In this document: positions 1-64,000 of the stretch, piece by piece | Layout: every line of letters begins with the position of its first letter | Position numbering within the stretch: position 1 is the stretch's first letter | Assembly: GCF_003258595.1 (NCBI RefSeq) | Contig: NZ_QHHQ01000002.1 | Span: 1,302,001-1,366,000 of the forward strand | Source of the DNA: Acuticoccus sediminis | Lineage (GTDB): Bacteria > Pseudomonadota > Alphaproteobacteria > Rhizobiales > Amorphaceae | Direction of reading: 5' to 3' | Length of the DNA: 64,000 bases | Program-made: the position numbers and the translations under genes | The notes under the pieces: model-generated | What the model was told of the DNA's origin: nothing | Database searches by the model: none | What the model saw: only the letters and a program-made list of their open reading frames with translations

Positions 1-1
1 C

Positions 2-295
2 GCCGACATGGCGACCGACCTCGAGGTCGCGCGCACCTTCCTGTGGCGCGCCGCCGCCGCGCTCGACGCGAAGGCGTCGGACGCGACGACCCTCTGCGCC
101 ATGGCGAAGCGCTTCGTCACCGACGCGGGGTCCGCCGTCGCCAATCAGGCGCTGCAGCTCCACGGCGGCTACGGGTACCTCTCGGAGTACGGCATCGAGA
201 AGCTGGTTCGGGATCTCCGGGTGCACCAGATCCTGGAAGGAACCAACGAGATCATGCGCCTCATCATTGCGCGCTCGCTCGTGCGCGGCCGCTAG
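2..295 (+). CDS. Acyl-CoA dehydrogenase, C-terminal fragment (5' end outside window)
   Basis: The reading frame is open from the window edge and encodes 97 residues of the C-terminal helical domain of a flavin-dependent acyl-CoA dehydrogenase. The family's C-terminal signature is visible: LHGGYGYLSEYGIEKLVRD followed by QILEGTNEIMR, which contacts FAD across the dimer. Such enzymes oxidise acyl-CoA to enoyl-CoA with electron transfer to ETF. With mmsB and an enoyl-CoA hydratase immediately downstream on the same strand, isobutyryl-CoA dehydrogenase of valine catabolism is the likeliest role; the substrate is inferred from context. The N-terminal part lies upstream of the window, so the gene is cut and not broken. 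Confidence 0.9.
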   Translation, partial: ADMATDLEVARTFLWRAAAALDAKASDATTLCAMAKRFVTDAGSAVANQALQLHGGYGYLSEYGIEKLVRDLRVHQILEGTNEIMRLIIARSLVRGR

Positions 296-516
296 CGCAT
301 CCCGCGCCCGAAGGATCGCGCCAGAGCGGGACGTGCTCCGGCGCATCATCGGCCGGGAGCGGACCGGCGGGGACGATGCGCCGAACCGCCGGATCGGGGC
401 CGTCCCGTCCGGTCGGGCGGGATCGACCTGACCGGAACGCGCCCCAGGTCTACGATGCCGCCCCCGGCCCCGCCGGTGCCGGGGCGCCCGCAACAGAACA
501 TTCGGAGGAGAACACA

Positions 517-1419
517 ATGGCCGAGAAAACGGCATTCATCGGGGTGGGGAACATGGGCGGGCCGATGGCCGCCAATCTCGCCAAGGCCGGCTTCGAGGTC
601 GTCGCATTCGACCTGTCCCGCTCGGCCGTAGAGGACGCGAAGCGGCGCGGCCTCACCGTCGCCGGGTCGATGGCCGAGGCCGTCAAGGACGCCTCCGTCG
701 TGGTCACGATGCTGCCGGCGGGCCAGCATGTCCTCTCCGTCTGGGGCGAGCTCGCGAGCCTCATCGGCAGCGGCGCGCTGGTCATCGACTGCTCCACCAT
801 CGACGTCGACAGCGCCCGCAAGGCGCACGAGATGATGGCCGGCCACGGCCACCTGACCCTCGACGCGCCGGTCTCCGGCGGCACCGGGGGCGCAGAAGCG
901 GCGACGCTGACCTTCATGGTCGGCGGCAGCAAGTCCGCCTTCGCGGCGGGCGAGCCGGTGCTGGAGCGGATGGGCAAGAAGATCGTCCACTGCGGCGAGG
1001 CCGGCGCGGGCCAGGCGGCGAAGATCTGCAACAACATGATCCTCGGCATCTCGATGCTCGGCGTCTGCGAGGCGTTCGTTCTGGCCGAGAAGCTCGGCCT
1101 GTCGCATCAGGCGCTCTACGACGTCGCCTCGACATCCTCCGGCCAGTGCTGGTCGCTGACGACCTACTGCCCCGTGCCCGGCCCGGTTCCGACCTCGCCC
1201 GCCAACAAGGGCTACATGCCGGGCTTCGCCGCCGCGCTCATGCTGAAGGACCTGTCGCTCGCCCAGGAGGCGGCCCTCTCCTCCGGTGCTTCGACGCCGC
1301 TCGGAGCCGAGGCGCGCCAGCTCTACAAGCTCTACGACCAGCTCGGCGAGGGCGGGCGCGACTTCTCCGGCATCATCGACTTCCTGCGCGGGTCGCCGTG
1401 CAAGGACGACGCGGCATGA
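517..1419 (+). CDS. mmsB: 3-hydroxyisobutyrate dehydrogenase
   Basis: A 300-residue NAD-dependent dehydrogenase that oxidises 3-hydroxyisobutyrate to methylmalonate semialdehyde in valine degradation. The Rossmann motif GVGNMG is at residues 9-14, the substrate-binding DAPVSGG at 116-122, and the catalytic lysine of the family near residue 169 ([11 protein letters not shown]). Length matches the family (about 295-300). The ATG at 517 follows a strong GGAGGAG ribosome site; longer in-frame readings upstream are unlikely. Its stop overlaps the next start (ATGA at 1416-1419), so it is translationally coupled to the enoyl-CoA hydratase. Confidence 0.93.
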
Positions 1420-2189
1420 GCGAGCCCGTCGTCCTCGTCGAGACGGTGGGGCGCGTGCGCGTCCTGCGCCTCAACCGCCCCAAGGCGCTGAACGCGCTGA
1501 ACCGGGAGGTCGCCGCCGCGATGGTCGCGGCGGCCCAGGCGGCGGACGCCGACCCCGCCATCGGCTGCATCGTCGTCGCGGGGTCCGAAAAGGCGTTCGC
1601 GGCGGGCGCCGACATCGCCGAGATGAAGGACCAGACTGCGGGAACCATGGCCGCCGCCGACTGGTTCGGCGAGTGGGAGGCGTTCGCGGCCGTGCGCAAG
1701 CCGGTCATCGCCGCCGTCTCCGGCTACGCCCTCGGCGGCGGATGCGAGCTCGCCATGATGTGCGACATCATCCTCGCCGCCGACACGGCGAAGTTCGGCC
1801 AGCCGGAGATCAAGCTCGGCGTCATGCCGGGCATGGGCGGTAGCCAGCGGCTCGCCCGCGCCATCGGCCAGACCAAGGCGATGGAGATGTGCCTCTCCGG
1901 CCGGATGATGGACGCGGCGGAGGCGGAGCGCTCCGGCCTCGTCGCCCGGGTCGTTCCGGCGACCGAGCTGCACGGGGCCGCGATGGAGCTCGCGACGACG
2001 ATCGCGTCGATGTCGCTGCCGGCGGTCCTCTCCATCAAGGAATCGATCAGGCGCGCCTCGGAAGTGGCGCTGACGGAGGGGGTGCGATTCGAGCGCCGCG
2101 TCTTCCACGCCCTCTTCGCGGGGCGCGACCAGACCGAGGGCATGACCGCCTTCCTGGAAAAGCGCACCCCGCAATTCACGCACGAATAG
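1416..2189 (+). CDS. Enoyl-CoA hydratase (crotonase family)
   Basis: A 257-residue crotonase-fold enzyme. The oxyanion-hole segment [10 protein letters not shown] is at 61-70, and both catalytic glutamates of true hydratases are present: GGGCELAM (Glu111) and GQPEIKLG (Glu131). This supports hydration of 2-enoyl-CoA (here probably methacrylyl-CoA) and argues against 3-hydroxyisobutyryl-CoA hydrolase. It is the last plus-strand gene of the valine cluster, overlaps mmsB by four bases, and converges on the lpdV end of the BCKDH operon. Physiological substrate is inferred from neighbours; a general short-chain hydratase remains possible. Confidence 0.9.
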
Positions 2190-2190
2190 A

Positions 2191-2266
2191 GCATTTCAGG
2201 TCCGGGCGGGCGGCTCGTCCGCGGAAATGCGGGACGTGCCGGAGCGGACGATGCAACCCGCTCCGG
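2191..2266. terminator. Convergent intergenic hairpins
   Basis: The 90-bp gap between the convergent hydratase and lpdV genes holds two inverted repeats: GCATTTC (2191-2197) with GAAATGC (2224-2230), and a perfect 9-bp stem CCGGAGCGG (2239-2247) with CCGCTCCGG (2258-2266) around a 10-base loop. There is no clean U-run on either strand. A bidirectional transcript-end structure is the natural reading, from position and symmetry only. Confidence 0.5.
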
Positions 2267-2279
2267 ACCGCGCCGGGCC

Positions 2280-3659
2280 TCAGATGTGGACCGCCATCCC
2301 CAGCGCCGCGAGGGAAGCCTCCTGGAAGGCCTCGCCCATCGTCGGGTGTGCGTGGATGGTGCCGCTGATGTCCTCGACCCGCGCGCCCATCTCGATGGCG
2401 AGCGCGAAGGCGCTCGAAAGCTCCGAGACGCCGGCCCCCACGGCCTGGATGCCGAGGAGGACATGGTCGTCCGCACGCGCCACGACGCGCACGAACCCGT
2501 CGTCGCGCCCCACGCTCATCGCCCGCCCGCTCGCCTTGTAGGGGAAGACGCCGACGATGGCGGCCTCGCCGTTCGCCTCGGCCTCCGCCGGCGACAGGCC
2601 GGCGCTGACGATCTCCGGATCGGTGAAGCAGACGGCGGGGATGCAGCGCGCGCTCCACTTGCGGCGATGCCCGGCGACCAGCTCGGCGACCATCTCGCCC
2701 TGCGCCATGGCCCGGTGGGCGAGCATCGGCTCGCCGGTGACGTCGCCGATGGCGTAGACGCCGCGCATCGACGTCTCGCAGGTGTCGTCGATGGCGACGA
2801 ACGGCCCCGCCATGTCGAGCGACAGCGGCGACAGCGCCTCGGTCACGGGCCGGCGTCCGACCGTGACGAGCACCTTGTCGGCGGGAAGCCGCTCCTCGCC
2901 CTCGCCCGTCGTGACCGTGAGGGCGCCGGCGTCGTAGCCGCCGGCCCTGGCCGAGGTGAGAACGGTGACGCCGAGGGCCTTCAGGCGGGCCGCAACGGGC
3001 GCCGTCAGCTCCGCATCGTACTGCGGCAGGATCCGCGCGGCCGCCTCGACCACCGTGACTTTTGTGCCGAGCTTGGCGAAGGCGGTGCCGATCTCGAGCC
3101 CGATGTAGCCGCCACCGACCACGGCGAGCCGCTCCGGCCGCTCGGTCAGGGACAATGCGTCCGCCGAGGAGAGCACCGGGCCGCCGAAAGCGAGCCCCGG
3201 CAGCTCGACCGGCGCCGAGCCGGTGGCGATCACGACCCGCTCGGCCTTGATGGTCACCGGGACTCCGTCGCTCTCCACCTCGACGGTCTTGCCGTCGCGG
3301 AACCGCGCCGTACCGGCGACGTGCCGGACCTTGGCCTTGCGCAGGAGACCGCCGACGCCGCCGTTCAGGCGCGAGACGATCCCGTCCTTCCACGCCACCG
3401 TCCTCGCGAGGTCCAGCGACGGAGCGCCGGCGGTGAGGCCCATCTCGGCGAGGTGCGGGTCGCCGCCCATGCGGAAGAATTCGTCCGCCGCGTGGATCAG
3501 CGCCTTGGAGGGAATGCAGCCGACGTTGAGGCAGGTGCCGCCCAGCCGCCCGCGGTCGACGATCACCGTGTCGATGCCGAGCTGGCCGGCGCGGATCGCG
3601 CAGACGTAGCCGCCGGGTCCGGCGCCGAGCACGAGCAGCCTTGTCGTGATCTCCGTCAT
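2280..3659 (-). CDS. lpdV: Dihydrolipoyl dehydrogenase (E3 of branched-chain 2-oxo acid dehydrogenase)
   Basis: A 459-residue FAD disulfide oxidoreductase that reoxidises dihydrolipoyl groups of the E2 core using NAD+. The FAD motif GAGPGG is at 12-17, the redox-active pair in GGTCLNVGCIPS (Cys43/Cys48), an NAD-binding GGGYIG lies mid-protein, and the C-terminal HAHPTMGE carries the catalytic His-Glu pair. The ATG at 3659 was chosen because it lies two bases after the E2 stop and begins right at the FAD domain; the longer reading adds low-complexity residues overlapping E2. It is the last gene of the operon, hence a dedicated E3. Confidence 0.95.
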   Translation of the reverse strand: MTEITTRLLVLGAGPGGYVCAIRAGQLGIDTVIVDRGRLGGTCLNVGCIPSKALIHAADEFFRMGGDPHLAEMGLTAGAPSLDLARTVAWKDGIVSRLNGGVGGLLRKAKVRHVAGTARFRDGKTVEVESDGVPVTIKAERVVIATGSAPVELPGLAFGGPVLSSADALSLTERPERLAVVGGGYIGLEIGTAFAKLGTKVTVVEAAARILPQYDAELTAPVAARLKALGVTVLTSARAGGYDAGALTVTTGEGEERLPADKVLVTVGRRPVTEALSPLSLDMAGPFVAIDDTCETSMRGVYAIGDVTGEPMLAHRAMAQGEMVAELVAGHRRKWSARCIPAVCFTDPEIVSAGLSPAEAEANGEAAIVGVFPYKASGRAMSVGRDDGFVRVVARADDHVLLGIQAVGAGVSELSSAFALAIEMGARVEDISGTIHAHPTMGEAFQEASLAALGMAVHI

Positions 3660-3661
3660 CG

Positions 3662-4954
3662 TCACGCCTCCACGAAGAGGAGCGCGGGCGTCTCCAGCAG
3701 CGTCTTGAGGCGCTGCACGAAGACCGCGGCGTCCCACCCGTCGATGACGCGGTGGTCGAAGCTCGAGGAAAGGTTCATCATCTTGCGCGGCACGAAGCGT
3801 GTCCCGTCCCAGTGCGGCCGCACGGCCATCCGGTTGACCCCGACGATGGCGACCTCGGGGTGGTTGATGATCGGCGTCGTCGCCAGCGCCCCGAGGGGCC
3901 CGAGCGAGGTGATGGTGATCGTCGATCCGGACAGCTCCTCGCGGGAGGCCCGTCCCTCGCGCGCGGCGGCGGAGAGGCGGCCGACGGCGTCGGCGCAGTC
4001 CCAGAGGCCGAGGCTCTCCACGTGCCGCACCACGGGAACCATGAGGCCCGCGTCGGTCTGCGTGGCGATGCCGACGTGGACGCCGGCGTGCTGCGTGACG
4101 ACGCCCGCCTCGGCGTCGAAGTGGGCATTGAGGGCCGGCTGCCGGCGGCAGGCATCGACGAGCGCGCGCATCAGGAACGGCAGGATCGTCAGCTTGCCGC
4201 GGTCGGCGGCGTGCTCGGTGTTGAGCGCGGCCCGCAGGTCCTCCAGCGCGGTGACGTCGACCTCCTCGACGATGGTGATGTGGGGGATGTCGCGGTAGGC
4301 GAGCGTCATCCGCTCGGCGATCTTGCGGCGCAGGCCGACGACCTTGGTCTCGGTGACCGCCGTCTGCGCCACCCGGCCACGGGCGGGCGCGGCGTCACTG
4401 CGGTAGGCGTCGAGATCGTCATGCGTGACTCGGCCGGCGGGGCCGGTCCCGTGGACGAGACGCAGGTCCACCCCCGCGTCCAGCGCCCGCTGGCGCACCG
4501 AGGGCGAGGCGAGCGGCTTGCCCGCCCGGTGCGCCGGGGGCGGCTCGGCCGGCGCCTCCCGCTGCGGGGTCCGGGGCGCGGAGGCGGTGCGCCGGCTCTC
4601 GGCGGGGGGCGCCGCCTGCACGGCGGGCTCGGGGGCCGCCTCGGCGGCCGCGCTCGGCTCTGGCGACGCGGCGGCGACGGGTTTGGGCGCGTCGTCGCTC
4701 ACGTTGCCTTCGCCTTGCACCTCGAGGCGCACCAGCTCCGAGCCGATGGCGACCGTGTCGCCGACGGACGCGCCCAGCCGCACCACGCGGCCCGCCCTCG
4801 AGGTGGGAATCTCCACCGTCGCCTTGTCGGTCATCACCGCGGCGAGAATGTCGTCCTCGGCGATCTCCTGGCCGACCTCGACCAGCCACTCGACGAGCTC
4901 GGCCTCGGCCACCCCCTCCCCGACGTCGGGGACGCGGATCGAATAAAGGCCCAT
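3662..4954 (-). CDS. bkdB: Branched-chain 2-oxo acid dehydrogenase E2, lipoamide acyltransferase
   Basis: A 430-residue E2 core subunit. The N-terminal lipoyl domain (about 1-78) carries the lipoylated lysine in MTDKATVEIP (Lys44). An Ala/Pro/Glu-rich linker leads to a peripheral E1/E3-binding segment (about 140-175, ASPSVRQRALDAGVDL). The C-terminal catalytic domain ends with SFDHRVIDGWDAA, whose His-Asp is the acyltransferase signature. The start at 4954 opens directly on the lipoyl domain and is preceded by GGGAGA; upstream in-frame codons give low-complexity sequence. It lies between E1beta and E3, two bases from lpdV. Confidence 0.94.
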   Translation of the reverse strand: MGLYSIRVPDVGEGVAEAELVEWLVEVGQEIAEDDILAAVMTDKATVEIPTSRAGRVVRLGASVGDTVAIGSELVRLEVQGEGNVSDDAPKPVAAASPEPSAAAEAAPEPAVQAAPPAESRRTASAPRTPQREAPAEPPPAHRAGKPLASPSVRQRALDAGVDLRLVHGTGPAGRVTHDDLDAYRSDAAPARGRVAQTAVTETKVVGLRRKIAERMTLAYRDIPHITIVEEVDVTALEDLRAALNTEHAADRGKLTILPFLMRALVDACRRQPALNAHFDAEAGVVTQHAGVHVGIATQTDAGLMVPVVRHVESLGLWDCADAVGRLSAAAREGRASREELSGSTITITSLGPLGALATTPIINHPEVAIVGVNRMAVRPHWDGTRFVPRKMMNLSSSFDHRVIDGWDAAVFVQRLKTLLETPALLFVEA

Positions 4955-5146
4955 CTCAGCTCTCCCAGATCCTGGCTCGTCGGGATCTCTCGGTCCCGAT
5001 CTAATGTCGTTCCGGCCGCGCCCGCCGTTCGGGCGCCGGTCTTCCTGCATGGTCTTCGGCGACGCGCCCCCGGCACCCCGGCCGCGCCGGTATTCGCGAC
5101 GCCGGAAGGCGGCGGTTCGGCCGGGCGGGCGCGCCGGTCCGGCCGG

Positions 5147-6184
5147 CTAGCGCTGCAGGAGGCGGGTCATCGCCTCGCCGACGCGGGCGGGGCCGGGAAA
5201 ATAGGTCCACTCCTGCGCGTGCGGGTAGGGCGTATCCCACCCCGCGACGCGGACCACCGGCGCCTCGAGGCTGTAGAAGCAGTGTTCCTGCACCAGCGAG
5301 ACGAGCTCGGCGCCGTAGCCGCAGGTGAGCGTCGCCTCGTGCAGCACGATGCACCGCCCGGTCTTTTCGACCGACCGCACGATCTGGTCGAGGTCGACCG
5401 GCAGCAGGGTGCGCAGGTCGACGATCTCGGCGTCGATGCCCGTCTCCTCCGCCGCCGCCAGCGCGACGTGTACCATCGTGCCGTAGGTCAGGACCGTGAG
5501 CGCCTCCCCCTCGCGCCGCACGGCGGCCTTGCCGAGCGGGATCGGCGCGCCGGCCGTGTCCACCTCGCCCAGCGGATGCTTCTTCCAGGAGACGACGGGG
5601 CGGTCGTGGTGGCCGTCGAACGGCCCATTGTAGATCCGTTTCGGCTCCAGGACGATGACCGGGTCCGGGTCGGCGATCGCCGAGAGCAGGAGCCCGCGCG
5701 CGTCCGCCGGCGTCGACGGCACCACGGTCTTGAGGCCGGTAACGTGGGTGAACAGCGCCTCCGGGCTCTGGCTGTGGGTCTGTGCGCCGTAGATGCCGCC
5801 GCCGGTCGGCATGCGCACCACCATCGGGCAGGTGAACTCCCCCGCCGAGCGGTACCTGAGCCGCGCCGCCTCCGAGACGATCTGGTCGTAGGCCGGGTAC
5901 ATGTAGTCGGCGAACTGGATCTCCACGCACGGCTTCATGCCGTAGGCGGCCATGCCGACCGCCGCACCGATGATGCCGAGCTCGCTGATCGGCGTGTCGA
6001 AGCAGCGCGACTTGCCGTACTTCTTCTGCAGCCCCGCCGTGCAGCGGAAGACGCCGCCGAAGAAGCCGACGTCCTGGCCGAATACGACGACCCTGTCGTC
6101 CTCGGCCATGGCGACGTCGTGGGCGTTCTGGATCGCCTCGATCATCGTCATGTGGGTCAGGGCCGGTGCGATCGCGGCGTCCAT
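5147..6184 (-). CDS. bkdA2: Branched-chain 2-oxo acid dehydrogenase E1 beta subunit
   Basis: A 345-residue E1beta, the partner that completes the thiamine-diphosphate site of the alpha2beta2 decarboxylase. Recognisable family segments are FGQDVGFFGGVFRCT, DTPISELGIIGAAVGMA and FADYMYPAYDQI near the N-terminal half, and a transketolase C-terminal domain with LRTLLPVD and HEATLTCGYGAE. It starts two bases after the E1alpha stop. ATG at 6184 is preferred; the in-frame ATG codons a few residues on (MTMIEAIQ) are alternatives. A 192-base gap separates it from bkdB, longer than the other joints in this operon. Confidence 0.94.
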   Translation of the reverse strand: MDAAIAPALTHMTMIEAIQNAHDVAMAEDDRVVVFGQDVGFFGGVFRCTAGLQKKYGKSRCFDTPISELGIIGAAVGMAAYGMKPCVEIQFADYMYPAYDQIVSEAARLRYRSAGEFTCPMVVRMPTGGGIYGAQTHSQSPEALFTHVTGLKTVVPSTPADARGLLLSAIADPDPVIVLEPKRIYNGPFDGHHDRPVVSWKKHPLGEVDTAGAPIPLGKAAVRREGEALTVLTYGTMVHVALAAAEETGIDAEIVDLRTLLPVDLDQIVRSVEKTGRCIVLHEATLTCGYGAELVSLVQEHCFYSLEAPVVRVAGWDTPYPHAQEWTYFPGPARVGEAMTRLLQR

Positions 6185-6186
6185 GG

Positions 6187-7782
<1,596 letters not shown>

Positions 7783-7792
7783 TTATGCTGAA

Positions 7793-7843
7793 AGTGCAGA
7801 AAATTTCTGTTCTATCTTTTCGCGCACTGGCCTACAGTGCAGA
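7793..7843. promoter_or_regulatory. Putative Lrp/AsnC operator region between bkd operon and bkdR
   Basis: The divergent gap is AT-rich against its GC-rich surroundings. It holds an odd palindrome CAGAAAATTTCTG (7797-7809), a perfect inverted repeat GCACTG-N5-CAGTGC (7824-7840), and a direct repeat AGTGCAGA at 7793-7800 and 7836-7843, 43 bp apart (about four helical turns). The first palindrome resembles the 5' part of the Lrp consensus. Phased symmetric sites are typical for Lrp-family octamers. Binding is inferred. Confidence 0.6.
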
Positions 7844-7902
7844 TGATCCTTTTGAATTTCCGCGGATCGTCAAAATTTTCTCCTGCCGAAGGGGCGATCG
7901 CC

Positions 7903-8376
7903 ATGCCAAAGCCGCTGGACCGGATGGACCGCAAGATCCTCAAGGCGCTGCTGGGCAACGCGCGGCTGTCCAACAGCCAGCTCGCCGAGCAGGTCGGCCT
8001 CTCCTCCAGCCCCTGCTGGCAACGCGTCCGGCGCCTCGAGCAGGACGGCTACATCACCGGCTACTACGCCGCCCTCGACCAGCGCCTCCTCGGCGCCAAG
8101 GAGACCGTCATCATCGAGGTCACGCTCGACCGGCACGACGACGACATCCTGGAAAGCTTCGGCGAGGCGATGGCGCGCCTGCCCGAGGTCCTCGAAGTGT
8201 ACCTCACAACCGGCGAATACGATTACCTCATGAAAGTCGCAGTCGACGGGACGGAGGAGTACGAGCGCTTCCTGCGGGAGCGGCTCTACAAGGTGCGCGG
8301 CATCCGCCACACGCGGTCGAGCTTCGCGCTGCGCTGCCTCAAGCAGGCCCACTCGATCGCGCCGATCGACGAATGA
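7903..8376 (+). CDS. bkdR: Lrp/AsnC family transcriptional regulator (BkdR-like)
   Basis: A 157-residue Lrp-type regulator. The N-terminal helix-turn-helix spans about 7-50 (LDRMDRKILKALL, then LAEQVGLSSSPCWQRVRRLE), followed by the beta-alpha-beta RAM/AsnC ligand-binding domain (about 65-150, with EVLEVYLTTGEYDYLMKV). The start at 7903 follows GAAGGGG and fits the family length; the longer reading adds an untypical N-terminus. It is divergent from the BCKDH operon, the arrangement of bkdR in Pseudomonas, where the Lrp homologue activates bkd genes in response to branched-chain amino acids. Function is assigned from family and position. Confidence 0.88.
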   Translation: MPKPLDRMDRKILKALLGNARLSNSQLAEQVGLSSSPCWQRVRRLEQDGYITGYYAALDQRLLGAKETVIIEVTLDRHDDDILESFGEAMARLPEVLEVYLTTGEYDYLMKVAVDGTEEYERFLRERLYKVRGIRHTRSSFALRCLKQAHSIAPIDE

Positions 8377-8394
8377 GCGCGCCGCCCGCGGCGG

Positions 8395-9048
8395 TCAGCT
8401 CATGAGGTCGAACAGGTACCGCTCGCCGAAGTCGTAGAGCTCGGAGAGCCGGGCGCGCACGTCGTCCGCATCGCCGTCCGCCGCCGCCTGGACGACCCTG
8501 GTGTGCAGCGTCAGCGCGTGCTTCAGCCCCTCGGTGCCGACCTGGGTGTGCCAGAAGCGGCGGACGAGGGCGTGCACCGGGCGCATCGCGTCGGTCAGGA
8601 AGCGGTTGGCCGCGGCGGCGTCGATCACCGTGTCGAACTGCGCGTCGAAGCCGATGTACCGGGTCAGCTCCGAGCCGGGGATGCAGGCTTCCATCTCCCT
8701 GACGAGGCGGGCGAACTCCTGGCGCTGCGCCGGCGTCGCCCGCTCCGTCCCCCGCGAGATGAGGCGGCTCTCGATCCCCCGGCGGATCTCCATGAGCTGA
8801 AGCTGCGTGCGCAGGTCCACCTCCGTCACCATGATCCCGCGGCGCGGCATGATGGTGACGAGGTACTCCCGCTCCAGCCGCTTCAACGCCTCGCGGATGG
8901 GGGTGCGGCTGAGGCCGAGGGCCGCGCCGAGCTGGTTCTCCGACAGGAGCGACCCGGGCGCGAGATCCAGCGTCACGATCCGGTCGCGGATCGTGGAATA
9001 GGCGTTCACGGACAGGGTTTCGAGGTCGTTGCCGAGGGCGATCGTCAT
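8395..9048 (-). CDS. GntR family transcriptional regulator, FCD (FadR/VanR-like) subfamily
   Basis: A 217-residue regulator with a GntR winged helix at about 12-75 (LAPGSLLSENQLGAALGLSRTPIREALKRLER) and an all-helical FCD ligand-binding domain at about 80-210. FCD domains often bind a metal and a small carboxylate. The ATG at 9048 is taken; a GTG-led extension to 9093 lacks family character. Its stop lies 18 bases from the bkdR stop (tail to tail). It is the nearest regulator to the monooxygenase island, and the two matching GTAT...ATAC palindromes at 9932 and 17432 resemble GntR operators, so it is the prime candidate for controlling both. Confidence 0.88.
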   Translation of the reverse strand: MTIALGNDLETLSVNAYSTIRDRIVTLDLAPGSLLSENQLGAALGLSRTPIREALKRLEREYLVTIMPRRGIMVTEVDLRTQLQLMEIRRGIESRLISRGTERATPAQRQEFARLVREMEACIPGSELTRYIGFDAQFDTVIDAAAANRFLTDAMRPVHALVRRFWHTQVGTEGLKHALTLHTRVVQAAADGDADDVRARLSELYDFGERYLFDLMS

Positions 9049-9165
9049 CGCTTCAGAATACACCACGCCACAACCGGCACCCCTCGTGTCCAAATTCGGC
9101 CTATATCACGCAACCTGATCGTGGTCCAAGGCGCGGGCCGGTCCATGGCCCGTGCCGGACCGCCC

Positions 9166-9876
9166 TCAACGCGGATCGTTCCAGGCCCCCTCCACCTCGA
9201 CGATCCCCGCCGCCTCGAACAGCGGCTGCAGGTTCAGGAGGTCGAACATCGTCGCGCCCTCCTTCAGCCTGGCGCGCATCGCCTCCTCCTTGGCCGAGCG
9301 CGCCTCCGCGCCGGCGACCGCCGTCTCGACCAGCTCCGGCGGGATCGCCAGCACGCCGTCGGCGTCGCCGACGATGAGGTCGCCCGGATGCACGGTGATG
9401 CCGCAAACGACCACCGGCACGTTGGCCGACCCCGGCCCGCGCTTTTCCGGGTGGGAGACGGAGATCACGCTGGCGAACACCGGGAAGCCCATCTCGGCCA
9501 CCGACGCCGAGTCGCGCGCCGAGCCGTCGATCACCGCGCCGCCGAGGCCCTTGAGCTGCGCGAAGAGGGTCGCCATGTCGCCCCAGAGCGCGCCCTGCAC
9601 CTCGCCGCCGTTGGTGGCGACGACGACGTCGCCCGGCTCCGCGAGCCTCAGCGCGGCGTGCAGCATGAGATTGTCGCCGGGGTAGTTGAAGCAGGTCACC
9701 GCCTGGCCGCAGACCTTCGCCCCGTTCCAGACCGGCCGCATCTTCGGCCCCAGCAGGCACTGGCGTCCCGCCACGGCGCCGAGCCCCTCGTGCAGGTCCG
9801 CCACGGTCTGGCGGGCCGCCCGCGCGATGAGATCTCGGTCGATGCGCGGGATTTTGGTATAGACAATAGGTTTCAT
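9166..9876 (-). CDS. RraA-like / 4-hydroxy-4-methyl-2-oxoglutarate aldolase family protein
   Basis: A 236-residue member of the RraA/HMG-aldolase family. The family core is visible as NGGEVQGALWGDMATLFAQ, GAVIDGSARD and the later GDLIVGDADGVLAIP segment. Members are metal-dependent class II aldolases/decarboxylases for 4-hydroxy-4-methyl-2-oxoglutarate or oxaloacetate, or RNase E inhibitors; the catabolic setting favours an enzyme. The start at 9876 has a GGAGGAAGG site seven bases ahead. It is divergent from the RutF-like gene, and its likely promoter overlaps the GTAT...ATAC operator, so control by the neighbouring GntR is probable. Confidence 0.8.
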   Translation of the reverse strand: MKPIVYTKIPRIDRDLIARAARQTVADLHEGLGAVAGRQCLLGPKMRPVWNGAKVCGQAVTCFNYPGDNLMLHAALRLAEPGDVVVATNGGEVQGALWGDMATLFAQLKGLGGAVIDGSARDSASVAEMGFPVFASVISVSHPEKRGPGSANVPVVVCGITVHPGDLIVGDADGVLAIPPELVETAVAGAEARSAKEEAMRARLKEGATMFDLLNLQPLFEAAGIVEVEGAWNDPR

Positions 9877-9931
9877 CGGACCTTCCTCCGGGGTGATCTT
9901 CTGGGTCGCTTGCGGGTGAAGCGCCGGTTTT

Positions 9932-9948
9932 GTATCCAACTAGAATAC
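9932..9948. promoter_or_regulatory. GTATCC-N2-CTAG-N-ATAC palindromic operator, copy 1
   Basis: The 17-mer GTATCCAACTAGAATAC matches the copy at 17432-17448 at 14 of 17 positions, and all three differences are A/T swaps. It overlaps a likely minus-strand -10 (TATTCT, complement of 9942-9947), 18 bases downstream of a TTGACC -35 (complement of 9966-9971) that would serve the rraA-like gene. GTAT/ATAC half-sites are typical of GntR FCD regulators. A repressor bound here would block that promoter. Confidence 0.7.
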
Positions 9949-10023
9949 TAACTGTTTCGCGTGGCGGTCAATCGACTGAGTCGTCAGGAGGGCCGGCACA
10001 GCACAGCCAGGAGGACGCCGCCC

Positions 10024-10521
10024 ATGGGCATTCAGCAGACCGGCGAAGCCATCACACCGAGCGGCTTCTGGCAGACGTTGGGCGCCCGCCCGGTCAGCGC
10101 GACGCTCGTCACGACGCGGGGCGCGAACGGCCCCTCCGGCTTCCTCGGCCTTTCCTTCGCGCACGTCAGCGCGATCCCGCCGACGGTGCTCGTCTCGGTG
10201 GGCTACTCCACCGGCGCGCTCGCCGATCTGCTGGCGTCCAAGATCTTCGCGGTGAGCGCGCTGCCGGCCGGCGAGAGCGCCCTCGCCCGGGGCTTCGGCG
10301 GGGAGCTTCCGCCGGAAGAGCGGTTCAACCACGGCTCCTGGGCCCCGTTCGTGACGGGCGCGCCGGTGCTCGCCGACGCGGTGGCGGTGTTCGACTGCAC
10401 CGTCACCCGCACCGTCGAGGAGGAGGGCGCGGTGATCCTCATCGGCCGCGTGGTGGGACTGCGCGCGGACGGCGGGGCCGCGACGATCGCCCACCAGGGC
10501 GGCTACGTCGACGTGACCTGA
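10024..10521 (+). CDS. Flavin reductase-like (RutF/HpaC family) protein
   Basis: A 165-residue flavin reductase-like domain: N-terminal FWQTLGARPVSATLVTTRGANG, then PSGFLGLSFAHVSAIPPTVLVSV, the FMN-binding split-barrel pattern. Such proteins supply FMNH2 to two-component monooxygenases or bind FMN without a known partner. ATG 10024 follows AGGAGG; the upstream reading to 9961 runs into the promoter region. It is divergent from the rraA-like gene and converges on the GMC oxidoreductase with five bases between stops. A second, larger flavin reductase in the facing operon (12175-13173) makes its division of labour uncertain. Confidence 0.75.
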   Translation: MGIQQTGEAITPSGFWQTLGARPVSATLVTTRGANGPSGFLGLSFAHVSAIPPTVLVSVGYSTGALADLLASKIFAVSALPAGESALARGFGGELPPEERFNHGSWAPFVTGAPVLADAVAVFDCTVTRTVEEEGAVILIGRVVGLRADGGAATIAHQGGYVDVT

Positions 10522-10526
10522 GCCCC

Positions 10527-12170
10527 TCACGCCGCGACCTCCGCGGCGCCCGCCGGCATGCGGTTCGTGTCGGCGAGTATGAGCGCGGCGGCCCGCTCGC
10601 CGATCATCAGCGCCGGCGCGTGGAGCGCGGCATTCGGCAGGCGCGGCATGATCGAGGTGTCGGCCACGCGCACGCCCTCGACGCCGCGCACCCGCAGCCT
10701 GAGGTCGACGACGGCGCCCTCGTCCGGACCCATCGCGCAGGTGCCGCACTGGTGGTACGAGGTGGCGGCGTTGCGGCGGATCTCCTCGATCAGCGCCTCG
10801 CGCGTCGTGGCGGCCGGCCCGGGCGCCATCTCCGCCTTGATCCACCTCGCGATCTCCGGCCGGCGCATCACCCGGCGCATCCGCTCCACGCCGGCGGCCA
10901 GAACCTCGATGTCGCGCGGATCGCTGAAATAGCCGGTCCGCACCACCGGCGGCGCCAGCGGGTCGGCCGAGCGCAGGCTCACCCGGCCGCGCGAGTGTGG
11001 CGTCCCCTGGTAGATGGTGAGGCCGAACCCCTCCTCGCGCGGCAGGAGGTCGAGCGCCGAGCGGCCGCCGATCGGCGGCAGCGCCGACAGCATCACCACC
11101 TGCATGTCGGCGAGCGGCAGGTCCGGATCGCTGCGGTAGAACCCGCCGGCCGAGCAGAAGCTCTCTGCCAGCGGTCCCGACCGCGCCGCGAGGTAGGAGA
11201 GGCCCGCCCGCGCCACGCCCGCCGGGCTCAGGTGGCTGCGCGCCGTCACCGGCGCCGAACAGGCAAAGCGAGGCCGGTAGCAGGGATGGTTCTGCAGGTT
11301 CCGCCCGACGCCCGGCGCGTCCGCGGCCACCTCGATCCCGTGCGCCGCCAGCGCGTCGGCGGGGCCGATACCGGAATGCATCAGGAGCGCCGGGGTCATG
11401 ATCGCGCCGCCGCACAGGATCACCTCGCGGCTCGCCGTATACGTCACCTCCTGCCCGTTCCGGACCGCAACGACGCCGCGCGCCCGTCCCCCTTCGATCG
11501 CCACCCGCAGCACCTGCGCATTGGTCACGACCGCAAGGTTCGCCCGCCCCCGCGCCGGCTCCAGGTAGGCGCGCGAGGCGCTCAGCCGCCGGCCGCGGTC
11601 GATATTGACGTCGTACCAGCCGAGGCCCTCGGCATGGTTGGCGTTGAGGTCGTCGACGATCGGGATGCCGGACGCCCCCGCCGCCTCCAGAAAGGCCTCG
11701 CAGATGGCGAGCTTCGGGTCGGCCCGGCGCAGGCGCATCGGCCCGTCGGCGCCGTGCCACACCCCCGCCCCCCGCGCATTCGCCTCGGACTTCAGGAAGT
11801 ACGGCTTCAGCGCGTCGAAGCCCCAGCCGGTGCATCCCGCCTCGGCCCAGCGATCGTACTCGCTGGAGTGGCCGCGGGTGTAGATCATCCCGTTCAGGCT
11901 GGACGAGCCGCCCATCACCTTGCCCTGGATCAACGTCATGCGCCGGTCGCCGAGGTCGGGGATCGGCTCGGTCACGAAGTTCCAGTTGAAGCGGGCGATG
12001 GATCCGGCGGCGAAGCCGAGGCCCGGCACGCGCAGCACCGGGTGGGCGTCGCTCCCGCCGGCCTCGATCACCATCACCGAGACCGCAGGGTCCTCCGAAA
12101 GGCGCGCCGCGACGACGCTCCCGCTCGCCCCCGCCCCCACGACGATGTAGTCGGCCCCCTTCGCCACCAT
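10527..12170 (-). CDS. GMC family FAD-dependent alcohol oxidoreductase
   Basis: A 547-residue glucose-methanol-choline oxidoreductase. The ADP-binding motif VVGAGASGSVVAARL is at 10-24, the GMC signature GKVMGGSSSLNGMIYTRG near 83-100, and the C-terminal catalytic region contains YHQCGTCAMG (active-site His) and LPNAALHAPALM, where the usual second His/Asn is expected. Members oxidise alcohols to aldehydes or acids. It is the last gene of the minus-strand operon begun by the NtaA-type monooxygenase, four bases after the flavin reductase stop, so it probably oxidises an alcohol in the same pathway; the substrate is unknown. Confidence 0.9.
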   Translation of the reverse strand: MVAKGADYIVVGAGASGSVVAARLSEDPAVSVMVIEAGGSDAHPVLRVPGLGFAAGSIARFNWNFVTEPIPDLGDRRMTLIQGKVMGGSSSLNGMIYTRGHSSEYDRWAEAGCTGWGFDALKPYFLKSEANARGAGVWHGADGPMRLRRADPKLAICEAFLEAAGASGIPIVDDLNANHAEGLGWYDVNIDRGRRLSASRAYLEPARGRANLAVVTNAQVLRVAIEGGRARGVVAVRNGQEVTYTASREVILCGGAIMTPALLMHSGIGPADALAAHGIEVAADAPGVGRNLQNHPCYRPRFACSAPVTARSHLSPAGVARAGLSYLAARSGPLAESFCSAGGFYRSDPDLPLADMQVVMLSALPPIGGRSALDLLPREEGFGLTIYQGTPHSRGRVSLRSADPLAPPVVRTGYFSDPRDIEVLAAGVERMRRVMRRPEIARWIKAEMAPGPAATTREALIEEIRRNAATSYHQCGTCAMGPDEGAVVDLRLRVRGVEGVRVADTSIMPRLPNAALHAPALMIGERAAALILADTNRMPAGAAEVAA

Positions 12171-12174
12171 CGCG

Positions 12175-13173
12175 CTAGAACTGCTGCTCGATGATGCGCG
12201 AGAGGACGCGCTGCGTCGCGGCGAGGTCCTCCCTGGCGATCCCCTGCAGCAGCACCTCCTCGCTGAAGCGCGCGTGCTCGACGATCGACAGGATGCGCGC
12301 CTCGCCCTCCCCCGTCAGGTGGACCTTGCCGTCCGCGTCCACCGTCACGAGGCCGAGATCGACCACCGATTCCAGGACGTCGAGGCTGGCGTTGAAGTCG
12401 AGGAAGAGCTCCGGCAGCAGGTCGCCCAGCGTCGCCCCGGGGTAGGTGTGCGCCGCCTTCAGGAGCCGCGCCTGCATCAGCGAGAGGCCCAGCCCGGCCG
12501 TCTTGCGCCCCTTCTCCAGCCGGGAGGCCATCACGCTGTAGGCCCGCGCCGTCAGGTGGGCGAGCGGCTGGTTGTCGATCCCGCGCGCGTCCGCCTTCGG
12601 CGCCGGCTCGGTGACGACGCGGGTGTCCGGATGATCGACGGCGACCGCGTAGCGGCCCTTGGCGAAGAGGAGCGGCTGGCGGTCGTAGCGGCAGAAGGTC
12701 TCCACCTCGCCCATGAGGATGAGGTGGTCGCCGCCGTCGAAGGCTTCGGTCCGGCGGCACTCGAAGCGGGCCGCGACGTCGTCGAAGAGCGGCGCCGCGC
12801 CGCCTCCCTCGGTGTAGGCGAGGTCGACGAACTTGTCCGGCCCCGAGCGGGCGAAGCGCTGCGACAGGTCCATCTGGTCGTGCGCCAACACGTTCACCGC
12901 GAAGTGCGTGCAGGCGCTGAAGGCGGCAAAGCTCGTGCTCTCGCGGCGGATCGACCACAGCACCAGCGGCGGGTCGAGCGAGACCGACGCGAAGGAGTTC
13001 GACGTCATCCCGTACGGGACGCCGTCGACGGCGGCGGTGATGACGGTGACCCCGGTCGCGAACTCGCCGAGGCTGCGGCGGAAGCCGGGGAGACCGTCGC
13101 CCGGCCGGCCGCTTTCGACCGGCCCCTTCGCGGCGGCGGCAGGACGGGGTGTCAGATGTGGAACGGGAGCCAT
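12175..13173 (-). CDS. Flavin reductase with C-terminal MarR-like winged-helix domain
   Basis: A 332-residue fusion. Residues about 28-185 form an HpaC-like flavin reductase (FRRSLGEFATGVTVITA, YGMTSNSFASVSLDPPLVLW, FAVNVLA). After a short linker, residues about 205-330 (PLAHLTARAYSVMASRLEKG, LSLMQARLLKAAHTYPGATL) look like a MarR-type winged helix. The same layout occurs in the C1 reductase of Acinetobacter p-hydroxyphenylacetate hydroxylase, where the MarR-like domain is autoinhibitory and relieved by substrate. It likely supplies FMNH2 to the monooxygenase first in this operon. The start (GGAGG eight bases ahead) overlaps the DctM 3' end by 22 bases. Confidence 0.85.
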   Translation of the reverse strand: MAPVPHLTPRPAAAAKGPVESGRPGDGLPGFRRSLGEFATGVTVITAAVDGVPYGMTSNSFASVSLDPPLVLWSIRRESTSFAAFSACTHFAVNVLAHDQMDLSQRFARSGPDKFVDLAYTEGGGAAPLFDDVAARFECRRTEAFDGGDHLILMGEVETFCRYDRQPLLFAKGRYAVAVDHPDTRVVTEPAPKADARGIDNQPLAHLTARAYSVMASRLEKGRKTAGLGLSLMQARLLKAAHTYPGATLGDLLPELFLDFNASLDVLESVVDLGLVTVDADGKVHLTGEGEARILSIVEHARFSEEVLLQGIAREDLAATQRVLSRIIEQQF

Positions 13174-14438
13174 AGGACGACCTCCGGGAACATGACGAGG
13201 ATGGCGACGGAGAAGAGGACGATTGCCACGAACGGCAGCGAGCCGTAGGCGATGTCCTTCAGCGAGATGGACGGGTTCACCGCCTTGATGGTGAAGAGGT
13301 TCATGCCCACCGGCGGCGTAATCAGCCCGACCTCGAGGAGCAGCACGAGCACGATGCCGAACCAGATCGGATCGTATCCGAGGCTGACGATGATGGGATG
13401 CACCACCGCGAGCGTCATCAGCATCAGCGACAGCGCGTCCACGAACATGCCGAGGATCAGGTAGATGACGACGATGATGCCGAAGATCGCGAGCGGCGGG
13501 TACGGCAGGCCGCCGACCAGCTGGCGGATGTCGGAGTTGATGCCCCAGGTGTAGACCGCGAACGAGAAGATCTGCGCGCCGATGACGATGAAGAGGATCA
13601 TCGCCGTCAGCGACGCCGTCTCGCCGAGGACGGTCTTCAGCATCCCCCAGGTCAGCGTGCGCTGTCCGGCGGCGGTGAGGAGCGCCATGAAGGCGCCGAG
13701 CGCGGCGGCCTCGGTGCTGGTGGTCCAGCCGAGGTAGATGCCGCCCAGCACCACCAGGACGATGGCGAGCACCGGCAGCACGTTGCCGAGCGCGGCGGCG
13801 GTGGAGATCGGCGGCGTGTCCGCTGCCCCCGCCGGCGCCACGCTGGGGTCGAGCAGCGCGCGCACGAAGATGTAGATGTGGAAGAGGCTCACCGTCATCA
13901 GCGCCGGCAGGAGCGCCGCGATGAAGAGGCTGCCGATCGATTCCTCCACCAGCGAGCCGTAGACGATCAGCGGGATCGACGGCGGGATGAGGATGCCGAG
14001 CGTCCCGCCCGCCGCCAGCGTCCCGGTCGAGAGGCGCCGGTCGTAGTGCAGGCGGTCGAGGCTCGGGAGCGCGGCGGTGGCGACCGTCGCGGCCGTCGCG
14101 ACGCTCGACCCGCTGACGGCCGAGAACACCGCGCTCACCGAGATGTTGGCGTGCAGCAGGCCGCCCGGCACCACCGCCAGCCAGCGCGCCACCGTCTCGT
14201 AGAAGCGCTCGGCGACGCGCGAATGCTGCACGATCTGGCCCATCAGGATGAAGAGCGGGATCGCGATCAAGGTCTCCCCCGACGCGGTGTTGAAGACCGT
14301 GTGGGCGATGCCGCCGAGGTAGTTCGGGTTGTAGAGGATGGTCCAGAAGACGCCCGTCGCGCCGAGCACCAGCGCGATGGGAAAGCCCGCGGCGAGCAGC
14401 AGGAGGACCGTCGCCCCCATCAGCGCCATGACGGTCAT
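13152..14438 (-). CDS. TRAP transporter large permease (DctM-type), system 1
   Basis: A 428-residue integral membrane protein of the DctM family with about 12 hydrophobic segments. Signature stretches include FVIPLFILMG-like IPLFILMGQIVQHS, SGSSVATAATV, and the conserved GGTLGILIPPSIPLIVYG and EVGLITPPVGMNLF. It forms the Na+-coupled channel of a TRAP importer together with the adjoining DctQ and DctP. The start overlaps the DctQ stop (ATGA, 14435-14438); the 3' end overlaps the flavin reductase start by 22 bases. The substrate is unknown but probably feeds the co-transcribed monooxygenase. Confidence 0.93.
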   Translation of the reverse strand: MTVMALMGATVLLLLAAGFPIALVLGATGVFWTILYNPNYLGGIAHTVFNTASGETLIAIPLFILMGQIVQHSRVAERFYETVARWLAVVPGGLLHANISVSAVFSAVSGSSVATAATVATAALPSLDRLHYDRRLSTGTLAAGGTLGILIPPSIPLIVYGSLVEESIGSLFIAALLPALMTVSLFHIYIFVRALLDPSVAPAGAADTPPISTAAALGNVLPVLAIVLVVLGGIYLGWTTSTEAAALGAFMALLTAAGQRTLTWGMLKTVLGETASLTAMILFIVIGAQIFSFAVYTWGINSDIRQLVGGLPYPPLAIFGIIVVIYLILGMFVDALSLMLMTLAVVHPIIVSLGYDPIWFGIVLVLLLEVGLITPPVGMNLFTIKAVNPSISLKDIAYGSLPFVAIVLFSVAILVMFPEVVLWLPFHI

Positions 14439-14926
14439 GACGGCGCACCCCGCGTGACCAGCGCCCGGGCGTCCTCGACGAGCAGCAGCACCTGGCTCAC
14501 CATGACGAGGACGAGGCCGGCGACGATGCCGAACTGCACGTAGGCGACGGGCAGGCGCAGGATCCCCTGCGAACGCACCCCGCCGAGGAAGTTGCGCTCG
14601 GCAAGGTCGGCGCAGAGCCACACCAGAGTGCCGAGATAGGCGAGCATCAGGACGTGGCCGGCGATCCTCAGCGCGATCCCGCCGCGCGGCGGCAGCAGGG
14701 CGGCGATGAAGTCGGTCGCGATGTGGCTGCGGGTGCGTGTCACCATCGGGAGGGCGAGGACGATGATCCACGCCATCAGCACGCCGCCGCCCTCGCTCCC
14801 CCAGAAGAACTCGATCCTGAGCGCGCGCAGGACGACGTCGGTCAAGAGCAGCGCGAAGAGGACCGCGAGAAGGATGGAGGACAGCGCGAGCGCCGCCCTC
14901 TCGAACCGTTTGGCGGGCGAAGTCAC
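14435..14926 (-). CDS. TRAP transporter small permease (DctQ-type), system 1
   Basis: A 163-residue membrane protein with four predicted transmembrane helices, beginning FERAALALSSILLAVLFALL and containing the family's RIEFFWGSEGGGVLMAWIIV and RTRSHIATDFI regions. DctQ is the fourth-helix scaffold of the TRAP permease. The start codon is GTG at 14926, since no in-frame ATG precedes the first helix. It lies six bases after the DctP stop and overlaps DctM by four bases. Confidence 0.9.
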   Translation of the reverse strand: MTSPAKRFERAALALSSILLAVLFALLLTDVVLRALRIEFFWGSEGGGVLMAWIIVLALPMVTRTRSHIATDFIAALLPPRGGIALRIAGHVLMLAYLGTLVWLCADLAERNFLGGVRSQGILRLPVAYVQFGIVAGLVLVMVSQVLLLVEDARALVTRGAPS

Positions 14927-14932
14927 GGCTCG

Positions 14933-15949
14933 TTACTTCAGCTCGATCCCGAGGTCGGCGAGGACCTCCTTGGCCTGCTCCCCGCCGCGCTCGGCCCACT
15001 GCGGGTAGACGTGCTCGACCGCGATCTCGTGGAACTTCGCGTAGAGCTCCGGCGTCGGGGTGGTGATGGTGAAGCCGTCGGCCTTGAGCTGATCAAGCTT
15101 GGCGGCGGAGATCTTCGGCATGGTGGCGCGGATCTCGGCCTCGACGCTGTCCATCTCCTCCAGCAGCACCGCGCGCACGTCCTCGGGAAGCTCGTTGAGC
15201 CGCGCCTCTGAGACGATCTCGTCCAGCGACAGGAGCAGGACGTTCGTGGCGAAGCCCGACTTCAGCACCTCGTTCCACTTGAAGGCGACGACCGCAGCCG
15301 CGCCCGTGAAGACGCCGTCGATGACCCCGCGCTGGAGACCGGTGTAGGCGTCGGCGGCGGAGATGTTGACGGGCGAGGCGCCCGCCGCGGACAGGAACTC
15401 GGCCTGCTCCGGACTGAAGGCGCGCACCTTCTTGCCGACGATCCCGTCCATGTCGGTGACCGTGCCGGTGAACCACAGATTGATCGGATCGTAGTAGCCG
15501 GTGGCGAGGCTGACGGCGCCGTGGTCGCCGAGAATGCCATCCTTGTAGGAGGCGATCGTCTCGGTCTGCCAGGCCGCGTCCGTCGCCTTCTGGAAGTCCT
15601 CGACCGAGAGCAGCTCCTTCATCAGGAAAGGAAGCTGCGGCCCGGCGAGCAGCGGGTAGGTCGAGGCGTTGTAGGCCGGCACCCACTCGGTCATCTCGAT
15701 GAGCCCGTCGCGCACCAGGGTCAGCGCGTCGACGGCCTTGTAGGGCGTCTCGCCGTAGGTGACGAACTCGATCGAGAGGGCGCCGCCGGTGCGCTCCTCG
15801 ATGCGCTTGAAGCTCTCGATGAGGAGCTTCGAATATTCGTGCGACGCCGGGTTCACGCCGACGAAGCGCCAGTTGAAGTCGGCCGCGCCGGCCGTCCCCG
15901 CCGACGCCCAGAGCGCCGCCGCGGTGGCAAGATGGATCCAGGTCCTCAT
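14933..15949 (-). CDS. TRAP transporter periplasmic solute receptor (DctP-type), system 1
   Basis: A 338-residue extracytoplasmic binding protein with an N-terminal signal peptide ending near SAGTAGAA. Family landmarks are LIEMTEWVPAYNASTYPLLAG, GKKVRAFSPEQAEFLSAAGASPV and YTGLQRGVIDGVFTG, the last containing the helix that closes on the ligand. Position 15949 was chosen because GGAGG precedes it and it begins the signal peptide. It is the second gene of the operon, after the monooxygenase and before DctQ and DctM. The arginine that usually pairs with the ligand carboxylate is plausibly the one in GKKVRAF. The substrate is not identifiable. Confidence 0.92.
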   Translation of the reverse strand: MRTWIHLATAAALWASAGTAGAADFNWRFVGVNPASHEYSKLLIESFKRIEERTGGALSIEFVTYGETPYKAVDALTLVRDGLIEMTEWVPAYNASTYPLLAGPQLPFLMKELLSVEDFQKATDAAWQTETIASYKDGILGDHGAVSLATGYYDPINLWFTGTVTDMDGIVGKKVRAFSPEQAEFLSAAGASPVNISAADAYTGLQRGVIDGVFTGAAAVVAFKWNEVLKSGFATNVLLLSLDEIVSEARLNELPEDVRAVLLEEMDSVEAEIRATMPKISAAKLDQLKADGFTITTPTPELYAKFHEIAVEHVYPQWAERGGEQAKEVLADLGIELK

Positions 15950-16001
15950 GATGGTTTCCTCCAGTTTTATGGTTGTTTCGGCCGCCGGCTGTTGATCGCC
16001 G

Positions 16002-17312
16002 TTAGGCCGCCAGGTTTTCACGGAGCGTGGAGCCCGTGTATTCGGGCCGCACCAGGCCGCGCTTGCGCAGGATCGGCACGACGTGGTCGACGAATTCCTC
16101 GATCATGCCCGGCTTGGTCGCCGCGCTGAGGTTGAAGCCATAGCCGCCGCTTTCGCGCCAGTAGTGCTCCAGCGCGTCGGCGATCTGCTCCGGCGAGCCG
16201 ACGACCTGCGGCAGGCCGACCGTGAGGCCCATCTGGATCGCCGCCTCGCGCACGGTGACCTTGCGGCCGGTGTCGCTGCCGATCTGGACGAGCGCGGCGG
16301 CCATCCCGCGCGAGGCCTCGGTCGGAACCTCCTCCAGCGGCTGATCGGGGTCGAGGGTGCTGCAGTCGATCCCGAGAGGGGCCGACAGGCGGCTGAGGCC
16401 GGCGTCTAGGGGAACGCGCTCGCGCAGCGCCTCCAGCCGGCGCCGGGCCTCCTCCTCGGTGCTGCCGATCACGTACTGGAGGCCGAAGAGGATGCCGATG
16501 GGCTCCCGCCCGCCCGCCGCCGCCGCCGCGTCGAAGCGCTCGCGGAAGGCGCGCATCGCCTTGAGGTGCGGCTGGATGGCGAAGATCCCGTCCGCGTGCT
16601 TGACGGCGAACTCCATCCCGCGGCCCGAGGACCCCGCCTGGAAGATCACCGGCCGCCCGCCCTGCGGCGAAGGCAGGGTCGGCGAGACCGCCTCGCAGCG
16701 GAAGTATTTCCCGACATGCTTCACCCGCGCGATCCGCGAGGGATCGCCGAGGATGCCGGACTCCTTGTCCATCGGCAGCGCGCCGGGGGCGAAGCTGTCC
16801 CACAGCGCGTTGCAGATCTCCATGAACTCGTCGGCGACGTCGTAGCGCTCGTCATGGCCGACGAGGTCCTGCCCCACGGCCCTGTGCTCGGCCCGCATGT
16901 GGCCGGTGACGACGTTCCAGCCGAGCCGCCCGCCGCTCATGTAGTCGAGCGTCGACAGGCGGCGGTAGGCGAGGAAGGGCGGGTTGCCGGTGATCGACAG
17001 GGTGACGCCGACGCCGAGGTGCGTGGTGGCCGCCAGCATCACCGCCGCGACCGGCATCGGGTCGTGGGTCGGCCAGACGACGCCGTAGGTGATCGGCGTC
17101 TCGGGACCGTCCTTGTACTGGTCGGAGGCGGCGGGCGTGTCGGCGAAGAAGGCCGCGTCGAAACCGCCCCGCTCCAGCGTGCGCGCCAGGTCCTGCCAGT
17201 AGCCGAAGCTGCCCATGCCGGCGAGCTGGCCGTCCTCGGGACTGGCCCAGCTCAGCGCCGTGTGGGTGATCGGCGAGTGGAAGAACATGTGCACGAGATG
17301 CATGTGGGCCAT
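16002..17312 (-). CDS. NtaA/SnaA/DszA-family FMNH2-dependent monooxygenase, copy 1
   Basis: A 436-residue luciferase-like (LLM) monooxygenase of the nitrilotriacetate/EDTA/dibenzothiophene-sulfone type. Characteristic segments are GGFDAAFFADTP, YRRLSTLDYMSGGRLGWNVVT, SPTLPSPQGGRPVIFQAG and the long insertion with LGIDCSTLDPDQP. These enzymes need FMNH2 from a separate reductase; one is encoded in the same operon. The start at 17312 has GGAGG seven bases ahead. It heads a six-gene operon, with an operator palindrome about 120 bases upstream. A clear paralogue lies at 26646-27953. Confidence 0.92.
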   Translation of the reverse strand: MAHMHLVHMFFHSPITHTALSWASPEDGQLAGMGSFGYWQDLARTLERGGFDAAFFADTPAASDQYKDGPETPITYGVVWPTHDPMPVAAVMLAATTHLGVGVTLSITGNPPFLAYRRLSTLDYMSGGRLGWNVVTGHMRAEHRAVGQDLVGHDERYDVADEFMEICNALWDSFAPGALPMDKESGILGDPSRIARVKHVGKYFRCEAVSPTLPSPQGGRPVIFQAGSSGRGMEFAVKHADGIFAIQPHLKAMRAFRERFDAAAAAGGREPIGILFGLQYVIGSTEEEARRRLEALRERVPLDAGLSRLSAPLGIDCSTLDPDQPLEEVPTEASRGMAAALVQIGSDTGRKVTVREAAIQMGLTVGLPQVVGSPEQIADALEHYWRESGGYGFNLSAATKPGMIEEFVDHVVPILRKRGLVRPEYTGSTLRENLAA

Positions 17313-17431
17313 CGCCCGTCCTCCGGTCGTTCTTGTTGTTGCGCCGGCCCGCCTCCCGTGCGGCCCGGCCCTCCTTTGCGAGAGGGCCCGGCGCCGGCGG
17401 AGGGCCGCGAGTCGCCTGGATTTGACGACTG

Positions 17432-17448
17432 GTATCCTTCTAGTATAC
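17432..17448. promoter_or_regulatory. GTATCC-N2-CTAG-N-ATAC palindromic operator, copy 2
   Basis: GTATCCTTCTAGTATAC lies upstream of the monooxygenase operon and overlaps a possible minus-strand -10 (TATACT, complement of 17442-17447). It is better extended than copy 1 (TGGTATCC...ATACCAAT). With copy 1 at 9932 it defines a two-site regulon around the GntR gene. Confidence 0.7.
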
Positions 17449-17602
17449 CAATAGCGCCTTAGGAGATCCAGCCCATTTCGTGAGTGTCGGTGCGCATTGT
17501 CGAAAGCGTGTGCTGGGCACGATGCGAATGTGGAGGAGATTCTTCTGCGACGGCGTCAGCCCGGGCCGGTCCCTTCCGGTCCACCCGCTCGCCCGGCAAT
17601 AA

Positions 17603-17640
17603 TTGTACCTGTACAATAAACGTTGCGTATTGACAACGTT
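17603..17640 (+). promoter_or_regulatory. IclR-type operator/promoter element, copy 1
   Basis: Two inverted repeats are fused here: ATTGTAC-CT-GTACAAT (17602-17617) and AACGTTG-N8-CAACGTT (17619-17640). The second overlaps a TTGACA -35 (17630-17635), with a weak -10 TTCGAT (17653-17658) 17 bases on and the DctQ start at 17766. The 38 bp match the complement of 32973-33010 at 32 positions. Changes in the second palindrome are symmetric between its arms, as expected for a dimer-binding site under selection. Confidence 0.8.
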
Positions 17641-17765
17641 GAGGGGCGATGGTTCGATGCCCCCAACAAGAAAAAGTGGCCCGCCGGGACCCCCGTGCGG
17701 GCGGCATCGGCGCACCCGGAAATCGCACTCGGCGCCGGTGACATGAGGAAGCGCCGGAGAAGGCC

Positions 17766-18290
17766 ATGCCGCGTGCCGAAGCGATGCTGCGCCGCGTCGA
17801 AGACCTGTTGCACGCCCTCGGCTGCACAGCGCTCGTCGTCGTCGCCGTGCTCATCAACGCCGACATCATCTCGCGTGTCGTGGGCCTGCGCCCGCTGGAG
17901 ATGCAGTTCGAGCTGACCGAGCTCTACCTGATGCCGTCCCTGGCGACGCTCTCGCTCGCACGCGTGTTCCGCGACGGCGGGCACCTCGCCCTCGAGGTCG
18001 ACACGCCCTCCCTCCTCGGCCCCCTCTGGCCCGTCGTCAGACGGCTCGTGCTCGCCGCGTCCGCCGCCTTCTTCCTGACGGTCGCCTACGTCTCGGGCCG
18101 GCATGCGGTCGAGGCGTTCGCCAAGGGATCCATCGAGTTCGGCGTCATCGACTGGCCGCTGGGGTGGGCGTACCTGCCGGTCCCCGTCGGCACCGGCCTT
18201 CTCGCCGTCCGGCTCCTCGTGGAGCTCGTAAAACGAGGCGCGCCAAGCGCCCTTGCCACCAACACAGGAGGAGACATCAATGAAATTTAA
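17766..18290 (+). CDS. TRAP transporter small permease (DctQ-type), system 2
   Basis: A 174-residue protein with four hydrophobic helices: a first helix around TALVVVAVLINADIISRVVG, then LYLMPSLATLSLARVFRDGGHLALEV, typical of DctQ. GGAGAAGG precedes the ATG. It is the first gene of a DctQ-DctP-DctM operon, an order that differs from system 1 (P-Q-M) and system 3 (Q-M-P). Its 3' end overlaps the DctP start by 11 bases. Transcription probably begins at the promoter inside the IclR-type element about 100 bases upstream. Confidence 0.88.
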   Translation: MPRAEAMLRRVEDLLHALGCTALVVVAVLINADIISRVVGLRPLEMQFELTELYLMPSLATLSLARVFRDGGHLALEVDTPSLLGPLWPVVRRLVLAASAAFFLTVAYVSGRHAVEAFAKGSIEFGVIDWPLGWAYLPVPVGTGLLAVRLLVELVKRGAPSALATNTGGDINEI

Positions 18291-19299
18291 GGCCACCCTC
18301 GCCGCCGCCGCGACCGCCGCCGTCCTCTCCGCCGGGGCGTTCAGCCTCCCCGCGCAGGCCACCGACCTGCGCCTCGGCGACTTCCAGTCCACCACCCACA
18401 TCGTCTCGGTGAACGGGACGCAGAAGTGGATGAAGGACGTCGAGGCCGCCACCGAAGGCGCCGTGACGTTCACCCACTTCCCGTCCGAGCAGGGCGCCAA
18501 GGCCGACGCGCTGCTGGACGCGGTCGCCAACGGCATCCTCGACGTCGCGCTGATCCAGCCCTTCTACACGTCCGAAAAGCTGCCGCTGTGGTCCATCGTC
18601 GGCCTGCCCGGCTTCTACGACACCGCCGACAGGGGCACCGAGGCGCTGCAGGCGATGATCGACGAGGGCGCCACCCGCGACGAGCTCCTCGAGGCCGGCG
18701 TCGTGCCCATCTTCGCCGTCGCGCTGCCGCCCTACCAGGTGCTCTCCAAGGCCGAGCGGATGGGCGCGCTCGACGCGTGGACCAACAAGAACATCCGCAC
18801 CAGCGGCGCGGCTCAGGCGCTGATCGCCCGCAGCCTCGGCGGCGCCGGCGTGTCGATGCCCGGCCCCGAGGTCTATACCGGAGTGGAGCGCGGCCGCCTC
18901 GACGCGGTCCTCTTCCCGCTCCCCTCCGTGCCCGGCTACAACCTGCAGGAGGTGACGCAGCACATCTCCACGAACGGCTCGTTCGGCGGCTCGCTCCTCA
19001 TGCTCGTCATGAACAAGGACGTCTTCGAGGGCCTGCCGGAGGACGAGCAGAAGGTCCTCCTCGAGCTCGGCGCCGAGACCGCGAGACACGCCGCCAAGGT
19101 GCAGGACGACGCCCAGGCCAAGCTCGCCGACGAATGGGCCGCCGCCGGGATCGACATCTACACCTTCAGCGACGCCGAACTCGACACGCTGAACGAGGCG
19201 ATGGGCGCCGTCCGGCAGGACTGGCTGGACCGGATCGGCGGCCGCAACAAGGACGCCGCGCCGACCATGGAGCGCTACACGAGCCTATCGGCGAACTGA
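18280..19299 (+). CDS. TRAP transporter periplasmic solute receptor (DctP-type), system 2
   Basis: A 339-residue binding protein with a signal peptide (LAAAATAAVLSAGAFSLPAQA, cleaved near residue 27). It has DctP-type features such as GILDVALIQPFYTSEKLPLW, KNIRTSGAAQALIARSLGG and VYTGVERGRLDAVLFPL, but diverges clearly from the receptors of systems 1 and 3. The start at 18280 follows AGGAGG. Sharing a regulatory element with the acyl-CoA ligase at 32.9 kb suggests that its ligand is the carboxylic acid activated by that ligase; this is inference. Confidence 0.9.
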   Translation: MKFKATLAAAATAAVLSAGAFSLPAQATDLRLGDFQSTTHIVSVNGTQKWMKDVEAATEGAVTFTHFPSEQGAKADALLDAVANGILDVALIQPFYTSEKLPLWSIVGLPGFYDTADRGTEALQAMIDEGATRDELLEAGVVPIFAVALPPYQVLSKAERMGALDAWTNKNIRTSGAAQALIARSLGGAGVSMPGPEVYTGVERGRLDAVLFPLPSVPGYNLQEVTQHISTNGSFGGSLLMLVMNKDVFEGLPEDEQKVLLELGAETARHAAKVQDDAQAKLADEWAAAGIDIYTFSDAELDTLNEAMGAVRQDWLDRIGGRNKDAAPTMERYTSLSAN

Positions 19300-19344
19300 G
19301 GCGCGCGATCGTCCATCCTCCTGTTCCGTAGCCCCTGAGCGACG

Positions 19345-20640
19345 ATGCTGTCCCTAGCCATCCTCGTCATCGTCCTCGCCGTCCTGATGCTGGTGCGCAT
19401 GCCCGTGGCGTTCGCCATGGGCATCGCCGGGACGGCGGGACTCGCCATCCAGATCGGCACCCGCCCGGCGCTCGCCGTGCTGGAGCGGGTGTTCATCGAC
19501 ACCACCGCCTCGTTCATCCTGGTGGCGATCCCGCTCTTCATCCTGATGGCCGAGCTCCTGACCGCCGGCCAGGTCACACGCCGCGCCATCCTCGCCTGCC
19601 AGGCCTGGGTCGGCCATGTGCGGGGCGGACTCGCGGTGGCGACCGTCGGCGCCTCGGTGCTGCTCGCGGCGCTGATCGGCTCCAGCACCGCCTCCACGGC
19701 GGCGATGGCGACCTCCGCCTACCCCGAGATGCGCCGCCACAAGTACAACGACCGCCTCGCGACGGCGGTCGTCAGCGTCGGCGGCACGCTGGCGGTGGTG
19801 GTGCCGCCCTCCATCGTCCTCGTCGTCTACGGGGTGCTGACGGAGACCTCCATCGGCAAGCTCTTCATCGCCGGCATCGTGCCGGGGCTGATGACGGCCC
19901 TGGGCATCTCGACCGTCATCAAGATCGTCTCGCACACCACGGACTACGCGCCGCGGGGCGAACCCTTCCGGCTCGGCCACGCGCTGCGCGCGTCGCGGCA
20001 CGTGGTGCCGATGGTGCTCCTCATCGTGGCAGTGATCGGCGTCATCTACGGCGGCATCGCCTCGCCGTCGGAGGCGGCCGCGTTCGGGGTGATGGGGGCG
20101 CTTGTCCTCGGCCTCGCGCAGCGCTCGCTGCGGCTGGCGTCCCTCGCGCCGTCGGTGAGCACGGCGGTGCGGGCGACCGTGATGATCGTTACCATCATCG
20201 CCTGCTCGCACATCTTCGCCAACTACCTGTCCTTCACGCGCGTCACCCAGGATCTCCTGTCGGCCATCGAAGGGAGCGGCCTGCCGGCATACGCCATCCT
20301 GTCGATGATGGTCCTCGTCCTCCTGGTGATGGGCATGTTCATGGACCAGCTGGCGATCCTGTCGCTGGCGATGCCCCTCGCCTTCCCGGCCGCGATGGCG
20401 CTGGACTTCGACCCGGTCTGGTTCGGCATCGTCGTCACCAAGACGGTGGAGATCGGGCTGATCACGCCGCCGCTCGGCCTCAACGCCTACGTGGCGGCGG
20501 GCCAGTCGGGTGTTCGGCTCGGCGAGGTGTTCCGCGGACTGACGCCGTTCATCATCATGGAGCTCGTCGTGCTGACGCTCCTGATCGCCTTCCCGCAGAT
20601 CACGCTATGGCTCCCCGGCCTGATGCTGGGCCGCGGATGA
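19345..20640 (+). CDS. TRAP transporter large permease (DctM-type), system 2
   Basis: A 431-residue multi-helix permease with the DctM hallmarks FILVAIPLFILMAELLTAG, SSTASTAAMATSAYPEM, GGTLAVVVPPSIVLVVYG and VEIGLITPPLGLNAYV. It is 45 bases downstream of DctP with a weak ribosome site. In the usual GSSVATAA motif the Ser-Val-Ala core is replaced by SSTASTAA, a mild divergence. It closes the operon; a strong GC hairpin follows the stop codon directly. Confidence 0.92.
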   Translation: MLSLAILVIVLAVLMLVRMPVAFAMGIAGTAGLAIQIGTRPALAVLERVFIDTTASFILVAIPLFILMAELLTAGQVTRRAILACQAWVGHVRGGLAVATVGASVLLAALIGSSTASTAAMATSAYPEMRRHKYNDRLATAVVSVGGTLAVVVPPSIVLVVYGVLTETSIGKLFIAGIVPGLMTALGISTVIKIVSHTTDYAPRGEPFRLGHALRASRHVVPMVLLIVAVIGVIYGGIASPSEAAAFGVMGALVLGLAQRSLRLASLAPSVSTAVRATVMIVTIIACSHIFANYLSFTRVTQDLLSAIEGSGLPAYAILSMMVLVLLVMGMFMDQLAILSLAMPLAFPAAMALDFDPVWFGIVVTKTVEIGLITPPLGLNAYVAAGQSGVRLGEVFRGLTPFIIMELVVLTLLIAFPQITLWLPGLMLGRG

Positions 20641-20662
20641 CGCGGTCCGGGCCCGGGCCGCG
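20641..20662 (+). terminator. GC hairpin after TRAP system 2
   Basis: CGCGGTCCGGG is followed directly by CCCGGGCCGCG, giving an 11-bp arm with one G-U type mismatch right at the DctM stop. No U-run follows. A second inverted repeat (GCCCGCCC with GGGCGGGC) lies further along in the 155-base gap before the convergent gene. Confidence 0.5.
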
Positions 20663-20795
20663 ACTCACGCGGCGAGAGCCCGGGCGGGAGAGCGGACGCA
20701 CGCCGCCTCCGTCCGGCCCGCCCTCCAGCCCGCCCCTCCCGATCGTGGAACGGGCGGGCGCGGCCTCGCGGTCGTGTGCGGGGCCGTGCAGCGGG

Positions 20796-21785
20796 TCAGG
20801 CGTCGACGAGGGCGCCGGCAGCCGCCATCTGCGCCTCGAGGTCTTCCACGGTGATGGCCCCCGGCTTCAGCCCCTCGCGGGCGAGGCGGGCGGCGAGGTC
20901 GACGAGGAAGGCGTTGGCCGGAGCCTCCATCCCGTTGAGGCGCGCCATGAGCACGATCTCGCCGTTCATGAAGTCCGTCTCGACGGAGCCGGCGCCGCGC
21001 ATGAGGCTCTGCGTGGTGGAGCCGCCGTCGTAGGTCACGCCCTCGATGGGGCTGAACTTCATGAACTTCTTGCGCCGCTCGTCGTCTTCGCCGACGTCCT
21101 GCCAGGCGATTCCGGCGGCCTTCAGCACGGCCTCCGCCTCGGCGCAGACGTGGCTGTAGAGCCGCTCGCACTTCACCCCGCGCCCGAGCGTCGCCTCCAG
21201 GATGTTGTTGAGGTTGACGAACAGCTTGCCGTACTTCGACGGCATCACGTCGTCGTTGACGTCGGTGGCGATGTTGGCCGCGTTGAGGGCCTCGGCCAGC
21301 GCCTCGTCGTGGCGGTTGGAGCCCTTGGGATAGCGGCCGACGTCGAAGATGCCGTGCTTGGGGCCGGAGAAGGCGCAGGCATCGTCCGGATCGGCGATGA
21401 AGGCCGGCATGCGGACGGTGACGCCGTGCACCTCCGGGAAGCGGCGCAGCACGAGGCGCTCGTTGGTGACGCCGTTCTGCAGGCAGAAGATCGGCTGCGC
21501 GGTGACGCCGGCGGCGCGCAGCCGGTCGAGCGCGGCGATGGTGTCCTGGGTCTTCATCGTCAGCAGGATGGCGTCGTCCGGGCCGAACTCGATCTCGGTC
21601 GGGTCGGCGACGCAGGGGAAGTGGACCCGCTTCTCCCACTCGGGCGTGCGGAAGTTCAGCCCGTTCTCCTTGAGGGCCGCGAGACGCTTGCCCCGCGCGA
21701 TGCCCACGACGTCGCGTCCCGCCAGCGTCAGCGCCGCAGCGACCGCGCCGCCGATGGCGCCCACGCCGTAAACGATGATCCGCAT
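20796..21785 (-). CDS. Ketopantoate reductase (ApbA/PanE)-family protein
   Basis: A 329-residue NAD(P)-dependent reductase. The N-terminal Rossmann motif YGVGAIGGAVAAAL is at 5-18; NGVTNERLVL and KYGKLFVNLNNI correspond to the substrate asparagine and catalytic lysine regions of PanE; the C-terminal helical domain follows. Family members reduce 2-oxopantoate or act on other branched 2-hydroxy/2-oxo acids. Lying alone between two TRAP operons, it may be catabolic and not a pantothenate enzyme; this cannot be decided from sequence. The start at 21785 opens exactly on the Rossmann motif. Confidence 0.82.
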   Translation of the reverse strand: MRIIVYGVGAIGGAVAAALTLAGRDVVGIARGKRLAALKENGLNFRTPEWEKRVHFPCVADPTEIEFGPDDAILLTMKTQDTIAALDRLRAAGVTAQPIFCLQNGVTNERLVLRRFPEVHGVTVRMPAFIADPDDACAFSGPKHGIFDVGRYPKGSNRHDEALAEALNAANIATDVNDDVMPSKYGKLFVNLNNILEATLGRGVKCERLYSHVCAEAEAVLKAAGIAWQDVGEDDERRKKFMKFSPIEGVTYDGGSTTQSLMRGAGSVETDFMNGEIVLMARLNGMEAPANAFLVDLAARLAREGLKPGAITVEDLEAQMAAAGALVDA

Positions 21786-22379
21786 GGATTGCTCACCTTT
21801 GTTCCGCCACGACGGGCAGGGTTCGTGTTTCCGGGTCGGAGGGGTCCGCAACGCTCCGGCCGCGCTCCGGCGTCCGGGATGCCCGCACACCCGTCCCACG
21901 CCCGGCGAGGGATGAGACGGCGATACGGAGCACGGGATTGCGGTCCTCGAAGAAGCGGCCATTGCCGCAGCGCCGCCGTCCCCGCCATGCCGGCGGCTCG
22001 GGCGGCGCCACGGACAGGCTACCGGGATCGCCGCCGGGATCAAGTGACTTCGAGGCCGGAACGCGTCGTCATCGCGATCGTCAATGGCAGACGTGAACCA
22101 ATCGCCACAGGCGCGGGCTCAAGCATGCGAACCATCACTTTTGCCGATGGATGTCATCAGAAGAAGATGGCTTTTGCTCGTGCGGCCCACCCGTCACAAT
22201 CGCTGCAATGGACTGCGATCGCCCGGCAATTCGGGGTCGCCGCCCACGGGAGACGCGCTCTCCGGTCGACAGACAACAATTACCGCCGCCCCATGCGGAC
22301 GGACAAGTCGATCGGCGCGCAGTTCAAGGACATGACCGGCCGGCCGAGTGGCCGGGATCGGATGGGCAGAGGCTGAAAG
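21786..22379. other. Intergenic region upstream of TRAP system 3
   Basis: About 590 bases separate the divergent ketopantoate-reductase-like gene and DctQ of system 3. I see no family-like coding sequence. One short open frame at 22293-22376 (27 codons) ends three bases before the TTG start of DctQ and could be a leader, but has no ribosome site worth noting. No clear operator repeat was found. Confidence 0.6.
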
Positions 22380-23000
22380 TTGGCTCTGGGATCTCGTAAC
22401 GACCAGCACGACCGGGTCCTCGCACCCGAACCGTCGGACGCGATGCGCCTCGCCGAGGGCGCGGACCGCGTCCTGCGCACACTGGACACCGCCGCGATGG
22501 CGGTCTCGGCGCTCTCCATCGTCGCGATGACGGCGCTCGTCAGCCTCGAGGTGATCTTGCGCGCGACGCTCGGCGCCTCGACGCTGATCGCCTCGGAGTT
22601 CGCGGGCTACCTCCTCGTCAGCACCGTCTACCTCGGCCTCGCCTGGACGTTCCGCTGCGGCGGCTTCATCCGCGTGGAGGTGGTCCACGGCGCGCTGAAG
22701 GGGACGCTCCTGCGCCTCGTCAACGTGGTCATCGCGGCGATCGCGACGGCGACGCTGCTCGTCTACTCCTACTATCTCGTCCGCTTCGTCTCGCAGAACA
22801 TGGCGACGGGCGTGACGTCGATCTACGTCTCGCGCACGCCGCTGTGGATCCCGCAGCTCGCGATGCCGCTCGGCGCCGGGCTCCTCACCCTGACCATGGC
22901 CGCCCACACGGTGCGTTCGGCCGCCCTCCTCCTCGGCTTCGCCGCGGCGGAGGACAAGGCCGCGCACTTCGCGGCCGAGCAGGCGGCGGGCCCGCTATGA
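22380..23000 (+). CDS. TRAP transporter small permease (DctQ-type), system 3
   Basis: A roughly 206-residue four-helix membrane protein (first helix about SALSIVAMTALVSLEVILRA; later FAGYLLVSTVYLGLAWTFR and GGFIRVEVV). Two starts are possible: TTG at 22380, which has AGAGG seven bases ahead, and ATG at 22443 (185 residues), which fits typical DctQ length but lacks a visible ribosome site. The stop overlaps the DctM start by four bases (22997-23000). First gene of a plus-strand operon running through the amidohydrolase. Confidence 0.82.
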   Translation: MALGSRNDQHDRVLAPEPSDAMRLAEGADRVLRTLDTAAMAVSALSIVAMTALVSLEVILRATLGASTLIASEFAGYLLVSTVYLGLAWTFRCGGFIRVEVVHGALKGTLLRLVNVVIAAIATATLLVYSYYLVRFVSQNMATGVTSIYVSRTPLWIPQLAMPLGAGLLTLTMAAHTVRSAALLLGFAAAEDKAAHFAAEQAAGPL

Positions 23001-24298
23001 CCTGGGTCGGCTTCTCCGTCTTCGCCATCGTCACGCTCTTCGCGCTGCTGGCGTCGGGCGTCTGGATCGCCATCGCGCTGATGACGACGGGCATGACCGG
23101 GCTCTACCTGGAAGGCGGCACGCGCACCTTCCTGGCGCTCGGCTCGATCAGCTGGAACTCCATCAACAGCTTCACCCTCAGCCCCGTCCCGATGTTCATC
23201 GTGATGGGCGCCGTCATCCTGCGGTGCGGCGTCGCCGAGCGGTTCTACGCCGCCCTCGCCACCTGGATGCGCGTCCTGCCGGGCGGGCTCCTCCAGTCCA
23301 ACATCGTCGCCTGCAGCGTGTTCGCCGCCGCCTCCGGGTCGAGCGTCGCGACCGCCGGGACCATCGGCACGGTGACGATCCCGGAGCTGAAGCGGCGCGG
23401 TTACGATCCCGGCATGATCTTCGGCTCGCTGGCGGCGGGCGGGACGCTCGGCATCCTCATCCCGCCCAGCATCGTGATGATCATCTACGCCTCGCTCGTG
23501 GACGTGTCGGTCGCCAAGCTCTTCATGGCGGGCGTCGTTCCGGGCATCCTCCTGGCGCTCGTTTTCATGGGCTACATCGCCGTGCGCTGCACCGCCCGGC
23601 GCGAACTGGCGCCGGTGGAGGAGACGACGGAACGGCCGAGCCTGCGCTCGCTCCTCGACGTGCTGCCGCTCGTCTCGCTGATCCTCGCCGTCATGGGCTC
23701 GATCTACCTCGGCTGGGCGACGGCGACGGAGGCGGCGGCCATCGGCGTGCTGGCCAGCCTCGTCATCGCGGCGCTCTACGGCGGGCTCAGCTGGGCCAAC
23801 CTGAAGCAGGCGCACATGGAGGCGGTGCGCACCACCTGCATGGTGCTCGTCATCGTGGTGGCGGCGCAGATCTTCTCGCACTGCCTCGTCTACTCCGGCG
23901 TCAGCCGCTCCCTGACCGAGTACGTGATCTCGCTGCAGCTGCCGACCTTCGTCCTCTTCCTGGCGATCGTCGCGCTCTACATCCTGCTCGGCTGCCTGAT
24001 CGACGGGGCGTCGATGATGCTGCTGACGCTCCCGGTCCTCTTCCCGATCGTGGTGGGTGCCGGGTTCGACCTCGTCTGGTTCGGCGTGGTGGTGGTGATC
24101 CTGATCGAGATCGGGATGATCACGCCGCCGATCGGCCTCAACCTCTTCGTGCTCCACGGCATGAGCGGCGGCACGCCCTACGCGGCCGTCGCCCGCGGGG
24201 CGCTTCCCTACGTCGTGCTGATGTTCGCCTTCCTCATGCTGCTGTGGCTGGTGCCGGACCTCGCGCTCTGGCTCCCCGCGCATGTGGGCGGCCGATGA
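22997..24298 (+). CDS. TRAP transporter large permease (DctM-type), system 3
   Basis: A 433-residue permease with MFIVMGAVILRCGVAERFY, ASGSSVATAGTIGTV, GGTLGILIPPSIVMIIYASL and IEIGMITPPIGLNLFVL, all DctM signatures. It resembles the system 1 DctM (same GSSVATA and GILIPPS cores) more than system 2, in keeping with both systems being paired with NtaA-type monooxygenases. It is coupled to DctQ by ATGA, and a receptor gene follows after 31 bases. Confidence 0.93.
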   Translation: MTWVGFSVFAIVTLFALLASGVWIAIALMTTGMTGLYLEGGTRTFLALGSISWNSINSFTLSPVPMFIVMGAVILRCGVAERFYAALATWMRVLPGGLLQSNIVACSVFAAASGSSVATAGTIGTVTIPELKRRGYDPGMIFGSLAAGGTLGILIPPSIVMIIYASLVDVSVAKLFMAGVVPGILLALVFMGYIAVRCTARRELAPVEETTERPSLRSLLDVLPLVSLILAVMGSIYLGWATATEAAAIGVLASLVIAALYGGLSWANLKQAHMEAVRTTCMVLVIVVAAQIFSHCLVYSGVSRSLTEYVISLQLPTFVLFLAIVALYILLGCLIDGASMMLLTLPVLFPIVVGAGFDLVWFGVVVVILIEIGMITPPIGLNLFVLHGMSGGTPYAAVARGALPYVVLMFAFLMLLWLVPDLALWLPAHVGGR

Positions 24299-24329
24299 AA
24301 GACCAATAAAAACATAAGGGAGGACAACT

Positions 24330-25346
24330 ATGATCCGAGTTCGTCCAGCGCGGCGGTCGGTTCTGAAAGGGATCGGCGCGCTCGCCATCGTCACGGCGAC
24401 CGGGCCCCGGGCCTTCGCCGGCCCCATCCGGTGGGACTTCACGATCTACTACGGCCCCGGCCACGCCTACACCAGGCTCTACACCAGGTTCGCCGAGGAG
24501 GTCGGCAAGCGCACCAACGGCGAGCTCGACATCACCGTCAGGACCGCGGGCGAGATGCCGTTCAGCGCGACCGAGGCCGTCACGGTCGCCGGCCAGGGCC
24601 AGGTGGCGATGGCGCTCGGCTACCAGGGCTTCATCGCCGGCACCACCAAGATCGCGGCGATGCCGGGCCTTCCCTTCCTGATGCGCAACCGCGAGGAGAC
24701 GCTGAAGGGCATGGAGGTGCTCCTTCCCTACGTCGAGGCCGCCGTCGGCAGGTTCGGCGCCAGGGTGCTGATGTGGAACGGCGAGAACTGGCCGCAGAAC
24801 CTCTACGGCCGCGGCACGCCGATGACGAAGCTCGAGGACCTCGACAACCAGAGCGCCCGCGGCTCCAGTCCGGAGCAGAGCGACGTCATCCGTCACTTCG
24901 GCGGCGCCCCCGTCACCCTGACGACGCCGGAGGTGCCGGAGGCGATGAACCGGGGCGTCATCGACGCGGTGTTCACCGGCGCGGCCAACATCACCGGCTC
25001 CAAATGGACCGAGTTCCTCGACTGGGGGTACATCTGCGACCTGCACGGCGCGCCCGAGTACACCCTCGTCAACGCCGAGATGTACGACGAGCTCCCGGAG
25101 GACATGCGCGGCATCCTCGAGGCCACCGTCGCGGAGATCCGCCCGGCCATGGCCGACGCGCTGAAGGCGGCGAACGACGAGTCGCTGTCGACGCTGCGCG
25201 AGGAACTCGAGATCGTCGACGCGTCGGCCGAGGACATCAAGCGCTACGAGAGCGATTTCGTCGGCTACTGGGAGAACTGGGCCAAGGACGCCGGTCCCGA
25301 CGGTGCCGAGGCGCTCGCCCGGATCCGCGACGCGCTCGGCAAGTAA
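24330..25346 (+). CDS. TRAP transporter periplasmic solute receptor (DctP-type), system 3, Tat-like signal
   Basis: A 338-residue receptor. The N-terminus reads ARRSVLKGIGALAIVTATG, with a twin-arginine motif (RRSVLK), so export by Tat is likely; the receptors of systems 1 and 2 have Sec-type signals. Family segments include GQVAMALGYQGFIAGTTKIA, ARGSSPEQSDVIRHFGGAPV and AMNRGVIDAVFTGAANI. A strong GGGAGG site precedes the ATG. Tat export of a DctP-type receptor suggests folding or cofactor needs in the cytoplasm, but no metal motif is obvious. Confidence 0.92.
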   Translation: MIRVRPARRSVLKGIGALAIVTATGPRAFAGPIRWDFTIYYGPGHAYTRLYTRFAEEVGKRTNGELDITVRTAGEMPFSATEAVTVAGQGQVAMALGYQGFIAGTTKIAAMPGLPFLMRNREETLKGMEVLLPYVEAAVGRFGARVLMWNGENWPQNLYGRGTPMTKLEDLDNQSARGSSPEQSDVIRHFGGAPVTLTTPEVPEAMNRGVIDAVFTGAANITGSKWTEFLDWGYICDLHGAPEYTLVNAEMYDELPEDMRGILEATVAEIRPAMADALKAANDESLSTLREELEIVDASAEDIKRYESDFVGYWENWAKDAGPDGAEALARIRDALGK

Positions 25347-25360
25347 CCGCTCTTCCGGCT

Positions 25361-25401
25361 CCGGCCGCCCGCGCGGCCGGGGTCGTCTCCCGACCCCTTT
25401 T
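25361..25401 (+). terminator. Intra-operon hairpins after DctP of system 3
   Basis: CCGGCCGC-CCGC-GCGGCCGG (25361-25380) is followed by GGGTCG-N5-CGACCC and then CTTTT (25380-25401). The second stem with its short T-run looks like a rho-independent terminator or attenuator that would reduce transcription past the abundant receptor mRNA into the enzyme genes. Confidence 0.55.
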
Positions 25402-25416
25402 CCGGACATCAACGCC

Positions 25417-26649
25417 ATGAAACTCGAACAAGCCGTCTGTGTGGAAGACATGGCACGCCTCGCCCGGCAGGCGCTGCCGCGCATCGCGTACGACTTCATC
25501 GACGGCGGCGTCGAGGGCGAGGTCGGCCTCGCCCGAAACCGCTCCGAGTTCGACCGCTACAAGCTCCTGCCGCGCTACCTCGTCGACGTCGCCAGCCGGC
25601 CGCAGACGGTGACGCTCTTCGGGCGCGAGTACACCGCCCCGTTCGGCGTCTCGCCGATGGGCCTCGCCGGTTTCTTCCGCAAGGGCGCCGACCTCATGAT
25701 CGCGCGCGCCGCGGCGAAGGCGGGCGTTCCCTACATCATGTCGAGCGCGAGCTGCGATTCCATCGAGGCGGCGGTGAAGGAAGCGCCCGGCACGACGTGG
25801 TTCCAGATCTACGGGACGCGCAATCCCGACATCACGATGGACCTCGTGCGACGCGCCACGGCGCTCGACGTCCCGGTCCTCGTGATGACCATCGACACCC
25901 CCGTCATCGGCAAGCGCGAACGCAACATGCGCAACGGCTTCCGCCGCCCCATGAAGATGACGCCGGACGTCATCCTGCAGGGCCTCTCGCGCCCGGCGTG
26001 GACCCTCGCCTACCTGCGCGAGGGCGGCATCCCGATGATGCAGAACTGGCAGCCCTACGCCGCCGCCGGCGCCAGCGCCGACGACGTCGCCGACCTCTAC
26101 GGCACCGAGACACCCGCGCCCGGCCAGACCTGGGAGATCCTGGAGGCGGTGCGCGCCGCATGGCCGGGCCCGCTCGCCGTGAAGGGCGTCCTCCACCCGG
26201 ACGACGCGCGGCGGGCGCAGGCCATCGGTGCCGACGGCCTCGTCGTCTCCAACCATGGCGGCCGCCAGCTCGACTCGGCGCCGGCGCCGATCGAGATGCT
26301 GCCGGCGATCGTCGAGGCGACCGGCGGGCGAATGGAGATCCTCGTCGACAGCGGCGTCCGGCGCGGCTCCGACATCGGCAAGCTCCTGTGCCTCGGCGCC
26401 AGGGCGGCGCTCGTCGGGCGGCCGGCGATGTTCGGCGCGGCGGCGGCGGGCGAGCCGGGCGTCGCCCACGTCTTCAGGATTCTCCGCCAGGAGATCGACC
26501 TTCTCATGGGGCAGATGGGGTGGCCGGACCTCTCCGCCGCGCGCCCCGAATGCCTGATCGACACCCGCTCACCCGACCAGCCGATGCGCCGCGCGGCGAC
26601 GGCCCCCGAGCCCGCGCCCGGCCACCTCAAGAAAGTAGCCATGCCGTGA
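25417..26649 (+). CDS. FMN-dependent 2-hydroxy acid oxidase/dehydrogenase (LldD/mandelate dehydrogenase family)
   Basis: A 410-residue TIM-barrel flavoenzyme oxidising an (S)-2-hydroxy acid to the 2-oxo acid. The start of the fold (PRIAYDFIDGGVEGE) contains the Tyr near FMN, MSSASCDSIE and WFQIYG line the flavin, and VSNHGGRQLDSAPA holds the catalytic His (about residue 280) and substrate Arg. The ending LVDSGVRRGSDIGKLL and ALVGRPAMFG are canonical. It overlaps the next gene (GTGA). The neighbours suggest that a hydroxy acid imported by TRAP system 3, or released by the monooxygenase, is its substrate. Confidence 0.9.
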   Translation: MKLEQAVCVEDMARLARQALPRIAYDFIDGGVEGEVGLARNRSEFDRYKLLPRYLVDVASRPQTVTLFGREYTAPFGVSPMGLAGFFRKGADLMIARAAAKAGVPYIMSSASCDSIEAAVKEAPGTTWFQIYGTRNPDITMDLVRRATALDVPVLVMTIDTPVIGKRERNMRNGFRRPMKMTPDVILQGLSRPAWTLAYLREGGIPMMQNWQPYAAAGASADDVADLYGTETPAPGQTWEILEAVRAAWPGPLAVKGVLHPDDARRAQAIGADGLVVSNHGGRQLDSAPAPIEMLPAIVEATGGRMEILVDSGVRRGSDIGKLLCLGARAALVGRPAMFGAAAAGEPGVAHVFRILRQEIDLLMGQMGWPDLSAARPECLIDTRSPDQPMRRAATAPEPAPGHLKKVAMP

Positions 26650-27953
26650 CGAAACAAATGCATCTGATCGGGTTCTACATGCACAGCCCGATCAACCACT
26701 CCATCATGAGCTGGACCGATCCGGAGGACGACCGCGTCGACGGGTTGGCGACCTTCGAGCACTGGAAGCGGCTCGCCCGGACGCTGGAGCGCGGCTGCTT
26801 CGACGGCGCCTTCTTCGCCGACACGCCCGGCGGCTTCGACCGCTACCGCGACAGCCTCGACGACTACGTGCGCTACGGCGTCACCTGGCCGTGCTACGAC
26901 CCGATGGCCCCGGTGAGCGTGATGCTCGCGGAGACCGAGCACCTCGGCCTCGCCGTCACCGCATCGACCTCCGGCAGCCACCCGTACACGACGGTCCGGC
27001 GGATCTCGACGCTCGACTACATGAGCGGCGGGCGGATGGGCTGGAACATCGTCTCGGGACACCTCAGGGGCGAGCACCGCGCGCTCGGCATCCCCCAGCT
27101 CGAGCACGACGCCCGCTACGACCACGCCGACGAGTACATGGAGGTCTGCTACCGCCTCTGGAACGGCGTCGACCAGGCGGCCGTCCTCGCCGACCGGGAC
27201 GGCGGCATCTACGCCGACCCCGCCCATGTCGACGTCGTCGACTTCGACGGCGAGCATTTCCGCTGCCACGCGGTTCCGCCGACGCTCCCCTCGCGCCAGG
27301 GTCGCCCGGTGCTCTTCCAGGCAGGCACCTCCGGCCGGGGCCAGCAGTTCGCGATGAAGCACGCCGACGTCGTCTTCTCCATCCAGCCGCGCGAGGAGGG
27401 CATGGTGAAGTTCGTGAAGTCCTTCAACGAGGCGGCGGCCGCGGCGGGCCGGCGCGACGCGCCCGGCGTCACCTTCGGCGTCCAGTGCGTCCTCGGCGGC
27501 ACCGAGGCCGAGGCGCGCGCGCGGCAGGTGGAGATTGCCGAGCGCGTGCCTCTCGACGCCGCGCTCTGCCGCATGTCCGGCACGCTCGGCATCGACTTCA
27601 GCACCCTCGACATGGACACCCCGCTCGCCGAGCAGACCACCGACGCCTCGCGCGGCATGCTGATGGCGCTCGCCTCGATGGCGGGCGACCGCGAGGCGAC
27701 GATCCGCGACGCCGCCCGCATCTTCGGCGCCTCGACCGGGATGGCGCAGATCGTCGGCACGCCCGAGCAGGTGGCCGAGCGGCTGGAGACCATCTGGCGC
27801 GCGAGCGGCTGCCACGGCTTCAACGTGACGCCGACGACGAACCTCAGGAGCGTGGAGGACTTCGTCGACCAGGTCGTGCCGATCCTCCAGCGGCGCGGCG
27901 TGTTCCGGACGGAATACGACGGCCACACCTTCAAAGACACCCTCCTCAACTGA
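26646..27953 (+). CDS. NtaA/SnaA/DszA-family FMNH2-dependent monooxygenase, copy 2
   Basis: A 435-residue LLM monooxygenase clearly paralogous to the one at 16002-17312: shared FDGAFFADTPGG, RRISTLDYMSGGRMGWNIVS, PPTLPSRQGRPVLFQAGTSG and LGIDFSTLDMDTP. GTG at 26646 overlaps the previous stop and gives the same N-terminal length as copy 1; ATG at 26658 is the alternative. It needs FMNH2, but no reductase gene lies in this operon, so it probably borrows a reductase encoded elsewhere. The substrate is unknown; family members attack C-N or C-S bonds. Confidence 0.9.
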   Translation: MTKQMHLIGFYMHSPINHSIMSWTDPEDDRVDGLATFEHWKRLARTLERGCFDGAFFADTPGGFDRYRDSLDDYVRYGVTWPCYDPMAPVSVMLAETEHLGLAVTASTSGSHPYTTVRRISTLDYMSGGRMGWNIVSGHLRGEHRALGIPQLEHDARYDHADEYMEVCYRLWNGVDQAAVLADRDGGIYADPAHVDVVDFDGEHFRCHAVPPTLPSRQGRPVLFQAGTSGRGQQFAMKHADVVFSIQPREEGMVKFVKSFNEAAAAAGRRDAPGVTFGVQCVLGGTEAEARARQVEIAERVPLDAALCRMSGTLGIDFSTLDMDTPLAEQTTDASRGMLMALASMAGDREATIRDAARIFGASTGMAQIVGTPEQVAERLETIWRASGCHGFNVTPTTNLRSVEDFVDQVVPILQRRGVFRTEYDGHTFKDTLLN

Positions 27954-27974
27954 CGAGAACCGACGAGAACCGCC

Positions 27975-28829
27975 ATGGCCGCGCCAGATACCACCGACGC
28001 CCTCTCCCGCCCGCGCATCGCGGTGCCGGCGGGGGCGTGCGACACGCACATGCACATCTACGACAACCGCTACCCGACGTCGGAGAAGGCCTACCTCTTC
28101 CCGCCCGACCGCACGGTGGCCGACTACCGCAAGGTGCAGGCACGCCTCGGCCTCGAGCGGACGGTGATCGTGCAGCCCGTGACCTACGGCTTCGACAATT
28201 CCTGCACGATGGACGCCGTCGCCGACCTCGGCGACACGGCACGGGCGGTGGTGACGGTGCCGGTCGACATTCCGGAGGCCGAGCTCGACGCGCTGTGGCG
28301 GAAGGGTGCGCGCGGCTTCCGTTTCCACCAGATGCGGGGCGGCATGCTCTCCTGGGACGAGCTGAAGACGATGGCCGGCCGCATCGCCGGATCGCCGTGG
28401 CACGTCCAGGTCCAGCTCGACGGACTGGAGCTGCCGCAATACGAGGCGCTCCTCGCCGATCTCCCGACGACGGTCGTCCTCGACCACATGGGCCGCTTCT
28501 CCGAGCCGGTGGGCCTCGACCACGAGGCGGTGCAGGCGCTGCTGCGCCTCGTGCGGCGGCCGAACGTCTACGTGAAGATGTCGGGCGTCTACTACATCTC
28601 CGCGACCGGCGAGCCCGACTATGCCGACATGCGCCCGCTCGCGGCGGCGCTCGCCGGGGCGGCCGAGGGCCGCGTGCTGTGGGGCTCGGACTGGCCGCAC
28701 CCGACGAAGTCCGACGACGAGATGCCGGACGACGCCGCGCTCCTCGACTTCCTCGCCGCGGCGGCCCCGGACGAGGCGGCGCGCAAGACCATCCTGGTGG
28801 ACACGCCGGCGAAACTCTACGGCTTCTGA
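27975..28829 (+). CDS. Amidohydrolase-superfamily lactonase (LigI / galactarolactone isomerase-like)
   Basis: A 284-residue TIM-barrel hydrolase of the COG3618 group. The metal/substrate motif ACDTHMHIYD is at 22-30, FRFHQMRGG lies mid-barrel, VVLDHMGRF carries a conserved His, and the family-typical GSDWPHP ends strand eight. Characterised relatives hydrolyse 2-pyrone-4,6-dicarboxylate or isomerise galactarolactone. It is 21 bases after the monooxygenase gene and probably opens a lactone product. The exact substrate cannot be told from sequence. Confidence 0.83.
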   Translation: MAAPDTTDALSRPRIAVPAGACDTHMHIYDNRYPTSEKAYLFPPDRTVADYRKVQARLGLERTVIVQPVTYGFDNSCTMDAVADLGDTARAVVTVPVDIPEAELDALWRKGARGFRFHQMRGGMLSWDELKTMAGRIAGSPWHVQVQLDGLELPQYEALLADLPTTVVLDHMGRFSEPVGLDHEAVQALLRLVRRPNVYVKMSGVYYISATGEPDYADMRPLAAALAGAAEGRVLWGSDWPHPTKSDDEMPDDAALLDFLAAAAPDEAARKTILVDTPAKLYGF

Positions 28830-28917
28830 CGCGGCGGCCGCTTGCCACCCGCGGGCGGGACCGCGAGAATTGCCCCCGCGGTGACGTGCCGGAAGAGCGC
28901 GGCCGCGGGAGGACGTC

Positions 28918-29874
28918 ATGCTGGGCCGGATCTCGCTCGATCAGCTTCAGATCCTGATCACCGTCGTCGAGACGGGAAGCTTCTCGGCAGGCGCGCGCAA
29001 GCTGAACCGCGCCCAGTCGGCGGTCAGCCAGTCGGTTCAGGGCCTCGAGGACGCGCTGGGGCTGCAGCTCTTCGACCGGTCCAAGAAGCTGCCGCGCCTC
29101 ACCGACGCCGGGGTCGCCATCCTGGCGGACGCTAGGCGGGTGGTCTCCAGCGTCGAGGCGTTGCAGGCGCGGGCGACGAGCATCTCGTCGGAGGCCGAAC
29201 CGGAGATCTCCATCGCCATCGAGCAGGTGTTCCCGGCGGAGGCGCTCATCGCCTCGCTGAGCGAGTTCCAGCGGCGCTATCCGTCGGTCTCGGTGACGCT
29301 CCTCGCCGAGGGTCTCGGCGCGCCGGAGCAGTCGCTCAAGGACGACATCGCCAAGCTCGCGATCTATTCCCCGCCCCATGACGGGCAGCCCGGGATCGAG
29401 TGCGAGTTCTTCGGGGACGTGCCGATCTCGGTGGTGGCGGCGGCGAGCCACCCGCTGGCGCGGATCGAGGGGCCGATCAGCCAGGCCGAGCTGGACGAGC
29501 ACGTGCAGCTTCTCCTGACGGACCGCACGCGCAAGTATCGCGGCGTCGTCATCGGCTCACGGCACTGGCGGTTCATCGACCAGCTCAACCGGCTCGACTT
29601 CGTGGTCAACGGCCTCGGCTGGTGCACGATGCCGACGCACCTCGCGCGCGAGCACCTCGACAACGGCACGCTGGTGGAGCTCGACCTCGCGATCCACCGG
29701 GGGCGGATGCTGAAGTTCCCGCTCTATGCCGCCTACAAGCGCGACCACTGGCCGGGCCCGGCGGCACGCTGGCTCCTGACGGACCTGCGCGAACGCTTCG
29801 AGGAGTGGGTGGCCCGCACGTCGGCCGGCTCGGCCGAGACGCAGGGCATACAGGTCCGCGTCTCGCTCGCCTGA
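28918..29874 (+). CDS. LysR family transcriptional regulator, adjoining TRAP system 3
   Basis: A 318-residue LysR regulator. The N-terminal winged helix (about 4-63) has LDQLQILITVVETGSFSAGA and LNRAQSAVSQSVQGLEDALG; the effector domain follows (about 92-300). ATG 28918 follows GGAGG. It lies 88 bases after the amidohydrolase on the same strand, not divergent from its likely target, so it may be co-transcribed or have its own promoter. Control of the TRAP 3/monooxygenase operon is the simplest guess. Confidence 0.88.
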   Translation: MLGRISLDQLQILITVVETGSFSAGARKLNRAQSAVSQSVQGLEDALGLQLFDRSKKLPRLTDAGVAILADARRVVSSVEALQARATSISSEAEPEISIAIEQVFPAEALIASLSEFQRRYPSVSVTLLAEGLGAPEQSLKDDIAKLAIYSPPHDGQPGIECEFFGDVPISVVAAASHPLARIEGPISQAELDEHVQLLLTDRTRKYRGVVIGSRHWRFIDQLNRLDFVVNGLGWCTMPTHLAREHLDNGTLVELDLAIHRGRMLKFPLYAAYKRDHWPGPAARWLLTDLRERFEEWVARTSAGSAETQGIQVRVSLA

Positions 29875-29942
29875 GGCGCGGTCCCGCCCGCCTCAACGGC
29901 ACGGCGTCCCCGCCCCCGCGCCACGGCAAGGCGGTCCCTCAG

Positions 29943-30093
29943 CCTGTTCCTCGGAGCCAGCCGTCGCTGAAGCCCGAAAAGAGACGGAGGCCGGTTCCGT
30001 CAAGGGCCGGCTTGCCGGGCGGAGCGAACCCTTGACGGAACCGGTCTCCGGCTCCGGGCTTCTCTTCAGCGACGGGTGGCTTCGAGGAACAGG
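29943..30093. repeat. Long imperfect palindrome between convergent genes
   Basis: The arm 29943-30006 is matched by the reverse complement of 30029-30093. The outer 29 or so bases (starting CCTGTTCCTCG, ending GTCGCTGAAG) and inner 20 or so (CCGGTTCCGTCAAGGG core) pair almost perfectly; the middle differs. The loop is 22 bases. A further partial copy (CTGTTCCTTGGTGAAGCCCG) occurs at 30102-30121. It sits between the LysR and hydratase stops. Size exceeds a simple terminator; a mobile palindromic repeat is possible. Confidence 0.7.
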
Positions 30094-30148
30094 CGCCCGC
30101 CCCTGTTCCTTGGTGAAGCCCGAGCCCCCGCGGCCATTCGCGCTCGCC

Positions 30149-31285
30149 TCAGCGCTTCGGCAGCGCGACGATGGCCGATCCGATGGCGGACGTCTCGTCG
30201 TCCTGGTTTGAGGCGCGCTGGCTGATCTCGACGAGGTAGCGGCCGTTCTCCTCGTACTTGCGTGCGACCTCGCCGTGGATGAGGACGATGTCGCCCTCCG
30301 GGTTGTGGCGGCGCACCTGGCACTTGGCGCGGGCGAGGAAGCCGTCGTCGCCCATCCAGTTGGTGACGTGGTGGGTGAGCCAGGAGCAGCGCTCCGGGCC
30401 GTAGTCGTAGGCGCCGGGAGCGCCGACCGCGAGGGCGAAGTCCTCCTCCCAGTGGACGCGCTCGGGGCAGTCGGGGATGCCGAAGCGGTTCTTGATGCCG
30501 AGCCCCGGGTGGTTCGCCTGCTGGCGCCAGGCGAGCTTGTTGGCGCGGATGTAGAGGCCCCCCCAGCCCTGCGCGTAGGCAATGAAGCCGGTGACGGTCA
30601 TCGGCCCCTTGACCATGGTCGGCAGCGGCTCGCCCTCGACGACGTCGTCCCAGTAGCGGGTCTCGGCGCCGCGGATCGTCTCCTCCTCGTAGAGCCTGTA
30701 GTAGGCGGCGAGCTCCTCCTCGGTATAGACGCGGGCCTCGCGGGCGCGGACCGCCGAGTACTTGGTCCCCTTCTCGCGGGCGTAGTCGCGGTCGGTGCGG
30801 AAGCACCAGCTGTCGGCCTCGGCGAGGAGCGTGCCCTCCGGGTCGTAGAAGTTGACGTGGTAGATCTGCTGGACGGCACGGCCGGCGAAGCGGGTGTCGT
30901 GCTCGACGAGGTCCTTGAGCCAGGCCTCGGTGCGGATCTCGGTGTTGCGGCGGATGGGCGCGTGCCAGGTCCAGTCGGCCCCGGACCACATGGCGTGAAC
31001 GCCGGCGAGACCGCCGACGTAGCCGGAGATGATGCGGCTCGTCGCGAAGAGGAAGCTCGGCAGGGCGATGACGTCGCCGTACCTCGTGGTGCGGGCATAG
31101 GCGGGGTCGCACCAGAGCGGGTTGTCGTCGCCGATGCCGTGCGCGTAGTGGCGGATGTTGTCTCGCGTCGCCTCGTAGCACCAGGGCTCGACCGTCTTCT
31201 CGATCTTGACGCCGATCCGTGCGCGCAGGTCGTCCATTCCCTCCGGGGTGATCTTGGGGAAACGGCTATGGACGGTCTCGTTCAT
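30149..31285 (-). CDS. MaoC-like/FAS1-like acyl-CoA dehydratase (hydratase)
   Basis: A 378-residue double-hotdog protein. The N-terminal half (IRHYAHGIGDDNPLWCDPAYA, ALPSFLFATSR) resembles FAS1/MaoC-like dehydratase domains; the C-terminal half (SWLTHHVTNWMGDDGFLARA, GEVARKYEENGRYLVEI) completes the second hotdog. MaoC-type enzymes hydrate enoyl-CoAs. The ATG at 31285 has AGGAGGAA ahead. It is 29 bases downstream of the acyl-CoA ligase, so the pair likely activates and then hydrates an unsaturated acid. The mesaconyl/itaconyl type is one possibility; no substrate-specific residue can be called. Confidence 0.8.
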   Translation of the reverse strand: MNETVHSRFPKITPEGMDDLRARIGVKIEKTVEPWCYEATRDNIRHYAHGIGDDNPLWCDPAYARTTRYGDVIALPSFLFATSRIISGYVGGLAGVHAMWSGADWTWHAPIRRNTEIRTEAWLKDLVEHDTRFAGRAVQQIYHVNFYDPEGTLLAEADSWCFRTDRDYAREKGTKYSAVRAREARVYTEEELAAYYRLYEEETIRGAETRYWDDVVEGEPLPTMVKGPMTVTGFIAYAQGWGGLYIRANKLAWRQQANHPGLGIKNRFGIPDCPERVHWEEDFALAVGAPGAYDYGPERCSWLTHHVTNWMGDDGFLARAKCQVRRHNPEGDIVLIHGEVARKYEENGRYLVEISQRASNQDDETSAIGSAIVALPKR

Positions 31286-31314
31286 CGGGCATTCCTCCTG
31301 GCGGTGGCGGGCGG

Positions 31315-32889
31315 TCAGGCCGCGCCGACGGCATGTTGTTGTTCGTTGTCGCGCAGGACCTTGCGGTTGACCTTGCCGGCGGGGGTCTTGGGCAGGGCGT
31401 CGACGAAGGCGACCTGGCGCGGATATTCGTGGCGGCTGAGGTTGGTGCGAACGAGGTCCTGGATCTCGCCGGCGAGCGCCTCGGTGGTCTCCCCCCTCGC
31501 GACGACGAAGGCCTTGACCACCTGGCCGCGCACCGCGTCGGGAACGCCGATGGCGGCGGCCTCCATGACGCGGGGATGTTTCAGGATCGCGTCCTCGATC
31601 TCGACGGCGCTCATGGTCCACCCGGCGGAGATGATGACGTCGTCGGCGCGCCCGGCGTGGTAGAAATAGCCGTCGGCGTCGACGCGGCCGAGGTCCTTGG
31701 TGGGGAACCACGTCCCCCGCCGCTCGACCATCAGCTCACCGATCTCGCCTGGGGGTGCGGGCGTTCCGTCCGGCCGGTGGACCTCGACGGTCACGCCGGG
31801 GACGGGCTTGCCGAGCGAGCCGGGGCGCACCGCGAAGTCGGCGGCGCCCGGGTAGTTGGCGAGGATCACGCCGATCTCGGTCGTGCCGTACATGCTGCAG
31901 ACGGGGGTGCCGAAGAGCGCCTCGCAGAACTCGGCCGTCTCGCTGTCGAGCGGCTCGCCGGTAAAGGAGAGCTTCTCGATCGCGAGGCGGAAGTCCCCGG
32001 CGCGGCCGGAGTTCCTCATCATCCGGTAGTGCGTTGCCGCGGCGGAGAGGTTGGTGATCGAAAAGTCCTGGAGCGCCTGGAGCAGACGGACGGGGTCGAA
32101 CCTGCCGCTGAAGGTGCCGGTCGAGACGCCGAGCGCGAGGGGCGCCAGGGTGCCGTGCCACAGGCCGTGCCCCCAGGCCGGCGAGGACGGGCAGAAGAAG
32201 CGGTCGCCCGGCCGGACCCCGGTGGCGTAGAGCGCGGCCACCATCAGCGTGACGATGGAGCGGTGCGAGTGGCGCACAGCCGCAGGCAGGAGCCGCGTCG
32301 TGCCGGAGGTGTACTGCAGCACGGCGAGGTCGTCGCCCGCGGTGTCGCACGCGAAGGACCGCGGCAGGTCCGACAGGCCGTCCAGGAACGCGCGGTCGCA
32401 GACCACCACTTCGGTCCCGCCGGCAGCCTCCGCGTCGGCGCGCTTCTCCGCGTTGGTAAAGAGGAGCCGGGGCGCGCAGTCGTCGACGCGCAGGCGGATG
32501 CCGTCGGGGCCGAAGAGGGTGAACATCGGCACCGCCACCGCGCCCGCCTTCATCGCGCCGAAGAGGGCGACGTAGAACGGCATCGACGGCTCCAGCATGA
32601 CCGCGACGCGGTCGCCCTTCGCGATCCCGCGCGCCCTGAGGGCGTGGGCGAACTGGGCGGAGCGGGCGGAGAGTTCGGCGAACGTGACGATCTCGTCGCG
32701 CCCGTCGGCGTGGGCGATGCGCAGGGCGACGCCGTCACCGGCCCGGCCGTCGTCCGCCGCGTGCCGGTCGACGCATTCGTGGGCGATGTTGATCGCCTCG
32801 CGCGTCCCGTCGAACAGCGCCCAGAGGGCGGCGTTCGAGAAGTGGGCCCGGGCGTCCCCGTAGGCGGTGAACTCAGTCAAAGACGGCAC
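31315..32889 (-). CDS. AMP-dependent acyl-CoA ligase with atypical P-loop
   Basis: A 524-residue adenylate-forming ligase that converts a carboxylic acid, ATP and CoA to acyl-CoA. MYGTTEIG (A5) and the C-terminal PKTPAGKVNRK with the catalytic lysine are intact. The A3 P-loop is unusual: YTSGTTRLLPAAVRHSH (193-209) has Arg, Leu-Pro and Ala where family members have Gly and a Pro-Lys-Gly core. The start is GTG at 32889 behind GGGAGG; the nearby ATG at 32896 is out of frame. It is divergent from the IclR gene across a strong operator. Confidence 0.87.
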   Translation of the reverse strand: MPSLTEFTAYGDARAHFSNAALWALFDGTREAINIAHECVDRHAADDGRAGDGVALRIAHADGRDEIVTFAELSARSAQFAHALRARGIAKGDRVAVMLEPSMPFYVALFGAMKAGAVAVPMFTLFGPDGIRLRVDDCAPRLLFTNAEKRADAEAAGGTEVVVCDRAFLDGLSDLPRSFACDTAGDDLAVLQYTSGTTRLLPAAVRHSHRSIVTLMVAALYATGVRPGDRFFCPSSPAWGHGLWHGTLAPLALGVSTGTFSGRFDPVRLLQALQDFSITNLSAAATHYRMMRNSGRAGDFRLAIEKLSFTGEPLDSETAEFCEALFGTPVCSMYGTTEIGVILANYPGAADFAVRPGSLGKPVPGVTVEVHRPDGTPAPPGEIGELMVERRGTWFPTKDLGRVDADGYFYHAGRADDVIISAGWTMSAVEIEDAILKHPRVMEAAAIGVPDAVRGQVVKAFVVARGETTEALAGEIQDLVRTNLSRHEYPRQVAFVDALPKTPAGKVNRKVLRDNEQQHAVGAA

Positions 32890-32954
32890 GCGCCATGTCC
32901 TCCCGCGTTGTCACCGGCTCGCCTCTCGCGAGCGTCTCCTGTCGTTGTGTGGGA

Positions 32955-32983
32955 GAATTAAAAACGGAACCAATCATTGTCAA
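32955..32983 (-). promoter_or_regulatory. Sigma-70 type promoter of the acyl-CoA ligase operon
   Basis: Reading the minus strand, TTGACA (complement of 32978-32983) is followed by exactly 17 bases and TAATTC (complement of 32955-32960). The expected start of transcription lies about 55-60 bases before the GTG of the ligase. The -35 is embedded in the IclR-type palindrome, so binding there would directly compete with or position RNA polymerase. Confidence 0.65.
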
Positions 32984-33010
32984 TACACAATGATTATTGT
33001 ACAGATACAA
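32973..33010 (-). promoter_or_regulatory. IclR-type operator/promoter element, copy 2
   Basis: On the plus strand this shows TCATTGT-N6-ACAATGA (32974-32993) and an imperfect ATTGTACAGATACAA next to it. In reverse complement it aligns with 17603-17640 at 32 of 38 positions without gaps. It sits between the ligase start (32889, minus) and the IclR start (33034, plus), so it can control both directions. Confidence 0.8.
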
Positions 33011-33033
33011 CGAATAGCCGTGACGAGGGTGCT

Positions 33034-33825
33034 TTGACGAAGACCGACAACGACGTGAGGCGGCGCCAGGTGCCCGCGGTGACCCGCGCGATCGCGATTC
33101 TGCGCCGGCTGGCCCGGGCGGACGAGCCGCTGGGCGTGAACGAGCTGGCGCGCGAGCTCGACATGGTGCCAAGTACGTGCCTGCACATTCTGCGGGTGCT
33201 GCAGGAGGAAGGCTTCGTGTCCTCGGACGCGCGGCGGCGCGGCTATTCGATCGACGTCGGGATCCTGCCGATCGCCAATGCGGCGCTGCGCAAGAACACG
33301 TTCGCGACGCTGGTGCAGGCCGGGCTCGACGACATCGCGGCGCGGTTCGACACGACCTGCGTCGCGACGACCCTTCTCGAGATGCAGCACATGGTGGTCG
33401 TGGCGCTGTCCGAGGCGCGGATGGCGTTCCGGCTGCACGTGGAGCTCGGCAGCCGCTTTCCGACGCTGACGAGCGCCACCGGCCGCTGCGTCGCCGCGTT
33501 CACGGACGTCGACCGCAAGACGCTGAAGGGGATGTTCGACCGGCAGAAATGGGACGTTCCACCGACCTTCGACACCTGGCGCGAGGAGGTCGAGGAGGCG
33601 AGGCGCAGCGGCTACGCGGTGGACCGGGGCAACTACATCTCCGGCGTGACGGTGGTCGCGGTGCCGGTGTTCGATGCGGGCGGGCGGATGGCGCACTCGA
33701 TCGTCGCCATCGGCATCAAGGAGCGAGTGGACAAGGTCGGGCTGGGCAGGCTCGCCAATGCGCTGCTGGAGCTTCGCGACGACCTCGCGGCGCGGCAGGG
33801 CGAGCGCACGCCGGTGGGCCGCTGA
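33034..33825 (+). CDS. IclR family transcriptional regulator
   Basis: A 263-residue IclR-type regulator: winged helix at about 12-70 (VTRAIAILRRLARADEPLGV, LARELDMVPSTCLHILRVLQ) and an effector domain from about 85 (FDTTCVATTLLEMQHMVVVA, TGRCVAAFTDVD, VSGVTVVAVPVFDAGG-like SGVTVVAVPVFDAGG). No ATG precedes the HTH sensibly; TTG at 33034 with GAGGG six bases ahead is preferred, GTG at 33055 being an alternative. IclR proteins bind short aromatic or carboxylic acids. It is translationally coupled to a thioesterase and CoA-transferase, and faces the ligase across the palindromic operator. Confidence 0.88.
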   Translation: MTKTDNDVRRRQVPAVTRAIAILRRLARADEPLGVNELARELDMVPSTCLHILRVLQEEGFVSSDARRRGYSIDVGILPIANAALRKNTFATLVQAGLDDIAARFDTTCVATTLLEMQHMVVVALSEARMAFRLHVELGSRFPTLTSATGRCVAAFTDVDRKTLKGMFDRQKWDVPPTFDTWREEVEEARRSGYAVDRGNYISGVTVVAVPVFDAGGRMAHSIVAIGIKERVDKVGLGRLANALLELRDDLAARQGERTPVGR

Positions 33826-34244
33826 TGGACCGGCCGGTGCCGCCCGAGGGGTGGAAGGCGATGGAGTTTCCCGGCCTGATCGGGCGGCTGGGGCCGCTGC
33901 TGTCGCAGCGCAACGGCGACGGGTGGCGCTACGGCCTCGTGGTCGAGCCGATGCACACCAACGTCCTCGGCATCGTCCACGGCGGCACGCTGATGACGCT
34001 CCTCGACCAGACGGCCACGCTGGAGGCTGTGTGGCGCACCAGGGAACGGTCGATCGTGACGATCTCGATGACGACGCGTTTCCTCGGCGCCGGCCGCCTC
34101 GGCGACCTCCTCGTGGGCGAGGGACGGCTCACGAAGGTCACGCGCTCGCTGATCTTCCTGGAGGCGGCGATTTCGGCCGGCGGCGAGCCGGTCGCGGACG
34201 CCTCCGTCATCATGAAACGAACAGGAACCGGGGGGAAGGAATGA
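33825..34244 (+). CDS. PaaI-type hotdog thioesterase
   Basis: A 139-residue hotdog-fold thioesterase. VLGIVHGGTLMTLLDQTATL is the PaaI/4HBT signature, with the Gly-Gly helix cap and Asp (LLDQ) positioned as in acyl-CoA thioesterases, and SMTTRFLGAGRLGDLLVGEG follows. The ATG shares a base with the IclR stop (TGATG), and the stop overlaps the CoA-transferase start (ATGA), so the three are one translational unit. It may release CoA from dead-end thioesters of the ligase pathway. Confidence 0.85.
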   Translation: MDRPVPPEGWKAMEFPGLIGRLGPLLSQRNGDGWRYGLVVEPMHTNVLGIVHGGTLMTLLDQTATLEAVWRTRERSIVTISMTTRFLGAGRLGDLLVGEGRLTKVTRSLIFLEAAISAGGEPVADASVIMKRTGTGGKE

Positions 34245-35467
34245 CCAACCACACGGAAGCGCGCGCCGGGCCGCTCGCCGGGATCCGGGTGCTCGACTTC
34301 TCGCGCATCCTGTCCGGGCCCTACGCGACGATGGTCCTCGCCGATCTCGGCGCCGACGTCGTCAAGATCGAGGAGGTCGGCAAGGGGGACGACGTGCGCG
34401 CCTTTCCGCCGATGCAGGGGCCGCTGAGCCACTATTTCATCGCGCTCAACCGCAACAAGCGGAGCATCGCGCTCAACCTCAAGACGGAGAAGGGCAAGGA
34501 GATCGCGAAGGCGCTGGCCGCCTCCTCCGACATCGTCATCGAGAACTTCCGCCCCGGCGTGATGGACCGGCTCGGGCTCGGCTACGACGTCCTTTCGGCG
34601 GATCATCCGGAGCTGATCTACTGCTCGATCTCCGGGTTCGGCGCAGGGAGTCCGCTCGCCGGCAAGCCGGCGTTCGACATCGTCACCCAGGCGCTGTCCG
34701 GCCTGATGAGCGTCAACAGCGAGCCGGGCGCGGCGCCCAACCGGCTGGGCCTGCCGATGGGGGACATGGCGGGCAGCATCTTCTGCGTCTTCGGCGTCCT
34801 CGCGGCCCTCCACGAGCGGTCGGTGACCGGGCGCGGGAAGCGGCTGGACGTGGCGATGCTGGACAGCCTCATCGGCATGCTGGGGTACCTGTCGCAGATC
34901 TACTTCGTGTCCGGCGCGCCGCCGAAGGCGGTCGGGACGAAGCACGCCAGCATCGTTCCCTACGGGGCGTTCCCGACGGCGGACGGGCACGTCATCGTCG
35001 CCTGTCTCACCGAGGGGTTCTGGAAGTCGTTCGCCCGGTGCCTCGACATGCCGGAGCTCCTCGCGGACCCGCGCTTCGCCGAGTACACGCAGCGCCTCGC
35101 CCACCGCGAGGCGCTGGAGGGGCTGATCGAGGCGCGCATGCGCACCGCGACCACGGAGCATTGGCTGGAGCGGCTCGACGCGTTCGACGTGCCCAACGCG
35201 CCGATCCTCGACGTCGGCGAGGCGCTGGAGCAGGAGCACGTCGCCGCGCGCGGGCTGGTCGCGGCGATGGATCACCCGTCGGCAGGGCGGCTGCGGATGG
35301 TGAAGGGCCCCATCCGCTTCGACGGGGAGGGTCTGGAGCCGCGCCTTCCCCCGCCCCTTCTCGGCGAGCACAGCTTCGACGTCTTGCGGGACGTGCTCGG
35401 CTACGACGAGGCCACGTGCCACAGCCTCGAGGCCGCCGGCGTCGTCGAGGCGAGCGCCGGAGGCTGA
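34241..35467 (+). CDS. CaiB/BaiF-type (family III) CoA-transferase
   Basis: A 408-residue family III CoA-transferase that moves CoA between carboxylic acids through an aspartyl anhydride. VLDFSRILSGPYATMVLADLGADV near the N-terminus, ENFRPGVMDRLGLGYD, and LPMGDMAGS with the active-site Asp (about 175) are all present. Length matches formyl- and succinyl-CoA-dependent relatives. With a ligase encoded across the promoter, the cell has two routes to the same or successive CoA esters; succinyl-CoA or a pathway acyl-CoA is the likely donor. Confidence 0.9.
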   Translation: MTNHTEARAGPLAGIRVLDFSRILSGPYATMVLADLGADVVKIEEVGKGDDVRAFPPMQGPLSHYFIALNRNKRSIALNLKTEKGKEIAKALAASSDIVIENFRPGVMDRLGLGYDVLSADHPELIYCSISGFGAGSPLAGKPAFDIVTQALSGLMSVNSEPGAAPNRLGLPMGDMAGSIFCVFGVLAALHERSVTGRGKRLDVAMLDSLIGMLGYLSQIYFVSGAPPKAVGTKHASIVPYGAFPTADGHVIVACLTEGFWKSFARCLDMPELLADPRFAEYTQRLAHREALEGLIEARMRTATTEHWLERLDAFDVPNAPILDVGEALEQEHVAARGLVAAMDHPSAGRLRMVKGPIRFDGEGLEPRLPPPLLGEHSFDVLRDVLGYDEATCHSLEAAGVVEASAGG

Positions 35468-35568
35468 CCGCCCGCAACCGGACAGGCACGACTCTCTCCC
35501 CCTCTTTCGCGCGGCGCCCGCGCAATCCCGGGCGGGAGCCTGATCGCTGATGGGTCCCGAGCCCGCCG

Positions 35569-35583
35569 GAGGCCCCCGGCCTC
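35569..35583 (+). terminator. Small hairpin after the CoA-transferase
   Basis: GAGGCC-CCC-GGCCTC lies in the 247-base convergent gap after the CoA-transferase. The stem is only six pairs and no U-run follows, so it is a weak candidate for a transcript end. The rest of the gap shows nothing recognisable. Confidence 0.3.
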
Positions 35584-35714
35584 TCCCACCGTGACCGGCG
35601 GCGCCGGAACAGCGAGCCGGAGCGCCCCGGGCATGGCCGGACTCGGGACGCTCCGTCGCTCATCGAGCAAGGACGCGTATCCCGCTCGAACGACGCCGCC
35701 GAAGCGCGTTCGTG

Positions 35715-36464
35715 CTAAACGATGACGCGCTCGTCGACGACGCGGCGGGTGTCCATCTCGTAGTCGAGGGCCACGATCGGCGGGCGGGCGAAGTGCCAGG
35801 TTGCGCCGTGGCGGGCGGCGCCCCGAGCGACGAGCTCCTCGGCGAGGAAGGAGTGGATCGGGAACACGGTGTAGATCTGCGCCGCGGTGGTGTCGGCCCA
35901 GCCCTTGCCGAACGGCGCCATGCGCCGCTCCATCTCGCCGAGCACGTGGCGGGCCTTGGCGCGCATACCCTCGGGGCTCTGGTCGCCGCGGGCAACGACG
36001 TGGTCGAAGTAGTTGTTCATGCCCTCGGGGACCTCGCCGCTGCCGGCGATCACGAAGGTCCCCTCGACGCCGGACGGCACCGTGTAGGAGAAGGCGTGGA
36101 AGCTCGGGGTCGCGGGCGCCCCCAGCTCCGGACACACGTTGCTGCGGGCGACGGGGTTGATGCCGTCCTTGTAGATCCCCCAGGCCTCGAGCGTTCCGCA
36201 GTAGAGCTCGTTGAAGGCACGGAAGCCCTCCTCGGAGAACTGGCCGGGGGAGCGCAGCTCGCAGGCGCAGAACGATGCGAGGGGCCGGCTCTCGCCCTCG
36301 AGGTGCGCCTTGATGCGCTCGAAGCCGTCCGCGAGCGGGACCGGCGCGTCGAAGCGCACGCGGCGGATCTCGAAGCCGGGCAGCGCGCCGACGCCGCAGG
36401 AATACTGGAAGACGCCCGGCATGTAGGCGTAGCCGCCCTCGGGCATCTCGACGGTGTCTGACAT
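35715..36464 (-). CDS. CnbZ-like protein (2-amino-5-chloromuconate deaminase-like)
   Basis: A 249-residue protein without a common fold motif that I can name with certainty. The segments YMPGVFQYSCGVGALPGFEI, FCACELRSPGQFSEEGFRAF, INPVARSNVCPE and SFHAFSYTVPS recall the CnbZ group (deaminase acting on 2-amino-5-chloromuconate), which has RidA-like features. The start at 36464 has TAGGAGA ahead. It lies 117 bases after livF on the same strand and is probably the last gene of the Liv operon, so it may deaminate an imported amino or enamine compound. Enzymatic identity is tentative. Confidence 0.55.
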   Translation of the reverse strand: MSDTVEMPEGGYAYMPGVFQYSCGVGALPGFEIRRVRFDAPVPLADGFERIKAHLEGESRPLASFCACELRSPGQFSEEGFRAFNELYCGTLEAWGIYKDGINPVARSNVCPELGAPATPSFHAFSYTVPSGVEGTFVIAGSGEVPEGMNNYFDHVVARGDQSPEGMRAKARHVLGEMERRMAPFGKGWADTTAAQIYTVFPIHSFLAEELVARGAARHGATWHFARPPIVALDYEMDTRRVVDERVIV

Positions 36465-36506
36465 CGTGGGTCTCCTAAGGCGCCGCATCCGGCGCGACTG
36501 GGATGG

Positions 36507-36559
36507 GGCGCCGGCACGGCGCCAACAGGGATGCGCCCGGCGGCGGTACGGCCGCCGCC
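36507..36559 (-). terminator. Two hairpins between livF and the CnbZ-like gene
   Basis: GGCGCCG-GCA-CGGCGCC (36507-36523) and GGCGGCGG-N5-CCGCCGCC (36539-36559) are perfect stems in the 117-base gap. They could attenuate transcription from the Liv genes into the CnbZ-like gene or protect the livF 3' end. No T-run follows. Confidence 0.4.
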
Positions 36560-36581
36560 ATGAGGCGCGGGGCGGCGCGGG

Positions 36582-37346
36582 TCAGGCGCCGATATAGGCC
36601 TCGCGCACCTCCGGCGCCTCGGCGAGGACGTCGGGGGTGCCGGACATCACGACGCGCCCGCGGTCGAGGACGAAGCCGCGATCCGAGATCTCGAGCGCGG
36701 TCATGACGTCCTGTTCGATGAGGAGGATCGTCGTGCCGGCGCGGTTGACCTCCACCAGCGTCTCGGAGAGGAGCTCCACGGCACGCGGGGCGAGGCCGAG
36801 CGACAGCTCGTCGATCATCAGCACCTTGGGGCGGCTCATGATGCCGCGTCCGATCGCGCACATCTGCTGCTCGCCGCCCGACAGGGTGCCGGCATCCTGG
36901 CGGGCACGCTCGGCGAGGCGGGGGAACATCGTCATGACGCGGTCGAGATCGGCGTCGAGGTCGGCGTCGTGCGGGCGCAGGTAGGCGCCCATCAAGAGGT
37001 TGTCGCGCACGCTCATGGTGCGGAACAGGCGGCGCCCTTCCGGGACGTGGGCAATACCGGCGGCGAGGACGGCGTCCGGTGCGGCGCCCGCGAGTTCCGC
37101 CCCGTCGAGCCGGACGGAACCGGCGGTGGCGGGGACGAGGCCGGAAATGGTCTTCAGGAGGGTCGTCTTGCCGGCGCCGTTGGAGCCGACGAGGCAGACG
37201 ATCTCGCCGGCCATCACGTCGAGGTCGACGCCCCAGAGAATCTGGATGTCGCCGTAGCCCGCCTCGAGTCCGGCGACCTTCAGGATCGGTTCGGCGGACG
37301 GCACGGGGCCGCCGCCGGGCGCGGATACCGGCGTCGGATCAGACAT
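36582..37346 (-). CDS. livF: Branched-chain amino acid-type ABC transporter ATPase LivF
   Basis: A 254-residue ABC ATPase. The Walker A GSNGAGKTT, signature LSGGEQQMCAIGRGIM (variant LSGGE), Walker B VLMIDELSLGLAP and H-loop region LLIEQD are all present; the LSLGL run is typical of LivF. The N-terminal 20 or so residues are Pro-rich and unusual, but the ATG at 37346 overlaps livG by eight bases and no better start is seen. It pairs with LivG as the energy unit. HAAT transporters carry amino acids, aromatic acids, amides and urea, so the substrate is open. Confidence 0.92.
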   Translation of the reverse strand: MSDPTPVSAPGGGPVPSAEPILKVAGLEAGYGDIQILWGVDLDVMAGEIVCLVGSNGAGKTTLLKTISGLVPATAGSVRLDGAELAGAAPDAVLAAGIAHVPEGRRLFRTMSVRDNLLMGAYLRPHDADLDADLDRVMTMFPRLAERARQDAGTLSGGEQQMCAIGRGIMSRPKVLMIDELSLGLAPRAVELLSETLVEVNRAGTTILLIEQDVMTALEISDRGFVLDRGRVVMSGTPDVLAEAPEVREAYIGA

Positions 37347-38115
37347 CGGCCGCCCCTCCCCGGCCGGCCCCGCCGCGCTGGGCGGCGTGGCGGGCGTAGC
37401 GGTTGCCGAGGTAGGCCTCGATGACGCGCGGGTCGGAGGTGATCTCGCCGGGCGTGCCCTCCGCGATCTTGGCGCCGTGGTGCAGGACGACGATGCGGGT
37501 GCAAAGGTTCATCACGACCTTCATCAGATGCTCGATGATGATGATGGTGACGCCGCGCGCGGCGATCCGGCGGATCAGGTCCACCGCGACATCGATCTCG
37601 GCGGGATTGAGCCCGGCGTTCACCTCGTCGAGCAGGAGCACCTTGGGCTCCATGGCGAGGCTCTTGGCAAGTTCCAGCCGCTTGCGGCCGGCGAGCGTCA
37701 GCGCGGAGGCGCGCATGTCGGCCGACGCGCCGAGGCCGACGAAGTCGAGCGCCTCGGCCGCCTTTTCGCGCGCCTCGGCGAGCGTCACGCCCTGATGGGC
37801 GAAGACGGCCGGGGCGGTGACGTTCTGGAGCGCCGTCATCTCCGGAAAGGGCTGGACGACCTGGTAGGTGCGCGCGACGCCCAGACGGCTGATCTGGAAG
37901 GGCTTCAGGGTCTCGATCCGCTGCCCGTCGAAGGTGATCGCGCCGGTGCCGCGGTAGACGCCGGTGACGACGTTGACGAGCGTGGTCTTGCCGGCACCGT
38001 TGGGGCCGATCAGGCCGACCACCTCGCCGGGCTCCACCGCGAGGTCGACATTGTCGAGCGCGGTGAGGCCGCCGAAGCGCTGCGACACGCCGGAAAGCTG
38101 CAGGATCGGGCTCAT
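37339..38115 (-). CDS. livG: Branched-chain amino acid-type ABC transporter ATPase LivG
   Basis: A 258-residue ABC ATPase with Walker A GPNGAGKTT, the LivG-type variant signature LTLAGRKRLELAKSLAM, Walker B VLLLDEVNAGLNPAE and IIIIEHLMKVVM as H-loop. The start overlaps the livM stop by four bases (38112-38115). The longer upstream reading belongs to a shadow of livM. Confidence 0.93.
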   Translation of the reverse strand: MSPILQLSGVSQRFGGLTALDNVDLAVEPGEVVGLIGPNGAGKTTLVNVVTGVYRGTGAITFDGQRIETLKPFQISRLGVARTYQVVQPFPEMTALQNVTAPAVFAHQGVTLAEAREKAAEALDFVGLGASADMRASALTLAGRKRLELAKSLAMEPKVLLLDEVNAGLNPAEIDVAVDLIRRIAARGVTIIIIEHLMKVVMNLCTRIVVLHHGAKIAEGTPGEITSDPRVIEAYLGNRYARHAAQRGGAGRGGAADV

Positions 38116-39065
38116 GCCGCGCCTCCCTTCGCCTTGGGCGCCGCGCGCCGGCGCCTGCCGGTGAGAAGGCCGATGAGCCCGCCGGGCAGGAAGAAGATCA
38201 GGCCGACGATGAGGAGCCCGAGGGCCGCCGCGTGGATCGACAGGAGGTTGCGCCAGACGAGCTCTTCCATGGTGAGGAAGATCACCGCGCCGACGGCCGG
38301 GCCGAGCACCGTGCCCGCGCCGCCCAGCATCGCCATGACGATGGGTTTCACCGAGGTCAGCGTGGCGAAGACGTCCGGCGGCTCGATGTAGAACACCCAC
38401 GAGGCGTAGAGCGCGCCCGCCCCGCCGACGAAGAGCGCCGAGAGGGCGAAGGCGATGATCTTGTAGCGCGTGGTGTCGATGCCGACCATCGAGGCGGCAT
38501 CCTCGTTCTGGCGGATGCAGTCGAGGCCGAAGCCGAGCCGGTGGCGCGCGACGAGGTAGTTCATCAACAGGGCGAGGACGGCGAAGGTCAGCATCGACCA
38601 GAAGAACAGCCGAGCCTGCGCGTCGATGGAGATACGGATGATGGGGAGGTTGAGGCCCATGCCGCCGCCGGTGAGGCTGGTCCAGGAGGTGGCGATCTCG
38701 AGCAGGACCTCGCCCACCACGAGGCTCGCGATGGCGAAGTAGTGCCCCTTGAGGTGCAGGATCGCAAGGCCGAGGAGCGCCGCGAAGGCGGCCGCGACGA
38801 CGCACGCCGCGCCCCACGCGAGCGGCATCGGCAGTCCCGCGCCCTGAAGGATGCCGCCGGTGTAGGCGCCGAGGCCGAAGAACGCCGCGGTCGCGAACGA
38901 CGGATAACCCGCGAAGCCGCCGATGACGTTCCAGGAGAGCGCCAGGACGGCGTACATGGCGCCCATGGTGCCGAGGCGCAGGAGATAGTTGTCGCCGAGC
39001 GCCGGCATCGCCGCGACGAGCGCGATGGCGATGACGGTGAGGACGGTCCAGACGCGGTTCATCAT
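38112..39065 (-). CDS. livM: Branched-chain amino acid-type ABC transporter permease LivM
   Basis: A 317-residue permease with eight or more hydrophobic helices; it contains LSWNVIGGFAGYPSFATAAFFGLGAYTGG, the typical LivM N-terminal region, and the EAA-like loop CIRQNEDAASMVGIDTTRYK. A basic C-terminal tail (TGRRRRAAPKAKGG) follows the last helix. It overlaps livH and livG by four bases each. Confidence 0.93.
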   Translation of the reverse strand: MMNRVWTVLTVIAIALVAAMPALGDNYLLRLGTMGAMYAVLALSWNVIGGFAGYPSFATAAFFGLGAYTGGILQGAGLPMPLAWGAACVVAAAFAALLGLAILHLKGHYFAIASLVVGEVLLEIATSWTSLTGGGMGLNLPIIRISIDAQARLFFWSMLTFAVLALLMNYLVARHRLGFGLDCIRQNEDAASMVGIDTTRYKIIAFALSALFVGGAGALYASWVFYIEPPDVFATLTSVKPIVMAMLGGAGTVLGPAVGAVIFLTMEELVWRNLLSIHAAALGLLIVGLIFFLPGGLIGLLTGRRRRAAPKAKGGAA

Positions 39066-39928
39066 TCGTAGCCCCGACGGCCCATGATCCCGGTCGGGCG
39101 GACGATCAGGAGGAGGATGAGGAGGACGAAGGCGATGGTGAGCCCGTGCTCAGGACCGATGAAGAGCGCGCCGAAGCTCTCGATCACGCCGAGCGCAATC
39201 CCGCCCACCATCGCGCCGGCGATGGATCCGAGGCCGCCGAGGACGCACACCACGAAGGCGATGCCGAGGAACTCGGTGGAGTTGAGCGGGGAGATCGGGA
39301 AGACGACCGACAGGAGCGATCCTGCCGCGCCCGCCATCAGCGCGCCGACGCCGAAGGTGATGGCGTAGATCTTCTTGACCTTCACGCCCATGAGGGCGGC
39401 CGCCTCGGGGTCCATGCGGACCGCGACGATGGCCCGCCCGACGCGGGACTTGACCAGCATCAGGTAGAGGAGCCCGGTGAGGGCGAGGGCCAGCAGCGTC
39501 GCCGTCACCCGCTCCAGCGGCAGGACGATACCGCCGACGACGACGCTTCCCATCGGGTTGGAGAGCTGCACCGTGCGGTAGTCCGCCGAGAAGGCGAGCA
39601 GCACGCCGTTGTTGAGGATGAGCTCGAGCCCGAAGGTCAGCACCAGCGTGGTGAGGACCGGGGCGCGGATCACCTTGTTGATGAGCCCGGCCTGGACCGC
39701 ATAGCCGAGCGCGAAGAGCAGCGCGCCCGACAGGAAGACCGAGAGGAACGGGTGCAGGCCGAGGTGCACGTAGGCGAAATAGGCGACGTACGAACCGAGC
39801 ACGACGAACGAGCCGTGCAGGATGTTGATGACGTTGAGCACGCCCCAGACGAGGCTGAAGCCGACGGCAATGCAGGCGTAGAGCCCGCCGAGAACGAGCC
39901 CGTTGACGAGGATCTGGGCGTAGAGCAT
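39062..39928 (-). CDS. livH: Branched-chain amino acid-type ABC transporter permease LivH
   Basis: A 288-residue permease (LVLGGLYACIAVGFSLVWGV, INILHGSFVVLGSYVA, loop AVRMDPEAAALMGVKVKKIY). The ATG at 39928 starts the first helix (MLYAQILVNG); an upstream GTG-led reading to 39970 would overlap the binding-protein stop and is not preferred. It lies 25 bases after the binding protein gene. Confidence 0.92.
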   Translation of the reverse strand: MLYAQILVNGLVLGGLYACIAVGFSLVWGVLNVINILHGSFVVLGSYVAYFAYVHLGLHPFLSVFLSGALLFALGYAVQAGLINKVIRAPVLTTLVLTFGLELILNNGVLLAFSADYRTVQLSNPMGSVVVGGIVLPLERVTATLLALALTGLLYLMLVKSRVGRAIVAVRMDPEAAALMGVKVKKIYAITFGVGALMAGAAGSLLSVVFPISPLNSTEFLGIAFVVCVLGGLGSIAGAMVGGIALGVIESFGALFIGPEHGLTIAFVLLILLLIVRPTGIMGRRGYE

Positions 39929-39953
39929 GGGGCGTGCGACAGGTCCGGCGTGG

Positions 39954-41177
39954 TTACTTGATACCGCCAATGACGAGGTCGGTCTGCTTCACCGCCTCGG
40001 GGAAGACGACCTTCGTCGTGCCGTCCTGGATCTGGAAGACGGGCGGCTCCAGCGAGGTGATCTGTCCGGTCTCGCCGAACGTCACCGGGCCGTAGAAGGT
40101 GGTGACGTCGAGGCCGGCGAGGGCGTCGCGCACGGCCTGCGGCTCGATGCTGCCGGCCTTCTCGATCGCGAGGCCGAGGATCGCGCCGGCGGCGCTGGCG
40201 GAGGCCTCGGCGTAGTCCGGCGTCGCGCCGTAGGCGTCCTGGAAGGCCTTCACGTAGTCGGCGGTGGTGCCGAAGACGTCCTCGCCGTCGTAGGCGACGG
40301 CGGGGTGCCACCAGGCGGCGCTCGAGACGTTGTCGGCGAGCGGGCCGGTCGCCTCGGTGAATTCCTTGTAGGCGGGACCGGCGATCATCGTCAGCACCTT
40401 CGGCGCGATACCGAGGTCGGCGAGCTGCCGGCGGATCAGGATGAGGTCGTTGATGTAGCCGGTCACGAACACCCAGTCCGGCTGGCGCTGGCGCATCAGT
40501 GTGAGCGCCGAGGCGTGGTCCATGGTGCCGATGGCGTACTCGTCGAACGAGAGCACCTCGAGGCCGGCCCCCTTGGCCGACGTCTCCGCCTCATGCGCGA
40601 TGGCGAGGGGGAAGAGGTCGTTGCGCGCGTAGACCGCGATCGTCTTGATGTCCGGATCGGCGCTGGTGACGATCTCGGTCAGCGGGGTGGTGAGGGTCGA
40701 GTTCGGCGTGAAGGTGCCGAACAGGAACTGGTACCCCTGGTCGTAGACCGCCTCGGAGGATGCGGTCGCGGCGATGGTGGGGATCTGGTAGCGCTCCGAC
40801 ACGCTGGAGGCGGCCTTCGCGGCGCCCGAACCGAACGGCGAGAACAGGAAATTGACGCCGTCCTCGGTGATCAGCCGCTCGGCCGACTGCACGGCGCGGG
40901 GGGTGTTCGACTCGTAGTCCACGTAGACGATCTCGACGTCGTATGTGGTGTCGCCCGCCTTGATGCCGCCGGCCGCGTTCACGGTCTTGGCCCACAGGTC
41001 GTAGCCGCGCTGCTGCTTCAGCCCTTCGGGCGACAGGGCGCCGGTGAGAGGGAGCGGCGCGCCGACCTTGATGGTCTCCGCCTCGGCCGACGCGGTGCCG
41101 GTCAGAGCGGTGGCTGCGAGGAGCGCAACGGCCGCGAGGCGACGAGTGATCGGGGACGGAAGGGACGCTCGACGCAT
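39954..41177 (-). CDS. Liv-type periplasmic amino acid/amide-binding protein
   Basis: A 407-residue type I periplasmic binding protein (LivK/HAAT class). A signal peptide (RRLAAVALLAATALTGTASA) is followed by IKVGAPLPLTGALSPEGLKQ, the universal HAAT opening, and FLFSPFGSGAAKAASSVSE. ATG 41177 has GGAGCGG ahead; ATG 41201 adds eight residues. It heads the Liv operon. The LysR-type palindrome at 41263-41279 lies about 86 bases upstream, so expression is probably effector-dependent. HAAT receptors bind amino acids, amides or aromatic acids; the ligand is unknown. Confidence 0.92.
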   Translation of the reverse strand: MRRASLPSPITRRLAAVALLAATALTGTASAEAETIKVGAPLPLTGALSPEGLKQQRGYDLWAKTVNAAGGIKAGDTTYDVEIVYVDYESNTPRAVQSAERLITEDGVNFLFSPFGSGAAKAASSVSERYQIPTIAATASSEAVYDQGYQFLFGTFTPNSTLTTPLTEIVTSADPDIKTIAVYARNDLFPLAIAHEAETSAKGAGLEVLSFDEYAIGTMDHASALTLMRQRQPDWVFVTGYINDLILIRRQLADLGIAPKVLTMIAGPAYKEFTEATGPLADNVSSAAWWHPAVAYDGEDVFGTTADYVKAFQDAYGATPDYAEASASAAGAILGLAIEKAGSIEPQAVRDALAGLDVTTFYGPVTFGETGQITSLEPPVFQIQDGTTKVVFPEAVKQTDLVIGGIK

Positions 41178-41262
41178 AGGAACCGCTCCATTCGTGTGCA
41201 TGCTCAGAAATTACGCTATCGACCGCCAGTGCTTTACGGAAGGGTTATTTGAGGCGCGGGGC

Positions 41263-41279
41263 GTTGCAGATTCTGCAAC
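41263..41279. promoter_or_regulatory. LysR-type operator palindrome upstream of the Liv operon
   Basis: GTTGCAGA-T-TCTGCAAC is a perfect 17-bp palindrome and satisfies the LysR T-N11-A rule (TTGCA...TGCAA). It is eight bases beyond the stop of the LysR gene and 86 bases ahead of the binding-protein start, between the two same-strand genes. This is the normal distance for an activator recognition site. Confidence 0.65.
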
Positions 41280-41287
41280 ACCATCCG

Positions 41288-42172
41288 TCAGCGCGCGAAC
41301 GAGTCCTGCAGGGCGGTGAGCATCTGGCGCGCGGCGAAGGTGAGGTCGCGCTCGGCGTGGATGCAGAGCTGCGCCATCGCCGAGGCGAATCCGGCGTCGT
41401 CGATCTCGACGCCGACGAGTTCGCCCGCCTTCGCCTCCCGCTCGAAAGCGAAGAACGGCAGGAAGGTCACGCCCATCCCCGCGAGCGCGAACTGCCGCGT
41501 CATGTCGATGGAGTTCGTCTCCATGCGCACCGTGAGGCCGCCGGCCTGGCCGAGCGCGCGATCGAAGATCTGGCGGATGCCGAAGCTCTTGTCCGGCAGG
41601 CCGAGCGGCACGCCGACGAGGTCGGCGAGGGCGAGGCTCCGCCGCGTCGCGAGCGTGTGGCGGGCGGTCATCACCGCGAGAACGGGCTGGCTCATGCGCC
41701 CCACCATGGCGATCCCCTGCACCGGCTGCGGCTCGAAGGCGATGCCGATGTCGCAGCGGTCGTCGGCGACGGCGCGCACGACGTTGTCGGTGCCGGCGAC
41801 GATCACCTCGTAGGTGAGATTCGGGTGGCTCCGGGAGAAGCGGGTGAGCGCCTGGGGCAGCACGCTGCCCAGCATTCCCTCGACGGTGTAGATCGAGACG
41901 TGGCCCCGCTCCAGATGCTTCAGCTCGTCGATGGCCGAGCGCAGCCGCGCGAGCTCGCGCGAGTGGTCCTCGATGAAGCGCAGGAGCAGGTCGCCGGCGG
42001 GAGTGAGCTTCACGCCGTGGGTGCGCCGCTCGATCAGCGGGGCGCCGAGGGTATGCTCGAGCCGGCCGATGTGGCGGCTGACCGAGGAGGCGGAGATGTT
42101 GAGCCGCTCGGCCGCCTTGCGGATGGAGCCCTGCCGCGCCGCTTCGGCGAAATAGACGTAGAGTGTCTCCAT
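41288..42172 (-). CDS. LysR family transcriptional regulator of the Liv/CnbZ-like operon
   Basis: A 294-residue LysR protein. The HTH (about 1-60) has YVYFAEAARQGSIRKAAERL and ISASSVSRHIGRLEHTLGA; the effector domain has IYTVEGMLGSVLPQALTRFS and GMGVTFLPFFAF. The start at 42172 follows GGGGAG. It is encoded on the same strand as, and just upstream of, the Liv operon with the palindrome between. The effector is probably the transported compound or a metabolite of it. Confidence 0.88.
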   Translation of the reverse strand: METLYVYFAEAARQGSIRKAAERLNISASSVSRHIGRLEHTLGAPLIERRTHGVKLTPAGDLLLRFIEDHSRELARLRSAIDELKHLERGHVSIYTVEGMLGSVLPQALTRFSRSHPNLTYEVIVAGTDNVVRAVADDRCDIGIAFEPQPVQGIAMVGRMSQPVLAVMTARHTLATRRSLALADLVGVPLGLPDKSFGIRQIFDRALGQAGGLTVRMETNSIDMTRQFALAGMGVTFLPFFAFEREAKAGELVGVEIDDAGFASAMAQLCIHAERDLTFAARQMLTALQDSFAR

Positions 42173-42462
42173 CGGCTCCCCTTGCCGCGCGTGCCCAGCC
42201 TGTCGGAGCGCCCTTTTGGGGCCGAACGCGCCCGCCGCCAAGAGACGGGGTCCGCCCTCCCCCTTGCGGTGCGCGTCCGGCGGCGGGCGAGCCGGCGCTG
42301 CGGGACCGGCGGCGGGATTGCTTGCGGGCGGTGGCGATTTCGGAGACGATCGCCGGGGCGATTTTCGGGGCGGTCTCCACCGCCCACGGTAATCGCAAGT
42401 ATCCGGCCTCGCGCGTTCGCCGACAGTGGCGGCGCGGAGCCTCGTACGGGACCGTTTCGACC

Positions 42463-43029
42463 ATGGCGATACTTGCGACCGTCTCCGGCTTCCTGCTCCG
42501 CCCGATCATGTCGGGGGAGAAGGGCGACCGGCGCAAGGAGGTCATGCGCCTCATCAAGGCGCGCCTCGACCCGGACCACGCCTTCCTGTCGCGCGACCGC
42601 GACCACTATGTCCCGCACGAGAAGCTGCTGCGGCGCCTCAGCGACGCCGGAACCGCCGGCACCACCGCCGCGCGGGGCCAGCACGGCCCGGTGGCGTGGC
42701 GCGAATGGCGCTGGACCGAGCCGGCGCGGATCGGCGAGTGCACCTGGAAGGAGGTGCGCTGGCGGTTCTACGAGAACGGCCGGGTCGTCTTCCACGCGGA
42801 GATGGACAACGACGTCGGCAGCTTCCGGCTCGGCGCGCTGCAGGGCCACCGGATCGAGCTGCGCACGGCGGACGACTGCCTGCTCGGCGCCTGGAGGGCC
42901 GCGTTCTTCGTACGCCGGCAGTCGGGCATCCATCACTACCCGGCGAGCGTGGTCGAGGACGATCCGCTGCTGCAGCAGCACTTCGACGACCTCGCGTCGA
43001 GCCAGAACGGCGCCTGCTTCGTGCGCTGA
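42463..43029 (+). CDS. Hypothetical protein, 188 residues
   Basis: I do not recognise this protein. It has normal amino-acid composition (Trp, Tyr, Phe and Asn present, unlike antisense shadows), no clear signal peptide, and a beta-rich middle with repeated aromatic pairs (VAWREWRWTEPA, WKEVRWRFYENGRVVFHAE, FRLGALQGHRIELRT). The start is uncertain: ATG 42463 lacks a ribosome site; ATG near 42544 (MRLIKARLDPDH) is possible. It stands alone between divergent LysR and the ABC operon. Confidence 0.6.
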   Translation: MAILATVSGFLLRPIMSGEKGDRRKEVMRLIKARLDPDHAFLSRDRDHYVPHEKLLRRLSDAGTAGTTAARGQHGPVAWREWRWTEPARIGECTWKEVRWRFYENGRVVFHAEMDNDVGSFRLGALQGHRIELRTADDCLLGAWRAAFFVRRQSGIHHYPASVVEDDPLLQQHFDDLASSQNGACFVR

Positions 43030-43109
43030 GGCCGGTCTTCGGACCCTTCTGTGAACGTGTTCGCCGCCGGGTTCGCGCCCGGTCGCAAGATCGTGTCCGA
43101 ACGCACGCC

Positions 43110-43163
43110 TTGACAAGACCGAAAAGTTCACTTCCACTAAACCTCAGCGACAGAAAGTTTAGT
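43110..43163 (+). promoter_or_regulatory. Promoter and inverted repeat upstream of the polyol ABC-dha operon
   Basis: TTGACA (43110-43115) is a good -35; a -10 is not obvious 17 bases on (TCCACT). Just downstream is the inverted repeat ACTAAAC (43136-43142) and GTTTAGT (43157-43163) with a 14-base spacer; a related half-site AAGTTCACT lies at 43125-43133. The repeat would overlap the transcription start, as for a repressor such as a LacI, DeoR or XRE-type protein. The binding protein start is 150 bases further on. Confidence 0.5.
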
Positions 43164-43312
43164 CCGGCCCGGTGACGGGGACCGGACGACGACAGCGCTC
43201 CGCAGCCGACCAGAAGCCCCGCCGAAACAGGGGTCAGCGTCTGCGGACAGGGGATGAAACGCGACGGGTCCGCGCTTCGGACGGCGGCCCGATCACCGAA
43301 GGAGGATTGCCC

Positions 43313-44641
43313 ATGATGTCTATCCATCGTGCCGCTATGGCTGCCGCGCTCCTGGCCGGCACCGCTCTTTGCGCCCCTGCCGCCATGGCGCAGGACAAGG
43401 AGCTGACGCTCTGCTGGGCCGCCTGGGACCCGGCCAACGCCCTCGTCGAGCTGTCCAAGGACTTCACCGCCCAGAGCGGCGTCAAGATGAACTTCGAGTT
43501 CGTCCCGTGGACCAACTTCGCCGACCGCATGCTCAACGAACTGAACTCCGGCGGCAAGCTCTGCGACCTCATGATCGGCGACAGCCAGTGGATCGGCGGC
43601 GGCGCGACGTACGGCCACTACGTCAAGCTCAACGACTTCTTCGACAAGGAAGGCATCACGATGGATGACTTCCTGCCGGCGGCGGTGGACGCCTACGCGG
43701 CGTGGCCGAAGGGCTCGACCAACTACTACGCCCTCCCCGCGATGGGCGACGCCGTCGGCTGGGTCTACCGCAAGGACTGGTTCGAGCGGCCGGAGATCCG
43801 CGAGGCGTTCCAGGCCGAGGTCGGACGCCCGCTCGACGTGCCGAAGACATGGGACGAGCTGGTCGAGGTCGCCAGGTTCTTCCAGGGCCGCGAGATCGAC
43901 GGCGAGACGCGCTACGGCGCCGCCATCTACACCGAGCGCGGCTCGGAGGGGATCACGATGGGCGTGACGAACGCGCTCTACCCCTACGGCTTCAAGTACG
44001 AGAACACGCCGGGCAAGTACGACATGGACGGCGCGGTCAACTCGCCTGACGCGGTCGCGGGCCTCGAGAAATACAAGGAACTCTACGAGTGCTGCACCCC
44101 GCCGGGGCACTCGGACGCGTACATGACCGAGGACCTCGACGCCTACAAGTCCGGCCAGACGGCGCTGCAGATGAACTTCTTCGCCTTCTTCCCCGGCATC
44201 GCCAAGGACCCCAACGTGGGCGGCGACACGTCCGGCTTCTTCGTGAACCCGTCGGCGAAGGTGGCGGCGTCCGTGCTCGGCGGCCAGGGCATCTCGGTCG
44301 TCGCCTACTCCGACAAGCAGGACGAGGCGCTCGAGTACATCAAGTGGTTCGCCCAGCCGGACGTGCAGAAGAAGTGGTGGTCGCTCGGCGGCTACGCGGT
44401 GCACAACGCGGTGGTCGAGGACCCGTCCTTCCCCGAGTCGACGCCGTTCGCCGGCCAGTTCCTCGAGGCGATGAGCAACGTGAAGGACTTCTGGCAGGAG
44501 CCGATCTACGCCGAGCTGCTGCTGGCGATGCAGAAGCGCATGCACGACTACGTGGTCGCCGACCAGGGCACCGCGCAGGAAGCGCTCGACAAGCTGATCG
44601 AGGACTGGACCGTCTCCTTCGAGGACGACGGCAAGCTCTGA
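43313..44641 (+). CDS. Carbohydrate/polyol ABC transporter substrate-binding protein
   Basis: A 442-residue family 1 extracellular solute-binding protein. The signal peptide is MAAALLAGTALCAPAAMAQD. Segments such as FTAQSGVKMNFEFVPWTNFA, DLMIGDSQWIGGGATYGHYV, WPKGSTNYYALPAMGDAVGW and QGISVVAYSDKQDEALEYIK are typical of sugar receptors. AAGGAGG precedes the ATG pair at 43313/43316. It is the first gene of the operon that ends with dihydroxyacetone kinase, so glycerol, dihydroxyacetone or a polyol yielding it is a reasonable ligand; the ligand is inferred. Confidence 0.9.
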   Translation: MMSIHRAAMAAALLAGTALCAPAAMAQDKELTLCWAAWDPANALVELSKDFTAQSGVKMNFEFVPWTNFADRMLNELNSGGKLCDLMIGDSQWIGGGATYGHYVKLNDFFDKEGITMDDFLPAAVDAYAAWPKGSTNYYALPAMGDAVGWVYRKDWFERPEIREAFQAEVGRPLDVPKTWDELVEVARFFQGREIDGETRYGAAIYTERGSEGITMGVTNALYPYGFKYENTPGKYDMDGAVNSPDAVAGLEKYKELYECCTPPGHSDAYMTEDLDAYKSGQTALQMNFFAFFPGIAKDPNVGGDTSGFFVNPSAKVAASVLGGQGISVVAYSDKQDEALEYIKWFAQPDVQKKWWSLGGYAVHNAVVEDPSFPESTPFAGQFLEAMSNVKDFWQEPIYAELLLAMQKRMHDYVVADQGTAQEALDKLIEDWTVSFEDDGKL

Positions 44642-44745
44642 GGGTGCGGCCGGCCCGCCGGGCCGCCCTCCTCCCGATCGGGCCGCCGCCCTGCCGGCGG
44701 TCCGCCCCGCCGGTCTCCTCCCGCCGGCACGCCTTCGGGCGACTC

Positions 44746-44769
44746 GGCCGGCGGTCCCGACCGCCGGCC
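44746..44769 (+). terminator. Intra-operon hairpin after the binding protein gene
   Basis: GGCCGGCGGTC-CC-GACCGCCGGCC is a perfect 11-bp stem (functional loop four bases or more) followed by CCTTTCCCTCT, in the 154-base gap before the first permease. Such structures after receptor genes allow higher receptor than permease expression by partial termination or mRNA protection. Confidence 0.6.
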
Positions 44770-44795
44770 CCTTTCCCTCTGCGAACGGCGAGCCG

Positions 44796-45746
44796 ATGTC
44801 CGACCACGTTGACGATAGCCTGAGCGTTCCGGCCGCATCCGCCGCGCGGCGCCGCCCGCCGCGTGCCGTCCGGGGCCTCTCGGACCGGTGGATCGCGACG
44901 CTCTTCATCGCGCCGTCGATCGTCCTGCTCCTCGCGATCAACATCTTCCCGCTGATCTGGACCGTCTACCTGTCGTTCACGAACTTCCGCGCCAACCAGC
45001 CGGGCCGGGAGGTGAACTGGCTCGGCACGAAGAACTACGCACGCCTCCTGGGGTCGGAGGACGTCTGGTCCTACCTCCAGGCGACGGCGCACTTCGTGGT
45101 CTGGACGATGCTGATCCAGGTGGCGATCGGCCTCGGCCTCGCCCTCCTCGTCAACAAGAACTTCAAGGGCGCGCCGGTCTGGACGACGATCATCCTCATT
45201 CCGATGATGCTCTCGCCGGCCGTCGTCGGCACCTTCTGGACCTATCTCTACCAGCCGCAGACAGGCATCTTCAGCTACATCGTCGACTTCTTCACCGGCC
45301 TCGGCCCGATCGACATGATCGGTTCGGTAAAGCTCGCGCCGTGGGCGATCGTCATCGTCGATACGTGGATGTGGACGCCCTACATCATGCTGCTCTGCCT
45401 CGCCGGGCTGCGCTCCATCCCCGATTACCTCTACGAGGCGGCGGAGGTGGACCGCGCCGGTCCGTTCCAGACCTTCTGGTACATCACCCTGCCCCGCATC
45501 CTGCCCTTCCTCATGCTGGCGGTGCTGTTCCGCGGCATCGAGAACTTCAAGATGTTCGACATGGTGGTGGAGCTGACGTCCGGCGGGCCGGGGTCCACCA
45601 CGGAGCTCGCGTCCATCAACCTGAAGCGCGAGGCGTTCGAGAAGTGGCGAACCGGCTACGCGTCCGCGTTCGCGGTGATCCTCTTCGTCACGGTCTTCGG
45701 TCTCGGCAACATCTACGTCAAGGCGCTCAACCGGGTGAAGCAATGA
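44796..45746 (+). CDS. Carbohydrate ABC transporter permease, MalF-type
   Basis: A 316-residue permease with six hydrophobic helices. FIAPSIVLLLAINIFPLIWT opens helix one, and the EAA loop YEAAEVDRAGPFQTFWYITL-type sequence contacts the ATPases. The 30-residue N-terminal lead is basic and Pro/Arg-rich. It is followed after 52 bases by the MalG-type partner. Confidence 0.92.
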   Translation: MSDHVDDSLSVPAASAARRRPPRAVRGLSDRWIATLFIAPSIVLLLAINIFPLIWTVYLSFTNFRANQPGREVNWLGTKNYARLLGSEDVWSYLQATAHFVVWTMLIQVAIGLGLALLVNKNFKGAPVWTTIILIPMMLSPAVVGTFWTYLYQPQTGIFSYIVDFFTGLGPIDMIGSVKLAPWAIVIVDTWMWTPYIMLLCLAGLRSIPDYLYEAAEVDRAGPFQTFWYITLPRILPFLMLAVLFRGIENFKMFDMVVELTSGGPGSTTELASINLKREAFEKWRTGYASAFAVILFVTVFGLGNIYVKALNRVKQ

Positions 45747-45798
45747 GCCCGGCAGCCGGACGGACGGGCGCCGCAGAGCGCCCCGCGCGGAGGAACCC

Positions 45799-46746
45799 AT
45801 GAGCATCGCTGCCGTCTCCGTCGTCGACGCGACGCCGCGGGGCAAGATCATCGCCGCGGTCCTCGTGATCGGCTACGCGCTCATCACGATGATCCCGCTG
45901 ATCTGGATCGTCGCGACGAGCTTCAAGTCGCCGCCGGACTCGATCTCCTACCCGCCGAAGGTGATCTTCCAGCCGACGCTGGAAGGCTACGTGAACCTCT
46001 TCACCACCCGCTCGCGCCAGACGCCGGAGTACATCGAGAGCCTGGGGCCGCCGAAGACCTGGTACGACGCGCTGGTGCGCGAGCGGAACATGATCATCAC
46101 CGGCCCCTCCCGCTTCGCGGGCCGGTACATGAACTCGGTGATCATCGGTTTCGGGTCGACCTTCCTGGCGGTCTTCCTCGGCACCCTTGCGGCATACGCG
46201 TTCTCCCGCTTCAGGGTGCCGCTGAAGGACGACCTCCTCTTCTTCATCCTGTCGACGCGGATGATGCCGCCGGTCGCCGTCGCGATCCCGATCTACCTCA
46301 TGTACCGCGAGCTGGGGCTCAACGACACGCACCTCGGCATGATCCTGCTCTACACGGCGGTGAACCTGTCGCTCTCGGTCTGGCTGCTGAAGGGGTTCGT
46401 CGACGAGATCCCGCGCGAGTACGAGGAGGCGGCGGTGGTCGACGGGTACACGCGCTTCCAGGCGTTCGTGAAGGTGGTGCTGCCGCAGATGCGCGCCGGG
46501 ATCGCCGCGACGGCGATCTTCTGCCTCATCTTCGCGTGGAACGAGTACGCGTTCGCGCTGCTGCTGACGTCCGGCACGGCTCAGACGGCGCCGCCCTTCA
46601 TCCCGATCATCATCGGCGAAGGCGGGCTCGACTGGCCGGCTGTGGCGGCGGGGACGACGCTCTTCCTGGTGCCGGTGGTTGTGTTCACCGTACTCCTCAG
46701 GAAGCAGCTCCTGCGCGGCATCACCTTCGGAGCGGTCCGCCGATGA
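45799..46746 (+). CDS. Carbohydrate ABC transporter permease, MalG-type
   Basis: A 315-residue permease with six helices (IAAVLVIGYALITMIPLIWI; FLAVFLGTLAAYAFSRF) and EAA loop PREYEEAAVVDGYTRFQAFV. A periplasmic insertion of about 30 residues after helix one (TRSRQTPEYIESLGPPKTW) is longer than usual for MalG-type proteins and resembles the glycerol/polyol transporter group. The stop overlaps the next start (ATGA). Confidence 0.92.
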   Translation: MSIAAVSVVDATPRGKIIAAVLVIGYALITMIPLIWIVATSFKSPPDSISYPPKVIFQPTLEGYVNLFTTRSRQTPEYIESLGPPKTWYDALVRERNMIITGPSRFAGRYMNSVIIGFGSTFLAVFLGTLAAYAFSRFRVPLKDDLLFFILSTRMMPPVAVAIPIYLMYRELGLNDTHLGMILLYTAVNLSLSVWLLKGFVDEIPREYEEAAVVDGYTRFQAFVKVVLPQMRAGIAATAIFCLIFAWNEYAFALLLTSGTAQTAPPFIPIIIGEGGLDWPAVAAGTTLFLVPVVVFTVLLRKQLLRGITFGAVRR

Positions 46747-47009
46747 AGACGCCCGACCACACCGCGGCGACCCTTACCGACCCGCCGGGCGCCACGCCCG
46801 GCGAGCGGCCCATGGCGCACTACAAGGTGCCGCCGGAGGAGCGGCGGCTGTTCCGGCGCGGGCCGTGGGAGAACCTTGCCACCGTGCTCATCGCGGTCGG
46901 CGTCGTGATGCTGATGCAGCCGTTCTCGCTCTCGGTCTACGGCTGGTCCTTCGCGACGATCCTCGCCGGCACCGTCGGCTTCGTCATCGTCAGTCACTTC
47001 CCGGAATGA
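46743..47009 (+). CDS. Small two-helix inner membrane protein
   Basis: An 88-residue protein. The cytoplasmic N-terminal half (to about residue 45; MAHYKVPPEERRLFRRGPWE) precedes two hydrophobic helices (LATVLIAVGVVMLMQPFSL and TILAGTVGFVIVSHF). Small membrane proteins are found in similar two-ATPase polyol ABC operons, where DUF2160-like subunits occur. I cannot assign it to that family with confidence. It is translationally coupled to the permease gene, so a role as an accessory subunit of the transporter is likely. Confidence 0.75.
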   Translation: MKTPDHTAATLTDPPGATPGERPMAHYKVPPEERRLFRRGPWENLATVLIAVGVVMLMQPFSLSVYGWSFATILAGTVGFVIVSHFPE

Positions 47010-47046
47010 GCATGCGCACGCCCCTTCCCGCCTCGCGGTGCCGGCC

Positions 47047-47472
47047 ATGACCGCCGCTTCCGCCCCCGCCACCCGAACGGCCCGCTGCGGCTGCGGCGCG
47101 CTCTCGGCGACGGCAAAGGGCGAGCCGGCGATCGTCGCGATGTGCAGCTGCACCGCGTGCCAGCGGCGCACGGGCGCGCCGTTCGGCACCCTCGCATGGT
47201 GGGACGCGGCGGACGTCGCCGTGACCGGCACGGCGCAGCGCTACGCCCGCGTCTCGGAGCGCGGACGGACGATCGCGTACGAGTTCTGCCCGACCTGCGG
47301 CTCGGCGCTCGTCTTCCGGGGGGAGCACCTTCCGGGCAAGGTGGGCATCGCCATCGGCGGGTTCGCCGACCCCGCCTTCCCGGCCCCGACGGTGGCGGTG
47401 TGGGACACGACGCGGCACCACTGGCTCGACGCCATCGCCGCGATCCCCCGCCTCGCCGAGCAGAGGAGCTGA
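47047..47472 (+). CDS. GFA/CENP-V family zinc-binding protein
   Basis: A 141-residue protein with the cysteine pattern of the glutathione-dependent formaldehyde-activating (GFA) family: CGCGAL (N-terminal), CSCTACQRRTGAP, and CPTCGSALVF. These cysteines bind zinc. Family members bind glutathione adducts or act as small dehalogenases/lyases. It lies between the small membrane protein and the first ATPase in a transport operon, an unusual place. GTG at 47038 is an alternative start. A role in handling reactive carbonyls such as dihydroxyacetone or methylglyoxal is speculative. Confidence 0.85.
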   Translation: MTAASAPATRTARCGCGALSATAKGEPAIVAMCSCTACQRRTGAPFGTLAWWDAADVAVTGTAQRYARVSERGRTIAYEFCPTCGSALVFRGEHLPGKVGIAIGGFADPAFPAPTVAVWDTTRHHWLDAIAAIPRLAEQRS

Positions 47473-47473
47473 C

Positions 47474-48580
47474 ATGGCCGAAATCGCCCTCCAGGACGTC
47501 CACAAGGCCTTCGGGGACTTCACCGCGGTCCGCTCGTCCTCCTTCACCATCCGGAACGGCGAGTTCTTCGTGATGCTCGGCCCGTCCGGCTGCGGCAAGA
47601 CCACGACCTTGCGGATGATCGCCGGACTGGAGCTGCCGACCTCGGGGCGCATCCTCCTCGACGGCGAGGACGTGACCTTCAACCGTGCCTCGCAGCGGGA
47701 CATCGCGTTCGTCTTCCAGCTCTTCGCGCTCTACCCGCACATGAACGTGCGGCAGAACATCTCCTTTCCGCTGCGCACCCAGCGCCTCCCCCGCCGCGAG
47801 GTGCGCGCGCGTACCGAAGAGGTGGCGAGGATGCTGCAGATCGACGGTATCCTCGAGCGCCGCGTCTCGGGCCTTGCCGCCGGCGACCGGCAGCGCGTCG
47901 CGCTCGGCCGGGCGATCGTGCGGCGCGCCAAGGCGTTCCTGATGGACGAGCCGCTCGGCGCGCTCGACGCGGAGTTCCGCGAGACCATGTGCGAGGAGCT
48001 TAGGCTGCTGCACGACCGGATCGGCGCCACCACCGTCTACGTCACCCACGACCAGATCGAGGCGATGGCGATGGCGGACCGGATCTGCGTCATGAACCGG
48101 GGCGAGGTGCTTCAGATCGGCCCGCCGATGGAGGTCTACGCCCGCCCCGCGACACGCTTCGTCGCCGGCTTCCTGGGGAGTCCGTCCATGAACTTCCTGC
48201 CCGCCGAGGGGCGGATCGCGGTGGGGGCGACGTCGATCCGCGTCGGCGGGGCGACGCTCGCCATGCCGGCCGTGCGCGAGGGGCTCGCCGGGCCGGAGGC
48301 GGTCATCGGCGCGCGGCCGGAGCATATCGCCATCACCGACGAGGGGCCGCTCCGGGGCCGCGTCTTCGCGGTCGAGTACATGGGCGCCCGCCAGCTCGTC
48401 ACCGTCGACACCGAGGCCGGCAGGCTGCGCGTGCGCACGCCCAACACGGTGCGCGTGGCGGCCGGCGAGACGGTCGGCCTCGCGTTCGACGCCGAGCGGC
48501 TCATCGTCTTCGACCCGGTCAGCGACAGGGCCGTCGCCAGCGCGCTCTTCGATGCGCCCGCCGAGATGGAGGCCGCATGA
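47474..48580 (+). CDS. Carbohydrate ABC transporter ATPase 1, degenerate signature motif
   Basis: A 368-residue MalK-type ATPase. Walker A GPSGCGKTT (36-44), Q-loop VFQLFALYPHM, Walker B AFLMDEPLGALD and VTHDQIEAM are intact, and a C-terminal TOBE-like regulatory region follows (from about 235). The signature is VSGLAAGDRQRVALG: LAAGD (134-138) in place of LSGGQ. In a heterodimer this leaves one of the two ATP sites non-consensus. The gene follows GFA by one base and overlaps ATPase 2 by four. Confidence 0.9.
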   Translation: MAEIALQDVHKAFGDFTAVRSSSFTIRNGEFFVMLGPSGCGKTTTLRMIAGLELPTSGRILLDGEDVTFNRASQRDIAFVFQLFALYPHMNVRQNISFPLRTQRLPRREVRARTEEVARMLQIDGILERRVSGLAAGDRQRVALGRAIVRRAKAFLMDEPLGALDAEFRETMCEELRLLHDRIGATTVYVTHDQIEAMAMADRICVMNRGEVLQIGPPMEVYARPATRFVAGFLGSPSMNFLPAEGRIAVGATSIRVGGATLAMPAVREGLAGPEAVIGARPEHIAITDEGPLRGRVFAVEYMGARQLVTVDTEAGRLRVRTPNTVRVAAGETVGLAFDAERLIVFDPVSDRAVASALFDAPAEMEAA

Positions 48581-49617
48581 CCGCCGCCGCGCTCCACAAC
48601 GCCACGAAGCGCTTCGGCGACACGGTCGCCGTGGCCGACGCGACGCTCGAGGTCGCGGACGGCGAGTTCGTGGTCCTGCTCGGCCCCACGGGCGCGGGCA
48701 AGACGACCACGCTGCGCCTCTTCGCAGGGCTAGAGACGCCCGAGGAGGGACGCGTCACCATCGCCGGCGAGGACGTCACGCGCCTCGGCCCGGCCGAGCG
48801 GGACGTCGCCTTCGTCTTCCAGCAGTACTCGCTCTACCCGCACCTCACCGTCTACGAGAACCTCGCCTTCCCGCTGAAGGCGCCGGGGCGGGCGTCGGGC
48901 GGGCGCAGGGTCAGCGCGGACGCCATCCGCAGGCGCGTCACCGAGATCGCGGAGCTGCTGCGGATCGAATCCAAGCTCGGGAACCGGGTGACGGCGCTGT
49001 CGGGCGGCGAGATGCAGCGCGTCTCCATCGGCCGGGCGCTGGTTCGCGAGCCGAACCTCTTCCTGATGGACGAGCCGCTGTCCTCGCTGGACGCCAAGCT
49101 GCGCGAGGACCTCAGGGTGGAGCTGAAGCGCATCCAGCGCGACCTCGGCGCGACCATCCTCTACGTGACCCACGACCAGCTCGAGGCGATGACCCTCGCC
49201 GACCGCATCGGCGTCCTCGCCTCGGGCCGGCTGGTGCAGGTGGACACGCCGCGCGCCGTCTACGAGACCCCCGCCGACGTCTACGCCGCGCAGCGCCTCG
49301 GCAGCCCGCAGATCAACCTCGTGCCGCCGGGGACGCTGGCGATCGGCGGAACGCCGGCGGGCGCGGCGACGGTCGGCGTCCGGCCGGAGGACGTCGTCCT
49401 GCACAAAGGTGCGGCAAACGGAACCGGCGTGACCGGCCAGATACTTACCATCGAACATTTTGGTGTAGAGACGATTGCGCTCGTCGAGATCGCGGGGCGG
49501 CACGTTCATGCGCTGGTCGGACCGCGTGCGGACTTTGCCCACGGCACGGCCGTGGTCGCCTCCGTCCGTCCCGGCGCGGCGCTGTACTTCGATAGCGCGG
49601 GAGTGAGGCTTTCATGA
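48577..49617 (+). CDS. Carbohydrate ABC transporter ATPase 2
   Basis: A 346-residue MalK-type ATPase with canonical GPTGAGKTT (36-44), LSGGEMQRVS (141-150), LFLMDEPLSSLDAKL, VTHDQLEAM and a TOBE-like C-terminus. It differs from ATPase 1 throughout, so the transporter has a heterodimeric motor, as known for the GlpS/GlpT pair of rhizobial glycerol transporters. It overlaps dhaL by four bases, joining transport and kinase genes in one message. Confidence 0.93.
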   Translation: MTAAALHNATKRFGDTVAVADATLEVADGEFVVLLGPTGAGKTTTLRLFAGLETPEEGRVTIAGEDVTRLGPAERDVAFVFQQYSLYPHLTVYENLAFPLKAPGRASGGRRVSADAIRRRVTEIAELLRIESKLGNRVTALSGGEMQRVSIGRALVREPNLFLMDEPLSSLDAKLREDLRVELKRIQRDLGATILYVTHDQLEAMTLADRIGVLASGRLVQVDTPRAVYETPADVYAAQRLGSPQINLVPPGTLAIGGTPAGAATVGVRPEDVVLHKGAANGTGVTGQILTIEHFGVETIALVEIAGRHVHALVGPRADFAHGTAVVASVRPGAALYFDSAGVRLS

Positions 49618-50258
49618 GTACCGAGACCGAGGCGCCGGCGGAGGCGGCCGGCGACACCGCCCTGATCGCCGCCCTCATCGCCGCCGCCCACGACACCATC
49701 ACCACCCACCGCGACGAACTCTCCGAGCTCGACCGGGCGATCGGCGACGGCGACCACGGACACAACATGGCCCGCGGCTTCGACGCGGTCGCCGCGGCGG
49801 CGGACGAGATCACGGCCCTCCCTTTCGGCAAGGCCCTCGCCAAGGCCGGCACCACGCTGGTGATGAAGGTCGGCGGCGCGTCGGGGCCGCTCTACGGCTC
49901 GGCGCTGATGGCGGCCGGGAAGGTTCGCGACGAGGCCCCGACCACGCTCGCCGAGGTGGTGGAGCTCCTCGACGCGGCGGTCGACGCGGTGAAGAAGCGC
50001 GGCAAGTCCGACGTCGGCGCCAAGACCATGCTCGACGTTCTGGTCCCGGTCGCCGATGCGCTGCGCGCCGGGCCGGCCGAGCCGCTCGGCACCGCGCGCG
50101 AGAGCGCGGCGGCCGCCCTCGAGGCGACGCGGGACATGGTCGCCACGAAGGGCCGCGCGGCGTTCCTCGGCGAGCGCTCCGCCGGGCACCTCGACCCCGG
50201 CGCACGATCCTCGACGCTGTTGATCGACGCGGTTTCTGCGGTGCTGGAGAAGTCATGA
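49614..50258 (+). CDS. dhaL: Dihydroxyacetone kinase ADP-binding subunit DhaL
   Basis: A 214-residue helical-barrel subunit holding the ADP cofactor that relays phosphate from DhaM to dihydroxyacetone. Metal-binding aspartates are in LDRAIGDGDHG (Asp40, 45, 47), and KVGGASGPLYGSALMAAGK and RGKSDVGAKTMLDVL are the nucleotide motifs. Coupled to ATPase 2 and DhaM by ATGA overlaps. Confidence 0.95.
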   Translation: MSTETEAPAEAAGDTALIAALIAAAHDTITTHRDELSELDRAIGDGDHGHNMARGFDAVAAAADEITALPFGKALAKAGTTLVMKVGGASGPLYGSALMAAGKVRDEAPTTLAEVVELLDAAVDAVKKRGKSDVGAKTMLDVLVPVADALRAGPAEPLGTARESAAAALEATRDMVATKGRAAFLGERSAGHLDPGARSSTLLIDAVSAVLEKS

Positions 50259-50644
50259 GCGACAACGTTTCGATCGTGATCGTCTCGCACTCGGCGGACG
50301 TCGCGAAGGGCGCGGCGGACATGGTGCGCCAGATGGTCGGTGAGGAGGTCCGTGTCGCCTGCGCCGGGGGCACCGCCGACGGCGGCCTCGGCACCGACGT
50401 CGCCGCCATCATGGCCGCCATCGAGGAGGTCTGGACCGAGAAGGGCGTCGCCGTCCTCGTGGACCTCGGCGGCGCCGAGACCAACTCGGAGATGGCGATC
50501 GAGATGCTGGGCGAGGACAAAGGCGCGCACGTCGCGATCCTGAACGCGCCCGTCGTCGAGGGCGCGGTGATGGCCGCGACCGAGGCGTCGGGCGGCTCCT
50601 CGCTCGACGAAGTGCGGCAGACGGCAGAGGATTTTGGAGCATGA
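50255..50644 (+). CDS. dhaM: Dihydroxyacetone kinase phosphotransferase DhaM (EIIA-Man domain only)
   Basis: A 129-residue EIIA-mannose-type domain; the phosphorylated His is in VSHSADVAKGA (His12), and VDLGGAETNSEMA and LNAPVVEGAVMAA are diagnostic of DhaM. Unlike E. coli DhaM, it carries no HPr or EI domain; these are encoded by the next two cistrons. Confidence 0.93.
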   Translation: MSDNVSIVIVSHSADVAKGAADMVRQMVGEEVRVACAGGTADGGLGTDVAAIMAAIEEVWTEKGVAVLVDLGGAETNSEMAIEMLGEDKGAHVAILNAPVVEGAVMAATEASGGSSLDEVRQTAEDFGA

Positions 50645-50946
50645 CCGGTTCGGCAGCGGCGTCCGCGATGGGCGAATGGATCGAGGGCGCGGCGACGATC
50701 GTCGACCCGACGGGCCTGCACGCCCGCCCCGCCGTGAAGCTGACCAAGCTCGCCAAGACGTTCGGCGCCGTCGTGGAGGTGCGCGCCGACACCGACGCCA
50801 CGTGGACCAACGCCAAGTCGCCCAACTCGGTGATGAAGATGAAGGCCGCGCACGGCAGCCCGCTCCACATCCGCGCCTCCGGCGAGGACGCGGACGCCGC
50901 GGTGGCGGCGCTGGTCGCGCTGGTGGAGCGCAACTTCGATGCCTAG
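50641..50946 (+). CDS. HPr-family phosphocarrier protein
   Basis: A 101-residue HPr-like protein with the active-site PTGLHARPAVK (His27) and the HPr SIMGVM-like stretch AKSPNSVMKMKAAHGS, in which the Ser46 region of regulatory HPr is altered. The N-terminal ten or so residues are extra; MGEWIEG is a possible internal start. It overlaps DhaM by four bases and EI by eight. It most likely passes phosphate from the adjoining EI to DhaM. Confidence 0.9.
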   Translation: MTGSAAASAMGEWIEGAATIVDPTGLHARPAVKLTKLAKTFGAVVEVRADTDATWTNAKSPNSVMKMKAAHGSPLHIRASGEDADAAVAALVALVERNFDA

Positions 50947-52594
50947 CGAGACGGCGGAGGCCGTGCGCGAGGCGGTCCACCGCGGCACCGCCGTGTGTGG
51001 CGGCGTCGCGATCGGCCCCCTCCACGTCCTCAGGGGCGTGGCGGTCGCGCGGCGCGAGGCTGCCGCGACGCCGCAGGAGGAGGTGGGCGCCTTCCGCGCC
51101 GCCCTCGCCGCCGCCACCGCGGCGCTCGAGGCCGTGCTCGCAGCGGAGGACGAGCTCGCGGGCGACATCCTGGAGTTCCAGGCCGCCCTCCTCGACGACC
51201 CGGACCTCATCGAGCCGATCGCCGCGACCATCGCCCTTGGAACGCCCGCCCACGACGCGTGGGCGGCGGCGATGGACACCGAGATCGCCGCGTACCGCGA
51301 GGACGGCGACCCGGTGCTGAGCGCTCGCGCCGACGACCTCGCCGACCTCAGGACACGCGTACTGCTCGCCCTCTCCGGCGGCGAGGGCGGAGGTGGTACG
51401 ACGCCGGCCGGCGCCATCATCCTCGCCGTGGAGATGACGCCGTCCTCCTTCCTGGCGCTGGACCACGCCCGCATCGCCGGTGTCGCCACGACCGGCGGGA
51501 GCCCGACGAGCCACGTCTCGATCCTGGCGAAGGCACGCGGGGTGAACCTCGTCGTCGGGCTCGACACGGTGCCGGACGAGACGCTGGAGGGCGCGACGGC
51601 GATCCTCGACGCGAGCGACGGCACCCTCGTCACCAACCCCGCGCCCGTCACCCTCGGCGAGGCGGAGGCGCGGCGCGCTGCCGGGGCCGCGGCGCGCAGC
51701 GCGGCGGACGCGCGGGCGGCCGACCCGGCCGTCACCGCCGACGGCGTGCCGGTCAAGGTGATGGTCAACATCGACGACCCGGCGCTCCTCGACCTGATCG
51801 GCCCCGCGATCTGCGACGGCGTCGGCCTCACCCGGACCGAGTTCCTGTTCGCGGACGGGGCGCCGGACGAGGACACCCAGTTCACCTTCTACGCCCGCCT
51901 CCTCGCGTGGGCGGACGGGCGGCCGGTGACGATCCGCACCCTCGACGCGGGCGGCGACAAGCCGATCCCCGGCGTGACGTTCGACGGCGAGGCGAACCCG
52001 TTCCTGGGTGTGCGCGGCGTGCGGCTGTCGCTCGGCCGGCCGGACCTCCTGCGCACCCAGCTCCGCGCGCTCGCCCGGGCGGCCGCGACGACCCCCGTCC
52101 CGCTGAAGGTGATGGTGCCGATGGTGACGGTGCCGGACGAGCTGGAACGGGTGCGGGCGCTGCTCGCCGAGGCAGTCGCCGCGCTCGAAGCTGCCGGCAC
52201 GCCCTGCGCGACGCCGATCCTCGGAACGATGATCGAGGTGCCGGCGGCGGCGCTGACCGCGGGCACGTTCGATGCCGGCTTCTACTCGATCGGCTCCAAC
52301 GACCTCATCCAGTACGCGACCGCGAGCGCGCGCGACAATCCCGCCGTCGCCTCGCTCGCCGACCCGCTGAACCCGGCCGTCCTGGAGCTCATAGCGCGGA
52401 CCGTCGCGGCGGGCGCGGCGCGGGGCGTCGAGGTCTCGCTGTGCGGCGACATGGCGTCGTCGCCGGCGCTCGCCGGTGCGCTCCTCGCCACGGGCCTGCG
52501 CGTCTTCAGCGCGGCACCGGCGGAGGTGGGCGCGGTGAAGCAGGCGATCCGCGCCTCGGTCTCCAACGCGCCGGAGGACGGCGGCGATGCGTGA
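50939..52594 (+). CDS. PEP-protein phosphotransferase, Enzyme I type
   Basis: A 551-residue EI: N-terminal HPr-interacting and phosphohistidine region with TTGGSPTSHVSILAKARG (phospho-His192), GLTRTEFLF and the C-terminal PEP-binding barrel with YSIGSNDLIQYATA and SLCGDMAS (active-site Cys). Full length means that this relay can draw phosphate from PEP without the housekeeping PTS. It overlaps HPr and the next gene. Confidence 0.93.
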   Translation: MPSETAEAVREAVHRGTAVCGGVAIGPLHVLRGVAVARREAAATPQEEVGAFRAALAAATAALEAVLAAEDELAGDILEFQAALLDDPDLIEPIAATIALGTPAHDAWAAAMDTEIAAYREDGDPVLSARADDLADLRTRVLLALSGGEGGGGTTPAGAIILAVEMTPSSFLALDHARIAGVATTGGSPTSHVSILAKARGVNLVVGLDTVPDETLEGATAILDASDGTLVTNPAPVTLGEAEARRAAGAAARSAADARAADPAVTADGVPVKVMVNIDDPALLDLIGPAICDGVGLTRTEFLFADGAPDEDTQFTFYARLLAWADGRPVTIRTLDAGGDKPIPGVTFDGEANPFLGVRGVRLSLGRPDLLRTQLRALARAAATTPVPLKVMVPMVTVPDELERVRALLAEAVAALEAAGTPCATPILGTMIEVPAAALTAGTFDAGFYSIGSNDLIQYATASARDNPAVASLADPLNPAVLELIARTVAAGAARGVEVSLCGDMASSPALAGALLATGLRVFSAAPAEVGAVKQAIRASVSNAPEDGGDA

Positions 52595-52647
52595 CGCGAC
52601 GCGGCGGCCTCCAGTGCGCACGAGGCAACCCGACCACGGGGCAGGCC

Positions 52648-53067
52648 GTGGATGACGAGGAGGCCGACGCGGACCCGGTCGCCCAGTACAAGCGCCTCCT
52701 GAAGGCGGCGCTGGAGCGACGGCCCTCGGGCACGCGCCAGAAGCTCGCCGAGGCGATCGGCACCCACAAGAGCTTCATCAGCCAGGTCACGAACCCGGCC
52801 TACCGCGTGCCGCTTCCCGCGCAGCACATCCCGACGCTCTTCCGCGTCTGCCACTTCGGGCCGGAGGAGAAGCGCGCCTTCCTCGAAGCCTACCGCATCG
52901 CCCACCCGGGTCAGGCGGGCGCCATCGAGGAGCTGGCGCGGATCGACGCGGACGTCCTTCGCATTCCGATGCCGTATTTTTCCGACCCCGCGACCCGCCG
53001 CGACGTCGAGGAGCTGATCCGCGACTTCGCCGAGCGGGTGATCGCGCTCGCGCAGAAACCGCAATAA
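52648..53067 (+). CDS. Small helix-turn-helix (XRE-like) protein in the dha operon
   Basis: A roughly 139-residue protein. The HTH segment is RQKLAEAIGTHKSFISQVTN (about residues 29-48), then IPTLFRVCHFGPEEKRAFLE and a helical C-terminal half. No close family name comes to mind beyond XRE-like. No ATG fits; GTG 52648 has a GGGGCAGG site, while GTG 52591 overlaps the EI stop and is the alternative. Located between EI and dhaK, it may autoregulate the operon, perhaps at the ACTAAAC repeat at 43136; this is speculation. Confidence 0.7.
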   Translation: MDDEEADADPVAQYKRLLKAALERRPSGTRQKLAEAIGTHKSFISQVTNPAYRVPLPAQHIPTLFRVCHFGPEEKRAFLEAYRIAHPGQAGAIEELARIDADVLRIPMPYFSDPATRRDVEELIRDFAERVIALAQKPQ

Positions 53068-53100
53068 GCCGCGGGGCGGACGACCCCCGAGGAGGACCCC

Positions 53101-54090
53101 ATGAAGAAACTGATCAACAGCCCCGACACGCTGCTGGCCGAAAGCCTCGCCGGGTTCGGCGCGGTGCACGCGGACATCGTCAACGTGAACCTCGACCCGA
53201 TGTTCGTCACCCGCAAGGACGCGCCGCGCGCCGGCAAGGTCGCGCTGATTTCGGGCGGCGGCACCGGGCACGAGCCGATGCACGCGGGGTTCGTCGGCAT
53301 GGGGATGCTCGACGCGGCCTGCCCCGGCCAGGTCTTCACCTCGCCGACCCCGGACCAGATGATCGCGGCGATGGAGGCGGTCGATGGAGGCGCCGGCATC
53401 CTCCTGATCGTCAAGAACTACGCCGGTGACGTCATGAACTTCGAGATGGCGGCCGAAATGGCGTCCGGGCCGGTCGAGACGGTGCTGACCAATGACGACG
53501 AGGCGGTCGAGGAATCGACCCACAGCCAGGGCCGGCGGGGTGTCGCGGCGACGGTGATCGTGGAGAAGATCGTCGGCGCGGCCGCCGAGCGCGGCGGCGA
53601 CCTCGCGTCGCTGAAGGCACTGGGCGACGCCGTCAACGCGGCGTCCGGCACGATGGGCGTCGCGCTGACGAGCTGCACCGTTCCGGCCGCCGGGCTGCCC
53701 ACCTTCACGCTCGCAGAGGACGAGATGGAGATGGGCATCGGGATCCATGGCGAGCCCGGCCGGCGCCGCGTCGCGATGATGACGGCGAGCGCCATCGCCG
53801 AGGAGATCGTCGGCGCGATCGTCGACGACGTGAAGCTCGCCTCGGGGGAGGAGGTGCTGCTCCTCGTGAACGGCATGGGCGGCACGCCGCTCCTGGAGCT
53901 CTACGGCCTGTACGACGCCGCCGCCCGTGTCGCGAAGGGGCACGGCCTGACGATCACGCGCTCGCTGGTCGGCAACTACTGCACCTCGCTGGAGATGGCG
54001 GGCGCCTCGATCACGCTGACCCGCCTCGACGCCGAGCGCACGGCGCTGTGGGACGCGCCGGTCCGCACCGCGGCCTTTCACTGGGGCTGA
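53101..54090 (+). CDS. dhaK: Dihydroxyacetone kinase substrate-binding subunit DhaK
   Basis: A 329-residue subunit that binds dihydroxyacetone covalently through a histidine hemiaminal. SGGGTGHEPMHAGFVG is at 51-66, and the nucleophile is His216 in MGIGIHGEPGR. GAGGAGG precedes the ATG. It is the last gene of the operon and separated from dhaL by four cistrons; in most bacteria dhaK and dhaL are adjacent. Confidence 0.95.
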   Translation: MKKLINSPDTLLAESLAGFGAVHADIVNVNLDPMFVTRKDAPRAGKVALISGGGTGHEPMHAGFVGMGMLDAACPGQVFTSPTPDQMIAAMEAVDGGAGILLIVKNYAGDVMNFEMAAEMASGPVETVLTNDDEAVEESTHSQGRRGVAATVIVEKIVGAAAERGGDLASLKALGDAVNAASGTMGVALTSCTVPAAGLPTFTLAEDEMEMGIGIHGEPGRRRVAMMTASAIAEEIVGAIVDDVKLASGEEVLLLVNGMGGTPLLELYGLYDAAARVAKGHGLTITRSLVGNYCTSLEMAGASITLTRLDAERTALWDAPVRTAAFHWG

Positions 54091-54142
54091 GGCGCCGCCC
54101 CGCCCGGAGGCGGTCCCGCCGACCAGCTCGGGCAAACTGCTC

Positions 54143-55006
54143 CTATGGCCGCTTGCGCATGAGGCCGGAGACGTAGGTCTCCGGCGGCCAGTCCCTGGTC
54201 TCGGCGTCGAAGAACGCGGCGAGGCCGTCCTCGATCAGCCGGCTCGGGACGCCGGCGTCCGCGAACATCGCGCGGGCGTAGCGGACGTCCTTGGCGGCGT
54301 TCTCAAGGCTGAACTTGAGGCCGTCGTAGTGGCCGGCGACGACCGGGGGCATGATCGCCATGAACGTGCCGGAGCGGCTGCCGCTCGCGGAGATGACCTC
54401 CACCATGCGGGTCATGTCGACGCCGACGGAGTCGCACCGGCGCATCGCCTCGACGGTCAGCGCCGCCTGCCCCTGGGTGATGAAGTTGTTGATGAGCTTG
54501 GCCGCGTGGCCGGTTCCGGGCGGTCCCATTCGCACGATCGTCTTCGAGGTGAGCTGGAGGAACGGCTCGACGCGGGCGAAGTCCGTCTCCGAGGCGCCGA
54601 CCATCGAGACGAGCGTGCCCGCCTCCGACTCGGCCGGCCCGCCGGTGACGGGCGCGTCGATGAGGGCGATGCGCGAGTGGGAGAGGTCGACGGCGATCTC
54701 GCGGGTGACGGACGGGAGCGAGGTGCTGGTGTCGACGATCATCGCGCCGGGCGTCAGCACGCCGCGGACCCGCTCGACGACATCGCGCACCACGTCGGCG
54801 TTCGGCAGGCACAGGAAGAGGACGTCGGCCTGCTCGGCGACGGCCTCGACCGAGGCGAGGACGGTGATGCCCGCGCCGAGAAGCCTGCCCTCGTGCGCCC
54901 GGTTGCGGTGCAGCGTGGTGATGACGGGATGCGCGCGGGCGAGGCTCATGGCCATCCCGGTGCCCATCAGCCCAGGGCCCAGAAATCCAATGCGCATCAT
55001 GTCCAT
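54143..55006 (-). CDS. 3-hydroxyisobutyrate dehydrogenase-like (beta-hydroxyacid) dehydrogenase
   Basis: A 287-residue NAD(P)-binding dehydrogenase of the 3-hydroxyisobutyrate/tartronate-semialdehyde reductase family. GFLGPGLMGTGMAMSLA opens the Rossmann fold; DAPVTGGPAESEAGTL is the substrate site; GTGHAAKLINN carries the catalytic lysine. It is divergent in sequence from mmsB and so likely has a different substrate. Starts at 55006, 55000 and 54997 are all possible. It converges on dhaK with a 52-base gap. Confidence 0.88.
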   Translation of the reverse strand: MDMMRIGFLGPGLMGTGMAMSLARAHPVITTLHRNRAHEGRLLGAGITVLASVEAVAEQADVLFLCLPNADVVRDVVERVRGVLTPGAMIVDTSTSLPSVTREIAVDLSHSRIALIDAPVTGGPAESEAGTLVSMVGASETDFARVEPFLQLTSKTIVRMGPPGTGHAAKLINNFITQGQAALTVEAMRRCDSVGVDMTRMVEVISASGSRSGTFMAIMPPVVAGHYDGLKFSLENAAKDVRYARAMFADAGVPSRLIEDGLAAFFDAETRDWPPETYVSGLMRKRP

Positions 55007-55358
55007 GTCGCCACCCCGTTCCGGCACTTAGCCTTCAGGTTTTCAATCGGCGACGGACCGGTCTTCCTTCGCCGCGACGGCCGAAACCGTCACGACACAG
55101 GGAAATGCGCCGAGCGAAACATAGCCCTGAGCGCAGATGCGCCCCCTCCCTCCCCACGGGTCAGGAACGGGAGCTTGCCCCCGGTTGTATTAATACCAAC
55201 GCGGAGCTAATTGCAAATAACCTAAACTTCACACTTCCGTTTTCGTCCATGCACTCTAGTGCACGTCAGGTATATGACCATTGCGTCATCGAGGGCGTGT
55301 CGGGGGTCGCGGGCCCCCTCGTTCCGCCACGAGTGGGGCCGCCGGAGCGGGACGCGCG
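55007..55358. other. AT-rich intergenic region with two palindromes
   Basis: A 352-base gap without a credible gene, lying upstream of the 54143 dehydrogenase and downstream of the flavin reductase. It includes GTTGTATTAATACCAAC (55184-55200, core GTATTAATAC perfectly symmetric) and the perfect TGCACT-CT-AGTGCA (55250-55263), within about 70 unusually AT-rich bases. These are likely operator/promoter sites for the dehydrogenase. Confidence 0.55.
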
Positions 55359-56204
55359 CTAGGCGCTGCTTGCCACGAGGACGCGGTCCGGCGGGGCCGA
55401 GGCGACCAGCGGCAGCAGCCGGCCCTGGAAGTTGACCAGCGGGTGGCCCGGCCGGTCGGTGGTCTCGGTGACCCGGCCGATGAAGATGCCGTGGCTTCCG
55501 ACCGTGTGGTGGGAGACCAGCGCGCAGGCCATCGTGCAGAGCGCGTCCGCGAGGAGCGGAACGTCCCCGGCGCCGCTGCGCCACCGCGCGTCGTCGAACC
55601 GGTCGGCGCCGTGCAGGCCCGAAAGGCCGGCGAAGCGCAGGGCGAGCTCGTCGTCGCAGTCGCGCAGGAGATTCACCGAGAAGACGCCGTTCGCGAGGAT
55701 CGCGTCATGGCAGCCGGACGCGCTGTTGACGCAGACGAGGAGCGACGGGGGATCGGCCGACACGGACGTGACGGCGGTCGCCGTCAGCCCGAGCCGCGTG
55801 CGCCCCGCCCCGGTGGCGACGACGGTGACGCCCCCGGCGAGGTTGCGCATCGCCGACTTGAACGCCCCCGCCTCCACCGGCACGGCGGGCGCCGGCTCTG
55901 CGGCGGCTTCGGCGCGCTCCTCGATGTGGGCCCGGACGCTGCCATCGGAATCGACCCAGCCGTGCTTGCGGGCAAAGCCGATCATCGCCGCGAAGCCCGC
56001 CTCCCAGTCCGCCTCGCCCGCGTGGGGCGAGAGGCGGCGCAGATCATCCGGGCGGACCCACGCATGCTCGCCCTCGATCCGCGCGACCGGACGTAGGGCC
56101 CGCTCGGCCCCGGCGCCCCTTCGGCGCACGCCGACGGAGAAGCGCTTGAAGTCGCGCGGGTCGTCGAGGCGGAGATGGCCGTCGTCGGTGACAATGATCT
56201 GCAT
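55359..56204 (-). CDS. Flavin reductase with unusual N-terminal domain
   Basis: A 281-residue protein. The C-terminal half (about 115-275: FKSAMRNLAGGVTVVATGAG, LTATAVTSVSADPPSLLVCV, FSVNLL, HGIFIGRV) is an HpaC-like flavin reductase. The first 100 or so residues (MQIIVTDDGHLRLDDPRDFK through GEADWEAGFAAMIGFARKHG) are not part of that fold and I cannot name them. The gene is nine bases downstream of a luciferase-like monooxygenase, which it probably supplies with reduced flavin. Confidence 0.85.
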   Translation of the reverse strand: MQIIVTDDGHLRLDDPRDFKRFSVGVRRRGAGAERALRPVARIEGEHAWVRPDDLRRLSPHAGEADWEAGFAAMIGFARKHGWVDSDGSVRAHIEERAEAAAEPAPAVPVEAGAFKSAMRNLAGGVTVVATGAGRTRLGLTATAVTSVSADPPSLLVCVNSASGCHDAILANGVFSVNLLRDCDDELALRFAGLSGLHGADRFDDARWRSGAGDVPLLADALCTMACALVSHHTVGSHGIFIGRVTETTDRPGHPLVNFQGRLLPLVASAPPDRVLVASSA

Positions 56205-56212
56205 CGGGCGCC

Positions 56213-57295
56213 TCAGGCCGTCTGGCGCAGCCGGACCGGCTCGGCGTCGCCGGTGCCGAGGGCGCTGCGGATGGCGGGAATGATGCGGGTCCCCCAGAGC
56301 TCGATCTGGCGCAGCATCGTCTTCTGGTCGAAGTCGCCGAGCTGGGTCTGCAGCGCGATCTGCGTCGGCTTCAGGATCTCGATCTCCTCGAGCATCCGGT
56401 CGATCACCTGGTTGACGCTGCCCACCGGCAGGTTGGCCCGGATCTCGTCGAGGGACATGTCCTTCTCGCCCGGCACTTCCTTGACCATGTAGCCGTCGTC
56501 GGTCTGGGCGCGGCGGTATTTCAGGCTCTCCGACACGCGGCGCTGGAAGCGGGCATTGTCGAGGTAGCTGTCGATCTCGGCCGCGTTGTCGCTGGCGTAG
56601 GCGCAGCGCAGGAATCCGAACGGCGTGTCGGCGAGGTCCTTGCCGTGGTCGGCCGCGACCGCCTCCAGCTTGCCCCGAAGCCCCTTCAGCGCCTCCTTGC
56701 CGTTGAGCAGCGCGGTGACGAACATGTTGTGCCCGTCACGCACCGCACGGCCGAGCGAGCGGGGGTTGCCGGAGACGATCCAGATCGGCGGCGTCGGCGT
56801 CTGCAGGGTGCGCACGCTGATCGACGTCGGCGGGATCTGGATGTGCTTGCCGTCGTAGGAGAAGATGCGCTCGGAGAGGCCGCGCTCGATGATGTCGAGG
56901 TACTCGCTGTAGATCTCGCCGGCGTCCTCGAGCCTGACGCCGAAGCGCTCGAACTCGAACTCCTGATAGCCCGAGCCGACACCGAGATCGAGTCGCCCGT
57001 TGGACACCGTGTCGGCGAAGCCGATCTCCGCCAGCAGCCGGTTGGGGTGGTAGAGCGGCAGGATGCACACCGCCGTGCCGAGCCGGATCGTCTTCGTCAG
57101 GCCGGCGCAGTGGGCGACCATCATCAGCGGCGAGGGCGAGAGGCTGTAGTTGTTGAAATGGTGCTCGGCGTACCAGGCGTTGTTGAATCCGGCCTGCTCC
57201 GCCGCGATCGTCTGCTCGACGGAGTTGCGGATGACCTGGTCCGGCGCCTGATGGTAGCCGCGCTGCTGCGCCAGGATGAAGACGCCAAAGTCCAT
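56213..57295 (-). CDS. Luciferase-like flavin-dependent monooxygenase
   Basis: A 360-residue LLM enzyme of the bacterial-luciferase alpha type: MDFGVFILAQQRG start, NNAWYAEHHFNNYSLSPSP, GRLDLGVGSGYQEFEFERFG and PPIWIVSGNPRSLGRAV. It belongs to a different branch from the NtaA-type enzymes at 16.0 and 26.6 kb. The ATG 57295 has GGGAGGA ahead. It shares its promoter region with a divergent LysR gene and a TTGCG-N5-CGCAA box, so LysR control is likely. The substrate is unknown. Confidence 0.9.
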   Translation of the reverse strand: MDFGVFILAQQRGYHQAPDQVIRNSVEQTIAAEQAGFNNAWYAEHHFNNYSLSPSPLMMVAHCAGLTKTIRLGTAVCILPLYHPNRLLAEIGFADTVSNGRLDLGVGSGYQEFEFERFGVRLEDAGEIYSEYLDIIERGLSERIFSYDGKHIQIPPTSISVRTLQTPTPPIWIVSGNPRSLGRAVRDGHNMFVTALLNGKEALKGLRGKLEAVAADHGKDLADTPFGFLRCAYASDNAAEIDSYLDNARFQRRVSESLKYRRAQTDDGYMVKEVPGEKDMSLDEIRANLPVGSVNQVIDRMLEEIEILKPTQIALQTQLGDFDQKTMLRQIELWGTRIIPAIRSALGTGDAEPVRLRQTA

Positions 57296-57387
57296 GTGTT
57301 CCTCCCATCGAATTATTGGCTTCGAGTTGATCCGAAGCGTAATAACCGCAAGATGGCGAAACAATCCGTTGGCTTGGAAACGGTCTG

Positions 57388-57402
57388 TTGCGAAATCCGC
57401 AA
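57388..57402. promoter_or_regulatory. LysR-type box in the divergent LLM/LysR region
   Basis: TTGCG-AAATC-CGCAA is a perfect inverted repeat obeying T-N11-A, 15 bases before the LysR start and 92 bases from the LLM start. It is suited to autorepression and activation of the divergent gene. Confidence 0.65.
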
Positions 57403-57417
57403 TAACGGGAGGCAAAG

Positions 57418-58335
57418 ATGGACCGGCTGAAGGCGATGGCGCTGTTCGTGGACGTGGCCCGGGCGCGCAGCTTCACCGCCGCTGCGCGGGCGAAGAACCT
57501 GTCGCCCTCCTCCGTGTCACGCCAGATCACCGAGCTGGAGGCCGGGCTCGGCACGCAGCTCCTCTACCGCAGCACGCGCTTTGTCGACCTCACCGAGGCG
57601 GGCGCGCTCTATTTCGCGCGGGTCGCCCAGGTGCTGGAGGACATCGCCGACGCCGACGCTGCGGCGACCGCCCTCCAGGCGGCGCCGACGGGGACGCTGC
57701 ACGTCCACTCCCGCTACCTCTTCGGTCTCGTGGTGCTGGCGCCGCTGCTGCCGCAGTTCCAGGCGCTCTACCCGGAGATCATGCTGGAGCTCAGCCTGTC
57801 GGAACGGTCCTCGCGGCTGCGCGACGACGCGTTCGACGTGGACCTGCGCTTTCGCACGCCGCCCGATCCCGGCCTGGTGCAGGACCTCGTACTCCCGAGC
57901 GAGCGCATCCTGGTCGCCTCGCCCGCCTACCTCGAGGCGGGGCCGTCGCCGGTGCGGCCGGCGGACCTGCACGCGCACCGCTGCCTCGGCTACCTGATGG
58001 GCCGGGAGCCGATCGTCTGGCGCTTCATGCACGGCGCCGCGTACGAGGAACTGACGATCGACACGGCGCTGAAGGTGGACAGCGGCGAGCTGCTGCGGCG
58101 CCTGGTGCTCGGCGGCCACGGCATCGCGCTGCTCGACGACTTCACGGTGCGCCGGGAGATGGACGAGGGGCGTCTCGTGCGGCTGCTGGCGGACCACCGG
58201 GTGACCAACACGACCTTCGAGGGCGGGGTCTTCGCCGCCTACCGCGAGACGACCTACACCCCGTTGAAGATCAAGGTCTTCGTGGACTTCCTGAAGGAAC
58301 GGCTCGCCCCGTCCGCCGCTCAGGCGCCGGCGTAG
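57418..58335 (+). CDS. LysR family transcriptional regulator (LLM-linked)
   Basis: A 305-residue LysR protein of the DsdC/CrgA-like type: MALFVDVARARSFTAAARAK and LSPSSVSRQITELEAGLGT form the HTH; the effector domain includes LFGLVVLAPLLPQFQALYPE and GGHGIALLDDFTV. GGGAGG precedes the ATG. It is divergent from the LLM/flavin reductase pair. Its last 16 bases overlap the 3' end of the convergent SMP-30 gene. Confidence 0.9.
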   Translation: MDRLKAMALFVDVARARSFTAAARAKNLSPSSVSRQITELEAGLGTQLLYRSTRFVDLTEAGALYFARVAQVLEDIADADAAATALQAAPTGTLHVHSRYLFGLVVLAPLLPQFQALYPEIMLELSLSERSSRLRDDAFDVDLRFRTPPDPGLVQDLVLPSERILVASPAYLEAGPSPVRPADLHAHRCLGYLMGREPIVWRFMHGAAYEELTIDTALKVDSGELLRRLVLGGHGIALLDDFTVRREMDEGRLVRLLADHRVTNTTFEGGVFAAYRETTYTPLKIKVFVDFLKERLAPSAAQAPA

Positions 58336-59201
58336 CGGTCAGCCGGCAGCCCGCGCACGCCGAGGCCCGTGACGGCGAGCAGCGCCCCCGCCCACGGCTC
58401 CGACGCGCTGAGGCCGGTGCTTCTGGAAATCGAGGTCACGTAGAGGACGTCGAGGTCCGCGCCGCCGAAGGTGAGGCTCGTCGGGTGGGTGACGGGGAGG
58501 TCGATGAGACGGTCCAGCCGCCCGTCCGGCGCGAACCGGGCGATCTTGCCGACGCGCACCAGCGCGGTCCAGAGGAAGCCCGCCGCGTCGATGGTGGCGC
58601 CGTCGCCGCCTGAGGAGAGTGGCGACAGGTCGGCGAAGACCTGCCGGTTGGTGAGCGGCCCCTCCCCGGCGTAGTCGAACTGCCAGATCACGCGGCGGGG
58701 GCTGTCGGCGATGTAGAGGGTGCGTCCGTCGAGCGCGAAGGCCGGCCCGTTGGCGACGCCGAGGGGGTCGCCGATCCGTTCCACCGTGCCGTCGACGGCG
58801 AGGCGGTAGAGCCCGCCTTCGGGCGCCTCGCCGTCCGCGCGGTGGCTGTGCATGCTGCCGAAGACGAACGCGCCGGTGCGGTCCACCTTGCCGTCGTTGA
58901 GCCGCACGTCGGGGTGGCCGATGCCGATGTCGGCCACATGGCGCACCTCGCCGGTCACGGGGTCGAGGCGCGCGAGGCTGTCCTTCAGCGCGGCGACGAG
59001 CGTGCCGTCGCGCGCCAGCACCACGGAGCCGATCGGCGCCGGCAGCGCGAACGCCTCCAGTGCGCCCGACCGCGGGTCGAGCCGACGGACGGTTCCGGCG
59101 AGGGCGTCGACCCAGACGAGGGCCTGCGCCGCGTCGTCCCAGACCGGACTTTCACCGAGTCCGTCAACGGTGGTGCCAATGCGGTGGATTTCGCCGTTCA
59201 T
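58320..59201 (-). CDS. SMP-30/gluconolactonase/LRE-family lactonase
   Basis: A 293-residue six-bladed beta-propeller lactonase. The metal glutamate is in GLGESPVWDD (Glu17), the Asn in VRLNDGKVDRTGAF, and the Asp in GGDGATIDAAGFLWTAL; SPRRVIWQFDYA and PTSLTFGGADLDVLYVTS are typical. Family members hydrolyse sugar lactones. ATG 59201 begins at the first blade; a longer reading to 59240 is not needed. The 3' end overlaps the convergent LysR by 16 bases. A TetR gene starts 145 bases away, divergent. Confidence 0.9.
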   Translation of the reverse strand: MNGEIHRIGTTVDGLGESPVWDDAAQALVWVDALAGTVRRLDPRSGALEAFALPAPIGSVVLARDGTLVAALKDSLARLDPVTGEVRHVADIGIGHPDVRLNDGKVDRTGAFVFGSMHSHRADGEAPEGGLYRLAVDGTVERIGDPLGVANGPAFALDGRTLYIADSPRRVIWQFDYAGEGPLTNRQVFADLSPLSSGGDGATIDAAGFLWTALVRVGKIARFAPDGRLDRLIDLPVTHPTSLTFGGADLDVLYVTSISRSTGLSASEPWAGALLAVTGLGVRGLPADRYAGA

Positions 59202-59346
59202 TCTGCTAGCCTCAGTTGAATGGATGTCCGCGCGGCCCACAATCGAATGTGGACCGAACGTGACTCGCAGCAGCGTCTCGGACCCTTTCGATCACCGGAC
59301 GTCACCGTTCCAGCGCCGGCGTATGCGGCTCTTCACCCACTTGGAT

Positions 59347-59964
59347 ATGACAAAAGACGTGCTTGAAGATTCCGACACGCCCGAAACCTCGGCGCGCGTC
59401 AAACAGATCATGGCAACGGCCGTAGAGATCTTCGCCCAGAAAGGCTACAAGGGCACGTCGATGCGCGAGATCGCCGACGCGTGCCAGATCTCGAAGGCCC
59501 TGCTCTACCATCATTTCGAGAGCAAGGAGACGATGTACGAGCGGGTGACGAACGAGTTCGGCGCCCGTCTGCATGCATTCGTCGACGCCGAGGTGTCGTC
59601 GGTCACCGAACCTGTGGAGAAGCTGCGCGCCTTCATGATGGCGTCGGCGGAGTTCTTCGACCGCAACCGCGCGGGCTGGGTCGCCTCCGCCAGCACGTTC
59701 TGGAACGACCCCGACCGGCAGGCGCAGACCTCGCGGATCCTGCGGCGCGACACATTCGAACGAAAGCTGCGCGCGATCATCCAGGACGCCGTCGACGCCG
59801 GCCAGATCCGCGCCGACGTGGACGTCGCGACGGCCGGGCGTCTCGTCCTGTCGACGATCAACTGGCTGCACCGCTGGTACGACCCCCACAAGGGGCCGCC
59901 GGCCCGCGACATCGTCGCGAGCTACTTCGACATGATCTTCGAGGGGCTCAAGCAGCGGGACTGA
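59347..59964 (+). CDS. TetR family transcriptional regulator
   Basis: A 205-residue TetR regulator. The HTH is at about 20-67 (VEIFAQKGYKGTSMREIADA, QISKALLYHHFESKETMYE) and the C-terminal part resembles TetR_C domains with WVASASTFWNDPDRQAQTSR. ATG 59323 adds eight residues (MRLFTHLD) and cannot be excluded; neither start has a strong ribosome site. It may control the divergent SMP-30 gene or tctBA downstream (convergent). Confidence 0.85.
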   Translation: MTKDVLEDSDTPETSARVKQIMATAVEIFAQKGYKGTSMREIADACQISKALLYHHFESKETMYERVTNEFGARLHAFVDAEVSSVTEPVEKLRAFMMASAEFFDRNRAGWVASASTFWNDPDRQAQTSRILRRDTFERKLRAIIQDAVDAGQIRADVDVATAGRLVLSTINWLHRWYDPHKGPPARDIVASYFDMIFEGLKQRD

Positions 59965-59990
59965 GCGCCGGGGAACCCGGGCGCCCACCC

Positions 59991-61529
59991 TCAGGCGCTC
60001 GGGTCGCTCACCGCCTCGTAGGGCTCGGACCGCCGCCCGCGCAGGACGCGCTTGGCGATGGTCCACAGCACCAGGAGAAGGCAGGCCCCCAGCAGCGTCG
60101 CGCTGATCGGCCGCTCGACGAAGTGGCTGAAGTCGCCGCCGGAGAGGACCAGCGAGCGGCGGAAGTTCTCCTCCATCAACGGCCCCAAAACGCAGCCGAG
60201 GATCACCGGCGCCGGCTCGAAGCCCAGCCGCCGCATGCCGAAGCCGACGATCCCGAAGGCCATCACCGTGAAGATGTCCGTCGTCGAATAGTTGACGGTG
60301 TAGACACCGATGCAGATCAGCACGACGATCGTCGGGAAGAGGATGTTGAACGGGATCGTCAGCACCCGTACCCACAGCCCGATCAGCGGGATGTTGAGGA
60401 CGAGAAGCAGGATGTTGCCGACGCCGAAGCTGACGATCAGCCCCCAGAAGAGGTTCGGCTGATCGACCATCAGCATCGGCCCGGGCGCGATGCCGTGGAT
60501 CATCAGGACGCCGAGGATGAGCGCCATCACCGCGTCGCCCGGCACGCCGAGCGTGAGCGTCGGGATGAAGCCCGTCTGCACGCCGGCGTTGTTGGCCGAC
60601 TCCGGACCGCAGACGCCCTCGATCGCCCCCTTGCCGAACTCCTCCGGGTCGCGCGCGACCCGCTTTTCCAGCGTGTAGGACATGAACGAGGCGATGAGGC
60701 CGCCGGTCCCAGGCAGCGTGCCGAACACCGAGCCGACACCCGCCCCGCGGGCCATCGGCATCCACGAGCGGCGCCATTCCTCGCGCGTCGGCAGCATCGA
60801 GCGGAAGGTGATCGAGCTGCGGTCGACCTGACGCAGAGGCCCCCGCCCGGCATTGGCGATCAGCTCTGGCAGTCCGAAGAGGCCCATCGCCAGCGCCACC
60901 AGCGACAGCCCCTCGAAGAGCTGCGGCAGGCCGAAGGTGTAGCGCGAGGTGCCGCTGTTGAGGTCGATGCCGACGAGACCCAGCAGGAGTCCGAAGACGA
61001 TCATCGCCAGCGCCTTGAAGGGCCGCCGGCTCGCCAGCAGCGAGGCCGCAAGCAGCCCCAGCAGCATCAGCGAGAAGTACTCCGGCGCGCTGAACTCGAT
61101 GGCGAGGCGCGACAGCGGCTGCGACAGCGCGATGAGGATGACGAGCCCGGTCATGCTGCCGACGAAGGAGGCGATGGCGGTGATGAAGAGCGCGACGCCG
61201 GCCCGCCCCTTCTGCGCCATGGGATAGCCGTCGATCGCCGTCACCGCACTCGAGGCGGTGCCCGGCAGATTGAGGAGGATCGACGCGGTGGAGCCGCCGT
61301 AGGCCGCCCCGTAGTAGATCCCCGCCAGCATGATGACGCCATAGGTCGGGTCGAGGTGGAACGTCACCGGCATCAGGACCGCGATCGTCGCCATCGGCCC
61401 GATGCCGGGCAGGACGCCGATGAAGGTGCCGAGGAACACGCCGAAGAAGCAGTACAGAAGTCCCATCGGCGTCAGGACGACGCTGAAGCCGATGGCCAGC
61501 CCGCTCGCAATGCCTGACAGGTCGATCAC
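59991..61529 (-). CDS. tctA: Tripartite tricarboxylate transporter TctA large permease
   Basis: A 512-residue membrane protein of the TctA family. FFGVFLGTFIGVLPGIGPMATIA is the N-terminal signature, then YYGAAYGGSTASILLNLPGTASS, and the symmetric second motif GSVFGTLPGTGGLIASFMSY. The start is GTG at 61529 overlapping the TctB stop (GTGA); the frame is open further upstream but within tctB. No TctC receptor gene is present in the window. Confidence 0.93.
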   Translation of the reverse strand: MIDLSGIASGLAIGFSVVLTPMGLLYCFFGVFLGTFIGVLPGIGPMATIAVLMPVTFHLDPTYGVIMLAGIYYGAAYGGSTASILLNLPGTASSAVTAIDGYPMAQKGRAGVALFITAIASFVGSMTGLVILIALSQPLSRLAIEFSAPEYFSLMLLGLLAASLLASRRPFKALAMIVFGLLLGLVGIDLNSGTSRYTFGLPQLFEGLSLVALAMGLFGLPELIANAGRGPLRQVDRSSITFRSMLPTREEWRRSWMPMARGAGVGSVFGTLPGTGGLIASFMSYTLEKRVARDPEEFGKGAIEGVCGPESANNAGVQTGFIPTLTLGVPGDAVMALILGVLMIHGIAPGPMLMVDQPNLFWGLIVSFGVGNILLLVLNIPLIGLWVRVLTIPFNILFPTIVVLICIGVYTVNYSTTDIFTVMAFGIVGFGMRRLGFEPAPVILGCVLGPLMEENFRRSLVLSGGDFSHFVERPISATLLGACLLLVLWTIAKRVLRGRRSEPYEAVSDPSA

Positions 61530-62053
61530 GGCAGGAGTCTCATCTGCAGGTGCAGCCCGTAGACGAAGACGAGGCCGCACATCCCCGCCACGGCCACCGA
61601 GAGGACGAGCGAACGCAGCAGCGACGTCGCCGGGCTTGCCCGGCTGGCGAGGAAGACCGCGACGGCCGCGGCGACGAGAAGGCCCGCCCGCTCGATCAGC
61701 AGCGCGAATGCGGTGAAGCCGGCCATGTTGGTGATCAGCGAGCGGAGCGTGGTGAGGTCGAACCCGCCGGCGCTCTCCTCGCCCTCGGACGGCGCGCGCG
61801 CCTCGACGAGGATGATGCCGATGCCGATCGCGATCATGGCGACGCTGAGCACGGTCGGGAAGTAGCCCGGCCCCATGTTGCGGGTCGAGCCGAACGGGTA
61901 GTTCAGCGCTTCCACCAGCGCGAACACGCCGATCGCGATGACGCAGAGGCCGGCGACGATGTCGACCTTCGACATCTGCGCGAAGTCGAAGTCGCGCAGG
62001 ATCGATCCGCTGTCTCCGGCCCGCCGACCGTCGATGTCGTGGTGTGATGTCAC
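61526..62053 (-). CDS. tctB: Tripartite tricarboxylate transporter TctB small permease
   Basis: A 175-residue four-helix membrane protein, with a cytoplasmic N-terminal 28 residues and DIVAGLCVIAIGVFALVEAL, YFPTVLSVAMIAIGIGIILV typical of TctB. The GTG at 62053 is preceded by AGGAGGAGG, which decides the start over the ATG-type reading to 62092. Coupled to tctA. Lies 55 bases after the CMD-family gene on the same strand. Confidence 0.87.
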   Translation of the reverse strand: MTSHHDIDGRRAGDSGSILRDFDFAQMSKVDIVAGLCVIAIGVFALVEALNYPFGSTRNMGPGYFPTVLSVAMIAIGIGIILVEARAPSEGEESAGGFDLTTLRSLITNMAGFTAFALLIERAGLLVAAAVAVFLASRASPATSLLRSLVLSVAVAGMCGLVFVYGLHLQMRLLP

Positions 62054-62108
62054 GGGCGCCTCCTCCTGGTTTTGTTGTGTTGAGCGCGGCATGGGTGGAC
62101 TGGGTTCC

Positions 62109-62876
62109 TCAGGGGCTGGCGCGGGCGTTCGCCTCCGCGGCGAGCGCGGGCAGGCCGACCGAGCAGGCGTGCACCCCGAGGTGGGCGGTCATCTTCAGCA
62201 CCTGCAGAATGGCCGGAACCTCCACGCCGTGGGCGAGCGCCCGGCGAATGGCGGCCCGTCCGGCCGCCTCGTCGTAGCCGGTGAAGCAGCATGCGAGGGC
62301 AATGTCGATAAGGTCCCGCGTCGTCTCGTCCAGCCCCTCGCCGGGCGCCGGACAGTCGAGAAGGTCCAGCAGCCGCTCGACGTAGACGGGATCGTCGCGC
62401 AGGAGCAGGTCCAGCGCGTCGGGGCACTCGCCGAGAAGCTCGCCGCAGCGCGTTTTGAGGGCGGCCTGCTCCGGGGTCAGCGCCGTCTCGCGGCTCGCCC
62501 CGGTGGCGGCGAGCTCGTCCATGAGGAGGCGCACCCCGCCGAACGTGCCGTGGAGCCCCTGAGCGGTCGCGAGGCGGAGGACGTCCGCGATCTCGGCGAC
62601 CCGCGCCCCCTTGTCGAGCGCGAGGCCGATGTGGAGGGCGAGGCCGCTGGCGAAGAGGTGCGTCGCCGACGCGTCGAGGGCGACGTAGACGAGCTCCACC
62701 GTCCGGGCCGGGAGGGGTCCCGCCTCGGCGGGCCGCGCCGCGTAGCGGGCGTAACGCTCGAGGAACTCCGGGTGGGTGCGCAGGAGCACGTCCGTCCAGG
62801 GCCGCCAGTAGCCGCGGGCGGCGATGAAGGCGTCCTTGCGCCGGCGCTGGTCCGGGGTGAGGTCGGCGTCCATCAT
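62109..62876 (-). CDS. Carboxymuconolactone decarboxylase (CMD/AhpD)-family protein, tandem domains
   Basis: A 255-residue protein with two AhpD-like helical units. The first (about 40-125; TVELVYVALDASATHLFASG, HIGLALDKGARVAEIADVL) and second (about 165-250; LIDIALACCFTGYDEAA, HGVEVPAILQVL) repeat the CMD pattern, but the CxxC of peroxidatic AhpD is absent; only CC occurs in the second unit. Members include 4-carboxymuconolactone decarboxylase and many unassigned enzymes. The ATG overlaps the SDR stop (ATGA), coupling the genes. Confidence 0.8.
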   Translation of the reverse strand: MMDADLTPDQRRRKDAFIAARGYWRPWTDVLLRTHPEFLERYARYAARPAEAGPLPARTVELVYVALDASATHLFASGLALHIGLALDKGARVAEIADVLRLATAQGLHGTFGGVRLLMDELAATGASRETALTPEQAALKTRCGELLGECPDALDLLLRDDPVYVERLLDLLDCPAPGEGLDETTRDLIDIALACCFTGYDEAAGRAAIRRALAHGVEVPAILQVLKMTAHLGVHACSVGLPALAAEANARASP

Positions 62877-64000
62877 CGCGCGTCTCCCGTGACCATGCCG
62901 GTCTCCGCCGCGACGGGCAACTGCGCGCCGGTGACGAAGGCGGCGTCGCGCGACAGCAGGAAGGCGGCGACGTCCGCGACCTCGTCGGCCGCCGGGTCCG
63001 CCCGGGCGGGCAGCGTGATGGTATTGGCGCGCACGCCGCGGCCGCCCCACTCGCATGCAAGGGTGCGGGCCAGCATGGCGACCCCGGCCTCGCGGCTGGC
63101 GGCGTCGGTGGCGTCGTCGTCGTCCGGCCAGTCGTAGACCAGGGTGACGAAGGCGCCGCCGCCGTGCCGAAGCAGCGGGCCGGACGCCTGCGCCGCCGCC
63201 AGCACCGCTGACGGCCCGTCATCGTGCGCGTCGCGCAGGTGGAGGACGCCGGACAGGCGGGTGCCGGCCGGGATCGAGCCGCCCAGACGGTCTGCCAGTG
63301 TCGCCGCACCGGCCGCGCCGGTGTCGAGGCGGACGACGGTCGCGCCGCCGCGCTCCAGCGCCGCGGCCGATGCGTCGCCGAGCGCGCCGGGCCGGGCGAG
63401 GACCGCGACGGTGCCCGGCCCGTCGTCTCGGTCGTGGGCGGGCGGTGTGACGCGGCAGGCGGGTCCGCTGCCGCCGTAGGCCTGTGAGCCGCCGTCGGCG
63501 ACGAGCGTCGTTCCGAGCAGCCCCCGGGCGCGCGGCGACGACAGGAAGTCGATCACCGCGGCGATCTCCCCGGTCTCGCCCATGCGGCCGAGCGGCACCT
63601 TGGCGATGGCCGCCGCCGGGTCGAGCCGCCCTTCCGCGATCAGCGCGGCGATCAGCTCCGTACGGATGAAGCCCGGCGCGACGGCGTTGACGCGCACGCC
63701 GGAGCCGGACGCGACGGATGCGAGGCGCCGGGTCATCTCCAGCACCCCCGCCTTCGACGCGCTGTAGGCGCTGCGATAGGGGATCGCCCGGAAGGCCGCG
63801 CCCGAGGCGACGTTGACGATCGCCCCGCCGCCTGTGGCGCCCATCCGCACGAGCGCCTCGCGGCTCGCGGCGAGCGCGGCCTCGAGGTTGATCGCCATCA
63901 GCCGGGCGAACGCCGCCGGGGACTGCTCCTCCAGGGTGCGCCCGCTGCTGTCGGTGACGCCGGCGTTGTTGACGAGGACGTCGATGCGCCCGAAAGCCTC
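62873..64000 (-). CDS. Tandem short-chain dehydrogenase/reductase protein (5' part outside window)
   Basis: 376 codons are visible, open to the window end, on the minus strand. The first SDR domain shows LVNNAGVTDSSG, the catalytic Ser region NVASGAAF, YSASK and NAVAPGFIRTEL, and ends at LVADGGSQAYGG. A second Rossmann-like SDR domain of about 190 residues follows (TVAVLARPGALGDASAAALE; GVLHLRDAHDDGP; LACEWGGRGVRANTITLPAR; TGAQLPVAAETG) without the YxxxK pair, so it is probably non-catalytic or structural. The N-terminal TGxxxGIG motif lies beyond position 64000. Confidence 0.85.
   Translation of the reverse strand, partial: EAFGRIDVLVNNAGVTDSSGRTLEEQSPAAFARLMAINLEAALAASREALVRMGATGGGAIVNVASGAAFRAIPYRSAYSASKAGVLEMTRRLASVASGSGVRVNAVAPGFIRTELIAALIAEGRLDPAAAIAKVPLGRMGETGEIAAVIDFLSSPRARGLLGTTLVADGGSQAYGGSGPACRVTPPAHDRDDGPGTVAVLARPGALGDASAAALERGGATVVRLDTGAAGAATLADRLGGSIPAGTRLSGVLHLRDAHDDGPSAVLAAAQASGPLLRHGGGAFVTLVYDWPDDDDATDAASREAGVAMLARTLACEWGGRGVRANTITLPARADPAADEVADVAAFLLSRDAAFVTGAQLPVAAETGMVTGDAR

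Follow-up and report, generated by a model that had tools for sequence, protein, structure and literature searches.

Two matching predicted operators probably place a TRAP transporter operon and a divergent IclR/acyl-CoA ligase locus under one regulator in Acuticoccus sediminis

Two 38-bp elements, one ahead of a TRAP transporter operon and the other between an acyl-CoA ligase gene and a divergent IclR-family regulator gene, stand in inverted orientation with 15.4 kb between them in the window, the 64,000-nucleotide stretch of the Acuticoccus sediminis genome analysed here. Judging from the sequence comparisons below, both are very probably operators of a single regulon bound by the IclR protein encoded at 33034-33825, through which uptake and activating enzymes would be switched together. 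The motif is conserved and closely tied to its gene set, and the TRAP genes are members of this module. The features concerned are the following.

16002..17312, minus strand: NtaA/DmoA-type luciferase-like monooxygenase, divergent from the TRAP operon
17603..17636, plus strand: operator 1 (TRAP copy), predicted from the motif; box A 17603-17606 (TTGT), box B 17613-17616 (ACAA), box D 17623-17626 (TTGC, weak), box C 17633-17636 (ACAA)
17766..18290, plus strand: DctQ, TRAP small permease, system 2
18280..19299, plus strand: DctP, TRAP solute-binding protein, system 2
19345..20640, plus strand: DctM, TRAP large permease, system 2
30149..31285, minus strand: MaoC/FAS1_DH-type hot-dog (de)hydratase, same strand as the ligase and 3' of it
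31315..32889, minus strand: AMP-forming acyl-CoA ligase, inferred GTG start, altered P-loop YTSGTTR
32977..33010, minus strand: operator 2 (ligase/iclR copy), predicted; all four boxes, TTGT-N6-ACAA twice
33034..33825, plus strand: IclR-family regulator, inferred TTG start, HTH_IclR and IclR_C domains, presumed binder of both operators
33825..34244, plus strand: PaaI-like hot-dog thioesterase, its ATG overlapping the iclR stop codon
34241..35467, plus strand: CaiB-type (family III) CoA-transferase, its ATG overlapping the PaaI stop codon

Aligned without gaps, the plus-strand sequence 17603-17640 and 32973-33010 in reverse complement share 32 of 38 positions, the same value that an earlier note on this DNA had given. 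Both contain TGTACAATAA and GTATTGACAA, and both have the same orientation towards the gene downstream (DctQ or the ligase), as had also been claimed. The proposal that the copies had drifted symmetrically stands for four of the six mismatches: 38-mer positions 18/37 and 20/35 mirror each other around the centre of the second palindrome, and in both pairs one change compensates for the other; at least two such pairs are expected by chance with P = 0.002 when five random substitutions fall in the 22 bp of that palindrome. It fails for positions 6 and 24, which are unpaired. Raw identities of 31-33/38 are also reached by other ungapped pairs in the window, some of them in TRAP permease coding stretches, and the weight therefore rests on an independent motif test.

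Of the 26 relative ligase loci in other genomes, 14 went into a matrix that contains neither window site. This matrix ranks the two window sites first (36.1 bits at 17603; 37.8 bits at 32977, minus strand), and the best score across 60 simulated order-2 Markov windows is at most 1.5 bits. All remaining positive scores in the window are shifted or opposite-strand reads of the two sites. Omitted from the matrix were L053 (19-bp spacing) and L023 (changed palindrome), both by hand, L022, L064, L069, L070 and L071, which lay under the threshold of 20 of 29, and L058, L061, L063, L066 and L068, which have no site. A 14.7-bit matrix match at L053 looks like chance, and L025 has a weak match of 15.1 bits near MaoC. 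A 33-bp IUPAC pattern matched the window twice against 0.00 expected from 100 shuffles, a partly circular test because the pattern was built from both window sites. Across the whole 7.76-Mb genome, a 40-bp version gave two matches at up to three mismatches and its reversed control none; these are the only two sites of the kind found, and both lie in the window.

The conserved unit comprises three boxes, a TTGT-N6-ACAA palindrome and an outer half-site 19-20 bp further on. Operator 2, whose two palindrome centres are 20 bp apart, lies 87 bp from the ligase start and 23 bp from the iclR start, and box C of operator 1 ends 129 bp ahead of the DctQ start. The search of related genomes that the earlier note had proposed found the motif conserved beyond the window copies, with the three-box pattern 5' of the ligase homologue at 20 of 27 loci (26 from relatives plus that of the window), so that the predicted sites would class as three-box sites, i.e. 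a palindrome with an external direct half-site, conserved in orthologues. The spacing is 19 bp in four of these 20 loci. Two full palindromes proved not to be the general form: 16 of the 20 loci keep only the outer half of the second palindrome, and its inner half-site (TTGT or TTGC) occurs in the window, L069, L070 and L071. The third box contains TTGACA in 18 of the 20 loci (exceptions L064 and L065). This hexamer, previously read as a -35 element, is indeed present, but no consensus sigma-70 promoter was found in either intergenic region, and conservation may thus concern the half-site as such. A search of 17300-33300 at the Rfam gathering score returned no RNA family, and the lone weak terminator-like match at 17691-17678 (minus strand) is within chance.

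The seven ligase loci without the three-box pattern are L022 and L023, whose sites are changed, L058 and L061, whose sites are degenerate, and L063, L066 and L068, which also have no IclR gene in the stretch. In 648 kb searched on both strands, the pattern matched 31 times, counting one G453 site twice where stretches overlap; matches away from ligase promoters were window site 1 and five in a cluster of genome G013. The five G013 sites lie in one 17-kb stretch, with none elsewhere in that genome at up to three mismatches, and precede the ligase, MaoC, a dehydrogenase operon, a monooxygenase and an ABC operon. A match at 272144 in genome G179 (three mismatches) looks like chance. Among 385 genomes of the class, the strict pattern (up to two mismatches) was found in five, all of them among the 14 with the ligase, and its reversed control in none; nine of the 14 miss the strict pattern, five of which have a site with other spacing or letters.

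Beyond the 38 bp, the printed flanks of the two window copies show no clear similarity, pointing to selection confined to the site. This bears on the possibility that site 1 is the decaying remnant of a promoter duplicated when the DNA was rearranged, control of the TRAP genes having been lost. Site 1 does score slightly under site 2, its fourth box reads TTGC and its promoter is not recognisable; its three conserved boxes are nevertheless complete and symmetry is retained where the two copies differ, and together with the flanks this makes decay very unlikely.

The regulator itself belongs to the IclR family (HTH_IclR 47.0 bits, cut-off 22; IclR_C 63.7 bits, cut-off 24). An orthologue lies in the fetched stretch at 19 of the 20 pattern-bearing ligase loci; at L070 the site is present and the fetched stretch holds no IclR gene, and in Comamonas (L024) the site stands at the ligase, ~6 kb from iclR. 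Because the operator accompanies the IclR/ligase pair across genera, the earlier inference that the IclR protein controls both operons is probably right. The recognition-helix region reads PSTCLHI or PSTALHI where the canonical site occurs, and two Sphingobium orthologues combine PSTCLYV with a changed palindrome, a co-variation of protein and site that amounts to two related loci; at L061 and L054 the helix is canonical, yet no site was found. The helix comparison excludes L010. Orthologues were detected in 10 of 397 genomes of the order and in none of the nine other genomes of the family.

Another regulator could in principle use these operators, with iclR merely a neighbour, since LysR (28918) and GntR (8395) genes lie nearby. 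We regard this as improbable to a high degree, given the 19 loci at which IclR and the pattern coincide and the conservation of the recognition helix with the site; moreover, no match covering half or more of the window LysR protein was retained in 29 stretches, and IclR-family sites of like build appear in the portion of PMC8222616 consulted here.

Membership of the TRAP genes in this predicted IclR regulon is clearest in relatives. The window operon encodes PF03480, PF04290 and PF06808 together, as a DctPQM-type system does. Seven of the 29 stretches mapped, from seven relatives, hold a single block, CaiB-PaaI-IclR / ligase-MaoC-DctQ-DctP-DctM, whose DctM proteins are 69-74% identical to DctM of window system 2 and 33-37% identical to that of the neighbouring system 1. 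A marine Pseudosulfitobacter strain (L021) is one relative with the contiguous module. TRAP genes directly follow MaoC in seven of the nine relatives found to carry them, and a DctP orthologue lies within 5 kb of a ligase homologue in all eight sampled relatives having DctP. DctP orthologues occur in seven of 397 genomes of the order (the window genome counted), all within the 10 with an IclR orthologue, and in three of 385 genomes of the class sample, all ligase-positive. The earlier suggestion that the transporter serves the ligase pathway is thus probably correct, given the same TRAP genes in a block behind ligase-MaoC in seven relatives. The window TRAP operon stands apart from the rest of the module in inverted orientation and has an operator copy of its own. 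No operator was found at G577 or at the second cluster of G453, though TRAP genes lie close to a ligase homologue there, and TRAP co-control is thus not universal. Operator 1 also sits 290 bp from the start of the NtaA/DmoA-type monooxygenase gene, so that its co-control by this operator is possible but unsupported.

Near-identical inverted copies bracketing 15.4 kb, of a length (38 bp) known for transposon ends, could suggest the terminal inverted repeats of a mobile element bearing catabolic genes, a reading we rejected as scarcely credible because target duplication is absent (left flank CCGGCAATAA, right flank CGAATAGCCG), the scanned proteins between the copies are of transport, enzyme and regulator families with no transposase, and in most relatives the operator is present once, at the ligase promoter, and lacks a partner.

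The proposed regulon would work as follows. Site 2, between the divergent operons, would control ligase-MaoC and iclR-PaaI-CaiB, including iclR itself, and site 1 would put the DctQPM operon under the same regulator. The IclR protein probably binds as a dimer of dimers, with the first dimer on the strong TTGT-N6-ACAA palindrome and the second anchored two helical turns further on by the outer half-site, and here also by a weak fourth half-site. Its effector may be the carboxylate taken up or the CoA derivative of that carboxylate. Which way control runs is guesswork: we modestly prefer activation of the ligase and TRAP genes, with autorepression of iclR, to simple repression. A rearrangement may have severed the TRAP genes from MaoC here, co-regulation being preserved by the second operator copy.

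Clues to the substrate are few. The ligase has the AMP-binding and C-terminal domains of ANL (AMP-forming) ligases, and PKTP(A/S)GK is present in all 27 homologues; the PKTPxGK motif carries the A10 lysine of these enzymes. The standard ANL P-loop reads TSG(S/T)(T/A) followed by GxPKG, whereas all 27 homologues have YTSGTTR without GxPKG; in the solved relatives 5u2a and 9g79 the aligned segments read TSGTAG-LPKGV and TSGSTG-TPKGV, respectively. The best solved and NCBIfam relatives of the ligase are acetate and other acyl-CoA ligases, the best 25 of 106 matches all falling below cut-off. For MaoC, two weak relatives of solved structure were found, and its three NCBIfam matches lie far under their cut-offs; the solved proteins closest to DctP are TRAP binding proteins of varied kinds. 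The gene neighbourhoods scanned in relatives suggest no shared pathway beyond ligase and MaoC.

We lean slightly towards the broader view that this is an undescribed carboxylate IclR regulon with an altered-P-loop ligase subfamily, in which a severed transporter operon is kept in step by a symmetry-preserving second operator. It looks like a clear case of an operator gained after rearrangement and, if true, would exemplify rewiring in which DNA order is altered and co-regulation kept. One of the three TRAP systems in the window is tied to specific enzymes and a regulator from sequence alone, which narrows the substrate search: a single compound should be both ligand of DctP and substrate of the ligase and, in itself or as a product, should act on IclR.

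Our search of open-licence PMC text found no paper on an IclR-controlled ligase-MaoC-TRAP module. The window protein falls short of the PcaR/PcaU/PobR subfamily (TIGR02431, 79.8 bits against a cut-off of 284.75) and of its best-scoring named model, BhcR (NF045644, 84.6 bits against 350). By eye, the sites fit neither motif group 1 nor 2 (GKTYCRYW3-4RYGRAMC and TGRAACAN1-2TGTTYCA) as given in the part of PMC8222616 used here. The same part describes IclR regulogs with DctPQM, three-box sites and tandem sites, so that the "new uptake-activation module" of the earlier note is not new as a kind, although the link it drew between IclR, ligase and TRAP is probably right; the orthologous group of this IclR protein may already be in the supplementary tables of that paper.

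The three-box sites covered there include the operators of PcaU, PobR and HmgR, with which the sites here share a palindrome plus external direct half-site and the placing of catabolic genes under an IclR-family protein. They differ from those of PcaU (TTTGTTCGATWATCGMACAMA) and PobR (TTGTCCGATSATCGGACAR) in box sequence and spacing, being TTGT-N6-ACAA. Tandem palindromes with centres 18-22 nt apart are recorded in that portion of PMC8222616 for 94 orthologous IclR-family groups; the window palindrome centres, 20 bp apart, resemble these, as for a tetramer on one DNA face, whereas 16 of the 20 site-bearing ligase loci retain just an outer half of the second palindrome. Within what this part of PMC8222616 covers, the predicted regulon is a further case of a described IclR arrangement.

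The two 38-mers that the earlier note had placed at 17603-17640 and 32973-33010 were confirmed at those positions, with 32/38 identical bases and the same orientation, towards DctQ and the ligase, respectively. Because other pairs in the window reach similar values at the 32/38 level, raw identity is not unique within it and an independent motif test was required. The features concerned are:

17603-17636 (+), operator 1, before DctQ of TRAP system 2
17766-20640 (+), DctQPM, the TRAP system 2 operon
30149-31285 (-), MaoC, downstream of the ligase
31315-32889 (-), AMP-forming acyl-CoA ligase
32977-33010 (-), operator 2, between the ligase and iclR
33034-33825 (+), IclR protein

Using the IclR protein and the ligase, we located 27 ligase loci, comprising the window and 26 from relatives (two of the 27 share one genome, G453). 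TTGT-N6-ACAA, followed by ACAA 15 or 16 bases on, lies upstream of the ligase in 20/27. A scoring matrix built from 14 relative sites, with the window sites excluded, gave its top scores across the window at 32977 (-) (37.8 bits) and 17603 (+) (36.1 bits). The remaining positive scores were shifted or opposite-strand reads of those two sites only, and the maximum on 60 simulated windows was 1.5 bits. A ligase-promoter motif from elsewhere thus singles out the TRAP promoter here. Throughout the 7.76-Mb genome, a pattern drawn from both sites matched those two places and no third (≤3 mismatches), and a broader pattern returned the same two sites.

The usual site consists of 10-bp boxes: an inverted pair, ATTGTMTATAKACAAT, and a third box, TATTGACAAT, oriented as the second and 20 bp on (19 bp in loci L053, L069, L070 and L071). 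Each window site adds a fourth, weaker box and is also readable as a pair of TTGT-N6-ACAA-like palindromes centred 20 bp from one another; this box reads TTGT or TTGC in 4/20 site-bearing ligase loci (the window, L069, L070 and L071). The longer arms proposed earlier (AACG...CGTT, ATCA...TGAT) were seen in the window only, by eye; their two mirror-compensated pairs are improbable by chance (P = 0.002, simple model). TTGACA in the third box may be a -35 hexamer and occurs in 18/20 loci, although the window yielded no consensus promoter.

CaiB-PaaI-IclR diverging from ligase-MaoC-DctQ-DctP-DctM was the gene order in 7 of 29 mapped stretches, a set in which one further stretch comes from the window's own genome and two from G453 overlap each other. 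A DctP orthologue occurs in 7/397 genomes of the order (window genome counted), all seven among the 10/397 with an IclR orthologue. The chance of this overlap is 4e-13 with genomes taken as independent and 2e-6 by genus (4/4 within 7/141), both figures being weakened by shared ancestry and by the inclusion of the query genome. In the class sample, 3/385 genomes have a DctP orthologue; apart from the window genome there are two, and in each of these it has a ligase homologue less than or equal to 5 kb away. The order and class searches scored only 3 to 6 candidates per genome and may miss orthologues. Inverting ~17.6-30.1 kb of the window would place DctQPM right behind MaoC, matching seven relatives, and we infer from gene order that the TRAP operon was displaced by rearrangement. 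The steps cannot be dated because an IclR orthologue (E 1e-20 or better) is absent from all nine other family members searched.

Several observations count against shared control. At the TRAP genes of genome G577, and at those in the second cluster of G453, the operator was not found. Three ligase loci have neither an IclR gene in view nor a site, and L070 has a site with no IclR gene in view. The strict pattern was missed by 9/14 ligase-positive class genomes, five of which have a site with other spacing or letters. No site was found at L061 and L054 despite a canonical recognition helix. In Sphingobium, the palindrome upstream of the ligase is changed to ATGTTCNATATATNGAACAT in L022 and decayed in L023, together with an IclR recognition helix PSTCLYV (His-to-Tyr); this fits protein/site co-variation, with one lineage as its basis.

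In genome G013, five operator sites lie within 17 kb and none elsewhere (≤3 mismatches):

Locus L056, 553-17754, operator stretch, five or more copies before different catabolic and transport operons
Site before the ligase
Site before MaoC with an acetyl-CoA hydrolase-type enzyme
Site before a 3-hydroxyisobutyrate-dehydrogenase-like/gluconolactonase/aldehyde-dehydrogenase operon
Site before a luciferase-like monooxygenase, overlapped by the start called for that gene
Site before an ABC/monooxygenase/flavin reductase operon

Given that overlap, the monooxygenase's true start is probably further in. Two more three-box matches precede a branched-chain-type ABC binding protein and the same monooxygenase. 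MaoC is detached here with its own operator, as is the window's TRAP operon, and the cluster is useful for tracing the pathway.

The P-loop YTSGTTR is present in 27/27 ligase homologues (31315-32889 and 26 others), mostly as YTSGTTRxLPxAV. Unlike the solved relatives 5u2a (TSGTAG-LPKGV) and 9g79 (TSGSTG-TPKGV), the family has no lysine and one extra residue there; judged by sequence, it is an unusual, uniform ANL subfamily. Window genes outside earlier scans were confirmed by Pfam. An NtaA/DmoA-type monooxygenase (16002-17312) diverges from the TRAP operon, with operator 1 in between, 290 bp from the monooxygenase start. Within 9000-29900, three TRAP systems (of the third, DctQ and DctP confirmed) lie close to one another and to an amidohydrolase, an FMN-dependent dehydrogenase, two flavin reductase domains and a pair of luciferase-like monooxygenases. 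The 7.76-Mb genome compares with 4.4-5.6 Mb in seven others of the genus searched.

Taken from sequence, the IclR protein probably grips all three boxes of each promoter, and a carboxylate brought into the cell, or the corresponding CoA ester, would probably alter this grip, such that transporter, ligase and hydratase are made together. PcaU and PobR are activators, and we lean weakly towards activation for this protein as well. It fell under the cut-off for each of the nine NCBIfam families matched.

PMC8222616 reports that PcaU, PobR and HmgR have three-box sites, that 94 orthologous groups have tandem sites spaced by 18-22 nt, and that some IclR regulogs contain DctPQM. The window site is of the same kind as the sites in that paper and, by eye, fits neither of its two consensus groups. 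The window operator and its putative regulon belong to a kind already described for the IclR family.
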